A stretch of DNA of 64,000 nucleotides from contig JAAPAO010000109.1 of the NCBI GenBank assembly GCA_013115145.1, positions 1 through 64,000 on the forward strand. Direction: 5' to 3'. Positions 1 to 64,000 of this stretch are shown piece after piece. The position numbers were made by a program, and so were the translations under genes. Source of the DNA: Perkinsus chesapeaki (Eukaryota; Perkinsozoa; Perkinsida; Perkinsidae). The notes under the pieces are model-generated. The model was not told where the DNA came from. It did not search any database and saw nothing but the letters and a program-made list of their open reading frames with translations. Position 1 is the first letter of the stretch, and every line of letters begins with the position of its first letter.

Positions 1-353
1 TCTACGAGTTGTTGAGTTCTAACCCTTTATCTATACGTCCCATAGGGTGGAGGCATCCTTTAGAAAGAATGAGTATGGCATGCTGGCATTACTTGCTGTA
101 AGCACTACCTGGGCTTGGGCTCCACGTCAACCATTCAACCAATCAATCATCATCATTTCTCCTTCGTGTGCGTTCTATAGGATATTCCCTAGTCTACAAT
201 AAAACGCAACACTAGTAGAGTCCTCGAAGAAAATGGGTGACATTACTGCCGCATAGGAATAACGTCGACTTTCCTGTCTATTTTAGCACAGGTGAGTAAG
301 ATCGACGTTATTGATTCAACAAAAGGCCGACTACAACCGCTGTATGTGCAGGA
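1..353. other. Intergenic sequence at left edge
   Basis: No supported gene. The only open frame (292-480, +) is short and lies antisense to the end of the neighbouring esterase gene. The stretch probably holds the 3' untranslated region of that gene. No repeat or RNA gene was recognised. Confidence 0.5.
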
Positions 354-1331
354 TCACGGTGTCGGGCTAGGTCCCAGGACTCCACCAAAATACTCGAAGA
401 TTGCCTTTCCGGCACTGAAGCCGCCGGGACCATTCTCCAACGGCCAAGTATGGGCTAAGCCCTTAACCGTGGTCAGATAGACATTCCTTGCTCTCGGGCA
501 ATCGGAATACTTCTCAAAGGTACCATTTCCTCGCTGGTCGAAATGCACTCTCTGAGCATCAGGACATTCCATCCTTTTGGCCCATCTAGAAATGTCACTT
601 TCTACTGATGGGTACACAGGTCCAAGCTTTGGATCAAAACGCCCATTATAAGGCATTTTCGGGTCGTCCAACCCATGTATCTTTATGATGCCCATCTGCT
701 TATTAGCCGAATGGTTGAATACACTGTCGCATTTGTCGAACCCTCCATCGAGACCAGGCCTGAGGGTGAGAATACCCGCGACAGAAGCAGCCATGGATAT
801 AACATTATAACACACCAAAGCCTCGGCCAGCATGCCTCCATTGCTGAAGCCTATAGCATATGCTGGCAAGTTGGTTACACTCTGTCTACTCTCAACTTCA
901 ACAATGAGTTTCCTTATGAAATCGATGTCATCAATCGTTTTATTAGAGTTACAGCAGGTACCAGCATTATAACCCCAGCCAGAAATGTTGCTAGTAGATG
1001 AGTCAGAACGGGGGCTTTCAAGTGGACAAGCTGTAACTAAAGTAGCACCCTGCTCCCTGGCCCTCTTCTTGATACCGTCAAGGTCTAATAGGAACATGTG
1101 CCACAGGTCACATCTATTCTCCTTGGGGTCCCAGCCGATAAGAGTGAATATAACAGCCGTTGGTTTTACTGGCCCAGAGTATATCCAAAAAGATCTCATT
1201 CTTCCTTGGTGGAGGAGTGTAGCCTTCTCATCAGTCCATGTTGCATTCTCCGCCAACGAGTCTGCTCGTATCAACGTCAACATAGAAACACAAATGATGA
1301 GGGCCACAAAAGTACTAACGAAGCTTGCCAT
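354..1331 (-). CDS. Secreted alpha/beta-hydrolase, PHB depolymerase / feruloyl esterase-like
   Basis: A single exon encodes 325 residues from the ATG at 1331. An open frame extends 32 codons further upstream, but this Met begins a clear signal peptide (MASFVSTFVALIICVS, then a hydrophobic run to about residue 22), so it is the chosen start. The family comprises secreted serine esterases (LpqC / PHB depolymerase / carbohydrate esterase 1 type) that cut polyester or feruloyl ester bonds. Visible features are the nucleophile elbow GFSNGG with Ser at about residue 163, the GWGYNAGTCC block typical of the family, an Asp pair in GLDDPKMPYNG at about 222-223 and the C-terminal histidine in HTWP at about 294, giving a complete Ser-Asp-His triad. 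Several paired cysteines fit an extracellular enzyme. The natural substrate cannot be told from sequence. It is transcribed away from BBS4. Confidence 0.8.
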   Translation of the reverse strand: MASFVSTFVALIICVSMLTLIRADSLAENATWTDEKATLLHQGRMRSFWIYSGPVKPTAVIFTLIGWDPKENRCDLWHMFLLDLDGIKKRAREQGATLVTACPLESPRSDSSTSNISGWGYNAGTCCNSNKTIDDIDFIRKLIVEVESRQSVTNLPAYAIGFSNGGMLAEALVCYNVISMAASVAGILTLRPGLDGGFDKCDSVFNHSANKQMGIIKIHGLDDPKMPYNGRFDPKLGPVYPSVESDISRWAKRMECPDAQRVHFDQRGNGTFEKYSDCPRARNVYLTTVKGLAHTWPLENGPGGFSAGKAIFEYFGGVLGPSPTP

Positions 1332-2791
1332 AGTGGAAAGGCGACTAGCTGCGAGAGAGACAAAGTGCAACGATCTAGTATTAGATTCTCCGCGGAGTCG
1401 CAAGGAAGCTCCTCGGAGCAGCGGCACGCAAGCGAGGTGTCACAATCACCGTGTCCACCAGATCCTTGAGCAGTTGAGGTACAAGCGGATTTCTCAGTAA
1501 CGTGACTCGCAGGAGGTATGAGAGATCAACAAAAGTCTCTTATTCTACAGTGGGCCCTGAGCACGCAGGGAGCGCTAGAGTAAAATAGCTATCAGCCGCT
1601 ATCGCCAAAAGCAGAGATAGCACAGCTGACAAGCCACATACCCTGATTCATCCTCTTAGTCGCCGTGATTCCGTCAAGCATTCTGAGGATGTCGCAGCAA
1701 GCGGAGCCTCCGCGAGGCACCACGTGTGGGCTGGTGCACTCGCTAGTCGTTAGCCTCGCCCTGTGATCCCATGCATTTTGCCCATTATAAACTGTCTGAA
1801 TCATTCATTTATTCCGAGTCTTTTATCCATCATGTGCATCGACGCGTCCTCATATATTCGCGTTAAACCACAAGATAATAGATGGTAATGGGACTCCCAT
1901 TATGGGAGGAGGATAGGCTAACCCTCCAATCCTCCTCCATCTCAGGCGGCCTAAGCGCTGCTTCGACGGCGCCCAATCGACGCCGTTGTGGCCTACGTAC
2001 GTACTGTGAGGTTTTTACGAGAAGGTATGATTGCACCTCGCATAGCAGCCTCGAGGGCGATGGCCCTGTGGCGCAGCTGCATATCAAATCATAGTTTATC
2101 ACTGAATTAGCAAAGAAGTTAATACGCCACCCATCGCGGCTCAGTGTGTACCGCCTTTTCCACTGTATGTTGAAACATGTTGGCATGGTTGAGCATGCAA
2201 GCAGGACAGAGATAACACTAAGCCAGCGATCTCGTTCCTTCTCGCGTGCGTAGTGCGATGGAGCAAATCGTGTGCATTTCAGGACGCGACTCCATTGGCT
2301 TTTTTGTAAGTATACATTCGTGTCTCGATGTAAAATTCCATGTGCACCCGGCGGCGAACCGTGGCTCGAGGTACACGCGTGCGTGATCGGATTGGTGACG
2401 CGGGCACGGAGCAGAACTTCTGCTGCAGACGGCTCCGTTGATCTTCTCCCTAAAATTCTATCCTCGCTCCTGCCCGGGATCACAGTGAGAATCGTCTCTC
2501 GGTATGGCGCTTCACGAGCGGTATACACAACGAGCTATTATATCCCTGCCGAACGGCATGCTCGTCGACGCCTTTCGCCCTCGAACCTTTAGTAAATGGG
2601 GGTATAAAGTACTACCTCATCTCTCGATTTCGTGGATCGTAGCAGGGCATTTATGATTCGCTAGGCAAAGGCGCTTAGTGAAGGATTTGTTGTGACCCGT
2701 AAACTTTTAGCACTTTAGATCCACTGCATTACAAGAGTGATTACCAAGATCGCTCATATTTACTTCAGAAGTTTTACTCCTTCTCGGCCTA
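1332..2791. other. Intergenic region between two divergent genes
   Basis: About 1.46 kb between the divergently transcribed esterase (-) and BBS4 (+). It should contain both promoters and 5' untranslated regions. Open frames occur on both strands (for example 1863-2528, minus, 221 codons), but they overlap one another, show no recognisable domain and have no supporting splice structure. No repeat or RNA gene was recognised. Confidence 0.5.
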
Positions 2792-4783
2792 ATGGCAAAT
2801 GCATCGCGGTTGTCGTCAATACACGATAATAAGCGACATCGACCAGCATCGGTGCGTTTAGTTCATACAATACTTCGGTATCATTGTGCTTGCTTACAGG
2901 CAGAGTACAAGTCGGGACGCGACTCCGACAACTGGTATATGAACGCCCTCTATATAAGGCATGATTTCGAAGAGTGCATGAATTTCATAGAAGAATGCTT
3001 GAAGGATTCCAATGGACTGAATCAGTTCACACCTGTGGTATAGATGGACGTGCAAGTGTCTGTGGCACTCTCAGGCATGCACTGTATTATAAAGCTCTCA
3101 TCCATCGCCAGCAGGGTGATATCCACAGCTCTCTGACTTTCTTCCAAACGGCAGCATGCTTGGACCCATTGAATGTATCACTAGTCATCTCATCGTCCGT
3201 TCTGGTTCCCTTGCCTTGCATTAGATACAATATCTCAAGGAAGTGGCGAAAAGCCTTGCGCTACTTGGTCAACATGGTTCAGCTCTCGAGGTCATCCTTA
3301 TACTACCGGGTGGTTGGGGGTACTACTAAAATGTAGATATACACGGAAGCATTGAAGCACGACTCTGAGGACTGGGAACTCTATCACAGTATCGGCTTGT
3401 GCAACAAGTCGGGGATACTTACTTTCGGGATATAACTCCTTTAGAGGAGTTATACTCCTTACTCCTCTAGATATTTGGGCGACCGCCAAGCAGCACTCGA
3501 CAGCTTTCGTATGGCTAATGACATTCAAAGACATGACGATACGTGCATTGAAATCGCAGAGTTGTAACGTTCGAAGGCCAGAAGTTCATTCCTCTACGGG
3601 AAGTCGCAGGTGTATTCACGTGGGAGATATTGAAGCGGCCATAGAGGCTTACAACGAAGCTCTTGAGTTTTCGCCGGAGAACACCAATATTCTGACGAGA
3701 TGTTGGGCTCATATTTTCACAGTGTGCTTCTGAAGGTCTCTCTCAGTGGGAATACTTCTAATGAAAGCCGGGGATACTTATAGGGCCTTCGAATGCCTTG
3801 GCAACAGGTATAGCCACATCACTACCGTCAACAACTAGGCCTGTGTCAGTCTGGTATATGAACCGAAGGATCCGAAGACCATATTGGCCGCAGCAAGCGT
3901 CATTCAAGACAACGGCGACGTGGACGTTGCCCTGGTTAAGTACGACCATTACTATTTTCAGATATTCCCAACAACTCAATATTCAGATATCGCATAGCTG
4001 CTATATATGAACCATTCAGCTCTGAGCTATGGAGCAACGTGGGACTTTGCTTTTTCGGTAACCAAACAGGTATCCAATAGCGACATTTTCTGTTGCAAGA
4101 TAAACGGAAAGTGGTTGCAGCTATAGCATGTCTCAAGAGAGCTCTTTCGCTCGGGCACTTCCAATGGAGGATCTATTTCAACCTTGGCCTAGTTATACTT
4201 GGCATTACAGGATTTGCCGAAATCTATCATTTCAGCTTCATCTATTCACTGGCCAGTACGCTTCGGCCTTTGTCTTCCTCTCATCAGCCCTCAACCTTGA
4301 GCCTAGCTCTTCTCTCATATTCATGTAATATACTTTATCAAATACGAATATCATGGAGGATTCTTCCAGGTATCTTGGTATTGCTCTGTCGAGGCTTGAT
4401 GACTTTACGAACTCACGTAGTGCGTATGCCAGAGCGATAGGAAATATGAAGGAAGCAACAGATGTAGGGTTGTAATGACATAGCGGAGTAAAGTTACTCT
4501 TTCCAGGATACTTCGTCGATCGCGCCGATTGTTCATCTAAATTGCTGTATAACTGCTTTCAACCATGGAGATATTGAGGAGGCTAAGAAACACTTTCTCA
4601 TATTTGACGGAATATACCAGAAACTGCAGGATAGCGCTGAGGACGAAGATGATCTCCTTCATGAACTTATGTAAGAGTTTCCATCGTTACGACGGGGAAG
4701 TCCATAATAGGTCAGCTTTCCCCGATACACCAGAAAAGAGAGCTATTATGGGATCGCTGCTATTGGGAAGAGCAGGCGTCTGA
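2792..4783 (+). CDS. BBS4: BBSome subunit BBS4 (TPR protein), 15 exons
   Basis: BBS4 is a tetratricopeptide subunit of the BBSome, the coat that moves membrane proteins in and out of cilia and flagella. Exons read by eye are 2792-2851, 2900-3024, 3075-3174, 3225-3290, 3337-3407, 3471-3563, 3610-3701, 3747-3807, 3850-3939, 3987-4057, 4100-4191, 4236-4324, 4370-4463, 4507-4670 and 4711-4783. They join in frame to 446 residues; human BBS4 has 519. Recognisable blocks in order are NWYMNALYIRHDFEEC, ALYYKALIHRQQGDIHSSL, YLKEVAKSLALLGQHGSA, EAYNEALEFSPENT, TILAAASVIQDNGDVDVAL, ELWSNVGLCFF, VVAAIACLKRALSL and QYASAFVFLSSALNLEP. These cover the TPR body; the charged tail of the human protein is absent. 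All 14 introns are 40-63 bases with GT-AG ends. The joins at 3563/3610 and in the first intron (a multiple of three) are the least certain. It lies 133 bases upstream of the next gene. Confidence 0.9.
3431..3454 (+). repeat. Perfect 10-bp inverted repeat inside a BBS4 intron
   Basis: TATAACTCCT and AGGAGTTATA flank a 4-base loop (TTAG). The hairpin sits within the 63-base intron 3408-3470, which is the longest intron of the gene. Part of the arm (ACTCCT) recurs just downstream. It may fold in the pre-mRNA; no function is implied. Confidence 0.75.
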
Positions 4784-4915
4784 CCCAAATTGTACATGGC
4801 GTGCATGGTCGATTCGAGGAAGATAGATTTGCCCAGTTGCCGGTATTTCATTGGCCTGTTGAGTTAATTACTGATATTTGTATTCCCCCGTAATGGCTCT
4901 TTTGTATGACAGAAT

Positions 4916-6460
4916 ATGAAGGCCTTCATTGTATCATTATCGGCTATTGTGATTTGTACCCTTATAATAACGCGGTCGATCTGGCTAAATTTAAACCGAA
5001 TGGTAGTGAGCGAGCCCATCAGTGGTACTGCAATAGCTCCCTCGGCAGATGATAGGATCTCAGAAATTCCTACGAAAATAAATCATTCAGACTACTTCTC
5101 TCCCGGAAACCTACTGAACTCCAGTCGAGAGTTTGAGGCTTGTCCAGTACGATATTCAGTGCCCATAGTCCTTGGTTACGGCTGGTGGTTCCGACAGCAG
5201 AACTTCCGACGCGCGATTGTGATTTCCGATGATGAACAAGGGTCTGCGTGCCTGGTGAACTTCACACATGGTACGGTAGTTAACTCTCTCGATCTGCTCA
5301 GCGATTCGATCTACGACGTCGTCATCGCAGCATACACCCTCGAGGTATCCCAAAAGCCATGGGAAAGTGTGAAGGAGTATGTCAGTTTGCTTGTCGAGGG
5401 TGGCCACCTCGTAGTCATGTCCTTGTTCTTCTGGCCAGACAGGGGCTCCAACGATTACTTTCGTTTCCTTCCCTCTGGACTTTCAAACATGGCAGAATGG
5501 GCTGGTTGCCGTAGGATGGAGTTTTCCGACGGTTGGGGTTCTTGGGATTTCTGGGCTCTTCTAGCAAAGGATGGCCCCCAGGAGGTTGACATGAGAGGCG
5601 TTCAGCGATTTATAGATGGTGGGATTGTTATCGACGACAGAATATACAAATCTGATGGTGAAAATTATTTTCTGACGTGGGCCGTGATGACTGAATGCGT
5701 GACTGGATATGAGTGGTCATCTCAGCTACGAGAAGCTGGGGTACAGTGGCCTCCGACACAGCAACTCAAACTCGGACCTTTTGATGACCACATCTTTGAC
5801 ACAACAACCTACACCTTCGAACCATGTAAGCTCTCTTACGGGCGAATAGCAGCACATCATGCAGTAGAAACTTGGCTCGAAAAGAACACAGGGAAGATTA
5901 GTAACGAGACTGAAGTCCTCAACATATCGCCGCCTGTTGGAGGCCTGGATTGCTGGGGGCGCCATTTCGACGGGAAAACAACAAAGTTCTTCATCACTCA
6001 TTGGAACCGAGGACAGCACGAAATCTGCGAGGATCTTCCCTTCCCTGATAATTCATTCAACTATGTTTTAATGCAGATGGTCGCGGAGCATAGCGTCTTC
6101 GTATGGTATTGTTATAGGGAAGTGCACCGAGTGTTGAAAAAAGGTGGCATTTTCATCTCTACTAATCCAGTCAAGTTTCGAAGGCACCCACTTGGAGGCA
6201 GCCAGAAAGCAAACAAGAAGTTAAAGGATAAAGGGTATGCATATCCGGATAATTATAGGCTTCTACCGTCTGGAAACCGGGCCCTTCTGGAATGGGCAGG
6301 ATTCTCGAAGATTCATGAATGTAGCGGTTGGGGAATAAAACGTTTTTTCGCCGACCCAACATTCGATATTCCAAAAGTGAAGTCACATATGTTGCTCGAT
6401 CGGACGAGCGGAGTTGGTGACCCATACGTTGTGACAGCATGGTTAATCGCTGAAAAGTAG
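4916..6460 (+). CDS. Type II membrane protein with two methyltransferase-like halves
   Basis: A single exon encodes 514 residues. Residues 3-22 are one hydrophobic segment preceded by a short basic start, as in Golgi/ER type II anchors or an uncleaved signal. The remainder is an internal duplication. Residues 131-209 and 379-478 share the order of a D/N-Y-hydrophobic strand, a GG-hydrophobic strand (EGGHLVVMS and KKGGIFIST), an LPSG...EWAG block (RFLPSG...MAEWAG and RLLPSG...LLEWAG) and a Gly-Trp-Gly motif (DGWGSW and SGWGIK). The second half contains DLPFPDNSFNYVLMQM, typical of class I SAM-dependent methyltransferases (Methyltransf_11-like). Neither half shows a clear glycine-rich GxGxG SAM loop; LNISPPVGG occupies its place in half two. 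Catalysis is therefore uncertain. The ATG follows an AG at 4911-4912, compatible with a 5' splice acceptor. I cannot name a substrate. Confidence 0.6.
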   Translation: MKAFIVSLSAIVICTLIITRSIWLNLNRMVVSEPISGTAIAPSADDRISEIPTKINHSDYFSPGNLLNSSREFEACPVRYSVPIVLGYGWWFRQQNFRRAIVISDDEQGSACLVNFTHGTVVNSLDLLSDSIYDVVIAAYTLEVSQKPWESVKEYVSLLVEGGHLVVMSLFFWPDRGSNDYFRFLPSGLSNMAEWAGCRRMEFSDGWGSWDFWALLAKDGPQEVDMRGVQRFIDGGIVIDDRIYKSDGENYFLTWAVMTECVTGYEWSSQLREAGVQWPPTQQLKLGPFDDHIFDTTTYTFEPCKLSYGRIAAHHAVETWLEKNTGKISNETEVLNISPPVGGLDCWGRHFDGKTTKFFITHWNRGQHEICEDLPFPDNSFNYVLMQMVAEHSVFVWYCYREVHRVLKKGGIFISTNPVKFRRHPLGGSQKANKKLKDKGYAYPDNYRLLPSGNRALLEWAGFSKIHECSGWGIKRFFADPTFDIPKVKSHMLLDRTSGVGDPYVVTAWLIAEK

Positions 6461-6882
6461 TTTTCATTATGTTGTTGAGTCTACAAGTAAAGCCTCGTCA
6501 GAAAACCTAATCGTCAACAAAGATCAATATTCCATAACTGAGATAACCAGATTCAACATGACAAATCCAATGACAAGAATCCAGTGATAACGTGTTCAAA
6601 CTGGATACCAATACATTACACAAGATAGGCTTCGCTGTTGACTACTTGAACACAATACAGTGAGCTTTATAGAGGTTAACACGAGCAATGTAGCATCAGG
6701 TCATGGGACAACGCACTACTGCATAGTGTAAGGGAGTACCGAACACTCTGATATGCAGCAAACGGCACGCATTCATGACATGGAGCAACATCGAATCATC
6801 TCGGGATACATATATGCAATGATACAGAAATCAAACACGGTGAAATCAAGCCTCAGGATGTGTCAAGAGATGAATAAAGGGC
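6461..6882. other. Intergenic region between convergent genes
   Basis: About 420 bases between the ends of the methyltransferase-like gene (+) and the giant gene (-). It should hold both 3' untranslated regions. No gene, RNA or repeat was recognised. Confidence 0.5.
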
Positions 6883-7428
6883 TCAGTGTTGTTGAACGGT
6901 CAAACCAGCAAGTTCTTCCAGCACTCTTATCCGCTCGTCGAGCTGAGTCCTCAAGTCTCGAACTTCATCCGTGAGGGCTGTAAGATTCACCGTGAGTGAC
7001 TGTATTGTGGCTTGCTGTTCTTGCAATGCCACAGTTAGAACTGCAATTAAGTCCTGGTAAAGGACCGACTTCAGCTGGCCAGCAGATTGATCATCATCTT
7101 CGCTGGACTCGGATTCCGAAGAATGTGTGTGGACAACCTCCGGTAAGATATGCTCCAAATCCTAAAACAACGTATGATGCTAAGTTTAGCGTTTAGGCAG
7201 GACAATTGTTTACCTGTGCGATGAACCCAAAACGAGTTCTATGATCTTTGTCGTCCTTGAGGTCGAAAGCAACTGGACGAAGCTCTCTGAGGAGCCATTC
7301 GCCAATTTTCTTGTCGTCCTCAGCTCGTTCTGCTGCAGTCGCTGAAGCCAGTGACCGCTTCAATGGAATGATGCGCTCCTTCAAACGACGGTCGGATGTT
7401 GTAAGGGCAACATCAACCTGCCAAGTAC
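6883..7428 (-). other. Peptidase_S74 intramolecular chaperone domain and C-terminal coiled coil
   Basis: The last two exons (7428-7214 and 7161-6883) encode TTSDRRLKERIIPL, LRELRPVAFDLKDD, then across the intron FGFIAQDLEHILPEVV, LKSVLYQDLIAVLTVALQEQ and a heptad-rich helix ending at VQQH. Order and spacing match the S74 domain of phage endosialidases and tail spikes and of the MYRF transcription factors. In that family a serine and the lysine five residues on (S-D-R-R-L-K here; Ser about residue 13,970, codon 7394-7396) catalyse release of the chaperone after trimer folding. Both residues are present. An acidic serine-rich insert (SSESESSEDDD) separates the two halves. Confidence 0.9.
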
Positions 7429-10400
7429 CTGAATAAAGTCTCGTAACTACAGAAACTAGACAACTCAGGAAACTTACCATGTAGGTGGCCTGTTTGATCT
7501 GACGTAGCTGATATGACACGAGCGCTGCCCGCATAGAGGTCAAAGCTACCCAGTCGTGCAAAGCTACGTAGTGATAATGAGCTGCCGCAGGTGATTGAGT
7601 CCATTACTGACAATGCCTTGCCAAGCCGGCAAGCATCCAGTAAAGACACCGAACTTCCAAGGCGAGCGAAGGAGCGTAGAGAGAGTGAACTTCCGAATCC
7701 GGAAGCACTCAAGACCGAGAGTGTATCCGATAAGCGCGCATAACCTATAGCTGATAATGTTGAACCCAGACCAGCTGCTCCAACGACAGATACGGAGCTA
7801 CCGACTCTAGAAAATGCTCGGAGGGACACGGAGCTTCCCAAGCATGCAGCATCAAGTGAAGAAAAAGTTGCACCAAGACGGGTCCAAGCAATAGCTGAGA
7901 TAGCTGAACCTGCTTGGGCTACGCCCGTCATAGACACCGCGCTACCGAGCCTAGCAAAGCTCCTCAGAGAAAGTGCACTGCCGAATGACGCCGAAGCGAG
8001 GACCGACATGTGGCTTCCAAGGCGGCCGACTTCAAGGGCAGAAAATGCCGATGAAAGCCTGGTAGCGGAGACGATAGAGAGTGACGAGCCAAACCTCGCG
8101 AACGACCTTAGGGAGATTGAGCTTGCAAGGATAGTAGAGTCGACTACCGAAAGCTTGTAGAGCGAGCCTAGACGTGCGAGGCCCATAACGGACACTCCAC
8201 TTCCAAATCGTGCCATCGAACGTAGCGACAAAGAACTACCTAAACTAGCTACTCCAACGGCCGACAGAGTCCCGCCAAGGCGAGTGAAACTGAGTGCCGA
8301 TAAAGACCCTTCCATTCTAGTGCTACCAGCCACTGAGACACCGCTGCCAAATCGGACGATTGCTCTCAATGAGAGGGAGCTACCGAGGCAAGTTGCGTCA
8401 AGAACGGAGAGCCAAGTACCAAACCTCACGTTAGATAATGCCGACAAAGTGGAGCCTACCCGAGTGACATCCTTGACCGAAATAGAGCTGCCGAGACGAG
8501 AGAATGACCTCAGAGACAAAGAACTGCCAAATTGGGCCCCGTCCGCAACCGATAGCTTATAAAGAGAACCCAGTCGGGTCAAGCCTGCAACACTGACTCC
8601 ACTGCCGAAGCGGGCAAATGCTCGTAAAGAGAGTGAACTGCCGAGCATACTGAAAGATAGAGCAGACATGTCAGCGCCGAGCCTCGTCGTTGAGAGAATT
8701 GAACATGTGCTTCCAATTCTAACCGGAGAGATGACCGAGACAGAGCTACCGACTCTAAGGAAGCTACGAAGGGACAATGAGCTACCTAATAGGGCGGCAT
8801 CCAATACCGAGAAGCTTCCACCGAGACGTCCGTACGAACAAACGGATGCGGCAGAACCAGCCAAGACAGTGCTGACCACAGATAGCGATGAGCCAAATCT
8901 CGCAAAGGAACGCATTGACATAGACGAGCCAAGATGAACTGCATCTAGGGCTGACACAGCGCTGCCAAAGCGGCTAACGGCCAGAACCGAAAGAGTAGAA
9001 GACAGGCTAGTGGCTGATGTGATGGACACGACGCTTCCCAAGCGAGCGAACGAGCGCAGCGACAGCGCACTGCCAAACGTGCTGCAGTCTAGGACAGACA
9101 TGGAGGCCGACAGTCTGGTAGTGGCCACAACAGAGAGTGTGCTGGAGATACGAGCAATACCAACAACAGATATGCCACTCCCAAGCCTGGCGAGAGCTCT
9201 TAACGAGCACGAGCTTCCAAGGTTACCCATAGACAGAAGTGTCAGAGTCCCCTGGAGTCTGCTCTGCCCAACAACAGATATGCCGCTACCAAATCTAGCG
9301 AATGCCCGCAGAGAAAGTGCAGAGCCGAGTGCTACAAAGTCCAAGGCTGAGCACGATGAACCAAAGCGCACAGCACTTAAGGATGAAAGGCTGCTTCCAA
9401 AGTAGCCGCTGCCGCTGACGGATGTTAAACCAAGTGAGCCGAATCTAGCCAATCCAGTAACGGAGATGCTGCTGCCGAATCTTGCGAAGCCCCGAAGGGA
9501 GAGTGAGCTACCAAGGAGCCCCATGTCCAACGTCGAGATAGATCCTCCAAACCTAGTCGAACTTGTGATGGAGCAAGTGCCGCCGAGGTGGATACCAGCA
9601 GTTAGAGAAAGAGAGCTACCGAGCCGAGCGATGCTCCTCAGAGACAATGAGCTTCCACATGCCATTCTGTCCAACACAGACAACTTGTCCCCGAATCGAG
9701 CATGGCCGAGCACGGACGCAGATGAGCCAATCATCGCTGTGCCAACCAAGGATGCACCACTACCAATTCTAGCGAAGCTGCGTAGTGACAGGGATGATCC
9801 AAAGGAGACGCAGCTTAGGGAACTTAGAGAAGCTCCAAGACGGGTACCTCCGAGGGCAGATAGTGTACTGCACATAGTTGCTGCTGATACTATAGATATG
9901 CAGCTTCCTGCCCGTATGAAGGATCTAATGGAGAGAGCGCTGCCGAAGTTGACACTGGCTAGCGCTGAGAGGGCACCTCCGACACGGGCGTAGCTCAGAG
10001 AGGAGAACGCGCTACCGCCCTGAACACGGCCAGAGATAGAAGCAGAGCTGCTCAAACGAGCGAAGTTTCGCAAGGAGAGCGAACTGCCGAGGCATACAGC
10101 GTCGACGGCTGAAAGCGTACTGCCTAGTCTGGTGAGATCAAGCGCGGATACCTGACCTCCAGATGTAATGGCGGTGAGGACAGACAAGACACTGCCTAGG
10201 CGAGCCGCAGAACGCAGGGATAGAGAGCTTCCGAAAGTTGTATAGTCCACAACCGACACTTTGAAGAGCGAGCCCATACGAACCAGGCCGGTAGCGGACA
10301 CCCCGCTGCCAAACCTGGCGAAGCTACGCAAAGAAAGAGAGCTACCCAGCGCAGTGAAGTCTACTGCTGAGAGAGAAAGCCCCAACCTAGCAGTGCTCAA

Positions 10401-13400
10401 GGCCGAAAGAGTGGAAGCAAGACTTGCTGTGGAGACAACTGAGAGAGCAGAACCAACTCTCAAGAAGTCTCTGAGAGATAAGCTGCTTCCGAACGCAGCT
10501 GAGTTCAGAACGGAGAGGCTGCTACCAACCCTAGCATAGGACAATGCAGAGAGGCTACTGCCAAGCTGGCCACTGGATACAACAGATATGTAGCTCCCAA
10601 TACGAGCAAAGGACCTCATCGAGATGGAACTTCCGAGAGAGACGCTGTCAAGGGTGCTCAAACTAGCTCCAACTCGGGCATAAGAGCAGGCGGAAAGAGA
10701 CGATCCAGCTTCCGCACGAGATCTCAAAGACAACGAACTACCCAACCTTGCGAAGCTTCGCAACGATAGAGTGCTTCCAAAGTTGCCCATGTCCAACAGG
10801 GAGACTCCACTGCTGAGGCGGGCCTTGCCAAGGACAGAAGCCGTACTGCCGAGAATCGCCCTGGATGCAATCGATGCCCCGCTACCAAGGCGAGCAAATG
10901 AACGAATAGACAGAGAGCTTCCGAAACCAGAGAAGTCAAGTATCGACAGGCTACTACCCAAGCGGACGGACGAGACTGCGGAAAGCTGCCCGGCCATCAC
11001 TGCGGCACCAGCAACCGAGAGAGAGCTACCCAAACGAGCGAAGCTTCTTAAGGACAACGTGCTTCCAAAGGCGGCGGCATCAACAGCAGAAAGGTAGGAA
11101 GTAGAGCCAATACGCGTGAGACCATCGACGGATATGCTGCTACCGATCCTGCAGAATCCTCTCAAGGAAAGCGAGCTGCCCAGGGTGCCCATACTTAAAA
11201 TAGATGTAGCCGAACCAAGGCGCGCAACGCCCAAAGCAGAAACAGATGAACCGGTGTTGACTACGCCGACAATCGAAAGGGCACTGCCAAACCTAGCAAA
11301 GCTCCGGAGAGACAATGAGCTTCCCAGCGCAATTGTGTCCAGGGCAGAGAGAGTTGAGCCAATGCGGCTGTAGCCTAGAGCTGAGACATCTGCGCCGATC
11401 ACTGCACCACTGGTTGCTGAGATTGAGCTACCTAGGCGAGCGAAAGACCGGAGAGAGAGCGTGCTGGCGAAGGACGTTCCGGCCAGTGTAGAAAGAACAC
11501 TGCCGAACCTAGCTACTTGTACAGCCGATATACTTCCTGCAATGCGAGCCCCAGACAGAAGAGACACAGAGCTGCCAATGCGAGCGAAAGACCTCAACGA
11601 TAGGGTACTTCCGAAGGTTGTGGCATCCACCGTTGATAGTGCACTGCCAACGCGCGCATGCGATAAGGACGAGACTTGGCTTCCCAGGCGCACCACTCCG
11701 GTAGTAGATACTGAGCTTCCGACTCTGGCGAACGATCGCAGCGATAGTGAGCTGCCAAGATAGATACCGTCCAATGCACTGAGTGACTGAGCAAATGAGG
11801 TTCCAGCAGTTATAGAAGCTGAGCTACCAAGGCGAGCGAAGCTCCTCAAGGAAAGTGCGCTTCCAAAAGTAACTTGATCCAGGGCACTAAGGCGACTGCC
11901 GAAGCGAACCGTGCTAACCGTGGAAAGGGCACTTCCGAAGCAGGCAGCGTTGAGAGCAGACAGAGTGGAACCAGCGTAGACCGCACCAAGAGACGAAGTC
12001 AAACCACACACACGCGCAATAGAGGTAATAGATATACCGCTGCCGAGACGAGCGAAAGATCTCATAGACAGCGAGCTACCATATACAGCAGAGTCTATCA
12101 CACTCATGCTGTACAGAGAGCCAATTCGTGTCAAGCCAACAACGGAAAGGCCACTCCCTAGTCGAGCCATACTTCTTAGTGAGAGGGAGCTACCAAGTTG
12201 ACCGAGACCCAAAGCTGAAAGCTTCGATCCGACCCTCAGTGTAGCGCGTAGGGACAGTGAACTACCAAAGTGAGCTGCCTGGATAATTGAAAGGCTACCG
12301 CCGAGTAGAAGGCTTGATTTTGCCGAGATACCACTGCCCATGCGTAGATAACTGCGTAAGCTCAAGGAGCTACCAAGTGTCACAAAATCAACTATCGATA
12401 TCTTGCTTCCTAACCGACCTTGTGACCGAATTGAGAGAGAGCTCCCGAAGGAAGAAGCACCCAGGGATGAGAGAGCATCACCGAAACTTGCCGAAGACAG
12501 AGCCGATAGTGCGCTCCCGACACGTACGCGCTCGGCTGCAGACAGCGAGGAACCAAGCCGCATACATGACCGGAGTGATAAAGAGCTGCCGAGGTTAGCA
12601 TAGTCTACAACGGTAAGTTTACTTCCAAGTCTGGCAAAGTTACGCAAAGACAAAGAACTACCATGGGATGCGCACCCAACAGTAGAAAGGGCGTTACCAA
12701 GCCTCGCTATACCAAGTACAGACATGGCTGAGCCAGTGCGAGTAACACCGGTCACTGATATCGAGCTGCCTAACCTAGCATAACCTCTTATTGAGAGGGA
12801 GCTGCCTAGGTTGACACAGTCCACAATACTAGCAACACTACCAAACCGAGCGAAGCTGCGCATAGAGATCGAAGACCCACAGTTGACGAATTCTGCTACA
12901 GACAAGCTGCCCCCAAATTCCAGTTGACCTTGGGCGAAGAGTCTGCTGTAGAGAGATAGGCTGCTACCGAGTCTCGCAAAGGACCTCAAGGATAGTGAGC
13001 TAGCTAGGTTGGCTGTCAGCATGACAGATAGCATACCCGCAACACGACTGCTACCAACAACGGAGACTGAGCTACCGGTCCTTACGAATGATCGCAGAGA
13101 AACGGAGCTCGCCAGAGTGATAGAGTCGCATACAGATACCCCACCGGTACCAAACCTAGACTGGCCATAGACAGAGATAGAACTACCCAGTCTGCCGATC
13201 GACCGTAAAGATAACGTGCTGGCGAAGGAAGCCGTGCTTATAGTAGATAATGCATAGATCGAACCAAGCCTTGCAAGACCAGTAAGCGACAATCCACTTC
13301 CTAGGCGAGCAAAGCTTCTCAAAGACAAGCTGCTGGCACAGTGGGCCATGTTGACGATGCTTGCACTGTATATCGAGGTAGTGCGGGTGACACCACAAAT

Positions 13401-16400
13401 CGAGACACTGCTGCCAAATCTAGCAAAGCCTCTCATAGATATGGAACTACCAATGGCGGCCATATCGATCAATGATAGTTTAAAGACGCTACCAATTCTA
13501 GCTAGGCCGAGCACCGATATTCCACTACCCAACCGAGCGGCGTGTCGGAGAGACAAGCAGCTGCTCATTGAACCAAAATCATATACTGATAGGGCGGAAC
13601 CGAGGTTTCCTAGAACCCTCACAGATAAAGAACTCCCTAGAGTAGTAGCACTCAAGACCGATAGGGCACTACCAAGTCGAGCCTTGCCCACGGTAGAGAC
13701 ACCACTGCCGAGGCGAGCGAACGCGCGCAGCGACAGGGAGCTGCCGAAGGAGGCCGCATCAAAGATAGAGAGCTTTCCACCAAGGCTGGCGAAAGAACGA
13801 AGGGACACGGAGCTTGATAATTGGACAGCGTTGGACGCCGATATGACTCCACCATGCCAAATCTTAGATGATACTGAGAGGGCACTACCAAGGCGAGCAG
13901 CTGCTCTGAGTGACATACAGCTGCCAATCATAACATGGTCTAAAATTGACAGGGACGCGCCGAAGCGAGTAGCTGACACAGCGGAAAGCCTCGAGCCAAC
14001 CCGACAGAAAGCCCTTACAGACAGGCTACTCGATAGATGAACAAAGTCAAATACCGATAACTTGGATCCACAACGTGAGAAGGCTCTCAGGGATAGGGAA
14101 CTGCCGAATTGAGCCTCATCAATAACAGACAACTTGCGTAACGAGCCTAGTCTGGCAAGGCCAAGTACTGATACACCGCTACCAAACCGGGCTACTCCTC
14201 TAAGTGAGAGAGTACTGCCTAGTGTGACGAAGTCTAGTACGGTTGCAGCAGAGCCTAGTCGAGCAAAGCTTCTTATTGACAGTGTACTACCAAAAGACAC
14301 CGAGTCCACCACTGACAGCTTAGATTGCATATAGGATTTACCATAGACCGATATCGATGATCCAGCAAGGGTACTGGATAATATCGACAGACCAGAGCCA
14401 AGCCTTGCAATAGCACGAATTGACATGCTACTTCCGAGACCGACCTGGTCGAGTACGGACAATTGGCTACCCAAAGAGCCCCTCGACAGAACAGATATCC
14501 TAGAGCCGATCTTGGAGCTGCAACGTAGTGAGAGACTACTGCCCAAGGTAACATAATCCAACACTGAGAGCTTGGAACCAAGTCGAGCAAAGCTTCTAAG
14601 AGATAGAGAACTACCAAGACCAGCCTCAGCTATAGTGGACACCGAGTAAATAGATCCGGTACGGAGTAACCCAAGCACCGAAACGCTGCTTCCCAACCGG
14701 CTGAATGCTCGCAGGGAGAGGCTACTGCCAAACTCGACCTCCTCGAGAACAGAGAGGCGGCCACCAACTCGCGAAAAGGAGCGAACCGATAACACGCTGC
14801 CGAAGTGTGCCTGGTCCAGCACTGACGTTTTGCTGCCCAACCTAGCAAAACTCCTCAGCGATAGAGAGCTACCGAAATGAGCTTGGCCTATCGTACTGAC
14901 ACGACTACCAAATTGGGCGGTGCTGAGCGCTGAAACGCTGCTGGCTAGTCGAGCGAAGCTACGCAGCGACAGTGAGCTTCCAAGATTGAGGGATTCAAGC
15001 ACACTAGCTCGTGAACCCAGTCGAGCGAACGACCTTAGAGAGAGTGAGCTACCCATACTGGCCTGAGCCAACACAGATATAGCCGATCCAAGTGCAGCTT
15101 TCTGCAGAACAGTAACAGCACTGCCCAGTCTGGTAAATGTGCGTAATGACAAACTACTGCCAATGCTCATATTCTCTATAACCGATAGCTTTGAGCCTAC
15201 TCTAGCAAAGCTTCTCAGAGAGATGGAGCTACCAAGGGTTGCGTAGCTCACTAGAGACATGTAGGAACCTAGACGTGCTCCATCGAACAGTGAGAGAGCA
15301 CTTCCCACCCTAAGGAAAGCTCGTAATGACATTGAGCTGCCTAGGATCGAGGTGTCCAGGACTGACAAACTGGAACCGGATCGGCTGAAAGACCGCAATG
15401 ATACCGAGCTTCCTAGAGTAATACGATCTAGGACAGAGAGCGAGGACCCAAGACGTAGCGTCGACAAGAGGGATACTGAGCTCCCCAGTCGGCACGCACT
15501 CCTCAACGACAGGCTACTTCCGAAAGCTACAAACTCGATGGCTGACAGTGATTTACCGATGCTGGCCTTCCCAAGAGCCGAGAAACCAGAGCCAATACGA
15601 GCTATAGATCTCAGGGATAGAGTGCTGCTGAAGGAAACCATGTCCATAACGCTTAGTCGACTGCTCAATCGCATCCACGAGCGGATAGAAAGCGAGCTGC
15701 CGAAGGAGGCGAATCCGAGAGATGATACAGTGCCACCACACCGACTTAGTGAAAGGGCTGACAAGGCATAGCCGAAGCATCCAGATGTAGAGACCGAAAG
15801 GCTGCTACCGAGACGAGCGAAGCTTCGCAAAGAGAACGAGCTTCCAAGAGTCACAGCACCGTAAGCAGACACCGTATATAGTGAGCCTACCCGAGTTAAT
15901 CCAGTGACAGAGACTGTGCTACCAAGCCTTGCAAAGCTTCTGAGCGACAAACTGCTCGAGAGAACACCGCTATCCAGCACAGTGAGGAGGCTTCCCAGGC
16001 GGGCGAAGCTCCTCAATGACATCGAGCTGCCAAATGAGACTGCAGCAATAGCAGATACGCCGGCGCCGAGCCTACAGGCGGATAGTACTGAGACAGTACT
16101 TCCGACTCTCACTAGTGACCGTACCGACAGTGAGCTGCTCAGAGTGGTAAAGTCGACAGTGCTGAGTGAACTGCCTAGCCTTGTGAAGCTGCGTAGCGAG
16201 AGTGAAGTGCCGAGGACAGTGGTATCCAACACAGAGAGCCGCTGAGAGAGCCTTGCAGCGCCCAGAACAGAGAATCCACTGCCAAGCCGGGCGAACTGTC
16301 TCAGAGATAACGAGCTTCCGAAGGATGTCGAAGCTATAACAGACAAGGTGTATACCGATCCACAGCGAAGAAGGGAGGCCACGGATAGGCTGCTGCCAAG

Positions 16401-19400
16401 TCGAGCAAGACTTCGAACACTGAGAGAGCTACCCAGTGACGACAGGTCCCACAAACTCAGCGGGCTGCCAAGTCGAGTAAAGCTTCTAATGGATAACGAG
16501 CTGCCCAATGCTACTTGGTCGAGGACCGATAATGACCCACCCATCTTAGTAACGCCATACGCAGATACGGTACTGCCGAGTCTAGCTGAGCTTCTCATTG
16601 ATAGGGAGCTTCCGAGTAGTACGAAATCTAGTACACTAGACTTGCTGCCAAGACGAGCAAAGCTACGCAGAGAAAGAGTGCTTCCCATCGCAACTTGGTC
16701 TAATACCGAGGTCGTGGAGCCGAGAGAAGTGCGGGCTAGGGTACTTAATGCACTGCCTATCCGGGCAGATCCGCATACAGAGAGAGAGCTACCGAGACGG
16801 GCTGCGGACCTCAATGATAGACTGCTCCCACACTCCACAGCGGAAATGACACTTAGCCGATACACTGAGCCCAGCCGAGCCAGACCGAAAGCAGAGATAC
16901 TGCTGCCGAGCCGGCAAGCGCCTCGAAGAGAGAGCGTGCTCCCGAGGTTAGTGTAGTCAAGGACCGACATTTTGCTACCCAAACGAGAGAAGCCTCTAAG
17001 GGATAGAGAGCTGCCGAAGGTAGCATCAGCGATCACAGACAAGGCGTAAACAGAGCCAACGCGAGTGAGACCAGTGACCGATAGTGAACTGCCAAGTCTA
17101 GCTGCACTTCTCAAGGAAAGCGAACTACCAAACTGGCCACTTGAGATAACACTGAGGCTATACAAGGAACCGAGTCGAGCCAGTTGGGAGATAGAACATG
17201 TGCTTCCTATCCTAACAGCTGCTCGAATAGATAAGGCCGATCCGAAAGATGCAAAATTGCAAATACTTGCGCTGCTTGCAAGTCGGGCAAACGACCTCAG
17301 AGATAGGCTACTGCCATACGATACACTACCTAGTACGCTAGCAGCACCACCTAGGCGAGCATTGCTGAAGACTGATGCTGTGCTGCCCAAACGAGCGAAG
17401 GACCGTAACGATAATGAGCTGCCGAAACCAGTGTAGGCTATCACCGAGAGTCCGTACATGGAGCCAACACGCGACAGGCCATACACGGATACGCCACTAC
17501 CGAACCTCGCCACTCCGCGTAAGGAAAGTGAGCTACCGAGAGCAACCATATCAAGTACCGAAGCTGAGCTTCCGAGTCTTGCAAAGGAGCGAAGAGATAA
17601 AGAGCTGCCTAAGGTAGCTTCAGCAAGAACAGACAGACCACATCCGCAAGGACTGTTAGTATTGCCGAACACCGAGAGGGAACTGCCGAGGCGGACAGCG
17701 CTTCTAACAGACAGGCTACTGCTGAGGGCAGTGAAGCTGAATACTGATAGAACACCACCGAGCCGAGTGAAGCTCCGCAAGGAAAGAGAGCTAGAATATG
17801 CCACAGAACCAAGAGCAGAGAGTGACCCACCCAAGGATGATTTGCTGAATACCGAGAAGGAGCTACCTATCCTCGCAAATGAAGCTAACGAAAGGCTGCT
17901 AGCTAGTGACGTGGAATCGAATATGGACTGTTTGCTGCCTAGCCGAGCGAAGCTTCTGAGGGAGAGGATGCTTCCAAAAGTGGCTGCGCCAATAGCGGTG
18001 AGTGAATCGCCTATTCTTGTAGAACCAAAGGTCGACACCGCACTGCCAACTCTGGCAAATCCGCGCAGTGACAAGCTACTACCAAGGGAAGTCGAACTAA
18101 TGACCGATAGCTGATACATAGATCCTACTCTAGCGAGACCTATAACTGATATACCGCTTCCGAACCTTGATAGGCCTCTGACGGATAGTGCACTGCCCAG
18201 GTATACACTGTCAAGCACCGATAAGTCACTGCCGAGGCGCGCAAAGCTTCTTACCGACAGGGAACTGCCCAGATTAACCATCTCGCAGACTGATACAGCG
18301 AGCAGCGAGCCGAACCTTGTAACTCCAGTAACCGAGAGTGAACTACCGGCCCGAACAACAGCTCTGATAGAAAGGCTGCTACCTAGAGTGGCCAGATCGA
18401 ATACGCTGACTGAACTACCGAGCCTTCCAAAGCTCCGCAGCGAAAGGCTACTTCCGAGGGTAGTAGAGCCGAGGATGGAGTAGGCACCACCAACGAGAGC
18501 AGTAGAGTAGGTAGAGCAAGTACTACCGAAACGCACGACCGAGCGAAGGGAGAGAGAACTGCTCAACGAGACAAAGTCCAAGATGGTTGTCGAGCTCCCT
18601 AGTCGGGCAAAGCTTCTGAGGGACAAGCTACTGCCGAAAGCTGAGCCCTCTAGTATTGAAGCACTAGCGCCAAGTCGAGCGGCCGCAAAGACAGATACAT
18701 CACTGCCTAGTCTGGCAAAACTTCTGAGCGATAGAGAGCTTGCGAAGGAGGAACCAGCAATAACCGAGACCATGTAGACCGATCCGACACGCTGTAAGCC
18801 TTGAATCGAGACACCGCTGCCAAACCTGGCGCAACCTCGTAGAGATAAGGAACTACTCAGAGTTACAAAGTCGAGAACGGATACGCTGGACCCGAGCCGA
18901 GAGAAGCTTCGTAATGACAGAGAACTACCAAGGGAAGCCTCCGAAATGGTGCTGATAGATCCACCAAGACCCATTGCAGCAAGCACGGAGACTGTGCTAC
19001 CAAGCCGCATAGCAGAACGGAGCGATAGGCTACTTCCCAATGACGTGTAGTCAAGAACACTGGCGGATTTACCAAGGCGGGCAAATGTGCGAAGTGACAG
19101 AGAACTTCCGAATGACGCAGCGCCTACGGTCGACAACTTGTCGCCCAGGTGAACCTTGGATAGAGCAGAGAGGCTACTGCCGAATGTCGCCGATGACTTA
19201 ACAGATACAGAGCTAGCGATCCTGGCGAAGGATCGTAACGACAAAGCACTGCCAATTGCCATATCAGAGATAACAGACACCTTATAGATGGAGCCAACAC
19301 GTGCGAGGCCAGTGATAGAGATTGCACTGCCGAGGCGAGCAAAACCCCTCAAAGACAGTGAACTGCTGAGCAGAGTAGCTTCGAGAACACTGGTTGAGCT

Positions 19401-22400
19401 ACCGAGGCGAGCAAAGCTGCGCAATGATAAGCTGCTACCAAACGATGACTGTCCCAAGACACTCAAGCTGCCGCTGATTAAAGCAGACGAACTTGCGGAG
19501 AGTGAGCTTCCATGGCGAAGGACTGCACGTATTGATAACGAGCTGCCAAGCGCTACATAGTCCAAAACTGAGATCTTGGAACCAACCCTTGCGAAGGAAC
19601 GGAGGGAAAGGCTACTGCCTAGATCGCTTTGACCCAGGACACTTACAGAAGAGCCAACGCAGCCACTAGAGAAGATAGAAATTCCGCTTCCGAGTCTAGC
19701 AAGAGACCTCACTGAAAGCGCACTTCCGAGGGTGGTGGATGCAATAGTAGATAGTGCATAGAGGGAGCCCAAGCGCATTAGCCCAGTTATTGAGATACCA
19801 CTACCATATCTTGCAACTGATCGCAAGGACAGGGAACTGCTTAGAGCTACCGAATCGAAGACCGACACACGACTTCCGAGCCGGCCGAAGCTCCGTAGTG
19901 ATAGGGAACTTCCGAGGTAAGACTCGGCAACAACTGACAGAGACTGACCAATCTTCGACAAACCAAAGGTAGAGATCGAACTGCCAAAACGTGCCATGGA
20001 CCGTACCGATAAGGCGCTAGCAAGATTCACAGTATCGAGCACGGAGAGTCGCGATCCCAATAGGCCAAAGCTTCGGAGTGATAAGCTGCTGCCTAGCTGT
20101 GATTCGGAAAGGACTGATACTGAGGCACCTGATCTAACGAAGGAAAGTGCTGAGATTGCCGAACCAACGTTAGCAGTTCCACTAATCGACAGGCCACTCC
20201 CCAGTCGAGCAAAGGACCGCAACGAGAGACTGCTAGCTAGGCATGTGCTGTCGATTACACTAAGCTTGTATACAGAGCCCAACCTAGTAAGGCCCGTAAC
20301 AGACGCACCACTGCCGATTCTAGCGAACGACCGTAATGACAACGCACTTCCAAGACTGGCAGTGTCAAATACACTGAGCTTGGAGCCAAGACGACCAAAT
20401 CCTCTCAAGGAAAGGGTGCTGCCTATGTGGACATACCCCACACAAGAAGCAAGCGAGATAGATCCAAATCTAGCCACCGAAGCGGTTGAGACAGAACTAC
20501 CGAGCCGTACTGCGGATCTGACCGAAAGGCTGCTTCCGAGAACGGTATAGTCCATGACGGACACTTTGCTACCAAGACGAGCAAAAGACCGCAGAGATAG
20601 GGAACTACCGAAGGCAGCGCGGCCTATAACAGAAGCGGTACTCATGGATCCCAGCGTACCAAGGCCCGCAGCAGAGATACCGCTGCCGATCCTTAAGAAG
20701 GAACGGAGAGACAGAGAGGACCCGCATTGGACGGAATCGAATACAGATAGTTTGCCAGCAAAAGTGCTCTTGTCGCCAGAACCAACCGATAAACTACTTC
20801 CAATACGAGCAAAGCTCCTGCAGGAGAGGCTGCTACCTAATGTTATATGGTCGAATACCGTAGCTGAACTTCCCAACCTTGCAAATGACCGTAAGCTGAG
20901 CGAGCTTCCGAGTACATTAGCAGCTATGGCAGAGAGCTTGTAAACAGAACCAACCCTACACAAACCCGTTACGGACAAGCCACTGCCGAGTCGGGAAACG
21001 CTACGTAGGGAGAGGGAGCTGCCGAAGGTTGCCGAGCCCAGGACGCTTGCTGTGGTCGCTAGTCTGGCAAACGACCTCAACGATAATGCGCTACTGAAAG
21101 TCGCCGATTCAACGACCGAGCAGAGCCCACCTAGTCTTGCGAATGAGCGAAGTGATAGGGTGCTTCCAAAGGATGCCTGGCTTTGCACAGACAAAGAGCT
21201 ACCTAATCGAGTACCAAGGAGAGCCGAGAGGGTACTTCCACACCGAGCAGCAGTCCTCAGTGACAGAGAGCTACCCAAAGCGCAGTGGTCGAGTATAGAT
21301 ACGCCGTCACCAATACGAGCAAACGAGCGTAGAGAAAGCGAGCTACTGAATGACGAGCACCCTATGGTAGAAAGGGCACTCCCGAGAAGAGAGGCTCCCA
21401 CAACAGAAGTCGAGCTGCCTATCCTAGACATGCTTCTTACTGACAGAGAGCTGCCTAAGGATACTTGATCTATGATAGAGAGAGAATAAACAGAACCAAC
21501 CCTGTAGAGACCAGCAACAGATAAACCACTGCCGAGACGAGCGAAAGATCGTAAGGACAAGGCGCTGCCGAAAGAGGTGCAGTCGAGAGCGGAGAGACGA
21601 CCACCAATGCTAGCTATGTTACGTATGGAGAGAGTGCTACCCATGTTGACGTAGTCCAACAGTGATAGTGTACCGGCAAAACGTGATCGTTCCGCTATAG
21701 ACAAACTACTGCCACAACGGAGGAAGGTCCTCACTGAAAGGGAGCTGCCAAGAGCCACAAACTCCAATAGGGAGGATCTTGACCCCATTCTAGCAAACCC
21801 ACGGAGCGAGAGAGAGCTGCCAAGATGGGAGAAGCTCAGAACGGAAGCGCTTGCACCAAGTCGTGCGGCCGACAAGGCTGAGACAGTACTCCCAAGGCGA
21901 GCGACCGACCTTAGTGATAATGAGCTGCCTAAGGTTGGATAGTCTAGCACTGATAGACTCCCGCCTAGCGCGGATTTTCCGTAGGCCGATACAGCACTAC
22001 CAAAGCGTGCAAATGTTCTGAGCGACAAGGCACTCCCGAGAACAGTGCAGTCCAGGCTAGACACAGTACCAGCGAGGCGACTGAAGCTCCGGAGAGAGAG
22101 GGAGCTGCCGAAGGCTATTGAGCCAAGAACAGTAGCAGAGCTACCGAGCATTCCACGGCCAAGCACTGACATGGAGCTGCCCAGTCGAGCAGCAGACCGC
22201 AGTGATAAAGAACTGCCCAGAGTTGCAGAGCCAATTATGCTGATAGTGGTAAGTGAGCCAACCCTTGCTAGACCTGCAACCGATAGGCCACTGCCAAGAC
22301 GAGAGAAAGCTCTTAATGACAATGAACTGCCGAAAGCAGCGGAGTCTAGGACACTAACCTTGCTACCGAACCTGGCAAAGCATCGTAGGGATAGCGAGCT

Positions 22401-25400
22401 GCCGAAAGCGACGGAATCCAACACAGTAAGGCTGCTGCCCACAGTGGAAGCAGCGTACACCGAAGTACTATCTCCAAGCCTGGCGAATCCGCGGATCGAT
22501 AGTGAACTACCGAAGTTAGTGTAGTCGAACACGGTAGCACAACTCCCTAGCCTCGCGAATGAACGTAACGATAGCGAGCTACCGAAGTGTGCCTCCTCGA
22601 GGACAGACAGAGCACTGCCAATCATTCCGCTACCGAAGAGAGAGATACTGCTGCCTAGCTTGGCCACGCCTCTCAGGGATAGCGAGCTGCCTAACGTAAC
22701 GGAGGCTATAACGGATTGAGATGATCCTAGCCTTGTGACACCGTAAAGAGAGGCGGAGCTACCAACGCGTACAAATGACCGCAGGGAGAGGGAGCTTCCC
22801 AGTTGAGTGGAATCGAAAACGGATACTTTCTGGCCAAGTCTAGCCATATTCCGCACAGATAGTGAACTCCCGAGTGCCACCATATCAATCACTGATGCTT
22901 TGTAAACTGAGCCGAACCGAACCAGGCCAGTCACCGATAAACCGCTGCCCAACCGAGCAAATCCTCGGAGAGACAGTGAGCTACTGACTGAAGAGTAATC
23001 GACCACGGAGAGCGATTCACCAAGGGAAGCTGAATATTGTACAGACAGAGAGCTGCCTAAGCGGCCGAAAGACCTTAGAGAGAGGGAGCTAGCAAGCAGG
23101 CTACATTCGAGAGCACTAACGGAACTCCCTAATCTGCTGAAGCTTCGCAAAGATAGAGAGCTACCAAGGGTGATAGCCCCGATAATGCTTAAAGACGAGC
23201 CCACAGCGATGGCAGAGGCTGTAGAGACTGCGCTACCCACTCGGAAGAATTGTCGTAGGGAGAGAGCACTGCCTAGGTTAACAGCATCTAGGATGGAGAT
23301 ACTGCTTCCTAGTCTACCAGTGTTGAACACGGACATTGAGCTGCCCATGCGAGTAACAGCAGCCAATGACAGAGAGCTACCAAGGGTAGTATAGTCGGTA
23401 ACAGAAAGCTTGCTACCCAGACGAGAAAAAGATCTCAGTGATAATGAGCTACTCAGAACATTCATAGCAATCACCGAAAGTTTGTATAGAGAACCAATGC
23501 GGGCTAAGCCTTGCACTGATATACCACTACCAAACCGGCCAACAGCTCTTAGCGATAAACTGCTTCCAAAGGAGGCCAGATTCAAGGAAGAGATAGCTGA
23601 CCCAAATCGCCCTGTTGAGACCAACGAGAGAGCACTGCCGAGCCTCAAAGAGCTCCTCAATGAGAGAGAGCTACCAAGGGAGACGTAGTCTAATACGGAC
23701 ATCTTACTGCTCATTCTAGCGAAGCTGCGCAAAGACATAGTACTTCCTAAGTTACAGTATTCCACCAGGGATACAGCGCTACCGAACCAGGTCCGCTGAG
23801 TTACACTGAGGCCGCTGCCTAACCTAGCTAAACTTCGGACTGATAGTGAGCTCGAGAGCCTGGTGAAGTCTATAACGCTAGCGGAACTTGCGAGTCGAGC
23901 GAAACTCCGGAGAGACAAGGCACTGCCGAAGGTTAGAGCCTCAGCAACCGAGAGGGATGATGATAGTCTTGTTGCAGCCAATACTGAGACACCACTACCG
24001 AACCGGGCTAGAGATCGCAGAGATAATGAGCTGCCAAGCTGAGCATCACCAAGAATACTCAAAGCAGCACCATATCTTGCACCTCCCAGCAGCGATAAAG
24101 AACTTCCGATCCTAAGGAAATTACGCATAGATAACGCACTTCCAAAGTTAGCTCGATCTAATACAGTAGTGTGGTGGCCGATTCTCGCAAACGACTTCAA
24201 TGATAGTGAACTCGCTAATGTTACAAAGTCGAGCACCGAAGTCGAACCACACAGCCTCGCGAAGGAACGAAGGGACAATGAGCTGCCGAAGGACGCATGC
24301 CCTATAGTACTCAAAGACGAACCAAGCATGGCACCCCCGACTAATGAGGCCGAACTGCCAACCTTGGCGAAGCACCGCAATGACAAGGAGCTTCCTAACG
24401 AGGTGAAGTCTAGTACACTTAGAGAGAGGCCAAGGCTTGACATGCCGAATGCAGAGAACCCGCTTCCTGCACGATGATAGCTCCTAACTGATAGGGAACT
24501 ACTGAATTCAGCAGCACCAATAATGGATAAGACCGAGCCCAAACGGAAGCTGCTCCAAGTGGATAAGGAGCTGCCAATCCTACAGAAGCTCCGAAGAGAG
24601 AGGCCGCTGCCGAGACCAACCTCCGATAGCACAGACAAAGATGCACCGTGAAGAGATTTTAAAGCGACAGACAGTCCAGAGCCAAACCGGCTGACAGCTC
24701 GAAGGGATAGACTGCTGCCAAGGTGGGTACAGCCGAGAGCAGAGAGCTGATTGCCGACACCGAGTTTGGTACCAGCTATAGATAACGAGCTTCCAGCTCT
24801 CAACATCGATCGAAGTGACACAGCTGATCCACAATGTAGGACGTCGAGCGTTGAAATAGAGCTACCCAGTCTTGCCATACCATATAAGGATATCGCGCTG
24901 CCTAGCCTCGAGAAGCAACGTAAGGAAAGTGTGCTTCCGAAGGATGTGGTAGCCAATGCAGTCAGTGTGTTACCAAGACGGCAACGACCGACAACAGAAG
25001 CGGAGCTACCAACTCTAACAAAGTTGCGTAAAGACAGTGAGCTACCTAGCACGGTTTGCTCGATCACGCTCAATGTTTTACCCAATCGCAAGCTCTCTCT
25101 GACAGAAAGGGCACTACCGAAACGCGCCAAATACCGTAGGGATAGAGAACTACCCAGGTCAGCAAAAGACACCACTGATAGTGAACCACTGAGGCGGGCT
25201 AGCGCTACCAAGGAAAGGGTGCTTCCTAACCTTGCGAATTGACGCAGAGAGACACAGCTACCAATCTGACCCATATCGAGGACTGAGAGTGCTGCCCCGA
25301 GGCGTGCGTTGGATATAGCTGAGATACTATCTCCTGCTCTGAGGAACGATCGGAGTGATAAGCTGCTGCCAAGCGAGACCATATCGAGACTGCTGAGCGA

Positions 25401-28400
25401 GCTACCCAGTCTCGTTACCGACTTCACTGACATAGAGCTTCCAACCCTGGTCATGCTCCGCAGCGACAAAGCTGATCCCAGAGAGGCTGCCCCGAGAGCG
25501 CTAAGTGTATCACCGAGTCTAGCACACTTAAATGATGAGACTGCTGATCCCAGGCGAGAGAAGGAGCGCAGGGATAGGCTGCTGCCGAAATGGGCATAGC
25601 CTAGAGCAGAGATGCTGTCACCTAGGCGCGAAATGCTGGCGACCGACAGTGTACTTCCCAGGCGACAGAAGCTGGCAATTGATACACCATCCTCCATTTC
25701 TAGGACACCGCCGATAGTGGCTGAGCCTGCCACCTTAAGATCTGTACCCACCGAGAGGGAGCTTCCTAGCCGAGCGAAGGACCTCAGTGATAAAGAGCTA
25801 CCCAAAGAGCATGCATCCAAGGCAGAAAGTTGATGGCCCAATTTAGTAGCCAAACACGTTGACACAGTGCTGCCAAACCTGGCAACATGTCTCAATGATA
25901 GTGAGCTTGTAAGCATAGCTGTATCGAATACAGTTAAGCTTGAGCCCAGATTGGCTGTTGCACTGATGCTTAGACCACTACCAAGTCTCGAAAAGGATCG
26001 GAGTGACATTGAGCTGCCAAGGCTAAGATAATCCAAAATGGACAAGTCCTTGCCGAGTCGTACGCTAGCCATAGAGGAAAGCAGAGAGCCAATTCGGCTG
26101 AAGCTCCGTAAAGACAGGGACGATGCCACTACGGAGCAGTCCAGAGTTGAGAGAGTCGAACCAAGCCGCGCGGCACCGATCGCTGACACTGAGCTACCGA
26201 GGCGAGAGTAAGATCTCAGAGATATAGCACTGCCGAAGTTGATCAAGTCGACGACCGAGCAACGCTTACCGAGAGATATATCGGATAGGAGGGATGCGGT
26301 CGAACCGAGACGAACAATACTTCTGACCGACAGAGAACTGCTCATATGAACAAAGCTCAAACATGAAAGGCTACTACTGAGCCTTGTGGAGCTGGATACA
26401 GACATGTGGCTGCCTATCCTCATCATGGACCTCAAGGAAAGAGAGCTTCCCAAGGAAACCCTGTCAAGGACGGAGAGGGTACTACTCAACCTTGCACAAG
26501 ATACCAGGGATAGGCTACTACCCAGTCTTGCAAATGAGCTTAACGATAGTGCACTACCTAGTGACGCTGAAGAGAGTGTTGATACCACTCTGCCAAACTG
26601 AGCAGAGGAGAATACACTCATAACACTGCCAAGGCGACTAGCGCTTCTTAGGGAAAGAGAGCTACCGATGGTGCAGTAATCTAAGGCCGTAAGCTTGGAT
26701 CCCAAACGGCAGAAGCTCCGGAAGGATAGAGAACTACCAAAGTTAGCTACATTAACAACTGATAGACAAGAGCCGAGTGTTGCGCGCCCAAGAGCTGAAA
26801 CAGAGGATCCCAAGCGAGCAAGGCTTCGTAAAGAGAGGGAGCTCGCAAGAGATGCTGCGTCTAGGACAGAATAGGAGCCTCCACAACGGCCTGTAGAGAA
26901 CGCAGAGAAGCTGCTTCCTAGGCGTGCGGTAGACCTGAGTGATAATGAACTACCAAGGTTAATGTAATCAAGGACGGTAGCACTAGAACCAAGCCTTGAG
27001 AATGAACGGAGGGACAACGAACTGCCAAAGCTAGCTCCGGCAAGTACTGACGAGGAAGCGCCAAGTTGGCATTTAGAGTAGACAGACAGTCCACTACCAA
27101 GCCTAGCCACTGAGCGTAGTGAAAGAGTAGACCCGAAGGACGCGTGATCAATAAGACTCATAGAAGATGAGAAGCGCGCCAGTCCAAGCAAGCTAATACC
27201 ACTACCAAGCCTCGCCAAGGACCGAAGGGATAGGGATGTACCGATATTACTAGTATCTAACACCGATAGCGTTGAACCAAATGTTGCTCTTCCAAGAGTG
27301 CTAGCTGTAGACCCCAGACGGACAAAGCTTCTGAGGGACAGTACGCTTGCAAGTTGGACATAAGCAACCACGCTTGTCTTGCTACCAAGCCTTGCAAACG
27401 TCCTCAAGGATAAGCTGCTACCTAGAGTAAACTTATCCAGGACAGACGTTGAAGAGCCGCACGTCACAGTACTCATCACGGACATAACACTACCGAGCCG
27501 CGCAAGACTCCTTATGGAGAGAGCACTACCGAATGTGGCGTAGTCAAGTAAGGATGCTGACAGACCGAAGCGAGTAAGACTTGAGATGCTCAGCCCGCTA
27601 CCAAGGCGAGCCGTGCTCCTCAGAGACACTGAGCTACCGATATTTACCAAGTCTAGAACAGTAAGATCTGACCAGCACCGTATATGGCTACCTAGTCGAC
27701 TGAAGCTTCTTAGTGAAAGAGAGCTGCCGACAGTGAGAGAGTTGAGAACTGAAAGAGAGGATCCGAGGGTACTTCCAGCAAATACGGATATTGAGCTGCC
27801 GAATCTGGTTACTGCACGGACAGAGAGCGAACTGCCAAGATGTAGGAAGTCGATAACAGTAGCTTTACTGCCGAGTCTAGTAAAGCTCCTCAACGACAAG
27901 GAGCTGCCAAGATTGACAGAGCCTAGGACTGTAAGGCCACTGCCAAACATGGTCTGGCTAGTCACAGATAGGGCGCTACCAAGGCGGAAGAAACCTCGTA
28001 CAGATAGAGAACTGCCTAGTAGAGCAGCGTCGATGACCGAGGTGTGGCTTCCCAGTCTACTGAAGGAACGGAGAGAAAGAGAGCTGCCAAGAGCGACTTG
28101 CTCGAGGACCGTCAACTCGCTACCATATCTGGCGAAAGACCGTACTGAGAGTGAGCTACCAAGGGTGGTGGCAGCGAGTACGGAGATGGAAGAACCCAAC
28201 TGCGCCGTACAATAGGTAGAGGTACTACTGCCAAATCTAACCATAGCACGGAGAGACAGCGTACTGCCGAGGTTCATCATGTTGAAGATACTCGCTGTAG
28301 AACCGAACCATGCCATGCCGGCTATGGAGTAGGTACTGCCAAGGCGGGCAAAGCTACGTAAAGAGCACGAGCTTCCAAGGCTACAAGAGTCGAGGGCTGA

Positions 28401-31400
28401 TAAACTACCAGACAGCACCGAGCGACCAAGGACCGATGCTACGCTACCAAGCCGAGCAGCACTTCTCAAGGAGAGGGTACTTCCAAGTATCACTGTATCC
28501 AACACAGAGAGGCTTAGGCCCAATCTGGCAAGGTCGAAGACTGATAGTTGGCTTCCAACCCTAGCCAAAGAGCGTAGAGAAAGTGAACTACCAAGGCTGG
28601 TGGTGAGCATTATTGATAAAGTATCGCCCAAACGAGATTCGCCAAATATCGATACAACACTGCCAAAACGGACAAGTGATCGTACAGAGAGAGAGCTTCC
28701 AACTGTGGTGAAGTCTAGCGTACTGAGAGAGCTACCAAGCTTAGAGGCGCTATAGACGGAGAGGTCACTACCAAAACGGACAATAGCTCTAAGCGATAGA
28801 GAGCTCCCAAGGGTAGCCGAGTCGAGTGCCGATACTGCTTCACCGAGTCGGATAGCCGACATGATAGAGCAGCCACTACCAAGTCTGGCGAAGCTTCGAA
28901 GAGATAAGCCGCTGCCGAACATTACAGCATCGACAGTTGAGAGTACCGAACCAAAGCGTACGTGAGAGAGTGTTGATAAGGCAGAGCCATGGGAAACAGC
29001 CCCGGCAACGGATAAGCTACTGCCAAGGCGACCAACAGCTCTTAGTGATAGGCTGCTGCCCAAGGCCAGGAAGTCAAGCACTGATGCCTTGCTACCAAAC
29101 CTCGCGAAACTACGCAGTGAGAGGGAGCTACCGTAGTGAGCAGCTCCTAGTACCGATACGCTAGATCCGTGTTGCGCAATACCAGTTACGCTCATATACG
29201 ATCCAAATCTTGCTGTGCTCCTCAAAGAAAGCGAGCTACCTAATGCCACGAAGTCAAATGCCGAGAGATGGCCTCCAACCATGCCGCTCATTGTAAGCGA
29301 AAAGGTGCTGCCAAAGCGAGCAAATCCACGCAGTGATAGGGCGCTGCCAATCTCAGTGTGGGAGATAACAGACAGGGTGTTTGCAAGGTTGCACGCCTTA
29401 AGTACTGATAAAGCAGATCCAAACCGTGCGAAAGATCGCAGTGATAGTGAGCTGCCTAGGGACGCTTCGGCTAACGCAGATAGCGAACTGCCTAAGGTAG
29501 AGCCAGAGAAGGCTGATATCGAGGAACCGCACCGGAGTAGGGAACGGAGGGACAGTGAACTAGCTAGAGTAGAGTAATCAAGGACGCTAACAGAGCTACT
29601 GAGACGAGCTCTCTCGAGGAGTGATAGTTCACTACCCATACGAGCCATAGACCTCAATGACAGGGATGAACCGAGGCTCACACAGTCGAGGGCAGAAATG
29701 CCACTACCAAGACGAGCACTCATACCAACCGAAGCGACACTGCCAATTCGGACAAGGCCTCTGAGAGATAGGGAACTGCCCAGAGTGACCAGGTCTAGGA
29801 CAGTTAAGAAAGAGGCCAGACTTCCAGAAGCCTTCAAAGACAGCGTACTACCGAAGCGAGCCATGCTTCGCAAGGAGAGGGAGCTGCCCAACGCCGAGGC
29901 ATCGAAGGCAGACAAGGTAAGGCCGAGTCTGGCACAGCTCAGCGAACTGACAGCAGAACCTACCAGGCACGAACCTGCTACTGAACTAGCACTGCCGAAG
30001 CGAACAAAGGATCTCAGAGAAAGCGAGCTACCGAAGGTACCGTAGTCCAAAACGGAGAGCTTACTCCCTAGACGAGAGAAGCTTCTGAGAGAAAGGGAGC
30101 TTCCAAAGTTAGCATTGTCGTACACGGAGAGCACAGCACCGATATCAGTAGCCGCGTGAGCAGATACAGTGGAGCCCAGAGCTGTAGCTGAGGCCACTGA
30201 GATGGAACTACCCAGCCTAGCAAAACTGCGGACAGAGAGGCTACTGCCTAATGCCAAGGCATCCAAGATGCTCAACTTGCTACCGAATCTAGCAAAGCTT
30301 CGTAAAGATAGAGAGCTACCCAAATGACCCACGCCAACAGTGCTTAGTGATGCAGCATAAGCTCCTCCGACTGCCGATAGAGAGGAGCCAATCCTAGCAA
30401 CTGACCGAACTGATAAACTGCTACCCAGAAGGATATAGTCCAGCACCGAGGCACTGATGCCAATCCTGCTATGGGACGCTACCGACACAGATGAACCAAA
30501 GCGTGCAATGCTTCGGACTGATAGTGAGCTACCAAGCTGGACAAGATCGACAATAGAGAGAGTGCTGCCTAGTCTAGCGTTATCCAAAACCGAGAGAGAG
30601 CTACCAAATCTGGCGAGTTGCCTTACAGAAAGAGAGCTCCCTAAACAGGTGTAGTCTAGGACGGAGACTTTGCTACCAAGGCGGGCAAAGGATCTCAATG
30701 AAAGAGAGCTACCAAAGTTCGAAGTTCCGATAGCAGAGAGGCTTGCACTCAATAATGCATTGTTAGTCGCTGACAATGTAGATCCGAATCTAGCCATCGA
30801 GCGTAAGGATAGGCTGCTACCCAAGGTCATATAGTCAAGTGCTGAGACACTGCTGCCTAACCTAGAGAATGACCTCAATGATAGGGAGCTGCCAAAGGTA
30901 ACCTGTGAGAGGATCGTTAGCTGTGCACCAAGGAGCATGTCACTATACACCGACATAGAGCTGCCGCATCTCGCAACTGCCCGCAAAGACAGTGAGCTGC
31001 CGAGGGCAGTGGTGTCAAGAACGCTCAAGCCCCTGCCAAGACGAGTTTTCGAAAACACGGAGGCACTGCTGCCAAATCTAGCCACAGCCCGTAGAGACAA
31101 GGAACTGCCAAGAGCGGAGGCATCGAGAGCGGACAACTTGGAACCCAGCGACGCTTGGCCATAGACAGAAGCGGAGCTACCCACCCTAAACATAGCTCTC
31201 ACCGAGAGGGAGCTACCCAGAGTGACATAGTCTAATACTGAGATACTCGAGCCGAACCTGCCGTAGCCTCTGAGGGAGAGAGTGCTACCGAGGGCAGTTG
31301 TATCAAGTACAGATAAGGATCCAGACACGCGTGCCCAGGAGAGGATCGATGCAGCACTGCCGACTCTAAGGGAGTCGGTCACAGATATAGCGCTACCGAA

Positions 31401-34400
31401 TCTAGCGAATCCTCGAAGAGAGAGGGAACTACCAAGCTCCGACGCGTCAAGAACAGATAAGGACAAGCCTAGTTTAGATGCACCATAAACAGATGTCCTG
31501 CTTCCTAACCTTGCGAAGGATCTCAGGGAGACAGAACTACCTACTAGAGCTTGGTCTAGAATGCTGACCTTGCTACCAAGTCTAGCAAATGACCTCAGAG
31601 ATAGAGAGCTCCCCAAGGACTGCTGTTTCAGCACCGACATAGTCGAGCCAACCTTACACGTAGAGAAAGTCGAGAGATCGCTGCCCAGTCTAGCAAATGA
31701 TCGCAGTGAGAGAGCACTACCGAACGTGGCAGCTTCGAGCACCGATAGATATTGACCAATTCTAGCGCCACAGAGCATGGACATAGCACTGCCTACACGG
31801 CACATGCTGCGTAATGATAGGCTGCTTGCTAGGGTAGTGCAGTCAAGGACAGAGATACTACTAGCCAATCGGCCGGTTGCCAGCACTGACACCGAGCTAC
31901 CGAATCGTGCAACTGCTCGGAGTGAGAGGCTACTGCCCAAGTGCGTGAAGGAGACGGTACTAATGGAGGCTCCCAGACGAGAATCAGATGCAACCGAGAG
32001 AGAAGAACCCAGGCGAAGCAGGGACCTCACCGACAAGCTGCTACCAAGACTGATACTATCAAGCAAGGATACAGCCTGCGACAGCATGGATCGGCCAACG
32101 ACTGACACCGTACTGCCAAAGCGAGCCAAACTCCTGACTGATAGAGAGCTACCGAGTATGGCTAGGTCAAGGGTACTAAGGGAAGATCCAAGGCGAGCAT
32201 ATCCAAATGTTGAGATAGTACTGCCTACTCTAGCCAAGGATTGCAAAGACAGGCTGCTGCCTAATGTAATATAATCCAGGATAGACAGACTAGATCCCAT
32301 TCTACCAAGGCCAAATACAGAGGCAGAACTACCAAGCCGGACGAAGCTCCTTAAGGAGAGCGAACTGCCTAAGGCCGTGAAGTCCAATACGGAAAGACTA
32401 TCGCCTAGCTGTGCAGAGCTCAGTGTAGAGCAACTACTTCCAATGCGAAGGAATGACCGTAGGGATAGTGAGCTACCACAATGAACTTGATCGATGACCG
32501 AGAGGGACTGTCCCATGCTAGTAGCCGCAAATGCCGACAAGGAACTGCCTAGCCTCGTAGCAGATCGAAGCGAAAGAGATGATCCAAAGTTGGTATAATC
32601 TAATACACTCAGTTTGGATCCGAATCTCGCCAAAGACCGCAGAGACATAGACGAGCCAAGGGTTAGTGAGTCGAGGGTGGAAAGGCTCTCTCCCAATAGG
32701 GTTCTGGAGGCAGTGCTCACAACACTACCAAATCTAGCAAGCGATCGTACAGAAAGTGAGCTTCCAACCAAAACGAAGTCGAGTACAGAGGCCTTACTGC
32801 CAAGTCTAGAGTAACTACGTAGAGAGAGTGAGCTGCCAAAGTGCACATGACCCAGAGCGGAGAGGGAATCACCTAGACGAGTTGACGCAGCAACCGAGAG
32901 AGTGCTAGCGAGCCTGGTGTGTCCACGGACTGATAGAGAGCTACCAAGTATAAGGTAGTCTATAGTCGATACTTTACTACCGCACCTGGCAAAGCTTCTT
33001 AAGGATAAGCTACTACCGAAGTTAACACAACCTATAACTGTTGCATGACTGCCGAAGGTAGAAGCCGATGACACTGAGAGGACCGAGCCAAAGCGTGTGA
33101 ACCCACGAAGGGACATGGTGCTGCCAAGGTTGATGCAGTCTAGGACGGATAAGGTCTCGCCTAAACGAGTGGTTGATAGAACCGTAAGTGTACTTCCTAA
33201 GCGGGCAAACTGTGTGACAGAAAGGGAGCTTCCTAGCGATAGAAAGTCTAATACGGTCAAATGTGAGCCAAACCTCGCGAACGAGCGAACCGAGAGAGAA
33301 CTGCCCAAGGTGATAGCATCCAAGACACTTAATGTCGTACCGAGTTGGGTAGCTGCAGTGGTAGATAAAACGCTGCCGAGCCTCACCAACGATCTAACAG
33401 ATAGCGAGCTACCGAGCGTTACAGCGTCGAGCACTGATAGCGCTGCGCCGGCCAGTGCGGTGGCCTTGGCCGAGATGGAGCTACCTATCCTGGCGAATGT
33501 TCGCAGGGAGAGTGAGCTACCGAGCCCAGCCCAGTCCAATGCTGATATACTTGAGCCCAGCCTTGAGCTCTCTACTACAGATAGACTGCTGCCTATCCTC
33601 AAGAATCCGCGAAGAGAGAGCGAGCTACCTAGGCTAACCATATCTAGAACAGAGAGGCTACTTCCAAGTCGAGTGATATCAAAGACCGACATAACGCTAC
33701 CAACTCTTGAGGCTCCTCGTAGAGAAAGTGAGGAGCCAAAGGAAGTATAATCAAGTATGGTTAACTTGCTCCCTAGACGAGCAAAGCTTCGAAGAGATAA
33801 ACAACTGCCGAAGCTAGCCTGCTTGAGAACTGAAAGGGAGTCTCCAATACGTGTGTGGCTGGCTATAGACAAGTCACTTCCTACTCGAGCCATTGACCTT
33901 ACAGATAGTGAGCTGCCAAGCGTTATGTAATCCAGAACTGTCACAGAACTGGACAGTCTAGCAAATGACCGCAATGACAGGCTACTGCCAAAAATAGCAC
34001 TGTCCAGAACTGATAGCTCAGCTCCCAAACGTGATAAGGATATAACAGACACCGAACTGCCCAGTCGAAGAACATCGCGTAATGACAATGAGCTACCAAG
34101 AGTAACGTGATCAAATACGGTGAGGGCACTGCCTAGTCTAGCAAAAGACCTCAGAGATAAAGAGCTTCCGAACCAAGCGCTATCAAGGACACTCATGGTG
34201 CTGCCTAGTCTGGTGCGGTCCAACGCGGAAAGGGCACTTCCAAGCTCGGTCGTATCCATCACTGTTAACGAGCTGCCAATGCGTAAGAATGAGCGGAGTG
34301 ACAGAGCACTGCCAAGAGTGCACTGGGCCAAGGTAGAAAGAGTCGTACCGATTCGAGCACACTGACTAACGGTAAGAGCGCTTCCGGCCCTGAGGATTGC

Positions 34401-37400
34401 CCGTAGGGAAAGACTGCTGCCGATAGTGGCAAAGTCCAACACGGTCGCTTTACTACCGAGCCGAGCAAATGACCGAAGACTTAAAGAGCTGCCAAATGCT
34501 ACGGTATCCAACACGGATGCTGAGCTACCCAACCTGGACCAATCTAGGACAGATACGGAGCTACCAATGCGAGCCAGAGAGAAAACAGACAATCCACTGC
34601 CGAGCCTAGTGCAGTCGCGTAGTGATAGAGAGCTACCTAGTTGAAGGTAGTCCAGGATTGACACCTTGCTAGAAAGTCGAGCAAAGCTCCTCAGTGATAG
34701 GCTACTGCCGAATTCGGCACTCTCAATAACTGATAATGCCTTTCCTAGGCTAGCGTCACCAAACACACTCAAGTGACTACCAAGACGGATGATTGACCTT
34801 AGCGAAAGGGAGCTACCAAATAACGCGCTGTCAGCTACCGAGAGCTTATCGGAAAAGCGAGCCATTTTGGCCAGAGAGAGGCTGCTGCCCAGGATGACGT
34901 AATCGAGTACAGACATCTTGCTACCATGACGGACAAATGATCGCACCGATAAAGAGCTACCCAGGGTAGTAGAATCTAGAACAGTGAAGGACTGGCCACA
35001 TCTAGCTGATGATAGCAAAGACAGAGAGCTACCGCATCTAAGCATAGCTCTCAGAGAAAGAGTGCTGCCCAGAGAGCACTGGTCTAATGCAGTTAGGGCA
35101 CTCCCTAAACGAGATGTGCTCATTACTGATACAGAGCTCCCCAATCTAGTCATAGATCTTATAGACATCGATGAGCCAAGGTTAAGGAAGTCCAGTATTG
35201 ATGCCTTTGAACCCATCCTAGCGAAGGACCGGAGTGATAGAGAACTGCCTAGTGCTGTTTGCCCAAGTGTGGACGTAAAGGTGCCAACCCTCGCCCAGTC
35301 GAGGCAAGAGAACGATGAGCCAAGGCGGGAAGCTCCGACAACCGAGAGGCTGCTGCCAAGACGGAGGAATGTGCGAAGGGAGAGACTGGAACCAAACTTG
35401 GCCATATCAACGACGGATAGGCCACTGCCGAGCCGAAGCGTACTCCACACTGAGCAGCTGCTGCCAAAGCGCCCATAGTTGCGGATTGACATAGAGCTAC
35501 CGAGGTTTACCATGTCAAGTGTAGAGAGCTTACTGCCGAGCCTAGCGAAGGAGCGTAACGATAGAGAGCTACCAAATGCCACAGCATTAAGTACCGAGAC
35601 ACGATTACCGAATTCAGCAACTCCGAGGGCAGACAACGCGTCCCCTAAAGCACCGCGGCCTTGTACCGATACACTACTGCCAAAACGAGCGAATGACCGT
35701 ACAGAAAGAGAGCTGCCCAGACTAGTGGTGTCAAGAGCAGATAGTGTGGCACCGACACGACAGGCAGAGAATGTAGAGAGAGAGCTACCGAGTCGGGCGA
35801 AGGAGCGGAGGGAAACAGAGCTGCTCACTGTTGCATAGTCGAGGACAGAGAAGGTAAGACCAAGCCTAGCTGCCTTTAAAACAGATAGGCTACTGCCAAC
35901 TTTGGCCATACTTCGGACAGACAGCGTACTCCCCAAATGAACCGAGTCGAGAACACTGAGGGTAGTACCAGCCCGAGCAAGAGCAGCGACTGAGACTACG
36001 CTACCCAATCGAGAGAAGCCTCTCATTGAAAGGGTGCTGCCAAAGTTGACTACATCCAGTACCGAGAGATCGAGGCCAAACCTAGCTGATCGAATAGCAC
36101 TGACCGCAGAGCCAGCCCGCAGTAGAGATCGTAAAGATACGGTGGAACCGAAGAAAGCAGAGTCAATAACCGAGAGGCTGCTTGATAGCCTTGCCTTAGA
36201 AATGATAGACAGTGAACTACCAACCCTGATAAAGTCTCTTAATGATAGACTGGAAGCGAGTGTAGTTAGGTCAAGAATCGACAGAGAGCTTCCTATTCTA
36301 GCAGAAGTGAGAACACTAAGTGAACTGCCCACACGGAGCATATCGCGTAAAGACAGACTAGATCCCAGTACAGTGAAGTCGAGGACTGAGAGTGTCTCAC
36401 CCATTCTGGCAGTATGTACAAGCGACAGGCTACTGCCTACACGAATAAGCTGTCTAACAGAGAGAGCGCTGCTCAAGATAGCGTAGTCAACAACTGATAG
36501 TGATGTGCCCAAGCGCGTCTTGTCCAAAACAGAAACACCGCTGCCGAACCGACTTATAGCCCGAACCGATAAAGTGCTGCCCAAATGCGTGAAGTCTAGC
36601 ACAGTAGCCTTGCTTCCGAGCCTGGCGAAGCTTCGCAGCGATAAGCTGCTACCAAAGCTTGTAGCATCCAATATAGACAAATCCCTACCAAGGCGGGTTG
36701 TATCCAAGACAGATAGTGTCGCTGCCGCTCTAATGCCCTCTATGACAGAAAGGCTACTTCCGCATCGGAGAGCTGCTCTCAGCGACAGGGAACTTCCCAG
36801 CGTAGCGAGATCGAGAACGGATAAAGATTCGCCCAACCTTGCAACTTGGAATGAGGATATACTGCTCCCTAACCTGGCCATAGATCGCATCGATACACTA
36901 CTAGCCAGGTGCGCGAAGTCTACCAAGCTAAGCTTGCTACCGAGCCTGGCAAAGCTTCGGAGAGACAGAGTGCTTCCGAACTCTACTTGGTCAATGACGG
37001 AGGCAACGCTACCCAGTTTGGTCCATCCAAGAACGGATAGGCTAGCCCCAGCTCGTACAGGTTCGAGAACAGACAAAGCACTACCCAACTGGCACATGGC
37101 TCTTAGTGAGAGAGAGCTACCTAGAGTACACTCAGAGATAACACTAAGAGTTGCACCCATACGAACACGGCTCATTACTGTTGCTGTACTGCCAAACCTA
37201 GCATAGCTTCTAAGTGACATTGAACTACCGAGATCTACCACATCTAACAGTGACAGGCTAGAACCAAATCGTGCCCTAGCAAGGAGGGTAAGGGTGCTAC
37301 CAAAGCGAGCAAACGATCGAAGGGACATCGAGCTACCCATATCAATGGTTGATATAACCGATAAAGTATCAGACAGCCTAGTAGATGATGCTACCGATAG

Positions 37401-40400
37401 CGATGAGCCAAACCTCATAAAGGAGCGTAACGATAGAGCACTGCTGAGAGTAGTACAGTCAAGGACAGTAAGAGAGGACCCCAAAATGGAACCAGCGAGT
37501 ATAGATATACCACTGCCGTACCGAGTAAAGCTGCGTAGTGATATTGTACTACCAAAGTTAAGTGCGTCAAGTACGGATAGGTCACGGCCAAAGCGAGCAC
37601 CCTCACGCGTCGAGAGACTACTACCAAGTCGAGCGAATGACCTCACCGACAGCGAGGAACCTATTCGGACGAAGTCTAGGATTGTTGCGTACTTGCCAAG
37701 TCTTGCAAAGTTCCTTAGGGATAAGGAGCTTCCCAGGTGTGCATAGCTAAGCACACTAATCGAGTCGCCAACCTTACACCAGTCAAGAACGCTTGCACAG
37801 CTGCCAATCCTAGCCAACCCCAGTATGCTGAGACCACTACCGATACGAGAGAAGCTTCTCAGTGACAAAGAGCTACCGATATTAGCTGCTTCGATAACCG
37901 ATAGCGCTGCACCACAACTAGCTGAGCTAAGTGTGGATACCGTACTGCCAAGCCTTGCAAAGCTACGCAGGGATAGAGAGCTACCAAGGATACTCTGGTC
38001 TAAAAGTGATGCCGAGGAACCATAGCGTATGATGGATTGAAGGGAAAGTGATGAACCAAGACGACAAGCTGCCCGTAAAGAGAGGGAACTTGCAAGGCTG
38101 GTCCACGATAGTGCTGTAAGTGATGCTCCCAATCTTGTAGCACACAAGGCCGAGACCGTGCTCCCTAGGCGTACGACCGATCTGACAGACAGCGACGTAG
38201 CGCAGACTGCAAAGTCCATAACGGACAAGGAGGAGGATAGTCGCGTCTGTGACAGCACGCTGATAGAGCTACCAAACCGCGTGAACCCTCTCAGAGATAG
38301 AGAACTGCCTAGAAGGGTGCAGTCAAGTGCTGTTAGGTCCTTGCCGAGCCTGGTACCCAACACAGTAGAGATGGATGATCCAAATCGTATAAACTCTCTC
38401 AGTGATACCGCACTTCCAAAGGATACGAAATCGAGGACTGATGCACTACTGCCAAGCCTAGATACAGCATAGAGCGATAGAGAACTTCCAAGCCTTATGG
38501 TAGAACGAAGGCTCAGAGAGCTAGCAAGCCCTGTGAAGTCTAATACGGATAGAGTGTCAGATATTCTCATACTGGAAAGGATCGATGCAACACTACCTAG
38601 CCTCACAGTCGCACGAATAGAAACAGAGCTACCCAAGTGAGTGTAATCCAAGACCGACAAGCTGCTGCCCATCCTTGTCTTAGAGAGCATTGAGATACCT
38701 GAGCCGAAGCGGCAGAAAGACCTCAGTGATAGGGAGCTCCCGAGGGAGGTAGAGTCGAGTACTGAAGCAACACTTCCCATTGTCATTGAAGCTATAACCG
38801 ATACCGTACTGCCTGCTCTAGCCACTGCCCTTATTGACAAAGTACTTCCAAGGGTCACTGCATCCAGGACTGATAATACTGAGCCAAACCTGGATGTACT
38901 ATACACTGAGAGACCACTGCCGAAGCGCATCATACCACGCAGAGATAGGCTGCTACCAAGAGTGCTCCATCCGAGGACTGAAAGGCTACTACCTAGCCTA
39001 GACACGCTGTAGACTGACAGTGTGCTGCCAAGTCGAGCACTAGATCGAATACTTATTAGGCTACCCAAGTTAACATGGTCAAGCGTACTTAGAGTGCTGC
39101 CTAAACGAGTTGTCCCATAGCAGCTCATAGTGCTGCCCTGCCTCACAAAGGACCTCAAGGATAGTGAGCTACCAAAGTCTACACTATCCAGGACAGATAG
39201 GGTTAAACCCATCCTGGCCTGTGCGAACATACTCACTGAGGACCCTTGACGAATGAACGACCTTAAAGAGAGGCTACTGCCGAACTTGACTGCATCCAGT
39301 ATTGAGAGCTCTCCATGTAACCTCTGATATCCATAAGCAGAGATGTTACTTCCAAGCCTAGCAAATGAGCGCAGGGACAACGAGCTACCAAGCCCAATAG
39401 CATCCAAAACAGAGAGGGTAGACCCTAGCCGTGACATTGACAGAGTTGACAGAGAGCTCCCGAGCCTTGTAGCTGCCCGGACGGACAACGATGACCCGAC
39501 TCCGATGAAATCAAGTACTGACATGCTACCACCATAGCGAGCGATACCATAGGCGGATATTCGACTGCCTAGACGAGTCAGTGACCTTACGGACAACGAG
39601 CTTGAGAAGGTACCAAAGTCGAGCAATGATAGTGAGCTACCAAACCTTAAAGATGAAAAGACAGATATACCACTGCCACATCTAGAGAAACCTCGAAGGG
39701 ATAGAGAGCTACCTACAGTTGTATAAGCTAGAGTGGATAGGGATTTACCAAGTCTGCTCCAAGACGCCACTGACAGATTGCTACCAAACCTAATGTAGCT
39801 CCTTAGGGACAATGCACTTCCCATGGTGACATAATCAATAATAGAGCCAGAAGACCCTAACCGAGCCAGGCCCAACAGTGAGCAAGCACTACCAAGACGG
39901 GCAAAGGTACGGAGAGATAGGGAACTACCCAATTGAAGGAAGTCGAGGGCAGTTACGTGTGAGGCAAAGCGAGCTAGACCCATAACGGATACACTACTGC
40001 CTGCTCTAGCGTATGATCGTAGGGAGATAGAGCTACCCAAAGTACTCCATTTCATGACAGATACACCACTAGAGAACCGAGCAAGAGCGAAGGCCGATAA
40101 GGTAGAGCCTAGTCTGGCAAATGATCTCAGGGAAACAGCGCTAGCTAAGCTGGTATAGTCTAATATGGAAGTAGCACTACCAAAGCGGGCAAGACCATAT
40201 AAGGATAGGCTGCTGCCTGCCCTCATCATACATCTTAGGGACATAGCTGATCCCATATTGGCAAAGGAAAGGGTTGAGATAGAACCACTTATCCTTACCC
40301 CAGATAAGGTTGATAGTGTACTCCCTAATCTAACCAGGTTACGGACTGATAGGGCACTACCACAATGACCAAAATCAAGCAAAGAGAGGGAGTCACCAAA

Positions 40401-43400
40401 TCTAACAGTGCTTAGAGAAGACAGTGTACTGCCAAGGCGGGCAAAAGATCGCAATGACATTGTGCTACCGAGATGGCACTCGCAAAGAGCAGTGAGGGCA
40501 TGCCCTACTGCGGTCTTAGAGAAAGCTGATAAGGTGCTGCCAACCCTTGTGAAGGCTCTCAATGATAGGCTGCTACCTAGAGTAACAAAATCCAACACTG
40601 AGAGAGTACTGCCAACCTTTGCAAGAGAGAGCATAGATAGACTGCTGCCCAGCCGGGAGCTGCCACGGATAGACAGGCTACTAGCTAGCGTCGAATAATC
40701 TACCAAGGACATGGAAGAACCAAAACGAAGAGCGCTGTAGACTGACATTTTACTACCAAACCGAGCAAAGCCTCGGAGAGATAGAGAACTCCCTAAAGCC
40801 ATCGAATCCAGAACCGATACGGTGGACCCGAGCCGAGTTACGGAGAATAGACTAGTCGATGAACCAAATCGAGCTGCAGCTCTGAGGGAGAGAGCAGACC
40901 CCATAGTGACGCTATCCAACGATGACATAGTGCTGCCGAATCTAGCCATACCAAGTAATGATAATTCACTTCCTAACCTTATCATAGACCTTAATGACAT
41001 AGTGCTGGCTAAAGATACATGATCAAGTGTAGATATCGTAAGCCCTAGCCTAGTCCAGCCTTGCACTGAGAGTGTTGATCCAAGCCTCATTATGGACCTC
41101 AATGAGGCAGAACTGCCGAGGTTGAGGAAATCAAGCACTGAGAGTGTAGACCCTAGACGAGACATTGAGAATACCGACAAGTCACTGCCGAGTCTGCAGC
41201 TGTTGCGCACCGATAAAGTGCTTCCTAACATAAGGAAGTCCAGTATAGATGCTGCACTGCCGAGGGAGGAGAAGGAGCGAATTGATAGTGAACTTCCCAT
41301 ACTCGCATAATCAAGAACGGACATGCCACTTCCCAATCTAGTAGTCGAAAGTACAGAGAAGTAGTCGCCTAGATGGACTCTGTTAAAAACTGACGTGGTG
41401 CTGCCAAGACGAGCGAAGGCTCGGAGGGATAATGAGCTGCCAAAGTTGCTCAAACCGAGGACGGTTACTGAATCACCAAATCTAGCCCATCCCAGAGCAG
41501 AGAGGTTACTGCCTAGTCTAGACATGGCTCGAATAGATAGACTGCTGCCTAACTTAACCAGGTCTAACACTGACAGACTGCTGCTTAAACGCTGGCGTGC
41601 TACTATAGATAGATCACTGCCAAGCCGTACTAGGTTCCTAACAGATAGGGAACTGCCAAGTGTTAGCCAGTCCAGCACTGATAAGGAGCATCCAGCTCTA
41701 GATATACTGAAGATGGAGCATGTACTCCCCAGCCTAGTATATGAACGTACACTCATACAGGAGCCGAACTCCAATACACCAGCACATGATACCTTAACAC
41801 CAAAGTTAGCTTGACCATAGCAGGATAAAGAGCTACCGAATCTCATAAACGTTTGAAGAGAAAGAGAGCTACCCAATGTAAGGCTATCAAGTACCGATAA
41901 TGAGCTACCTAGTCTTGCAATACTGAACAATGATATTGAACTACCAAGGCGAGCAGCACCACGCAGAGACAGTGAACTGCCAAGGTTAAGATAGTCGAGT
42001 ACTGACGCTTTGCTTCCTAGGCGAGCTAGACTACGAAGTGATAGTGAACTTGATAGAGCAACTTGGTCTATAACTGATGCAGTACTGCCCATTCTAAGCC
42101 ATCCTAACACTGAAAGATTATCACCAACATGTACAGTAGAGAAGGTGGACAATGTACTGCCTAGCCTACTGAAACCACGCAGTGATAAAGTCGATGATAC
42201 TGTCATATGACCAAGGACAGATACTTGAGCTGAGAGCCTACTGCTGCCAAACACAGAGAGGCGGCTACCAAGCCTGAAGACAGATCTAACAGATAGACTA
42301 CTGCCGAGTTGAAGGCAATCTAGTATCGACATTTGCTCTTGGAATTTAGTCCTTCCATACACTGATATTTCAGAGCCTATTCTACCAACAGCTCGTAATG
42401 ATAGACCACTACCAAGCGTGACAGCATCGAACATGCTTAGAGTGCTCCCTAGTCTAGCTAAGCCATGTAAAGACACAGCACTGCCTTGACGATAGAAGCT
42501 CCTTAGAGATAAGGAGCTGCCAAGGGTAGAATGATCTAAGATAGATACAGTGCTACCCACTGCTATATTAGCAAAGGCAGATAGAGTACTACCCAACCTA
42601 ACATATGATCGAACACTCACTGCTGAACCAAGGCCTGTAAAGTCCAGCACAGATACAAGAGAACCCATACGAGCATAGCTATAGACAGAGAAGATACTGC
42701 CAAGTCTCATCATACTACGTAATGATAGGGTACTGCCAAATTGGGCATAATCTAATAGTGATGTACTAGACCCTAGCCTACTGCAGCTGTATAGTGACAT
42801 AGTACTACCAATACGACCGTAGGACCGAAGAGAGAATGAACTACCCAGACCAACATAGTCTAATACAGAGAGAGAACTGCCAAGCCTTGCAAGGCTGAAT
42901 ACAGATATCTTGCTCCCTAACTTGATGAAGCTACCGATAGAGCAAGAGCTACCAAATGTTGCGTAGTCAAGCACAGAAAGGCTACTTCCAAAGCGAACAA
43001 GGCCAAAGACGGACGCAGTACTGCCAAGTCTGGCGAACGATCGGATACTCAACGAGGAGCCCATTGCCATAAAATCAAGGACCGATGCAGCAGCACCCAT
43101 TCTGCAGCCGGTATAGAGAGAACAGGCGCTTCCCATACGGGTGATGGACCGTAGGGAGATAGCAGATGATATCTCTACTGCTCCGATAACACTCAAAGAT
43201 TCTCCTAGCTTAGCCCAGCCATACACTGATATGGTACTGCCGAGCCTTGAGAAGGAATTTACTGAGATAGAGCTACCCAGTCTAAGCCTATCAAGTACAG
43301 ATAGAGTCGCTGCGAATCTGGCAGTACTGAATACCGATATACCGCTACCAGCCCTAATGGCACCACGAAGGCTTAAACTACTGCCATAATTAGCAAAGTC

Positions 43401-46400
43401 AAGTACTGTTAGTTTGCTACCCATCCTAGCAAAGCTTCTTAAGGACAAGCTGCTTGCTAGGGTGCTGGCATCTAAGACACTTAGGGCCTCACCTAGGCGA
43501 GCAACGCTTAGAGCTGACACAGAGCTACCCAGCCGAGTGACTCCACGGAGTGATAGAGTGCTACCAAGGTGAAGGTAATCCAGTACCGACGCTGACATAC
43601 CCAAGCGGCTGAGCCCAAACAGAGACATAGCAGAGCCTAAACGAGCAGTCTTTCGGACAGATAACGAGCTGCCTAGTTGCAGGTAGTCCAATACAGATAG
43701 AGACAAGCCAAGCCTTGCTTCTGACAAAATTGATAGCGAGCTGCCTAGTCTACCAAACTGCCTCAAGGATAAGGAGCTACCACAGAGGGAACACTCCATA
43801 GCCGAGATCGCTGCACCCAACCTAGTGGTGGAGAAGATAGATGTTCCACTGCCAACACGAAGGTAGGACCGTAACGATATACTACTGCCTAGATTAGCAA
43901 AGGCCAGCACTGAAACAGTACTGCCCATACGAGCTAAGCTGAAGAGGGATAGTGTACTCCCAAGACGGCAGAAACCTCTTAGAGATAGAGTGCTACCTAC
44001 TCCAGTGTAGTCAAGGATAGATGTACTGCTAGCAAGGCGTGATAAACCAAAGACAGATAAGGCACTACCCAGCCTAACAGCAGCACGAAGAGACAGCGCC
44101 GAACCGACATTGATATATCCCAATGTGGATAGGCTACTCCCCAATCTAGCTACCGCTAATGCTGTAATAGTGCTACCCAGTCTAACAAAGCTTTTAGTAG
44201 AGAACGTACTACCCATATTAATAAAGTCTAGTGTTGATACAGTACTGCCTAATCTTTGCATAGAATAAACCGACATGGTTGATCCTAGCCTTATGTAAGA
44301 TCGTATGGAATAGGCACTTCCCATATTAACAAAGTCCAGGATTGACAGCGAGCTGCCTAACCTAGCAATGCTATACAGTGAAGCAGTCGAGCCTAGGCGG
44401 ATGAAAGACCTTATTGATAGGGAGCTACCAACTGACTCATAATCAAATATTGATATACTGCTACCAAGCCGACTCAAGCCATAGATAGATATAGCACTAC
44501 CAAAACGAGAGAAGGAGCGAAGAGACATCGCGCTCCCTAGCTCAGTCATATCCAATATGCTTAGATTACTGCCTAGTCTACTCATGGAGAATACACTGCA
44601 TTGGCTACCCATACGGAAATACGATCTTAGAGAGCAGGCACTGCCAAGATTGGCAAAGTCGGCTATCGATGCGGTGCTACCATATCTAGCCAAACCAAAC
44701 ACTGATAGATAGCTACCCATTCTTGCAGTAGATCGAATAGACATTGAACTACCCAGTGTGGCCACATCAATAGCAGACATTGCTGAACCGAATCTAGAGA
44801 TACTAAATATCGATACAGCACTACCCATACGGAATAAGGCACGTAAGGATAGACTACTGCCAAGGGCTACAGCATTCAATACCGACATCTCATGGCCTAA
44901 ACGAGCAACACCGTAAAGGCTACAGGTGCTACCCATTCTATTAAAGCTTCTCAAAGAGCATGCGCTACCAAGTGTAGTGGCATCTAGTATACTCAAAGTG
45001 TTACCATACCGGCTAGAGCCGAATATAGAAAGGCCACTTCCCATACGAAGTAGGGCTCTTATTGATGTAGAGCTTCCGAGGTGAAGGAAGTCCAATACAG
45101 ATAGGCCTTTGCCAAGCCTTGACGTATCATAAACTGATAAGTAGCTGCCCAGCCTCACTAGACCACGTAGAGAGAGACTACTGCCAAGATGAGCGTTATC
45201 AAGTACAGATAACTCATGGCCTAGACGTGCTTGACATAGTACAGATACCGAGCTACCTAGCCTACTAAACCCTCTTAAGGATGTAGAGCTTCCTAAGAGG
45301 ACATAGTTTAGAACCGATACGGAGCTACCGATTCGTGCACATCCAAGGACAGATAGAGCACTTCCCAATCTCTGGAACTTAGCGAGTGATACAGCAGAGC
45401 CTATATTAACGTAATCCAGCACGGACACCGTAGAAGCTATCCGTGTTAAACCAAAGATAGACATTGCCGATCCTATCCTTCCAAAGCAACGGGTTGATAT
45501 TGAACTACCTAAAGAGGTATAGTCAAGTATGGTAACACCAGCAGTGGCAGCACGTAGAGAGCTAAGACCAAATATCGATACACTACTGCCCATTCTGGTG
45601 AAGCTACGAAGGGATAGAGCACTGCCTAGATGTATTCTAGATAGGATAGACACAGAGTTGCCAAAGCGTGCAATACCATGGATAGAGGCTGCACTACCTA
45701 GTCTAGAAAGGGAACGTAACGAACATGAACTAGCCATACCAGTAAAGCCTAATACTGATAGACTACTACCGCCTCTAGCAATACCCCAAATAGATAAGGC
45801 TGATGATAGACGGGCAAAGCTACGCAGTGATACCGAGCTACCAAGGTCTGCCCAGTCTAAGATTGATAGCGAGCTTCCAAAACGGGAAGCAGCAAAGATA
45901 GACACTTGGCTGCCAAACCGGCTGAATGCTCTGACTGATAGTGAACTGCCTAGTTTAGCATATCCCAAGGCTGACAGGCTAGTACCAGCTCTCATAGAGC
46001 CGTACACAGATGCAGTACTCCCCAAACGGAAGCTCGACCTTAGAGATAGAGAGCTCCCTAAAGTAACATAGTCAAGCACTGATATAGCACTGCCAAATCT
46101 GGTCATACTAAACAATGATGCACCACTACCAAGTCGAGCAAGTCCTCTCATAGAGCAGCTGCTACCCATTGTAAGGAAGTCTAATACAGTAAGTGATCCA
46201 CCAAGTCTTTGGATAGTATAGGTAGACAATGAGCTGCCTAGTCTAACATGCTGCCTGACTGATAGGCTACTACCAAGGGCTAGGTAGTCTAATAGTGAGA
46301 AGCTACTAGAGAATCTAGCACCTCCAAGCACTGATAGACCACTCCCTAAACGCTGCATAGATCTTACTGATAGGGAGCTACCGAGATGGACAAAACCCAC

Positions 46401-49400
46401 ACTTGATAGAGAACTACCAAGCCGTGCTAAGCCAAGGATGGAAGTGGAGCTACCAACACGTGAAAAACAACGCATTGAGAGAGCACTTCCTAAGTGAGAG
46501 AAATCTAATATTGACATCGAACTACCAAAACGGGCACAATCAAAGATAGATAGAGTACTGCCTATCCTCAATAAGTTCCTTAGTGATAGTGAGCTCCCCA
46601 GAGTACACCAGTCGAGGGCAGATAGAGAACTACCAAAGCGACCAAGACCATATGCAGACATCGCACTACCAAGTCGACCAAATGTACGTAACGATAAGGA
46701 GCTACCAAGAGCTATGCATCCCAATGCTGATAGGGAACTACCCATCCTTTGGGTGCCAAATACAGATAATGCCGATCCAAGACGAGAGAAGGCGTACAGT
46801 GATAGTGAGCTACCCAAGTTAACAAAGTCTAGGACACTGAGTGCACTACCAACTCTAGTTATACCAAGAGCAGATAGTGCACTACCTAAACGAGAGAAGC
46901 TTCTTAAGGATAACGATGATGCTAGATCACCAGCGTCAAGTACTGACATACTACCCCCTATACGAGCCTTAAAGTAAGCACTTATACCACTACCAAGTCG
47001 TTGAATACTACGTAGTGACATAGAGCTACCAAGTTGAAGGAAATCAAGTAATGACATACTACTGCCTAATCTTGCACCACCAACTGCAGATAGAGTGCTA
47101 CCCATTCGATAACTGCTACGAAGAGATAGTGAACTACCAATCATAGCAAAGTCCATAACACTCATAGCAAGTCCCATACGAGCACTACCAAAGAGGCTCA
47201 AACCAGATCCTAATCTAATGTAGTTCCTTAGGGAGAGACTGCTACCAATAGTTAAATGATCCATCATAGATATAGTTCTACCAAACCTTGCCGAACCAAA
47301 GATACTACATGAGCTACCAAGACGAGCAAAGGTACGTAAAGTAAGGGAGCTGGCTAGCTGTACATAGTCAAGTACCGATAAGGCACTACCAAATCTAGAT
47401 AAACCAAAGACAGATAGAGATGAACCACAACGAGTAAAGGAGTTAACCGATACACTACTTCCTAAACGTGTTTTATCTAGAATGGTTAAAGAGCTACCAA
47501 GCCTTACTATACCATATACTGACATGGTACTACCGAGTCTAGCAAATGATCTAATAGATAGACCACTACCATGATTAGTACAGTCTAATATACTCAATGA
47601 TGAACCTAAACGTGCCCCACTATATACAGATAGCATACTCCCTAAACGACATTGAGATCTTAAGGATAGACCACTACCTAGTATACCCATATCAAGTAGG
47701 GACATAGTACTACCAAATCTAGCTTGGCTAATGACTGATAGACTACTCCCTAATCTTGATGTACTCCTTACAGACAATACACTACCCATTAGTACAAAGT
47801 CCATAACAGATAGAGAACTGCCTAGACGAGTAGCTGAGTAAAGTGATAGAGTACTACCCATACGGCAGGTAGACCTAAGTGATAAGGCTGAACCAAGGCT
47901 ACAATGGTCAAGTGTAGAGGTAGAACTACCAAATAATACCTTAGAGAATACTGATAGAGAACTACCCAAACGTGAATATGAGCGTATTGATAATGAGCTA
48001 CCAAATGCAATATAGTTTAGTAATGATAGACTACTGCCTAATCTCACTATACCATACACTGATAGACCTGATCCTAACCTTACAAAGTTCCTTATACTAG
48101 CAGCTGATCCTATATGTGTATAATCTAATGCAGATATACAACTAGCCATTCTAGTCATACCATATATTGATACAGCACTACCTAATCTACTATAGGATCT
48201 CATACTCATACTACTACCCATATTAACAAAGTCTAGTATAGTTAATGAACTGCCTAATCTAGCCACACCATAGATACTAGCAGATGAACCGAATCTAGTA
48301 AAACTCCTTACAGACATAGCACTGCCCATGTTAACAAAGTCTAGCACTGAACCAGTGCTACCACATCGTATAAGCCCAAATGTGGACACAGTGCTTCCCA
48401 CACGAAGATATGCCCTTAAAGATATTGAACTAGCCATTTGAGCAAAATCAAACACAGACAATGAGCTGCCAAATCGAGCTGCTCCGTATCTAAAATAACG
48501 TCTTAAGATGCCTAATATTATTAGTAAACTTACACTGAGATTGATGATCCCATACGTGCATAGGATCGTAGAGATACTGTTGATCCTAAACCCATCATAT
48601 CAAATATTGATAAAGTTGATCCAACTTCAACCTTATTAAACACAGATACCGTGCCTACGAGTACAGTTCAATACAAGGTATATGGCAAGCCTTACCCATG
48701 ATAGTAACAGGAAATGATGCCACACTAAGTGGTCCACCAAGTCTAGTTACATCATTAACTGATACACCACCGTTTCTATTAGGTTCACTAGGATATCCAA
48801 ACACCTATAAGTAAACACTATTGAAAAGATGCTGCTGCTGGTGGTGAGTAGCTATTATATACTTACATTCAACCTATTGGCTATACCAACCAGACTGCCA
48901 AAATTGGCAAAGGAGCGTACACTTAATGATGAGGCTGCCACAATCTAAGTTAACTTTGTATGGTATTTGCATTCATATAATGTTACATAATCCTCCACTG
49001 ACATCCTCTTCTTTATATCAACAGTCTTCTCAAAGGTAGCCTTCCCTAATAACTGTGTTGCACCATTAACCGAAAGTGATGGTCCAACTTCCTCAGGGGG
49101 TACCTATATTAATATTATTAACCTAATATTATATCCACTTACATAGTCCCCATGTATATAGACAAACCTTCCTATAGATAATGTTGATAAATACACCTAT
49201 TAAAGAGGAGTATTATTTATGAAATTATATAATACTTTACTTCAGCTGATTTAATCTCCATAAAAGTAGTAGTGGTATCCAATCCACTATCTGGTCTTTT
49301 AATATGTAAGGCATCCTTAATCTCAAACTCTCCAGCCATTATATCAAGACCTTGGTATGCTGTAGCCTTCTCATCAAAATGTCTATCAAAAGTATGATCA

Positions 49401-49708
49401 CCACTGTATATTATATCACTTACGATTGTCCTCTAACTGATAGACTTCCAGCCAATACCATACCTCTTGTTGTCCTTAATAAAGACATTACCGGTGTTGG
49501 ATTGTTAGTAGCGGTAAATCCTAGCTCTCCTTGTTCGTATCTTATAATAGTTATATCTTATAATAATGTTAATAACTACTTACTCAAAGGATGTGGTATC
49601 ATCAGCTACAATATTCCATAAACCCACTCCTTTATGACGGAATGTTATACCAGACCCAGATACCGAAGCATCTAGTAGTAATAATATACCCAACAGTTTA
49701 ATAATCAT
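6883..49708 (-). CDS. Giant secreted repeat protein with C-terminal S74 chaperone (14,122 aa predicted)
   Basis: Eleven exons on the minus strand join in frame: 49708-49584, 49540-49424, 49382-49241, 49196-49143, 49103-48987, 48944-48867, 48804-48696, 48654-48534, 48489-7478, 7428-7214 and 7161-6883. The coding sum is 42,369 bases (14,122 residues plus stop). Introns are 39-62 bases, all GT-AG. The start is the ATG at 49708, giving the signal peptide MIIKLLGILLLLDASVS. A leader of about 280 residues follows, with tail-fibre-like phrases (SLSVNGATQLLGKATFEK, SVNDVTRLGGPLSV). Then come about 1,140 twelve-residue repeats in one uninterrupted 41,012-base exon, and finally a Peptidase_S74 domain with coiled coil. 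S74 proteins are trimeric beta-structured fibres whose C-terminal chaperone cleaves itself off after folding; an extracellular fibre is inferred. I know of no named homologue. Main doubts are the intron 2 acceptor and whether the long exon is fully retained. Confidence 0.85.
8100..23500 (-). repeat. Zone of the variant repeat GS(V/L)YxLSVI
   Basis: Within this part of the array a variant unit with two extra residues recurs, usually after GLxR: GSVYKLSAIA, GSLYKLSVIA, GSVYALSVIA, GSMYQLSVIS, GSLFKVSVVD and others, more than twenty by eye. The first in protein order is at about 23,490 and the last at about 8,160. I saw none in the N-terminal 25 kb, so this zone has its own duplication history. 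Confidence 0.8.
25671..25760 (-). other. Non-repeat, tail-fibre-like segment inside the array
   Basis: The 12-residue pattern is interrupted once by GTDLKVAGSATIGGVLEME, a phrase like the adhesin and tail-fibre segments that normally precede S74 domains and like the leader of this same protein. The repeats resume immediately on both sides. It may be a remnant of the ancestral shaft. Confidence 0.6.
49383..49423 (-). other. Intron 2 of giant gene, with two in-frame acceptors
   Basis: The donor GTAAGT at 49423 can pair with the acceptor TTTTGATAG (intron 49383-49423, 41 bases) or with ATACAG (intron 49404-49423, 20 bases). The acceptors are 21 bases apart, so both keep the frame and differ by seven codons (G-D-H-T-F-D-R). 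The 41-base form matches the other introns and is preferred. Confidence 0.6.
49584..49708 (-). other. First exon of giant gene: signal peptide
   Basis: The exon encodes Met-Ile-Ile-Lys, then a leucine/isoleucine core and a small-residue cleavage region (DASVSGSG). This is the layout of a secretory signal peptide and implies export of the whole chain. The exon ends in phase 2 at the donor GTAAGT (49583). It was found only by splicing; no long open frame marks it. Confidence 0.75.
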
Positions 49709-50388
49709 TATTTACCTATCTCTATGCGACCTAGGAACGTTATGGTTCCATCACGTCCGACCAGAACCCATGCGTTAGTAGATGGTAGTAGTTGCAGCAG
49801 CAATATTATATAGTACATTATATGTACTAACATGCATTTACTTGATTGCCGCAGCTCCGTTATCATAGGTCATTCATGAATTAAGTATAACTATAATCAG
49901 ACATCCATCAGTAACAACCAAGTCAACTACTAATAAGGATCGCATAACAGTGATCCATTACCATACAGTACAAATTACTACTCATCCCAATACTCTCATA
50001 AACGGCATACACAATGTTGATTGACAAACACAACCGTAATTACAGCCAACAAACCTTCTATCATTCGGAAATTTCCATGGACTCGATCTCTGCGGATCTT
50101 GCCATTGTTCGTGCAACCCTTGCAGTTAGGTAAAAAGCGCACGCCATTCTGATCGATAATCTTGCGCGGTTCCCGCAATCAGCGCGGGATAGGTGGTCTG
50201 GGAGCAAATCGTTGATAATGGCATCTGATTGGGTTATAACATCCGAGTTACGTACTACACTTCATTCAAGGGGGAAAACTAAACCAACACCAAGAATACT
50301 TAATAATAATGTAATGCATATGTAGCTGTAATGAGTAGTTATATGTTGTTGTTAGACCTTAAGGAGATGCTATAATATAACACATGAT
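49709..50388. promoter_or_regulatory. Divergent promoter region between giant gene and an unrecognised gene
   Basis: About 680 bases separate the start of the giant gene (-) from the start of the next gene (+), so both promoters should lie here. The sequence is AT-rich except for a more GC-rich patch at about 50,060-50,250. An AG lies just upstream of each start (minus strand before 49708; plus strand before 50389), as needed if 5' leaders are trans-spliced. No promoter motif was recognised. Confidence 0.4.
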
Positions 50389-51852
50389 ATGATAGAAGCA
50401 CAGAGGAAGGATAGGGAAGGTATATAATAGTATAGTAAGGGGATAGTGAATTAGTAGGTTATGTACAATACCTTAGACGAGTATTCTCAAAGGAACAACC
50501 TTATAAGGTTACATTAAAGCCTAGTCAAGTCGAGAATAATAGCCCATTACGATATACCAAACCAAATCAAACTATTCATGCAAAAGATAGTGGTGCCTCC
50601 TTATCGAGGAAAAATGTAAATAGAGAACAAACTACTACAACGGCCAAGCAACGCAGAAGAGAATGGGGGCAGATCCAAAGTAGGCAGCTGGTGGCTGAAC
50701 TGCTTAATGGGGGAGGTTGTTAGGGAATGTAGTGGAACAATGTAATGATAAGGACTCGGATGGTAGTAGTATAAGGACCGAGATAAGTACAGAAGTATCA
50801 GATAAAGGGAAGGAAGAGTCTATAGCGGATAATACCTTTGGGAAGGTGTGCTGGTTATTATTGGGGCACCTATAATAAATATTAGTATATTAGATACGTA
50901 TACTACGGCATCGGCATGGGGCAATGGTGAATAAACCACTACTGCATGCGTTCCCTTTAACCCGTGATAATCGGCTACATAGTAATCCGATATCCAAGGA
51001 TATAAAGATACATGAGGGACATGCTAATCATCATCACCATCATCCATCTATACAATCCGGCACCAGTGTATTAAATAAGGTTGAAGCTGCTACTAAAGCG
51101 AGGGATCATCATACAGCGAATTCCTATTGTGAGGAACCGGATTCAGAACCACAACGTGTTGAAGTTTCAAGGATTAAAGCACCAATAGTAACAAATACGC
51201 ACTCTAGAAGGCATAAAGTAAAGGAGAAAGTGGAAGCACTAGATGCATCACATGTTAAGGAGAGGATAGAAATGCTACTACCAGCTACTTCACCTATTTG
51301 TCGACGGTTATTGGGTGATAAGTGGCATACTCTTAGAGAGGAGGAATCTAAGCTACAGCAATCATTAGTCCGGATAGACGATGGCCAACTTAAAAGGATA
51401 ATGCCACGTCGTCAGGAGGAACCAACTTACAAAGATGAACTGCTGTACTGCTGATGCCATCAAGCTACTCAGACAGACTTTACCCGGTTTATTAGGTCAT
51501 TGAGTAATACTGCATTAGAGGATAAGATACGTCTATCATTAGCTAGACTGGAAATGGCATATACTCACCTACAACACCAGCAACATGCTACTGCTGCTAC
51601 CCATCATCATATTAAGGATCGTTTAAATACCTGCTCCTGTACTACCTCTACCAAGGTTACCAGACATACACGAACACTACCAAGGGCTCGATATAAAATA
51701 CCAAGCATCCATCCAGCATTGATAGCAGCAGGGGGAGGAGGAGAGAAGCATGGTATGTAATATTATAGGGTTTTGATAGTATTAATTATATAGGAAGGTT
51801 ATCTAGCTATACCATCCATCATGGACGACAAAGGGTGGTGTATAAAAGATGA
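50389..51852 (+). CDS. Unrecognised protein, 6 exons, histidine-rich stretch
   Basis: Exons 50389-50419, 50458-50679, 50733-50845, 50894-51444, 51496-51752 and 51794-51852 join in frame to 410 residues. All introns are 38-53 bases with GT-AG ends. I do not recognise the family. The protein is hydrophilic and charged, with Gln/Arg-rich and His-rich parts (HANHHHHHPS), KQRRREWGQIQ, a segment LLGDKWHTLREEESKLQQ and a helical stretch ALEDKIRLSLARLEMAYTHL. There is no signal peptide or membrane segment. The in-frame TGA at 51452 falls inside the fourth-to-fifth exon intron. The last intron is optional: without it the frame ends at 51760. It sits 116 bases upstream of PACRG on the same strand. Confidence 0.6.
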
Positions 51853-51968
51853 TAACATGATAATAACATTACTGTTATATTTCCTGATCTACGTGTCTTC
51901 CCGTTTATCACTATTCATGCTGCTGTTGTTGTTGTCCTCTTAAGTTATAGAGTACCTATTTATATAGT

Positions 51969-53196
51969 ATGTTTGGACAACAGATTAACGGTCCTGGAGC
52001 TGCAGCTACACTTATATTAGAGGATCAGATGAAACGAATAGTAACTAATGATGCCAGAATAAAGTAATAATAATTAGGGAAGGGTGTTTATTATTATACA
52101 CAAACAGGCATAAGGAGAAGATGGCTGGGCTAATACCTCGAGGGAATGATTCTCCATTTGGAGACTTTCCATCAGATTATAAGCCTCAAAGGAATCTTAT
52201 GAATACCATAGGCTTAGCTAGAGCTAGACCAAAGGTAATGTTAACTATACTATACAACTGAGTAATAACTATGTGGAACTATGTTAGAATATCGAACGAG
52301 TTGGTCCTAAAGGGCCAGCTAGACCAGATTGTATACCACCACCAATAGCTGGGGCATACCGTCGTAAACCTATTAAAGCTACAGAGTTTAGAAGGTTCTA
52401 TGATAGGGGGGATTTACCTATACAGGTGACAAGAGTGGCTTTAGGTAGGTGTAGTTGTTATTATTATAATAGATATCACATGCTGGTACATGGAATAAGA
52501 TAGCATGGAAAGTTGATATAGATAAGTTAGATTATCATCATTATTTACCTATATTCTTTGATGGTATAAGAGAGAAAGAAGAGCCTTATAGGTAGTATTA
52601 TCAACCCATATCATCATCACTTAACATCATATTATATAGGTTTCTAGCTGTACAAGGAGTATATGATTTATTAGAGAGAGGTGGTTCTAGAATATTACCT
52701 GTTATACCACAGCTTATTATACCTATTAAAACAGCTTTAAATACTAGAGATCCTGAGGTTATTGCTACTACATTAAAGGTAGTACTATTTTAAGTAGTCA
52801 GACTATATTGTTATTATTATTAATAGATGTTACAATCATTAGTCTTATCTGGTGATATGATAGGTGAGGCTTTAGTGCCTTATTATAGACAGATATTACC
52901 TATATTTAATATATTTAAGAATTCTAATATTCATTCCAAGGATAAAATGGACTATGGTAATACATAGTAGATGTAGCTTCTGAATTATGGTAATATGGTA
53001 GGTCAAAGGAAACGATTGGTATTGGGGGATCTAGTTGAAGAGACTCTAGAGATATTTGAGATACATGGTGGTGAGGATGCCTTCATTAATATTAAGTATT
53101 ATTATTATTACTGTCCTCCATTTAGTACATTGAAATCGCTGTTGTTGTAGGTATATGATACCAACATATGAATCAGTATGTGAAATAGATAAATAG
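51969..53196 (+). CDS. PACRG: Parkin co-regulated gene protein (PACRG), 8 exons
   Basis: PACRG is a HEAT/ARM-like protein of the inner junction between A and B tubules of axonemal doublets. Exons are 51969-52063, 52108-52234, 52288-52425, 52473-52591, 52640-52778, 52827-52956, 53002-53095 and 53151-53196, giving 295 residues with every junction in frame. Diagnostic blocks are [99 protein letters not shown] and YMIPTYES. Together these match PACRG over nearly its whole conserved core. The N-terminal part (about 75 residues) is divergent. Introns are 44-55 bases and AT-rich. Its presence implies motile flagella. Confidence 0.95.
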
Positions 53197-53349
53197 ATGA
53201 TGAGATATTATTACATGTAATTAAATACCTTCACCCCCACCGCCGCCCCTCGGCTATTGTCGTAATAACAATGTAAAAGAAGAGAAGTGTTATTGTTATG
53301 AGTCGTCAATTAGTAGTAAAAAGTAGTATCTCTCGTAACATAAAAACAT

Positions 53350-56300
53350 ATGACAGCACAACCAGGCGTAGATGGGGACTCAAGCGATAACTTTAGAGCA
53401 AATGAGGTGAAGTTCCTACAGGAACAACATTCAGCTGTAAGGGAACTAGATGGGGTATAGAAAGGATGATAGTGCGGTGCATGGTAGGCAGTGGAAGCAT
53501 TAGCAAGGATAGAGGAACAAAGGGATGAGGCACGTGTTATAATAAAGGATTATGAAACTAATCAAGATACTGTTGAAAAGGAGTAACTATTAACGAGATA
53601 CTCGTGCTATTAAGATAAAGTGTAACAGATATGAAAGTGATCTTAAGGATTTAAGAGAATTAGAACAGGAAGAGAGAGAACAGAGGATACAATTACAACA
53701 GCATAATGAGAATATAAGAGAGGCTGCAGTTACTAATACTAATATTAAGGATATGAGTAATATACTACATAAGTAAGGGTGTACAGCAGTAAGGATACTT
53801 ACAGTTAAAAGTGAGGAGGATTCACTTGTTAAGTTGAAAGCAGAACAGAAAGGGAATGTAGCAGAGGAGATCAGATTAGAGGGTATTGCTGATGAGTTTA
53901 GGAATATGAAAAAACTCAATGAGGAACAAGTAATTGGCAATTGGGCGAGGGATAGTTATTAATAATGTAAAAAGGTTGTATTCATCGAGAATGAATCAGC
54001 CAAAGTGAGAGAGATGCTCCGTCAGACAGTTAAAGAGCAAGAACAGATAGCATCAGCAATAAAGAATATGGAAGCACAGGTGATGTGGAGATAGCTATAG
54101 TTGGGTATATAATGAGTAATAATAGGCTAAAGCTGAGATGGATACCTTAGAGGAGACATTGAAGAAAGAGAAAAAACGCAATACAGAACTATTGCAGCAA
54201 TGTCGACATAATGAGGTGGTGGTTTTTATGAGGGAAAGGGGAATAAGGAGTATAGTTGATAATTATGATAGGTAGCTGAGAGGAGAATGAGACAAGAAAT
54301 AACTGAAATGAGAAGATTATGTGATGAAGAGAGAAAGGAATTAGTTAGACTTGAGGTAGTAGTCCTCAGCTCGACCTACTACGGGTGGCTCATGTATCAC
54401 CAGCAGCAGCAGCACCGATGTTTGCCGAGTAGCGCAAGTGGTGCATATTGCATATTGTTACGTAGCCACTTTTTAGAATTAGAACACCGTTTGGAGCCTT
54501 CGGTGATCGTGGAGTGCTCAGGATCTGTCAGGCTATGCGAGATGGTTCAGCATACGAACATGAACAATATATAAAAGAGAAAGGAGATTTAGTTAGGCGT
54601 TTAGAGTTATTAAGGGATCAGAATGAGAAGTAGGTCATAACCAACTACAACGCAAGGTGTAGTAAGCAAGGCTTACTTATTATTCAGATACAGTGCATCG
54701 ATAACTGAGGTGGAGGCTAATAATGAGAAGGCACGAGAAAAGTATAACGAACAAGCTGACAAGTTCCGAGATATGGGAGACCAGGTGGGAGGCCAAGATG
54801 ATAGTAATATGAATATGTTTTAGTATATGTTAATATAGGTGTATCGGCTTATGGACCAACTACGAATGACACAATTAGAAAGACGCAAGAGGATAGAGTC
54901 GGTATCAGAGAGAAGAAAGAGAGCTGATCATTTAGAGAATGCCAATGCCCAATCATTGGCTAGAATACAGATTGAACATGAAGCTAGACAAAATGCTGAA
55001 GCTGCATTAAGGAAGGCTGAGCAAGTAGTCATTATCAGCAGCGGCATTATAACATATAGGTTGATGATATGCCAATGGTCATGTGAAAGGTGCTAAACCT
55101 TTTACGCAAGAAACAGAGGTCATTAGAAGAAACACATGTTATGGCAATAAGAGTTAAAGAAAAGACAGAAAGGGATGCTAGTCAACTTAAAGATAACGTA
55201 ATGATACTAAACTTCATAGGCCACAGGCGACCTCCTAATTTACTGTGGTTATTAGCTTACCGCACTTAACACAAGAAATCAATATCTTATTAATAGAGTA
55301 GATGGACAAGAGGAGGATTCATCAGCATTAAAACAACGAATAGCTGAGACACAGCGGGAACTTCACAAGCTACGACAGACTGTAAGTAGTGGTATTGGCG
55401 CGGATAAGTAGTGACTATGTATAGGACAAAGAATTGAGGGGACAGCTGCTCGTCAGTGAGGATGCCGAGGCTGAGCTATCAGCAGATATAGCTAAACTTG
55501 ATGCTGAGATAGACTTTGTAAAGAGAACGGATATGTTGGATGAGAATGGAAGAATGAAACCAATACAGATTGAAAGTGATGGATCAGATCTAGTCTCGAG
55601 ATTACAGGTCAAAATATAGAAGGATAAAATAGCAGATAAACTGAGCAGATAAATGAGTTCCTGTATAGAGCTCAACAAGAACCAAGAGAGGCAGTCGCTC
55701 TTATTATTGAGAAGCTATCTCATCTACTAGAACTAATACATGGTGCACAGAGTCAAGGCGATCAGTAAGCATCATTAGCATCATTAGAAGAAGAGGCATC
55801 TCTTATAATCTGGTATTTAGATATCTTGGTGATCTTGATCGGTCTAATGGGTATATGAATAGTTTAAGGAAGAAGAACAGAGAATTATTAGAAGATGTGG
55901 TTACACTTGAGAGGTTCCGTGGAAGGACACTTCTACAAGTATTACTCACGGCGTATTCTCGAGATGATAGCCTAGCGTAGGAAGTTTAGGTTATCACTAA
56001 CGCGCTTTCATGTACTGGTGGCAAAAAGCCTAATCTATTATTAAGAGGACTGGGATACACTGTCCCAGAGGTTTACGAGCTTATAAGGATGTTGCATGCG
56101 GCAGATAGTGCAGAAGATATTGAACTTATTGACTTGGCCAAAAATGGTAGGGTTCAATATGAGAATGGTATCCGGTTGCATCGGGTTTATCCATCAGATC
56201 TGAATGACGAGGCTATACCACTTGTATGTGAAATAATTAATATGTTATCCTATCTCAAGCAATTGGATGTATCAGAGAACTATATAACACCTGAAGGGGT

Positions 56301-56672
56301 TGGTAAATTAGCAGAGTTCATAAAAGGCATGGAAGGAGTGACGGCAATAATACAAGATGATGATAAAATAACAGCAAACTCTGGAGCACAGACCAGGATT
56401 CAAGTAGGAAGACTTTACAATATCCAAGCGAATCCATTTTAAACTTCAATTATCAGATAAGGATCGGTGACCAACGATTCTTGGATGAGACAGATATGAA
56501 AACTCAAAGGGTTATGGGGAGCGACCTTTCTGATCACAAGTCGGGGGGTGGACCAGAGAAGGCCATGGAACTCCTCAGTGATGCTGATACATTCTTAGAG
56601 AGTTCAGAACAAAAGCACAAAGGAGAGGCATCCAATGAGCTACCCCCTATTAAGCCTCCATCATCAACATGA
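53350..56672 (+). CDS. Long coiled-coil protein with LRR-like C-terminus, about 17 exons
   Basis: Reading exon by exon (53350-53454, 53488-53582, 53629-53756, 53805-53929, 53975-54079, 54126-54215, 54272-54355, about 54466-54629, 54688-54784, 54839-55024, 55090-55197, 55256-55381, 55425-55607, 55649-55764, 55821-55938, 55990-56403, 56457-56672) gives roughly 819 residues. Residues up to about 600 are almost continuous coiled coil (IKDYETNQDTVEKEYESDL, TLEETLKKEKKRNTELLQ). The tail has a leucine-rich-repeat-like unit (LKQLDVSENYITPEGVGKL) and a Pro/Ser end. The exact family is not recognised; adjacency to PACRG makes an axonemal or basal-body role plausible. A frame stopping at 56442 is intron read-through: splicing 56404-56456 extends the protein. 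The join at 54356-54510 is unresolved. Confidence 0.65.
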
Positions 56673-58019
56673 TTCACTTCATTTCTGTAGCTGTATGCAA
56701 ATACATTGCTTGCGTTTGGTATAGCTCCATACTCTGAACTGCTTGGATCGTCTCATGGTGGGCTCTCATAGAAGAGCTGGGAGTGGTTTAGAGCTCTCCA
56801 CTTATACGCATTGCATCCCAGTAATGATTGAACGAGTTTGATATGTACGGTGAGATAGGCGGATTTTGATGTACCTCATAACAGTGCTTGAGATTCATTC
56901 TTGTTGAGGAATGCCGATGATTCCTCGGCGATGAATGCTTGCACGTCTGTCGATTCGACAGTTAGAAGTCTTTCATGAATAATCGGGCTACTCTCCTTTG
57001 AGTATTTCGTGAGCCACAAATCGTGACTGAAAACTAATCTGCATTTTCCTCGATAGGATATCGAGGAGACTTCCGTTCCGGTTCATACTTAGGTGAATCT
57101 GGCGGTTATGGTGTGCCGTGCTCCATGCATAACGTTACACGAGTAGAACGGCTCCACTGGAGCCCACTATAGATTACTGCGCGGCGCTGAGTAACTGTTA
57201 TTCGTGCAGAAGTCAGGTGCAGTCAGTGCGCTTGCAGTTATTGTCCGAGGCTCGTAGTATTGGTTGCTCTGCCTCAAGCTCCTTTTTTGTGTTATTCGGA
57301 CGATTCCATCAACTGATATGCGACACGTGACGGTGCGCGCACAGGTGCCACAACTAGCACAGCAGTGTTGTCTAATAGTTTGGTCACTCGATCTCTTCAC
57401 GAGAGTCTCTCGCATGATTTCTTAATGTCGCATGAGCATGGAATGGATCACGGGTTGTGTGAATCCTAACCTGAGGAGACTCCACAATCATTCCGATTTC
57501 ATAACGTTATTCTGTTGAGGGGTAAGTATTCCTCAGCAAGTGCTTGTTGTGCATGCGTACGGTTTACCGGGGCAACCGTACGGAGTGAATACTCTTTTGG
57601 AGTTACCTTGTACTTTTTCCAGGTTACCGGTTCCACTCGCCGTACTTTCAAAGAGACCCTCGCACACTCTGCCGGGTTCTGGGTCTAGAGGATTCCCTTT
57701 AGCCGTCAATCCAGCTTTGGTCAATTTTTCCTTCCATAATTGCGGCACAGCCGCGTTTGCTTCCCCGAAAATGTGGAGAATGGATGGCATCTATTGGATG
57801 CCCGTCAACAGACTATATGTCCTTGCGAAATGCCCCTAGTGTCGAGCGAATATCCTGTACAATGAGCACTTGTCGCAACGGGCAATATCGAATATTAATT
57901 TACGAGTTTTCAATTTCCATTGACTATCGGAACAGTTTGCTATACTTAAGGGGGTTTGCAATTATCGTATCTACCGGATTTTAGGGGCTTCTTGCAGCAA
58001 GAATCTTGCTCAAGAAACG
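56673..58019. other. Intergenic region, GC-richer than its left neighbour
   Basis: About 1.35 kb with no supported gene. Overlapping open frames on opposite strands (57533-57790 minus, 57540-57839 plus) show no known domain. A short perfect palindrome (TTCTTGC-A-GCAAGAA, 57989-58003) lies 16 bases before the protease ATG. No signal-peptide or propeptide exon for the downstream protease could be identified here. Confidence 0.45.
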
Positions 58020-58934
58020 ATGCCAAGCTTCGCATCAACTCTCACCATCGCTATTGCTATGGAAGGCCGGTATGCGTATTATCCTAATGATGAATACTAT
58101 GACACCAAACAGAGGGCATACTTTAGTGCCATACGAGTTCCAGATGCATGGAGGAAGCTGCAAGGGCTCAAAAGAAGTTTCAGGACTATCGCTATAATCG
58201 ACTCTGGCATGGAGTCGACACATCCCGACTTGGAGGCTAATGCTGTGGTTGGGACAACCAGGCATGGGACAAAAGTGGCTGGTATCGCTGGGGCAGTTAT
58301 TAACAATAAGATAGGTATAGCTGGTCTCACAGATTACGTCAAGTTGATGCCGATTTACGATGGTGGACTTGAGACTGATGAAGCCACTTCTGCTTCTATT
58401 GAATACGCGGTTAACTCGCATGTAGATGTCATACTCTATACAGCAGGGCAACCTGCGCCATTTGGTGCTAAATCCGTCGCAGCCCTCAAGAAAGCTTCCG
58501 AGGCTGGTATCCCTTTTGTCTGTGCCGCCGGTAATAATAATCAGAATATCTCTAAACCTGAGCACATACGTTACCCCTGTGAATATACTAAAACCGTGGA
58601 TGTCGTTATATGTGTGGCTGCAACTACCGAGGATACAATGGACCTTCTATATACTAGCAACTATGCCCCCTTCATTGATGTGGCTGCTCTCGGAGATACT
58701 TACACAACATATGTCGGTAGGGATTATGGCAGCTGCTCTGGCACATCTGGTGCTGCTGCATTTATCGCTGGGGTGATAGCTATGATGAAAAGCGTATCCC
58801 AAGAGGCTTTAGATGGCCAGAGAATCAAGTCCATTATTAAAGAGACTAGCACTCCTGGAGTTAATAGGGGTGGCTTTCCCATGGTATTTGGAAGAGTGGA
58901 TGTCCTGTCAGCAGTAGAAAGAGTTATCGCTTAG
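58020..58934 (+). CDS. Subtilisin-like serine protease (S8), catalytic domain only
   Basis: A single exon encodes 304 residues. The catalytic residues are all visible: Asp61 in AIIDSGMESTHPDL, His82 in RHGTKVAGIAG, oxyanion Asn172 in AAGNNNQN and Ser243 in SGTSGAAAFIAG. The N-terminal phrase PNDEYYDTKQRAYF...PDAW resembles the start of the mature domain in secreted subtilisins. No signal peptide or propeptide is encoded before it, so the enzyme is either N-terminally truncated, has an upstream exon I could not find, or is unusual. Only 21 residues separate Asp from His, shorter than in typical subtilisins, and the usual HGTH is HGTK. Such proteases are numerous in Perkinsus; the biological target is unknown. 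Confidence 0.85.
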   Translation: MPSFASTLTIAIAMEGRYAYYPNDEYYDTKQRAYFSAIRVPDAWRKLQGLKRSFRTIAIIDSGMESTHPDLEANAVVGTTRHGTKVAGIAGAVINNKIGIAGLTDYVKLMPIYDGGLETDEATSASIEYAVNSHVDVILYTAGQPAPFGAKSVAALKKASEAGIPFVCAAGNNNQNISKPEHIRYPCEYTKTVDVVICVAATTEDTMDLLYTSNYAPFIDVAALGDTYTTYVGRDYGSCSGTSGAAAFIAGVIAMMKSVSQEALDGQRIKSIIKETSTPGVNRGGFPMVFGRVDVLSAVERVIA

Positions 58935-59380
58935 CTCAGTATATTCTATCTCGATGTTCCGGGTTAGTTTCATACTAACCAATTTCCACATGAGTTAGAC
59001 TAGGATTGTTTATTGAACTGGCATTAGTATCTTTGGTTGCTTGAAGTGGTATAACATGGTGGATTGAGCACCATATCTTATATACATGTCAATCGCCTCA
59101 AATATAGGGCAGCCAACCCGATCGAACTCTCCAGAGAATGACTCAACGATCAATCGAGAAGAAATTGTGGCGGAACAAGCCAAAATGAACACATTTTTGG
59201 CGTGCTATACTTACGACACCGACTTTGACTAGAAGTCTCGAACACGGCGAATGGCCATCATCACATATGTAAATTAGCGATCTTACTCAGCCTAACACCT
59301 TGCTGCTGGATATACACTTTATTACACCAACAACACAAGGAATATACAGAATCAGAAACAAACTTGCATGTTTTCTTGTG
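58935..59380. other. Intergenic region between convergent genes
   Basis: About 450 bases between the subtilisin gene (+) and the RAP-domain gene (-). A 60-codon minus-strand frame (59010-59192) has no recognisable features. This is probably the 3' untranslated regions of both genes. Confidence 0.4.
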
Positions 59381-61462
59381 TCAGGAAACACTTCTCGCCT
59401 CAATTCGTTTTTGCCATTTAATTTGACTTATCTTCTTAGCATGCTCTTTTCGTCTTATCTTAAGTCGTGTCATACCATCACTGACTATCTCTCTAATATA
59501 ATGTGCCTTTTCTCCATCAGATGACATATTCATCCATTCATCTTTTGATACTGGGCATATCTCGATACCAAGTCCTCTTAATAGGATATGTCGATACTTA
59601 CTCATAGCCGTCAGCTCACTGTACTCACCACCGTCATTAGTATCCCAACCACCACGATAAAAGTATTGACCTAATAGCAGTCCATTGAATATATAATCGT
59701 GCGGTATGAGCTATACTTTTTAATGGCTCTAAAGCAACACATTGCCGTACTGCTTGTAACCTCTCATCGCCATCCTTATCTAGTTTAGTCTGTGGTGTGC
59801 CGTCTGATGTACGTACGAAATCGACGAGAAACGGCCCAACGGTTATATTGAAATAGGTACGGTTGCAAACCTATGTGATGGAGTAATACGAGCAGCGATG
59901 ATGAGTATAGAGTATCTTCTTACTTGACCAGATATACGTCTTATATCTTGAGTCCATGGTGAAGGGGAAGCATCCCTACTTAAGTCTGCCACTTCAGCAT
60001 GTCTAACACGTAGTAATGTTTGCTGAGCTGATGGGCTTAGACTTGATACTGGGAAGGCACAGTGACCAATACGGAATGCTATTTCAAGACTCTGTTCAAG
60101 ATAGATGGTGAATCATGAGCAAGAGTGCTTTTGTACTACTTTTAAATGTATAAGACATTGTCTATCCTGATAAAGATCCGATTCATATCGTGCAACTTGG
60201 GCTAATAGTCTATCATAAGTAGCAGGTTTACCATAACAGAAATATCCAAGGCTAGCCAAAGCTCTACATGCCTTTAATAACGATATTCTATCTTCTATAC
60301 ATGATCCCAACGATCCTTCCAAACGAGTGAAGGTCCGCTCATCAAACATATCCAATAGGAATAAATGATAGCAAAGCTCAAGTGGGTTATTAGCATCATG
60401 AGCCTTTCTCAATACAGTAAGAATTAGATCTTTGAAGAATGAATTCCCTCTTGGACGGAGTCTTAGCCCAGCAAATAGGCCAAGTAACTCGGCTTGATCT
60501 GATGATGATAGTTTCAACCTCCACCGTCTGCCACTATGTAGGAATAAATATAATAAATTAGGTGTAGCATTGATGCTTGCAAAGGAACGTATTATAGATA
60601 GACGTTGTTGTGGGGATATCCTAACCACTTGGGTAGATAATTCCTCACATACAGCATCTAAGGCTGGGCCTCGAGAACGGAGCATACACAATGCCTCTAC
60701 CATATGTACCATTCTAACCCTTGATAACTGAGATACTCTACCCTTTATATCAAAATAACGATCCAATAGATGAAGTGCAGCTGGTGGGGCAATACCAATA
60801 GCAGCTAGTGACCTTAACATACTCCATGCATCTTGAGAGGAGCATTCCATAAACTGTTTGGCAAACTGCTCTTTACATATAACATTAGCAATACGACGAG
60901 GTAGGGCCGGTGGAGTAGGGCAGCCACGAAGGCTCAACTTAGCACATATACGTAGAGCATTGAGGAGTACATTTATATTAGCCATCTCATTTACTGTACT
61001 CTTCTTTAATGATGTATTATGAAGGCTATCCATAATAACCTGGGAGCATTGTTGTATCATATCATCAACAAACCCTTTTCCCAATGGTCTACTACTTGAT
61101 GATAATAATGCTAATGCTGATAAATAATCACTTGGTGAATCAGTTGATAAGAATAGTTTATGATGGTAATGTTGTAATATTAATTGCATATCATCATCAT
61201 TACTACTACCACCAGGTAAATGAAGATCCGTCATATTAGGTAAGATTGCCTCTAATACAGTCTGTATCCTCATTAATGGTATTCTATGATCCCCTCCACT
61301 ATTAGATATTATACGTATCTCATCAGCCAATTCTTTAATACTGCTATCATTCTTCTGCCTCACCAACCGACTGCTGCTACTACCCCCCGCTACTATACGC
61401 TTCCTTACTGCCCGTGTCACTGCTGCTGCTGCAGCTGGAGTAGTAGTAGGAGCAGGGACCAT
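59381..61462 (-). CDS. RAP-domain protein, probably organellar RNA-binding, 4 exons
   Basis: Exons 61462-60140, 60091-59924, 59870-59717 and 59670-59381 join in frame to 644 residues. Introns are 48, 53 and 46 bases. The ATG at 61462 is chosen because the frame above it begins with GTG. It opens a basic, Ala/Thr-rich, acid-free segment (VTRAVRKRIVAGG), compatible with a mitochondrial or plastid targeting peptide. The middle is a helical-repeat region (LLNALRICAKLSLRG, MVEALCMLRSRG, LLGLFAGLRLRPRG). The C-terminus is a RAP domain: MSKYRHILLRGLGIEICPV, then DEWMNM and HYIREIV. Helical-repeat plus RAP proteins (OPR, FASTK and apicomplexan families) bind organellar RNA and assist rRNA or mRNA processing. 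The exact RNA target cannot be told. Confidence 0.8.
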
Positions 61463-61585
61463 TATATACACTGCTTTCTACAACAGTATATAGTTTTATA
61501 ACGAAATCAATATAAATATTACAGAAACAACGTCAGCAACAGCAACAGCATCAGTAGCAGTAAGACATGCATATGGTGGTGGTGA

Positions 61586-62908
61586 TCATTTCTTAGTCAT
61601 TTTAAGTTTATATAAAGATCCATAATGTCCAAGATACAGTATTTCCTTTACATTGCCATCATCATTATTAAGTGGTTGCCCTGGACCATGTAGTATAAAT
61701 ATCCTTGGTAATGGACGATAACTTGATGCCCAATCTATTATATTATGTATCCATAATGATGCTTCATTCGGTGATGACCATGTTCGTTGTGGTGTTCGGG
61801 TTATAATAAGTGTTGGTGATTCAGGTGGTATATATTCCATTAATGTTGCTGCTGATACTATCCCCCCAGGTAGACTCCTTCTAGCTCTAGCTCGTCCAAT
61901 AGGATCTGCACATGCACCAAATACTCTACCACTATTATCATCACCCAATTGACGTGATGCTGATTCCTGTACTAATGTATCCCATAACTCTATAGACCCT
62001 GGGAATGCTTTAGGTTTCGAAACTGTTCTTGGGAATGAGTATACCCCTGGATCACATCGTTGAGCCCATTGTCTAGCCTCTATTAATATAGCACCACCAT
62101 CCTCACAGCAGTATGGATCTACCAATACATCCCTTCCTGGTACATAACGTGCCCCACATAGTGTAGCAGCTGCTACAGAGCTTCGTATATGTTTACCAGG
62201 GTAACGCTTATCCTCCCGGCTATTGGGCGATGGGGGCGAGGTGGACTGTCTAGAAGACTGGATGCCATCACAATGAGCATAATCTACCCAAAGTCCTACT
62301 CCTCCTCCTCCTCCACTACACTCCACATTGTCAGTTGCTGCAGTGTCTCCAAGTGTAGACAGATAAGGTGGGGTGACATAAAACATGAAGTTAGGATTAT
62401 CTCTAATAGGTGTTGGAATAGTATATGGATAGTTATTACGAAAGTATGATTGTATACCATGCCTCACTGCCCTCTGTACCTCAGCATCTCTCATACCACC
62501 AATACTACTGTAATCCCCATCAGATAACTTCACCCAGAATGATGATTCCGGCATAAATGAAGGTATTACATCTTTCAATGGTATATCATTCTTAACCCAT
62601 CTATATAAGGTATTCCTATCCCTACTGCATCTCCCATCACACCCTATAAGCCCTAGTACATTGTGTGCAACTCTCGATCGATATACAACCTTGAAAATAT
62701 CTTCAGGTGCTGCCGATGCCATAAATACCCCTTCATAATGCCGTTGTATATCCTTATTAACCTTCACAACTGGCAGCCCTAAGTTTTCCAGTTCAATATA
62801 CAGTGCATCAATCAAGAAGCGTGATGTCTTGGCTAGTACCGGACTTGGGAGATTGATGGAAGTGGATGGAAGGGTGGCTGCTGCTGCTGATGATGATGGT
62901 AATGGCAT
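61586..62908 (-). CDS. RlmL-like THUMP/methyltransferase homologue with degenerate active-site motifs
   Basis: A single exon encodes 440 residues from the ATG at 62908. Residues about 58-90 (YEGVFMASAAPEDIFKVVYR, SRVAHNVL) match the THUMP-type RNA-binding region of the RlmL/YcbY family of guanine-N2 rRNA methyltransferases. Residues 262-290 (VLVDPYCCEDGGAILIEARQ, then CDPGVYSF) correspond to the family's SAM-binding block, normally DPxCGxGTxxIEA. GACADP at 331-336 corresponds to the acidic motif II. The glycine loop is altered (CCEDGG), and the family's NPPY catalytic motif is not visible; PTLIITRTPQRTW lies where it would be expected. Residues 193-245 form a low-complexity Gly/Ser-rich insert. 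It may be inactive or divergent. The Ala/Ser-rich N-terminus could target an organelle. Confidence 0.65.
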   Translation of the reverse strand: MPLPSSSAAAATLPSTSINLPSPVLAKTSRFLIDALYIELENLGLPVVKVNKDIQRHYEGVFMASAAPEDIFKVVYRSRVAHNVLGLIGCDGRCSRDRNTLYRWVKNDIPLKDVIPSFMPESSFWVKLSDGDYSSIGGMRDAEVQRAVRHGIQSYFRNNYPYTIPTPIRDNPNFMFYVTPPYLSTLGDTAATDNVECSGGGGGVGLWVDYAHCDGIQSSRQSTSPPSPNSREDKRYPGKHIRSSVAAATLCGARYVPGRDVLVDPYCCEDGGAILIEARQWAQRCDPGVYSFPRTVSKPKAFPGSIELWDTLVQESASRQLGDDNSGRVFGACADPIGRARARRSLPGGIVSAATLMEYIPPESPTLIITRTPQRTWSSPNEASLWIHNIIDWASSYRPLPRIFILHGPGQPLNNDDGNVKEILYLGHYGSLYKLKMTKK

Positions 62909-63182
62909 GAATTAGATAACTAGTAGAGTGTTATGCATAAATAACAGTTTATACTGTAATACTACTGCCGTGGATAAGATTAGGACATACTATCAATCCA
63001 ACAGTACTAATAAGGAATGGTAGGAAACAGTGATGACGTTGTTGTTGTTGTTAATAACATTATACGTTAGTTCGGGCCTTCTTCTTAGGTTTAGGATCGG
63101 TATCAGTGGTGGTGGTGTTACTACTATTCGATACCGTGGTATCCTCCTATATACATTTCTTAATTCCTATCAACCCTCATCC

Positions 63183-64000
63183 CTATATTACCACTTTTGC
63201 CGTATCTTGAACCGCTACTACCCCACCAGTAGTAATGGTTAACACTGTATTAGAATCATATTTATGATGAATATCCTTCTTTCGACCTTCTCGTTTAGCA
63301 GCATCCTTCTCAAGCTAAAGCCATCAATATTAAAACAACAGCTTATATCTATTCACTACCGAATCAGCTATCATTTTATGGACCTCCTTAGCTCGACCTG
63401 TTGCTGCATGTATACATGTAATAACTGTTGATAATGGTATCGCTGTACCACCAGGCTTTAGTATACCACACAGTTCACCGTATTGGTTAACAATAACCTA
63501 TATTAAACAATACTAATGTCAACAACATCTACTTGTCCTCACCACTAGTAGAGCCCCACCACTGAGTCGTTCCTCTAAGGATGTTGGATCAGCTAATACA
63601 GCTGATGTTGATCCATCAGGGCTTTTAACCAATGCAAAGGTTAACGGTAAGGGCATATGATGTATAGATAGAGGCATTGGCTCCAACTAATAGTTAATAT
63701 ACTAAGTGTTATAGTAGTGTTATTACATCCTGTCTAACTACTGTTGAACCCTCTAATGTAGTAACCTCAGATCTTCTATAATGCATTAATGCAGCTACAC
63801 TAGCAGTAGCTGCTGCATCACCAATATTACCCTATATTACGCCTTAATTAATATCATGATTATTTAATATATTACTGCATCAGTAAATATATGTACATCT
63901 AAACGTACACTCCATACTCTACTACCACCAGCTATACATAATGCCTCTACATCAACAGCCCTAGCAATATTAAATATTATCACTGATATAATAACAATGT
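63183..64000 (-). CDS. RRP45: Exosome complex subunit RRP45 (EXOSC9), 5' end beyond window
   Basis: RRP45 is an RNase PH-like subunit of the hexameric ring of the RNA exosome. Visible exons (minus) are up to 63876, 63831-63727, 63686-63546, 63497-63360 and 63314-63183, with introns of 40-48 bases. Key blocks are DVEALCIAGGSRVWSVRLDV, GDAAATASVAALMHYRRSEV, EPMPLSIHHMPLPLTFALV, LADPTSLEERLSGGALLV and GELCGILKPGG. These match EXOSC9 in order and spacing (human: VWQIRVDLH, DAASIAAIVAL, PVPLSIHHMPIC). A charged tail (KREGRKKDIHHKY) ends at the stop 63183-63185. The N-terminal part lies outside the window, and the exon boundary near 63,960 is unresolved. Confidence 0.9.

What the first reader, a model, noticed from the sequence alone, without database searches (positions are those of the whole stretch)
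6883..49708. A 14,122-residue secreted S74 fibre protein with a 41-kb exon
The minus-strand frame stays open for 41,012 bases and splices cleanly at both ends to a signal peptide and to a Peptidase_S74 chaperone. From memory, the longest human exons are about 17 kb (titin) and 21-22 kb (MUC16), so this exon would be exceptional. I know of no described eukaryotic protein that combines a secretory signal, over a thousand 12-residue beta-type repeats and an S74 self-releasing chaperone. A self-trimming extracellular trimeric fibre in a protist would be a new structural system.
Basis: partly seen in the sequence, partly recalled or inferred. Interest (0 to 1): 0.96.

Follow-up and report, generated by a model that had tools for sequence, protein, structure and literature searches.

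The report
Giant secreted beta-helix fibre gene, Perkinsus
A marine single-celled parasite carries a gene whose single 41,000-letter exon encodes an enormous secreted protein of about 1,100 short repeats ending in a virus-fibre-type self-cutting assembly domain, and a sister gene with a 66,000-letter exon; relatives exist in dinoflagellates, but no description turned up in the papers searched.

Summary
A 12-exon gene (49818-6883, minus) encodes 14,144 aa, with one exon of exactly 41,012 nt. A second gene in the genome has a 65,938-nt exon (about 22,594 aa). It is no artefact: the longest exact DNA repeat in either exon is 26-27 nt, and 88 identical copies of one 12-residue repeat are spelled by 88 different DNA words, so the array is old and held by selection on the protein. 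The tail is a Peptidase_S74 domain (46.7 bits, cut-off 22) with its Ser-Lys dyad. The repeats resemble left-handed beta-helix profiles in 7 of 7 array segments and 0 of 3 reversed controls, implying a rod of about 0.36 um (0.59 um for the second gene). Dinoflagellate transcripts carry the same repeat-plus-S74 tail. The host is probably a Perkinsus. A host transcript, trimer, self-cleavage and location were not shown; structure models were low-confidence. Best reading: a self-trimming extracellular filament, perhaps the flagellar hair.

The parts
49716..49818 (-). exon 1: start codon, hydrophobic signal peptide (MYYIILLLQLLPSTNA) and start of the conserved head WVLVGRDGTITFLG
   Evidence: P. 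olseni fragment starts at the same Met; head shared with gene B and with P0135, P0140, P0145, P0149
48534..49671 (-). exons 2-9 with introns of 39-62 nt: head region and first irregular repeats
   Evidence: gene model; alignment to P. olseni P0121 (intron 2 join differs by 5 residues)
7478..48489 (-). exon 10, 41,012 nt, no stop: about 1,139 unit-equivalents of the 12-residue repeat (consensus GSSLSLRSFARL), mostly 36-residue super-period in the first ~8,000 residues and mostly 24 after
7214..7428 (-). exon 11: GTWQVDVALTTSDRRLK..RFGFIAQ, first part of Peptidase_S74 with the Ser-Lys motif SDRRLK
6883..7161 (-). exon 12: end of Peptidase_S74 and C-terminal predicted coiled coil, stop TGA
   Evidence: coiled coil read from the heptad-like sequence, as in phage S74 proteins (recalled)

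Best explanation
A secreted, giant fibrous protein of a Perkinsus-type protist. Proposed mechanism: the chain enters the ER by its signal peptide; the N-terminal head (WVLVGRxGxITxLG) anchors or caps the fibre; about 13,670 residues of 12-residue repeats, each two hexapeptides, wind into a left-handed beta-helix (18 residues per coil, so the 36-residue super-period is two coils) giving a rod of about 0.36 um; the C-terminal S74 domain with its coiled coil gathers three chains, nucleates folding from the C-terminus, then cuts itself off in front of the Ser of SDRRLK, leaving a finished stable fibre ending near HGTW...TT. The fibre is then an extracellular filament; flagellar simple hairs are the most attractive candidate (they occur in myzozoans, and their proteins were reported unknown in 2017). 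Shown: open frame, gene architecture, antiquity of and selection on the repeat, S74 homology and dyad, paralogue, homologues. Supported but not proved: left-handed beta-helix. Inferred: trimer, self-cleavage, extracellular filament, flagellar hair.
For: Gene model and signal peptide, with P. olseni orthologue. S74 46.7 bits; the profile of relatives also finds solved phage tail fibre chains 6f45 (E 5.6e-10) and 8jov (E 6.1e-5). SDxRxK in 116 of 120 and HGxW in 118 of 120 listed relatives, 12 residues apart in 106 of the 114 that have both. 88 of 88 copies of GSSLSLRSFARL in genes A and B have distinct DNA words, mean difference 0.361 against 0.391 for random codons. Left-handed beta-helix: NCBIfam LpxA/LpxD profiles match 7 of 7 array segments of 324-400 aa, best E 3.2e-12, and 0 of 3 reversed segments; position 11 of the unit is S/T/A/V in 614 of 809 units, as hexapeptide repeats require; the AF2 model of the 36-zone has 4-residue strands mostly every 6 residues, at pLDDT only 53. 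Paralogue with the same head and the same two S74 introns.
Against: No transcript or peptide from the host. Both AF2 models are poor (pLDDT 60 and 53), and Foldseek gave nothing at E <= 1e-3 in PDB. NCBIfam matches (17-46 bits) lie far below the curated cut-offs for those enzymes (160-242); Pfam gave no hexapeptide hit for the 400-aa segment; the P. olseni and P0140 proteins, which carry short arrays, gave no NCBIfam hit. The protein is very basic (pI 11.5, 1,232 R+K against 471 D+E) and its long exon has only 6 NxS/T sites, unusual for an extracellular protein. In known S74 fibres the shaft is usually interwoven (recalled). Nothing here ties it to flagella.
Confidence: 0.55

Rival explanations
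1. Same gene product and S74 maturation, but the shaft is a phage-like interwoven triple beta-helix, each chain giving 12 residues per step, rather than three left-handed beta-helices.
For: S74 tails in phages normally sit on interwoven trimers (recalled); single-chain AF2 confidence is low, as expected if the fold needs three chains; two phage families of unknown function match the repeat by profile (phrog_5353 E 2.3e-12, phrog_36281 E 2.6e-11).
Against: Forward-only match to left-handed beta-helix profiles in 7 of 7 segments; hexad pattern.
Confidence: 0.25
2. It is the stored content of an extrusive organelle (trichocyst or mucocyst type), not a flagellar or coat fibre.
For: Secreted, fibrous, shared with dinoflagellates, many of which have trichocysts (recalled).
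Against: PMC5029502 (passage) says Oxyrrhis lacks typical trichocysts, yet relative P0010 bears the number MMETSP0469, which I recall as Oxyrrhis; I know of no trichocysts in Perkinsus (recalled).
Confidence: 0.15
3. Captured viral fibre gene: an endogenous polinton-like or giant virus fibre, still essentially viral.
For: S74 fibres up to 3.9 kaa are common in polinton-like viruses (PMC12220804, passages); two structural hits at E <= 1e-3 among viral models, one from Pyramimonas orientalis virus (TM 0.15) and F2Y0P8 (TM 0.52).
Against: 11 introns, signal peptide, paralogue with the same introns, P. olseni orthologue. An ancient viral origin of the S74 domain remains possible.
Confidence: 0.06
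4. The locus is not expressed as one mRNA: cryptic introns, premature polyadenylation or decay yield shorter products or none.
For: No RNA evidence here; gene finders break it up (the P. olseni model is partial and skips repeats).
Against: No stop in 13,670 codons while other frames have hundreds; synonymous sites near saturation with unchanged peptides means selection on the whole array.
Confidence: 0.1

Closest known systems
Peptidase_S74 / chaperone of endosialidase (PF13884), phage tail fibres and spikes
   Same: C-terminal S74 domain over the Pfam cut-off, SDxRxK dyad, GFIAQ motif, following coiled coil, repetitive fibre shaft in front
   Different: Eukaryotic gene with introns and signal peptide; shaft of about 13,700 residues; repeat not found in 80 retained viral S74 loci
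Polinton-like virus S74 fibres (PMC12220804, passages seen)
   Same: Protist-associated fibres with terminal S74
   Different: Those are up to 3.9 kaa, with laminin G or collagen repeats; this is a host gene family with another repeat
MYRF / MrfA (eukaryotic S74 proteins; recalled, not compared here)
   Same: Eukaryotic proteins whose S74 domain trimerises and self-cleaves
   Different: Those are membrane-tethered transcription factors; Pfam finds only S74 (plus a sub-threshold coiled-coil DUF) in the three pieces scanned here
Hexapeptide-repeat acyltransferases LpxA/LpxD (left-handed beta-helix)
   Same: Hexapeptide pattern; profile similarity over up to about 170 residues without net gap
   Different: Scores far below the enzyme cut-offs; more than 700 predicted coils instead of about ten; no sign of an enzyme
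Dinoflagellate 'Peptidase S74 domain-containing' transcripts (Alexandrium and others) and P. olseni FOZ60_008328
   Same: Same repeat and tail, or same head: one family
   Different: Only short pieces are in the database; full length unknown

Membership tests
Peptidase_S74 (PF13884) | Pfam match over the gathering score | tested here: met
   46.7 bits against 22, E 3.9e-12; exon 11 alone 28.6 bits
Peptidase_S74 (PF13884) | Ser-Lys dyad at the cleavage site (SDxRxK; role recalled) | tested here: met
   SDRRLK in A and B; 116 of 120 listed relatives
Peptidase_S74 (PF13884) | trimerisation and self-cleavage | not testable with these tools
   no multimer modelling or biochemistry available
Left-handed beta-helix (hexapeptide) fold | hexapeptide pattern and profile similarity, with controls | tested here: met
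   7 of 7 forward array segments, 0 of 3 reversed; P0121 and P0140 with short arrays gave none
Left-handed beta-helix (hexapeptide) fold | confident structure | tested here: inconclusive
   AF2 pLDDT 60 and 53; no PDB Foldseek hit at E <= 1e-3
LpxA/LpxD acyltransferases | curated NCBIfam cut-off | tested here: not met
   at most 46.3 bits against 231
MYRF | DNA-binding domain plus S74 | tested here: not met
   no DNA-binding family in the head (325 aa), a 400-aa array piece or the tail (236 aa); the rest of the array was not scanned against Pfam
Viral (polinton-like) fibre | lies among viral genes, shares repeats with viral S74 fibres | tested here: not met
   introns and paralogue; 0 of 80 viral S74 loci with the repeat; neighbours that gave Pfam hits are a subtilase and a methyltransferase

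The most novel reading that the evidence does not exclude
The two genes encode the filaments of myzozoan flagellar hairs: the longest left-handed beta-helices known (about 760 and 1,220 coils), each translated mostly from one 41- or 66-kb exon, folded as a trimer from the C-terminus by a phage-type S74 chaperone that then cuts itself off. Length would be set by repeat number, giving two hair lengths.
Probability: 0.2. Interest if true: 0.93.

Novelty: new variant of a known kind. Interest (0 to 1): 0.8.

Why it matters
If right, a eukaryote lineage uses phage-style self-trimming fibre assembly to build extracellular filaments of megadalton chains (about 1.45 and 2.3 MDa). [quoted passage not shown] It poses concrete questions about transcription, splicing and secretion of 41- to 66-kb exons, and shows arrays kept in 12-residue register after synonymous sites were nearly randomised. 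Short-read gene prediction breaks such genes up, so the family may be larger than databases show.

Tried and rejected
Assembly or tandem-repeat artefact: rejected (TRF found no array at its threshold; longest exact repeat 26 nt in A and 27 nt in B). Giant relatives as whole proteins of 5.5-17.5 kaa: none at E <= 1e-3 among 455 scored candidates; the database may lack such models. Viral, phage and prokaryote relatives of the repeat: none; against this, two PHROG families of unknown function match the repeat by profile, which I could not explain. Structure: two AF2 jobs of low confidence; Foldseek uninformative in PDB; the second aligner was not available. Identification by 18S failed: the Rfam search did not complete. 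Collinearity of genes A and B: only weak (Spearman 0.55 over half-overlapping windows, 0.33 in the best fifth). No tRNA or Rfam family in the window.
Full report
1. The observation. On the minus strand the frame ending at 7413 is open back to 48599, 13,728 codons. The right first exon encodes MYYIILLLQLLPSTNA-WVLVGR: the best database hit to the head, 'hypothetical protein FOZ60_008328, partial [Perkinsus olseni]', is identical at 338 of 409 aligned positions and begins at the same Met. Eight of the nine introns before the long exon fall in gapless parts of that alignment; at intron 2 the P. olseni model has five more residues, so that junction is uncertain.

2. Not chance, not artefact. The two other same-strand frames of the exon hold 711 and 846 stops. 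Tandem Repeats Finder reports no array at its threshold and the longest exact direct repeat in the exon is 26 nt (27 in the paralogue), so reads of ordinary length can cross it. The most telling test: the peptide GSSLSLRSFARL occurs 88 times in the two long frames and is written with 88 different DNA words; mean nucleotide difference 0.361, against 0.391 if codons were drawn at random from these genes. For the core SLRSFAR there are 222 copies and 220 words. Synonymous sites are thus close to saturation while the peptide is kept: the units are old, not recent copies, and selection acts on the protein.

3. A second, larger gene. The same genome (35.4 Mb, 884 contigs, unnamed) holds a paralogue on contig C664 with an open frame of 22,003 codons. 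Its model has a 65,938-nt exon and, after one more 51-nt intron was recognised, 18 exons and about 22,594 residues; its introns were picked by a simple score and are less certain than those of the first gene. It shares the head (WVLVGRRGDITLLG) and the two S74 introns (after HG and after FIAQ), plus one extra. S74 searches of the genome find only these two places; all listed repeat matches also lie on these two contigs, although not every match was listed.

4. The host. The 21-nt core CCGTAGCCATCTTGGCTCAAG occurs 8 times, its reversed control 0 times. It is the core of a Perkinsus marinus spliced leader, while dinoflagellates have ATTTTGG at that place (passages of PMC3101222, and PMC9399869). 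Of three contexts seen, two are preceded by A as in the 22-nt P. marinus form and one by T; only the latter is followed directly by GT. P. marinus introns start at 39 bp (PMC3101222 passage). With the P. olseni orthologue at 83%, the host is most likely a Perkinsus other than P. olseni. The 18S search did not complete.

5. The tail. Pfam scores the spliced tail as Peptidase_S74, 46.7 bits against a cut-off of 22; PHROGs lists phage tail fibre families (best E 1e-16); a profile of relatives finds solved phage fibre chains 6f45 and 8jov, both aligned over the SDRRxK and GxIAQ regions. Among the 120 listed relatives, SDxRxK is present in 116 and HGxW in 118, 12 residues apart in 106 of the 114 that have both. 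In S74 proteins the Ser is the cut site and the Lys its partner (recalled); cutting here would leave the fibre ending ...HGTWQVDVALTT.

6. The shaft. Self-identity peaks at lags 12 (0.341), 24 (0.363) and 36 (0.408); in both genes 36 or a multiple of it leads in blocks over roughly the first 8,000 residues and mostly 24 after that. NCBIfam profiles of LpxA and LpxD, enzymes with a left-handed beta-helix (recalled), match 7 of 7 array segments (best E 3.2e-12) and 0 of 3 reversed segments. The best phmmer matches of one segment in PDB, all 8 LpxA or LpxD, are not significant (best E 0.11). Several relatives carry a source label of that enzyme. Read as two hexapeptides, LGSSLS-LRSFAR, the second fits the known rule, with S/T/A/V at its fifth place in 614 of 809 units; the first has a large hydrophobic residue there (units were chosen by a motif that fixes unit places 2, 3, 5 and 6, so only the other places are informative). 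With 18 residues per coil a 12-residue unit returns to the same face after 36 residues, two coils, which would explain the super-period. AF2 on one chain gave pLDDT 53 with 4-residue strands mostly every six residues and pLDDT 60 near the C-terminus; Foldseek found nothing at E <= 1e-3 in PDB and two weak viral models. These models are too poor to lean on. At 18 residues and 0.48 nm per coil (recalled geometry) the rods would be 364 and 586 nm.

7. Relatives. 360 proteins score E <= 1e-3 among 7,999 candidates scored; of the 120 listed, all 120 carry the repeat profile at E < 1e-5, and 12 come from eukaryote transcript or UniRef sources, those with readable names being Alexandrium monilatum, A. 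catenella and a truncated 'Kry'. So homologues with this tail are transcribed in dinoflagellates. The head is shared by P0135, P0140, P0145 and P0149. No relative of the repeat was found in viral, phage or prokaryote collections by sequence, nor in any of 80 retained viral S74 loci, at least some of which have collagen-like repeats. Against this, two PHROG families of unknown function match the repeat by profile.

8. How it probably works. Secretion, head anchoring, beta-helix winding, C-terminal trimerisation and self-removal of S74 form a coherent path, but only the sequence anatomy is shown. Location is a guess: simple hairs on the anterior cilium are a myzozoan trait and nothing was known of the proteins of such hairs (PMC5756292 passages). 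Extrusome content and a surface coat are alternatives. The strong positive charge (pI 11.5) and few NxS/T sites (6 in the long exon) are odd for a surface protein and unexplained.

9. Known or new. S74 fibres, left-handed beta-helices and giant proteins are each known. The combination as a secreted eukaryotic family with 41- and 66-kb exons was not found in print by six searches of the open-licence library; subscription papers and preprints were not covered. Papers: passages of PMC3101222, PMC9399869, PMC12220804, PMC5029502, PMC5756292 and PMC12300183 were seen; PMC10624901 only as a listing.

Noticed in passing
G000 contig C664, 33478-102198 (loci L018-L026): Paralogue with a 65,938-nt exon, larger than the one in the window.
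   Followed up: yes
proteins P0146 and P0156: Predicted proteins with the same 12-residue frame but many Ser and Arg places changed to Leu, Phe, Pro, Cys or His; they look like decayed arrays still open as long frames.
   Followed up: no
window 7478-48489: Third-position GC rises from 0.30 to 0.51 from 5' to 3' within the one exon, but runs from 0.62 to 0.51-0.56 in the paralogue.
   Followed up: partly
window 58020-58934 (+) and 4916-6460 (+): Neighbouring frames with a subtilase (Peptidase_S8) match and a methyltransferase match; no evident link to the fibre gene.
   Followed up: no
window 30000-31199 (-): Profile matches of the repeat to phrog_5353 and phrog_36281, phage families of unknown function, while tblastn against phage records found none.
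   Followed up: no
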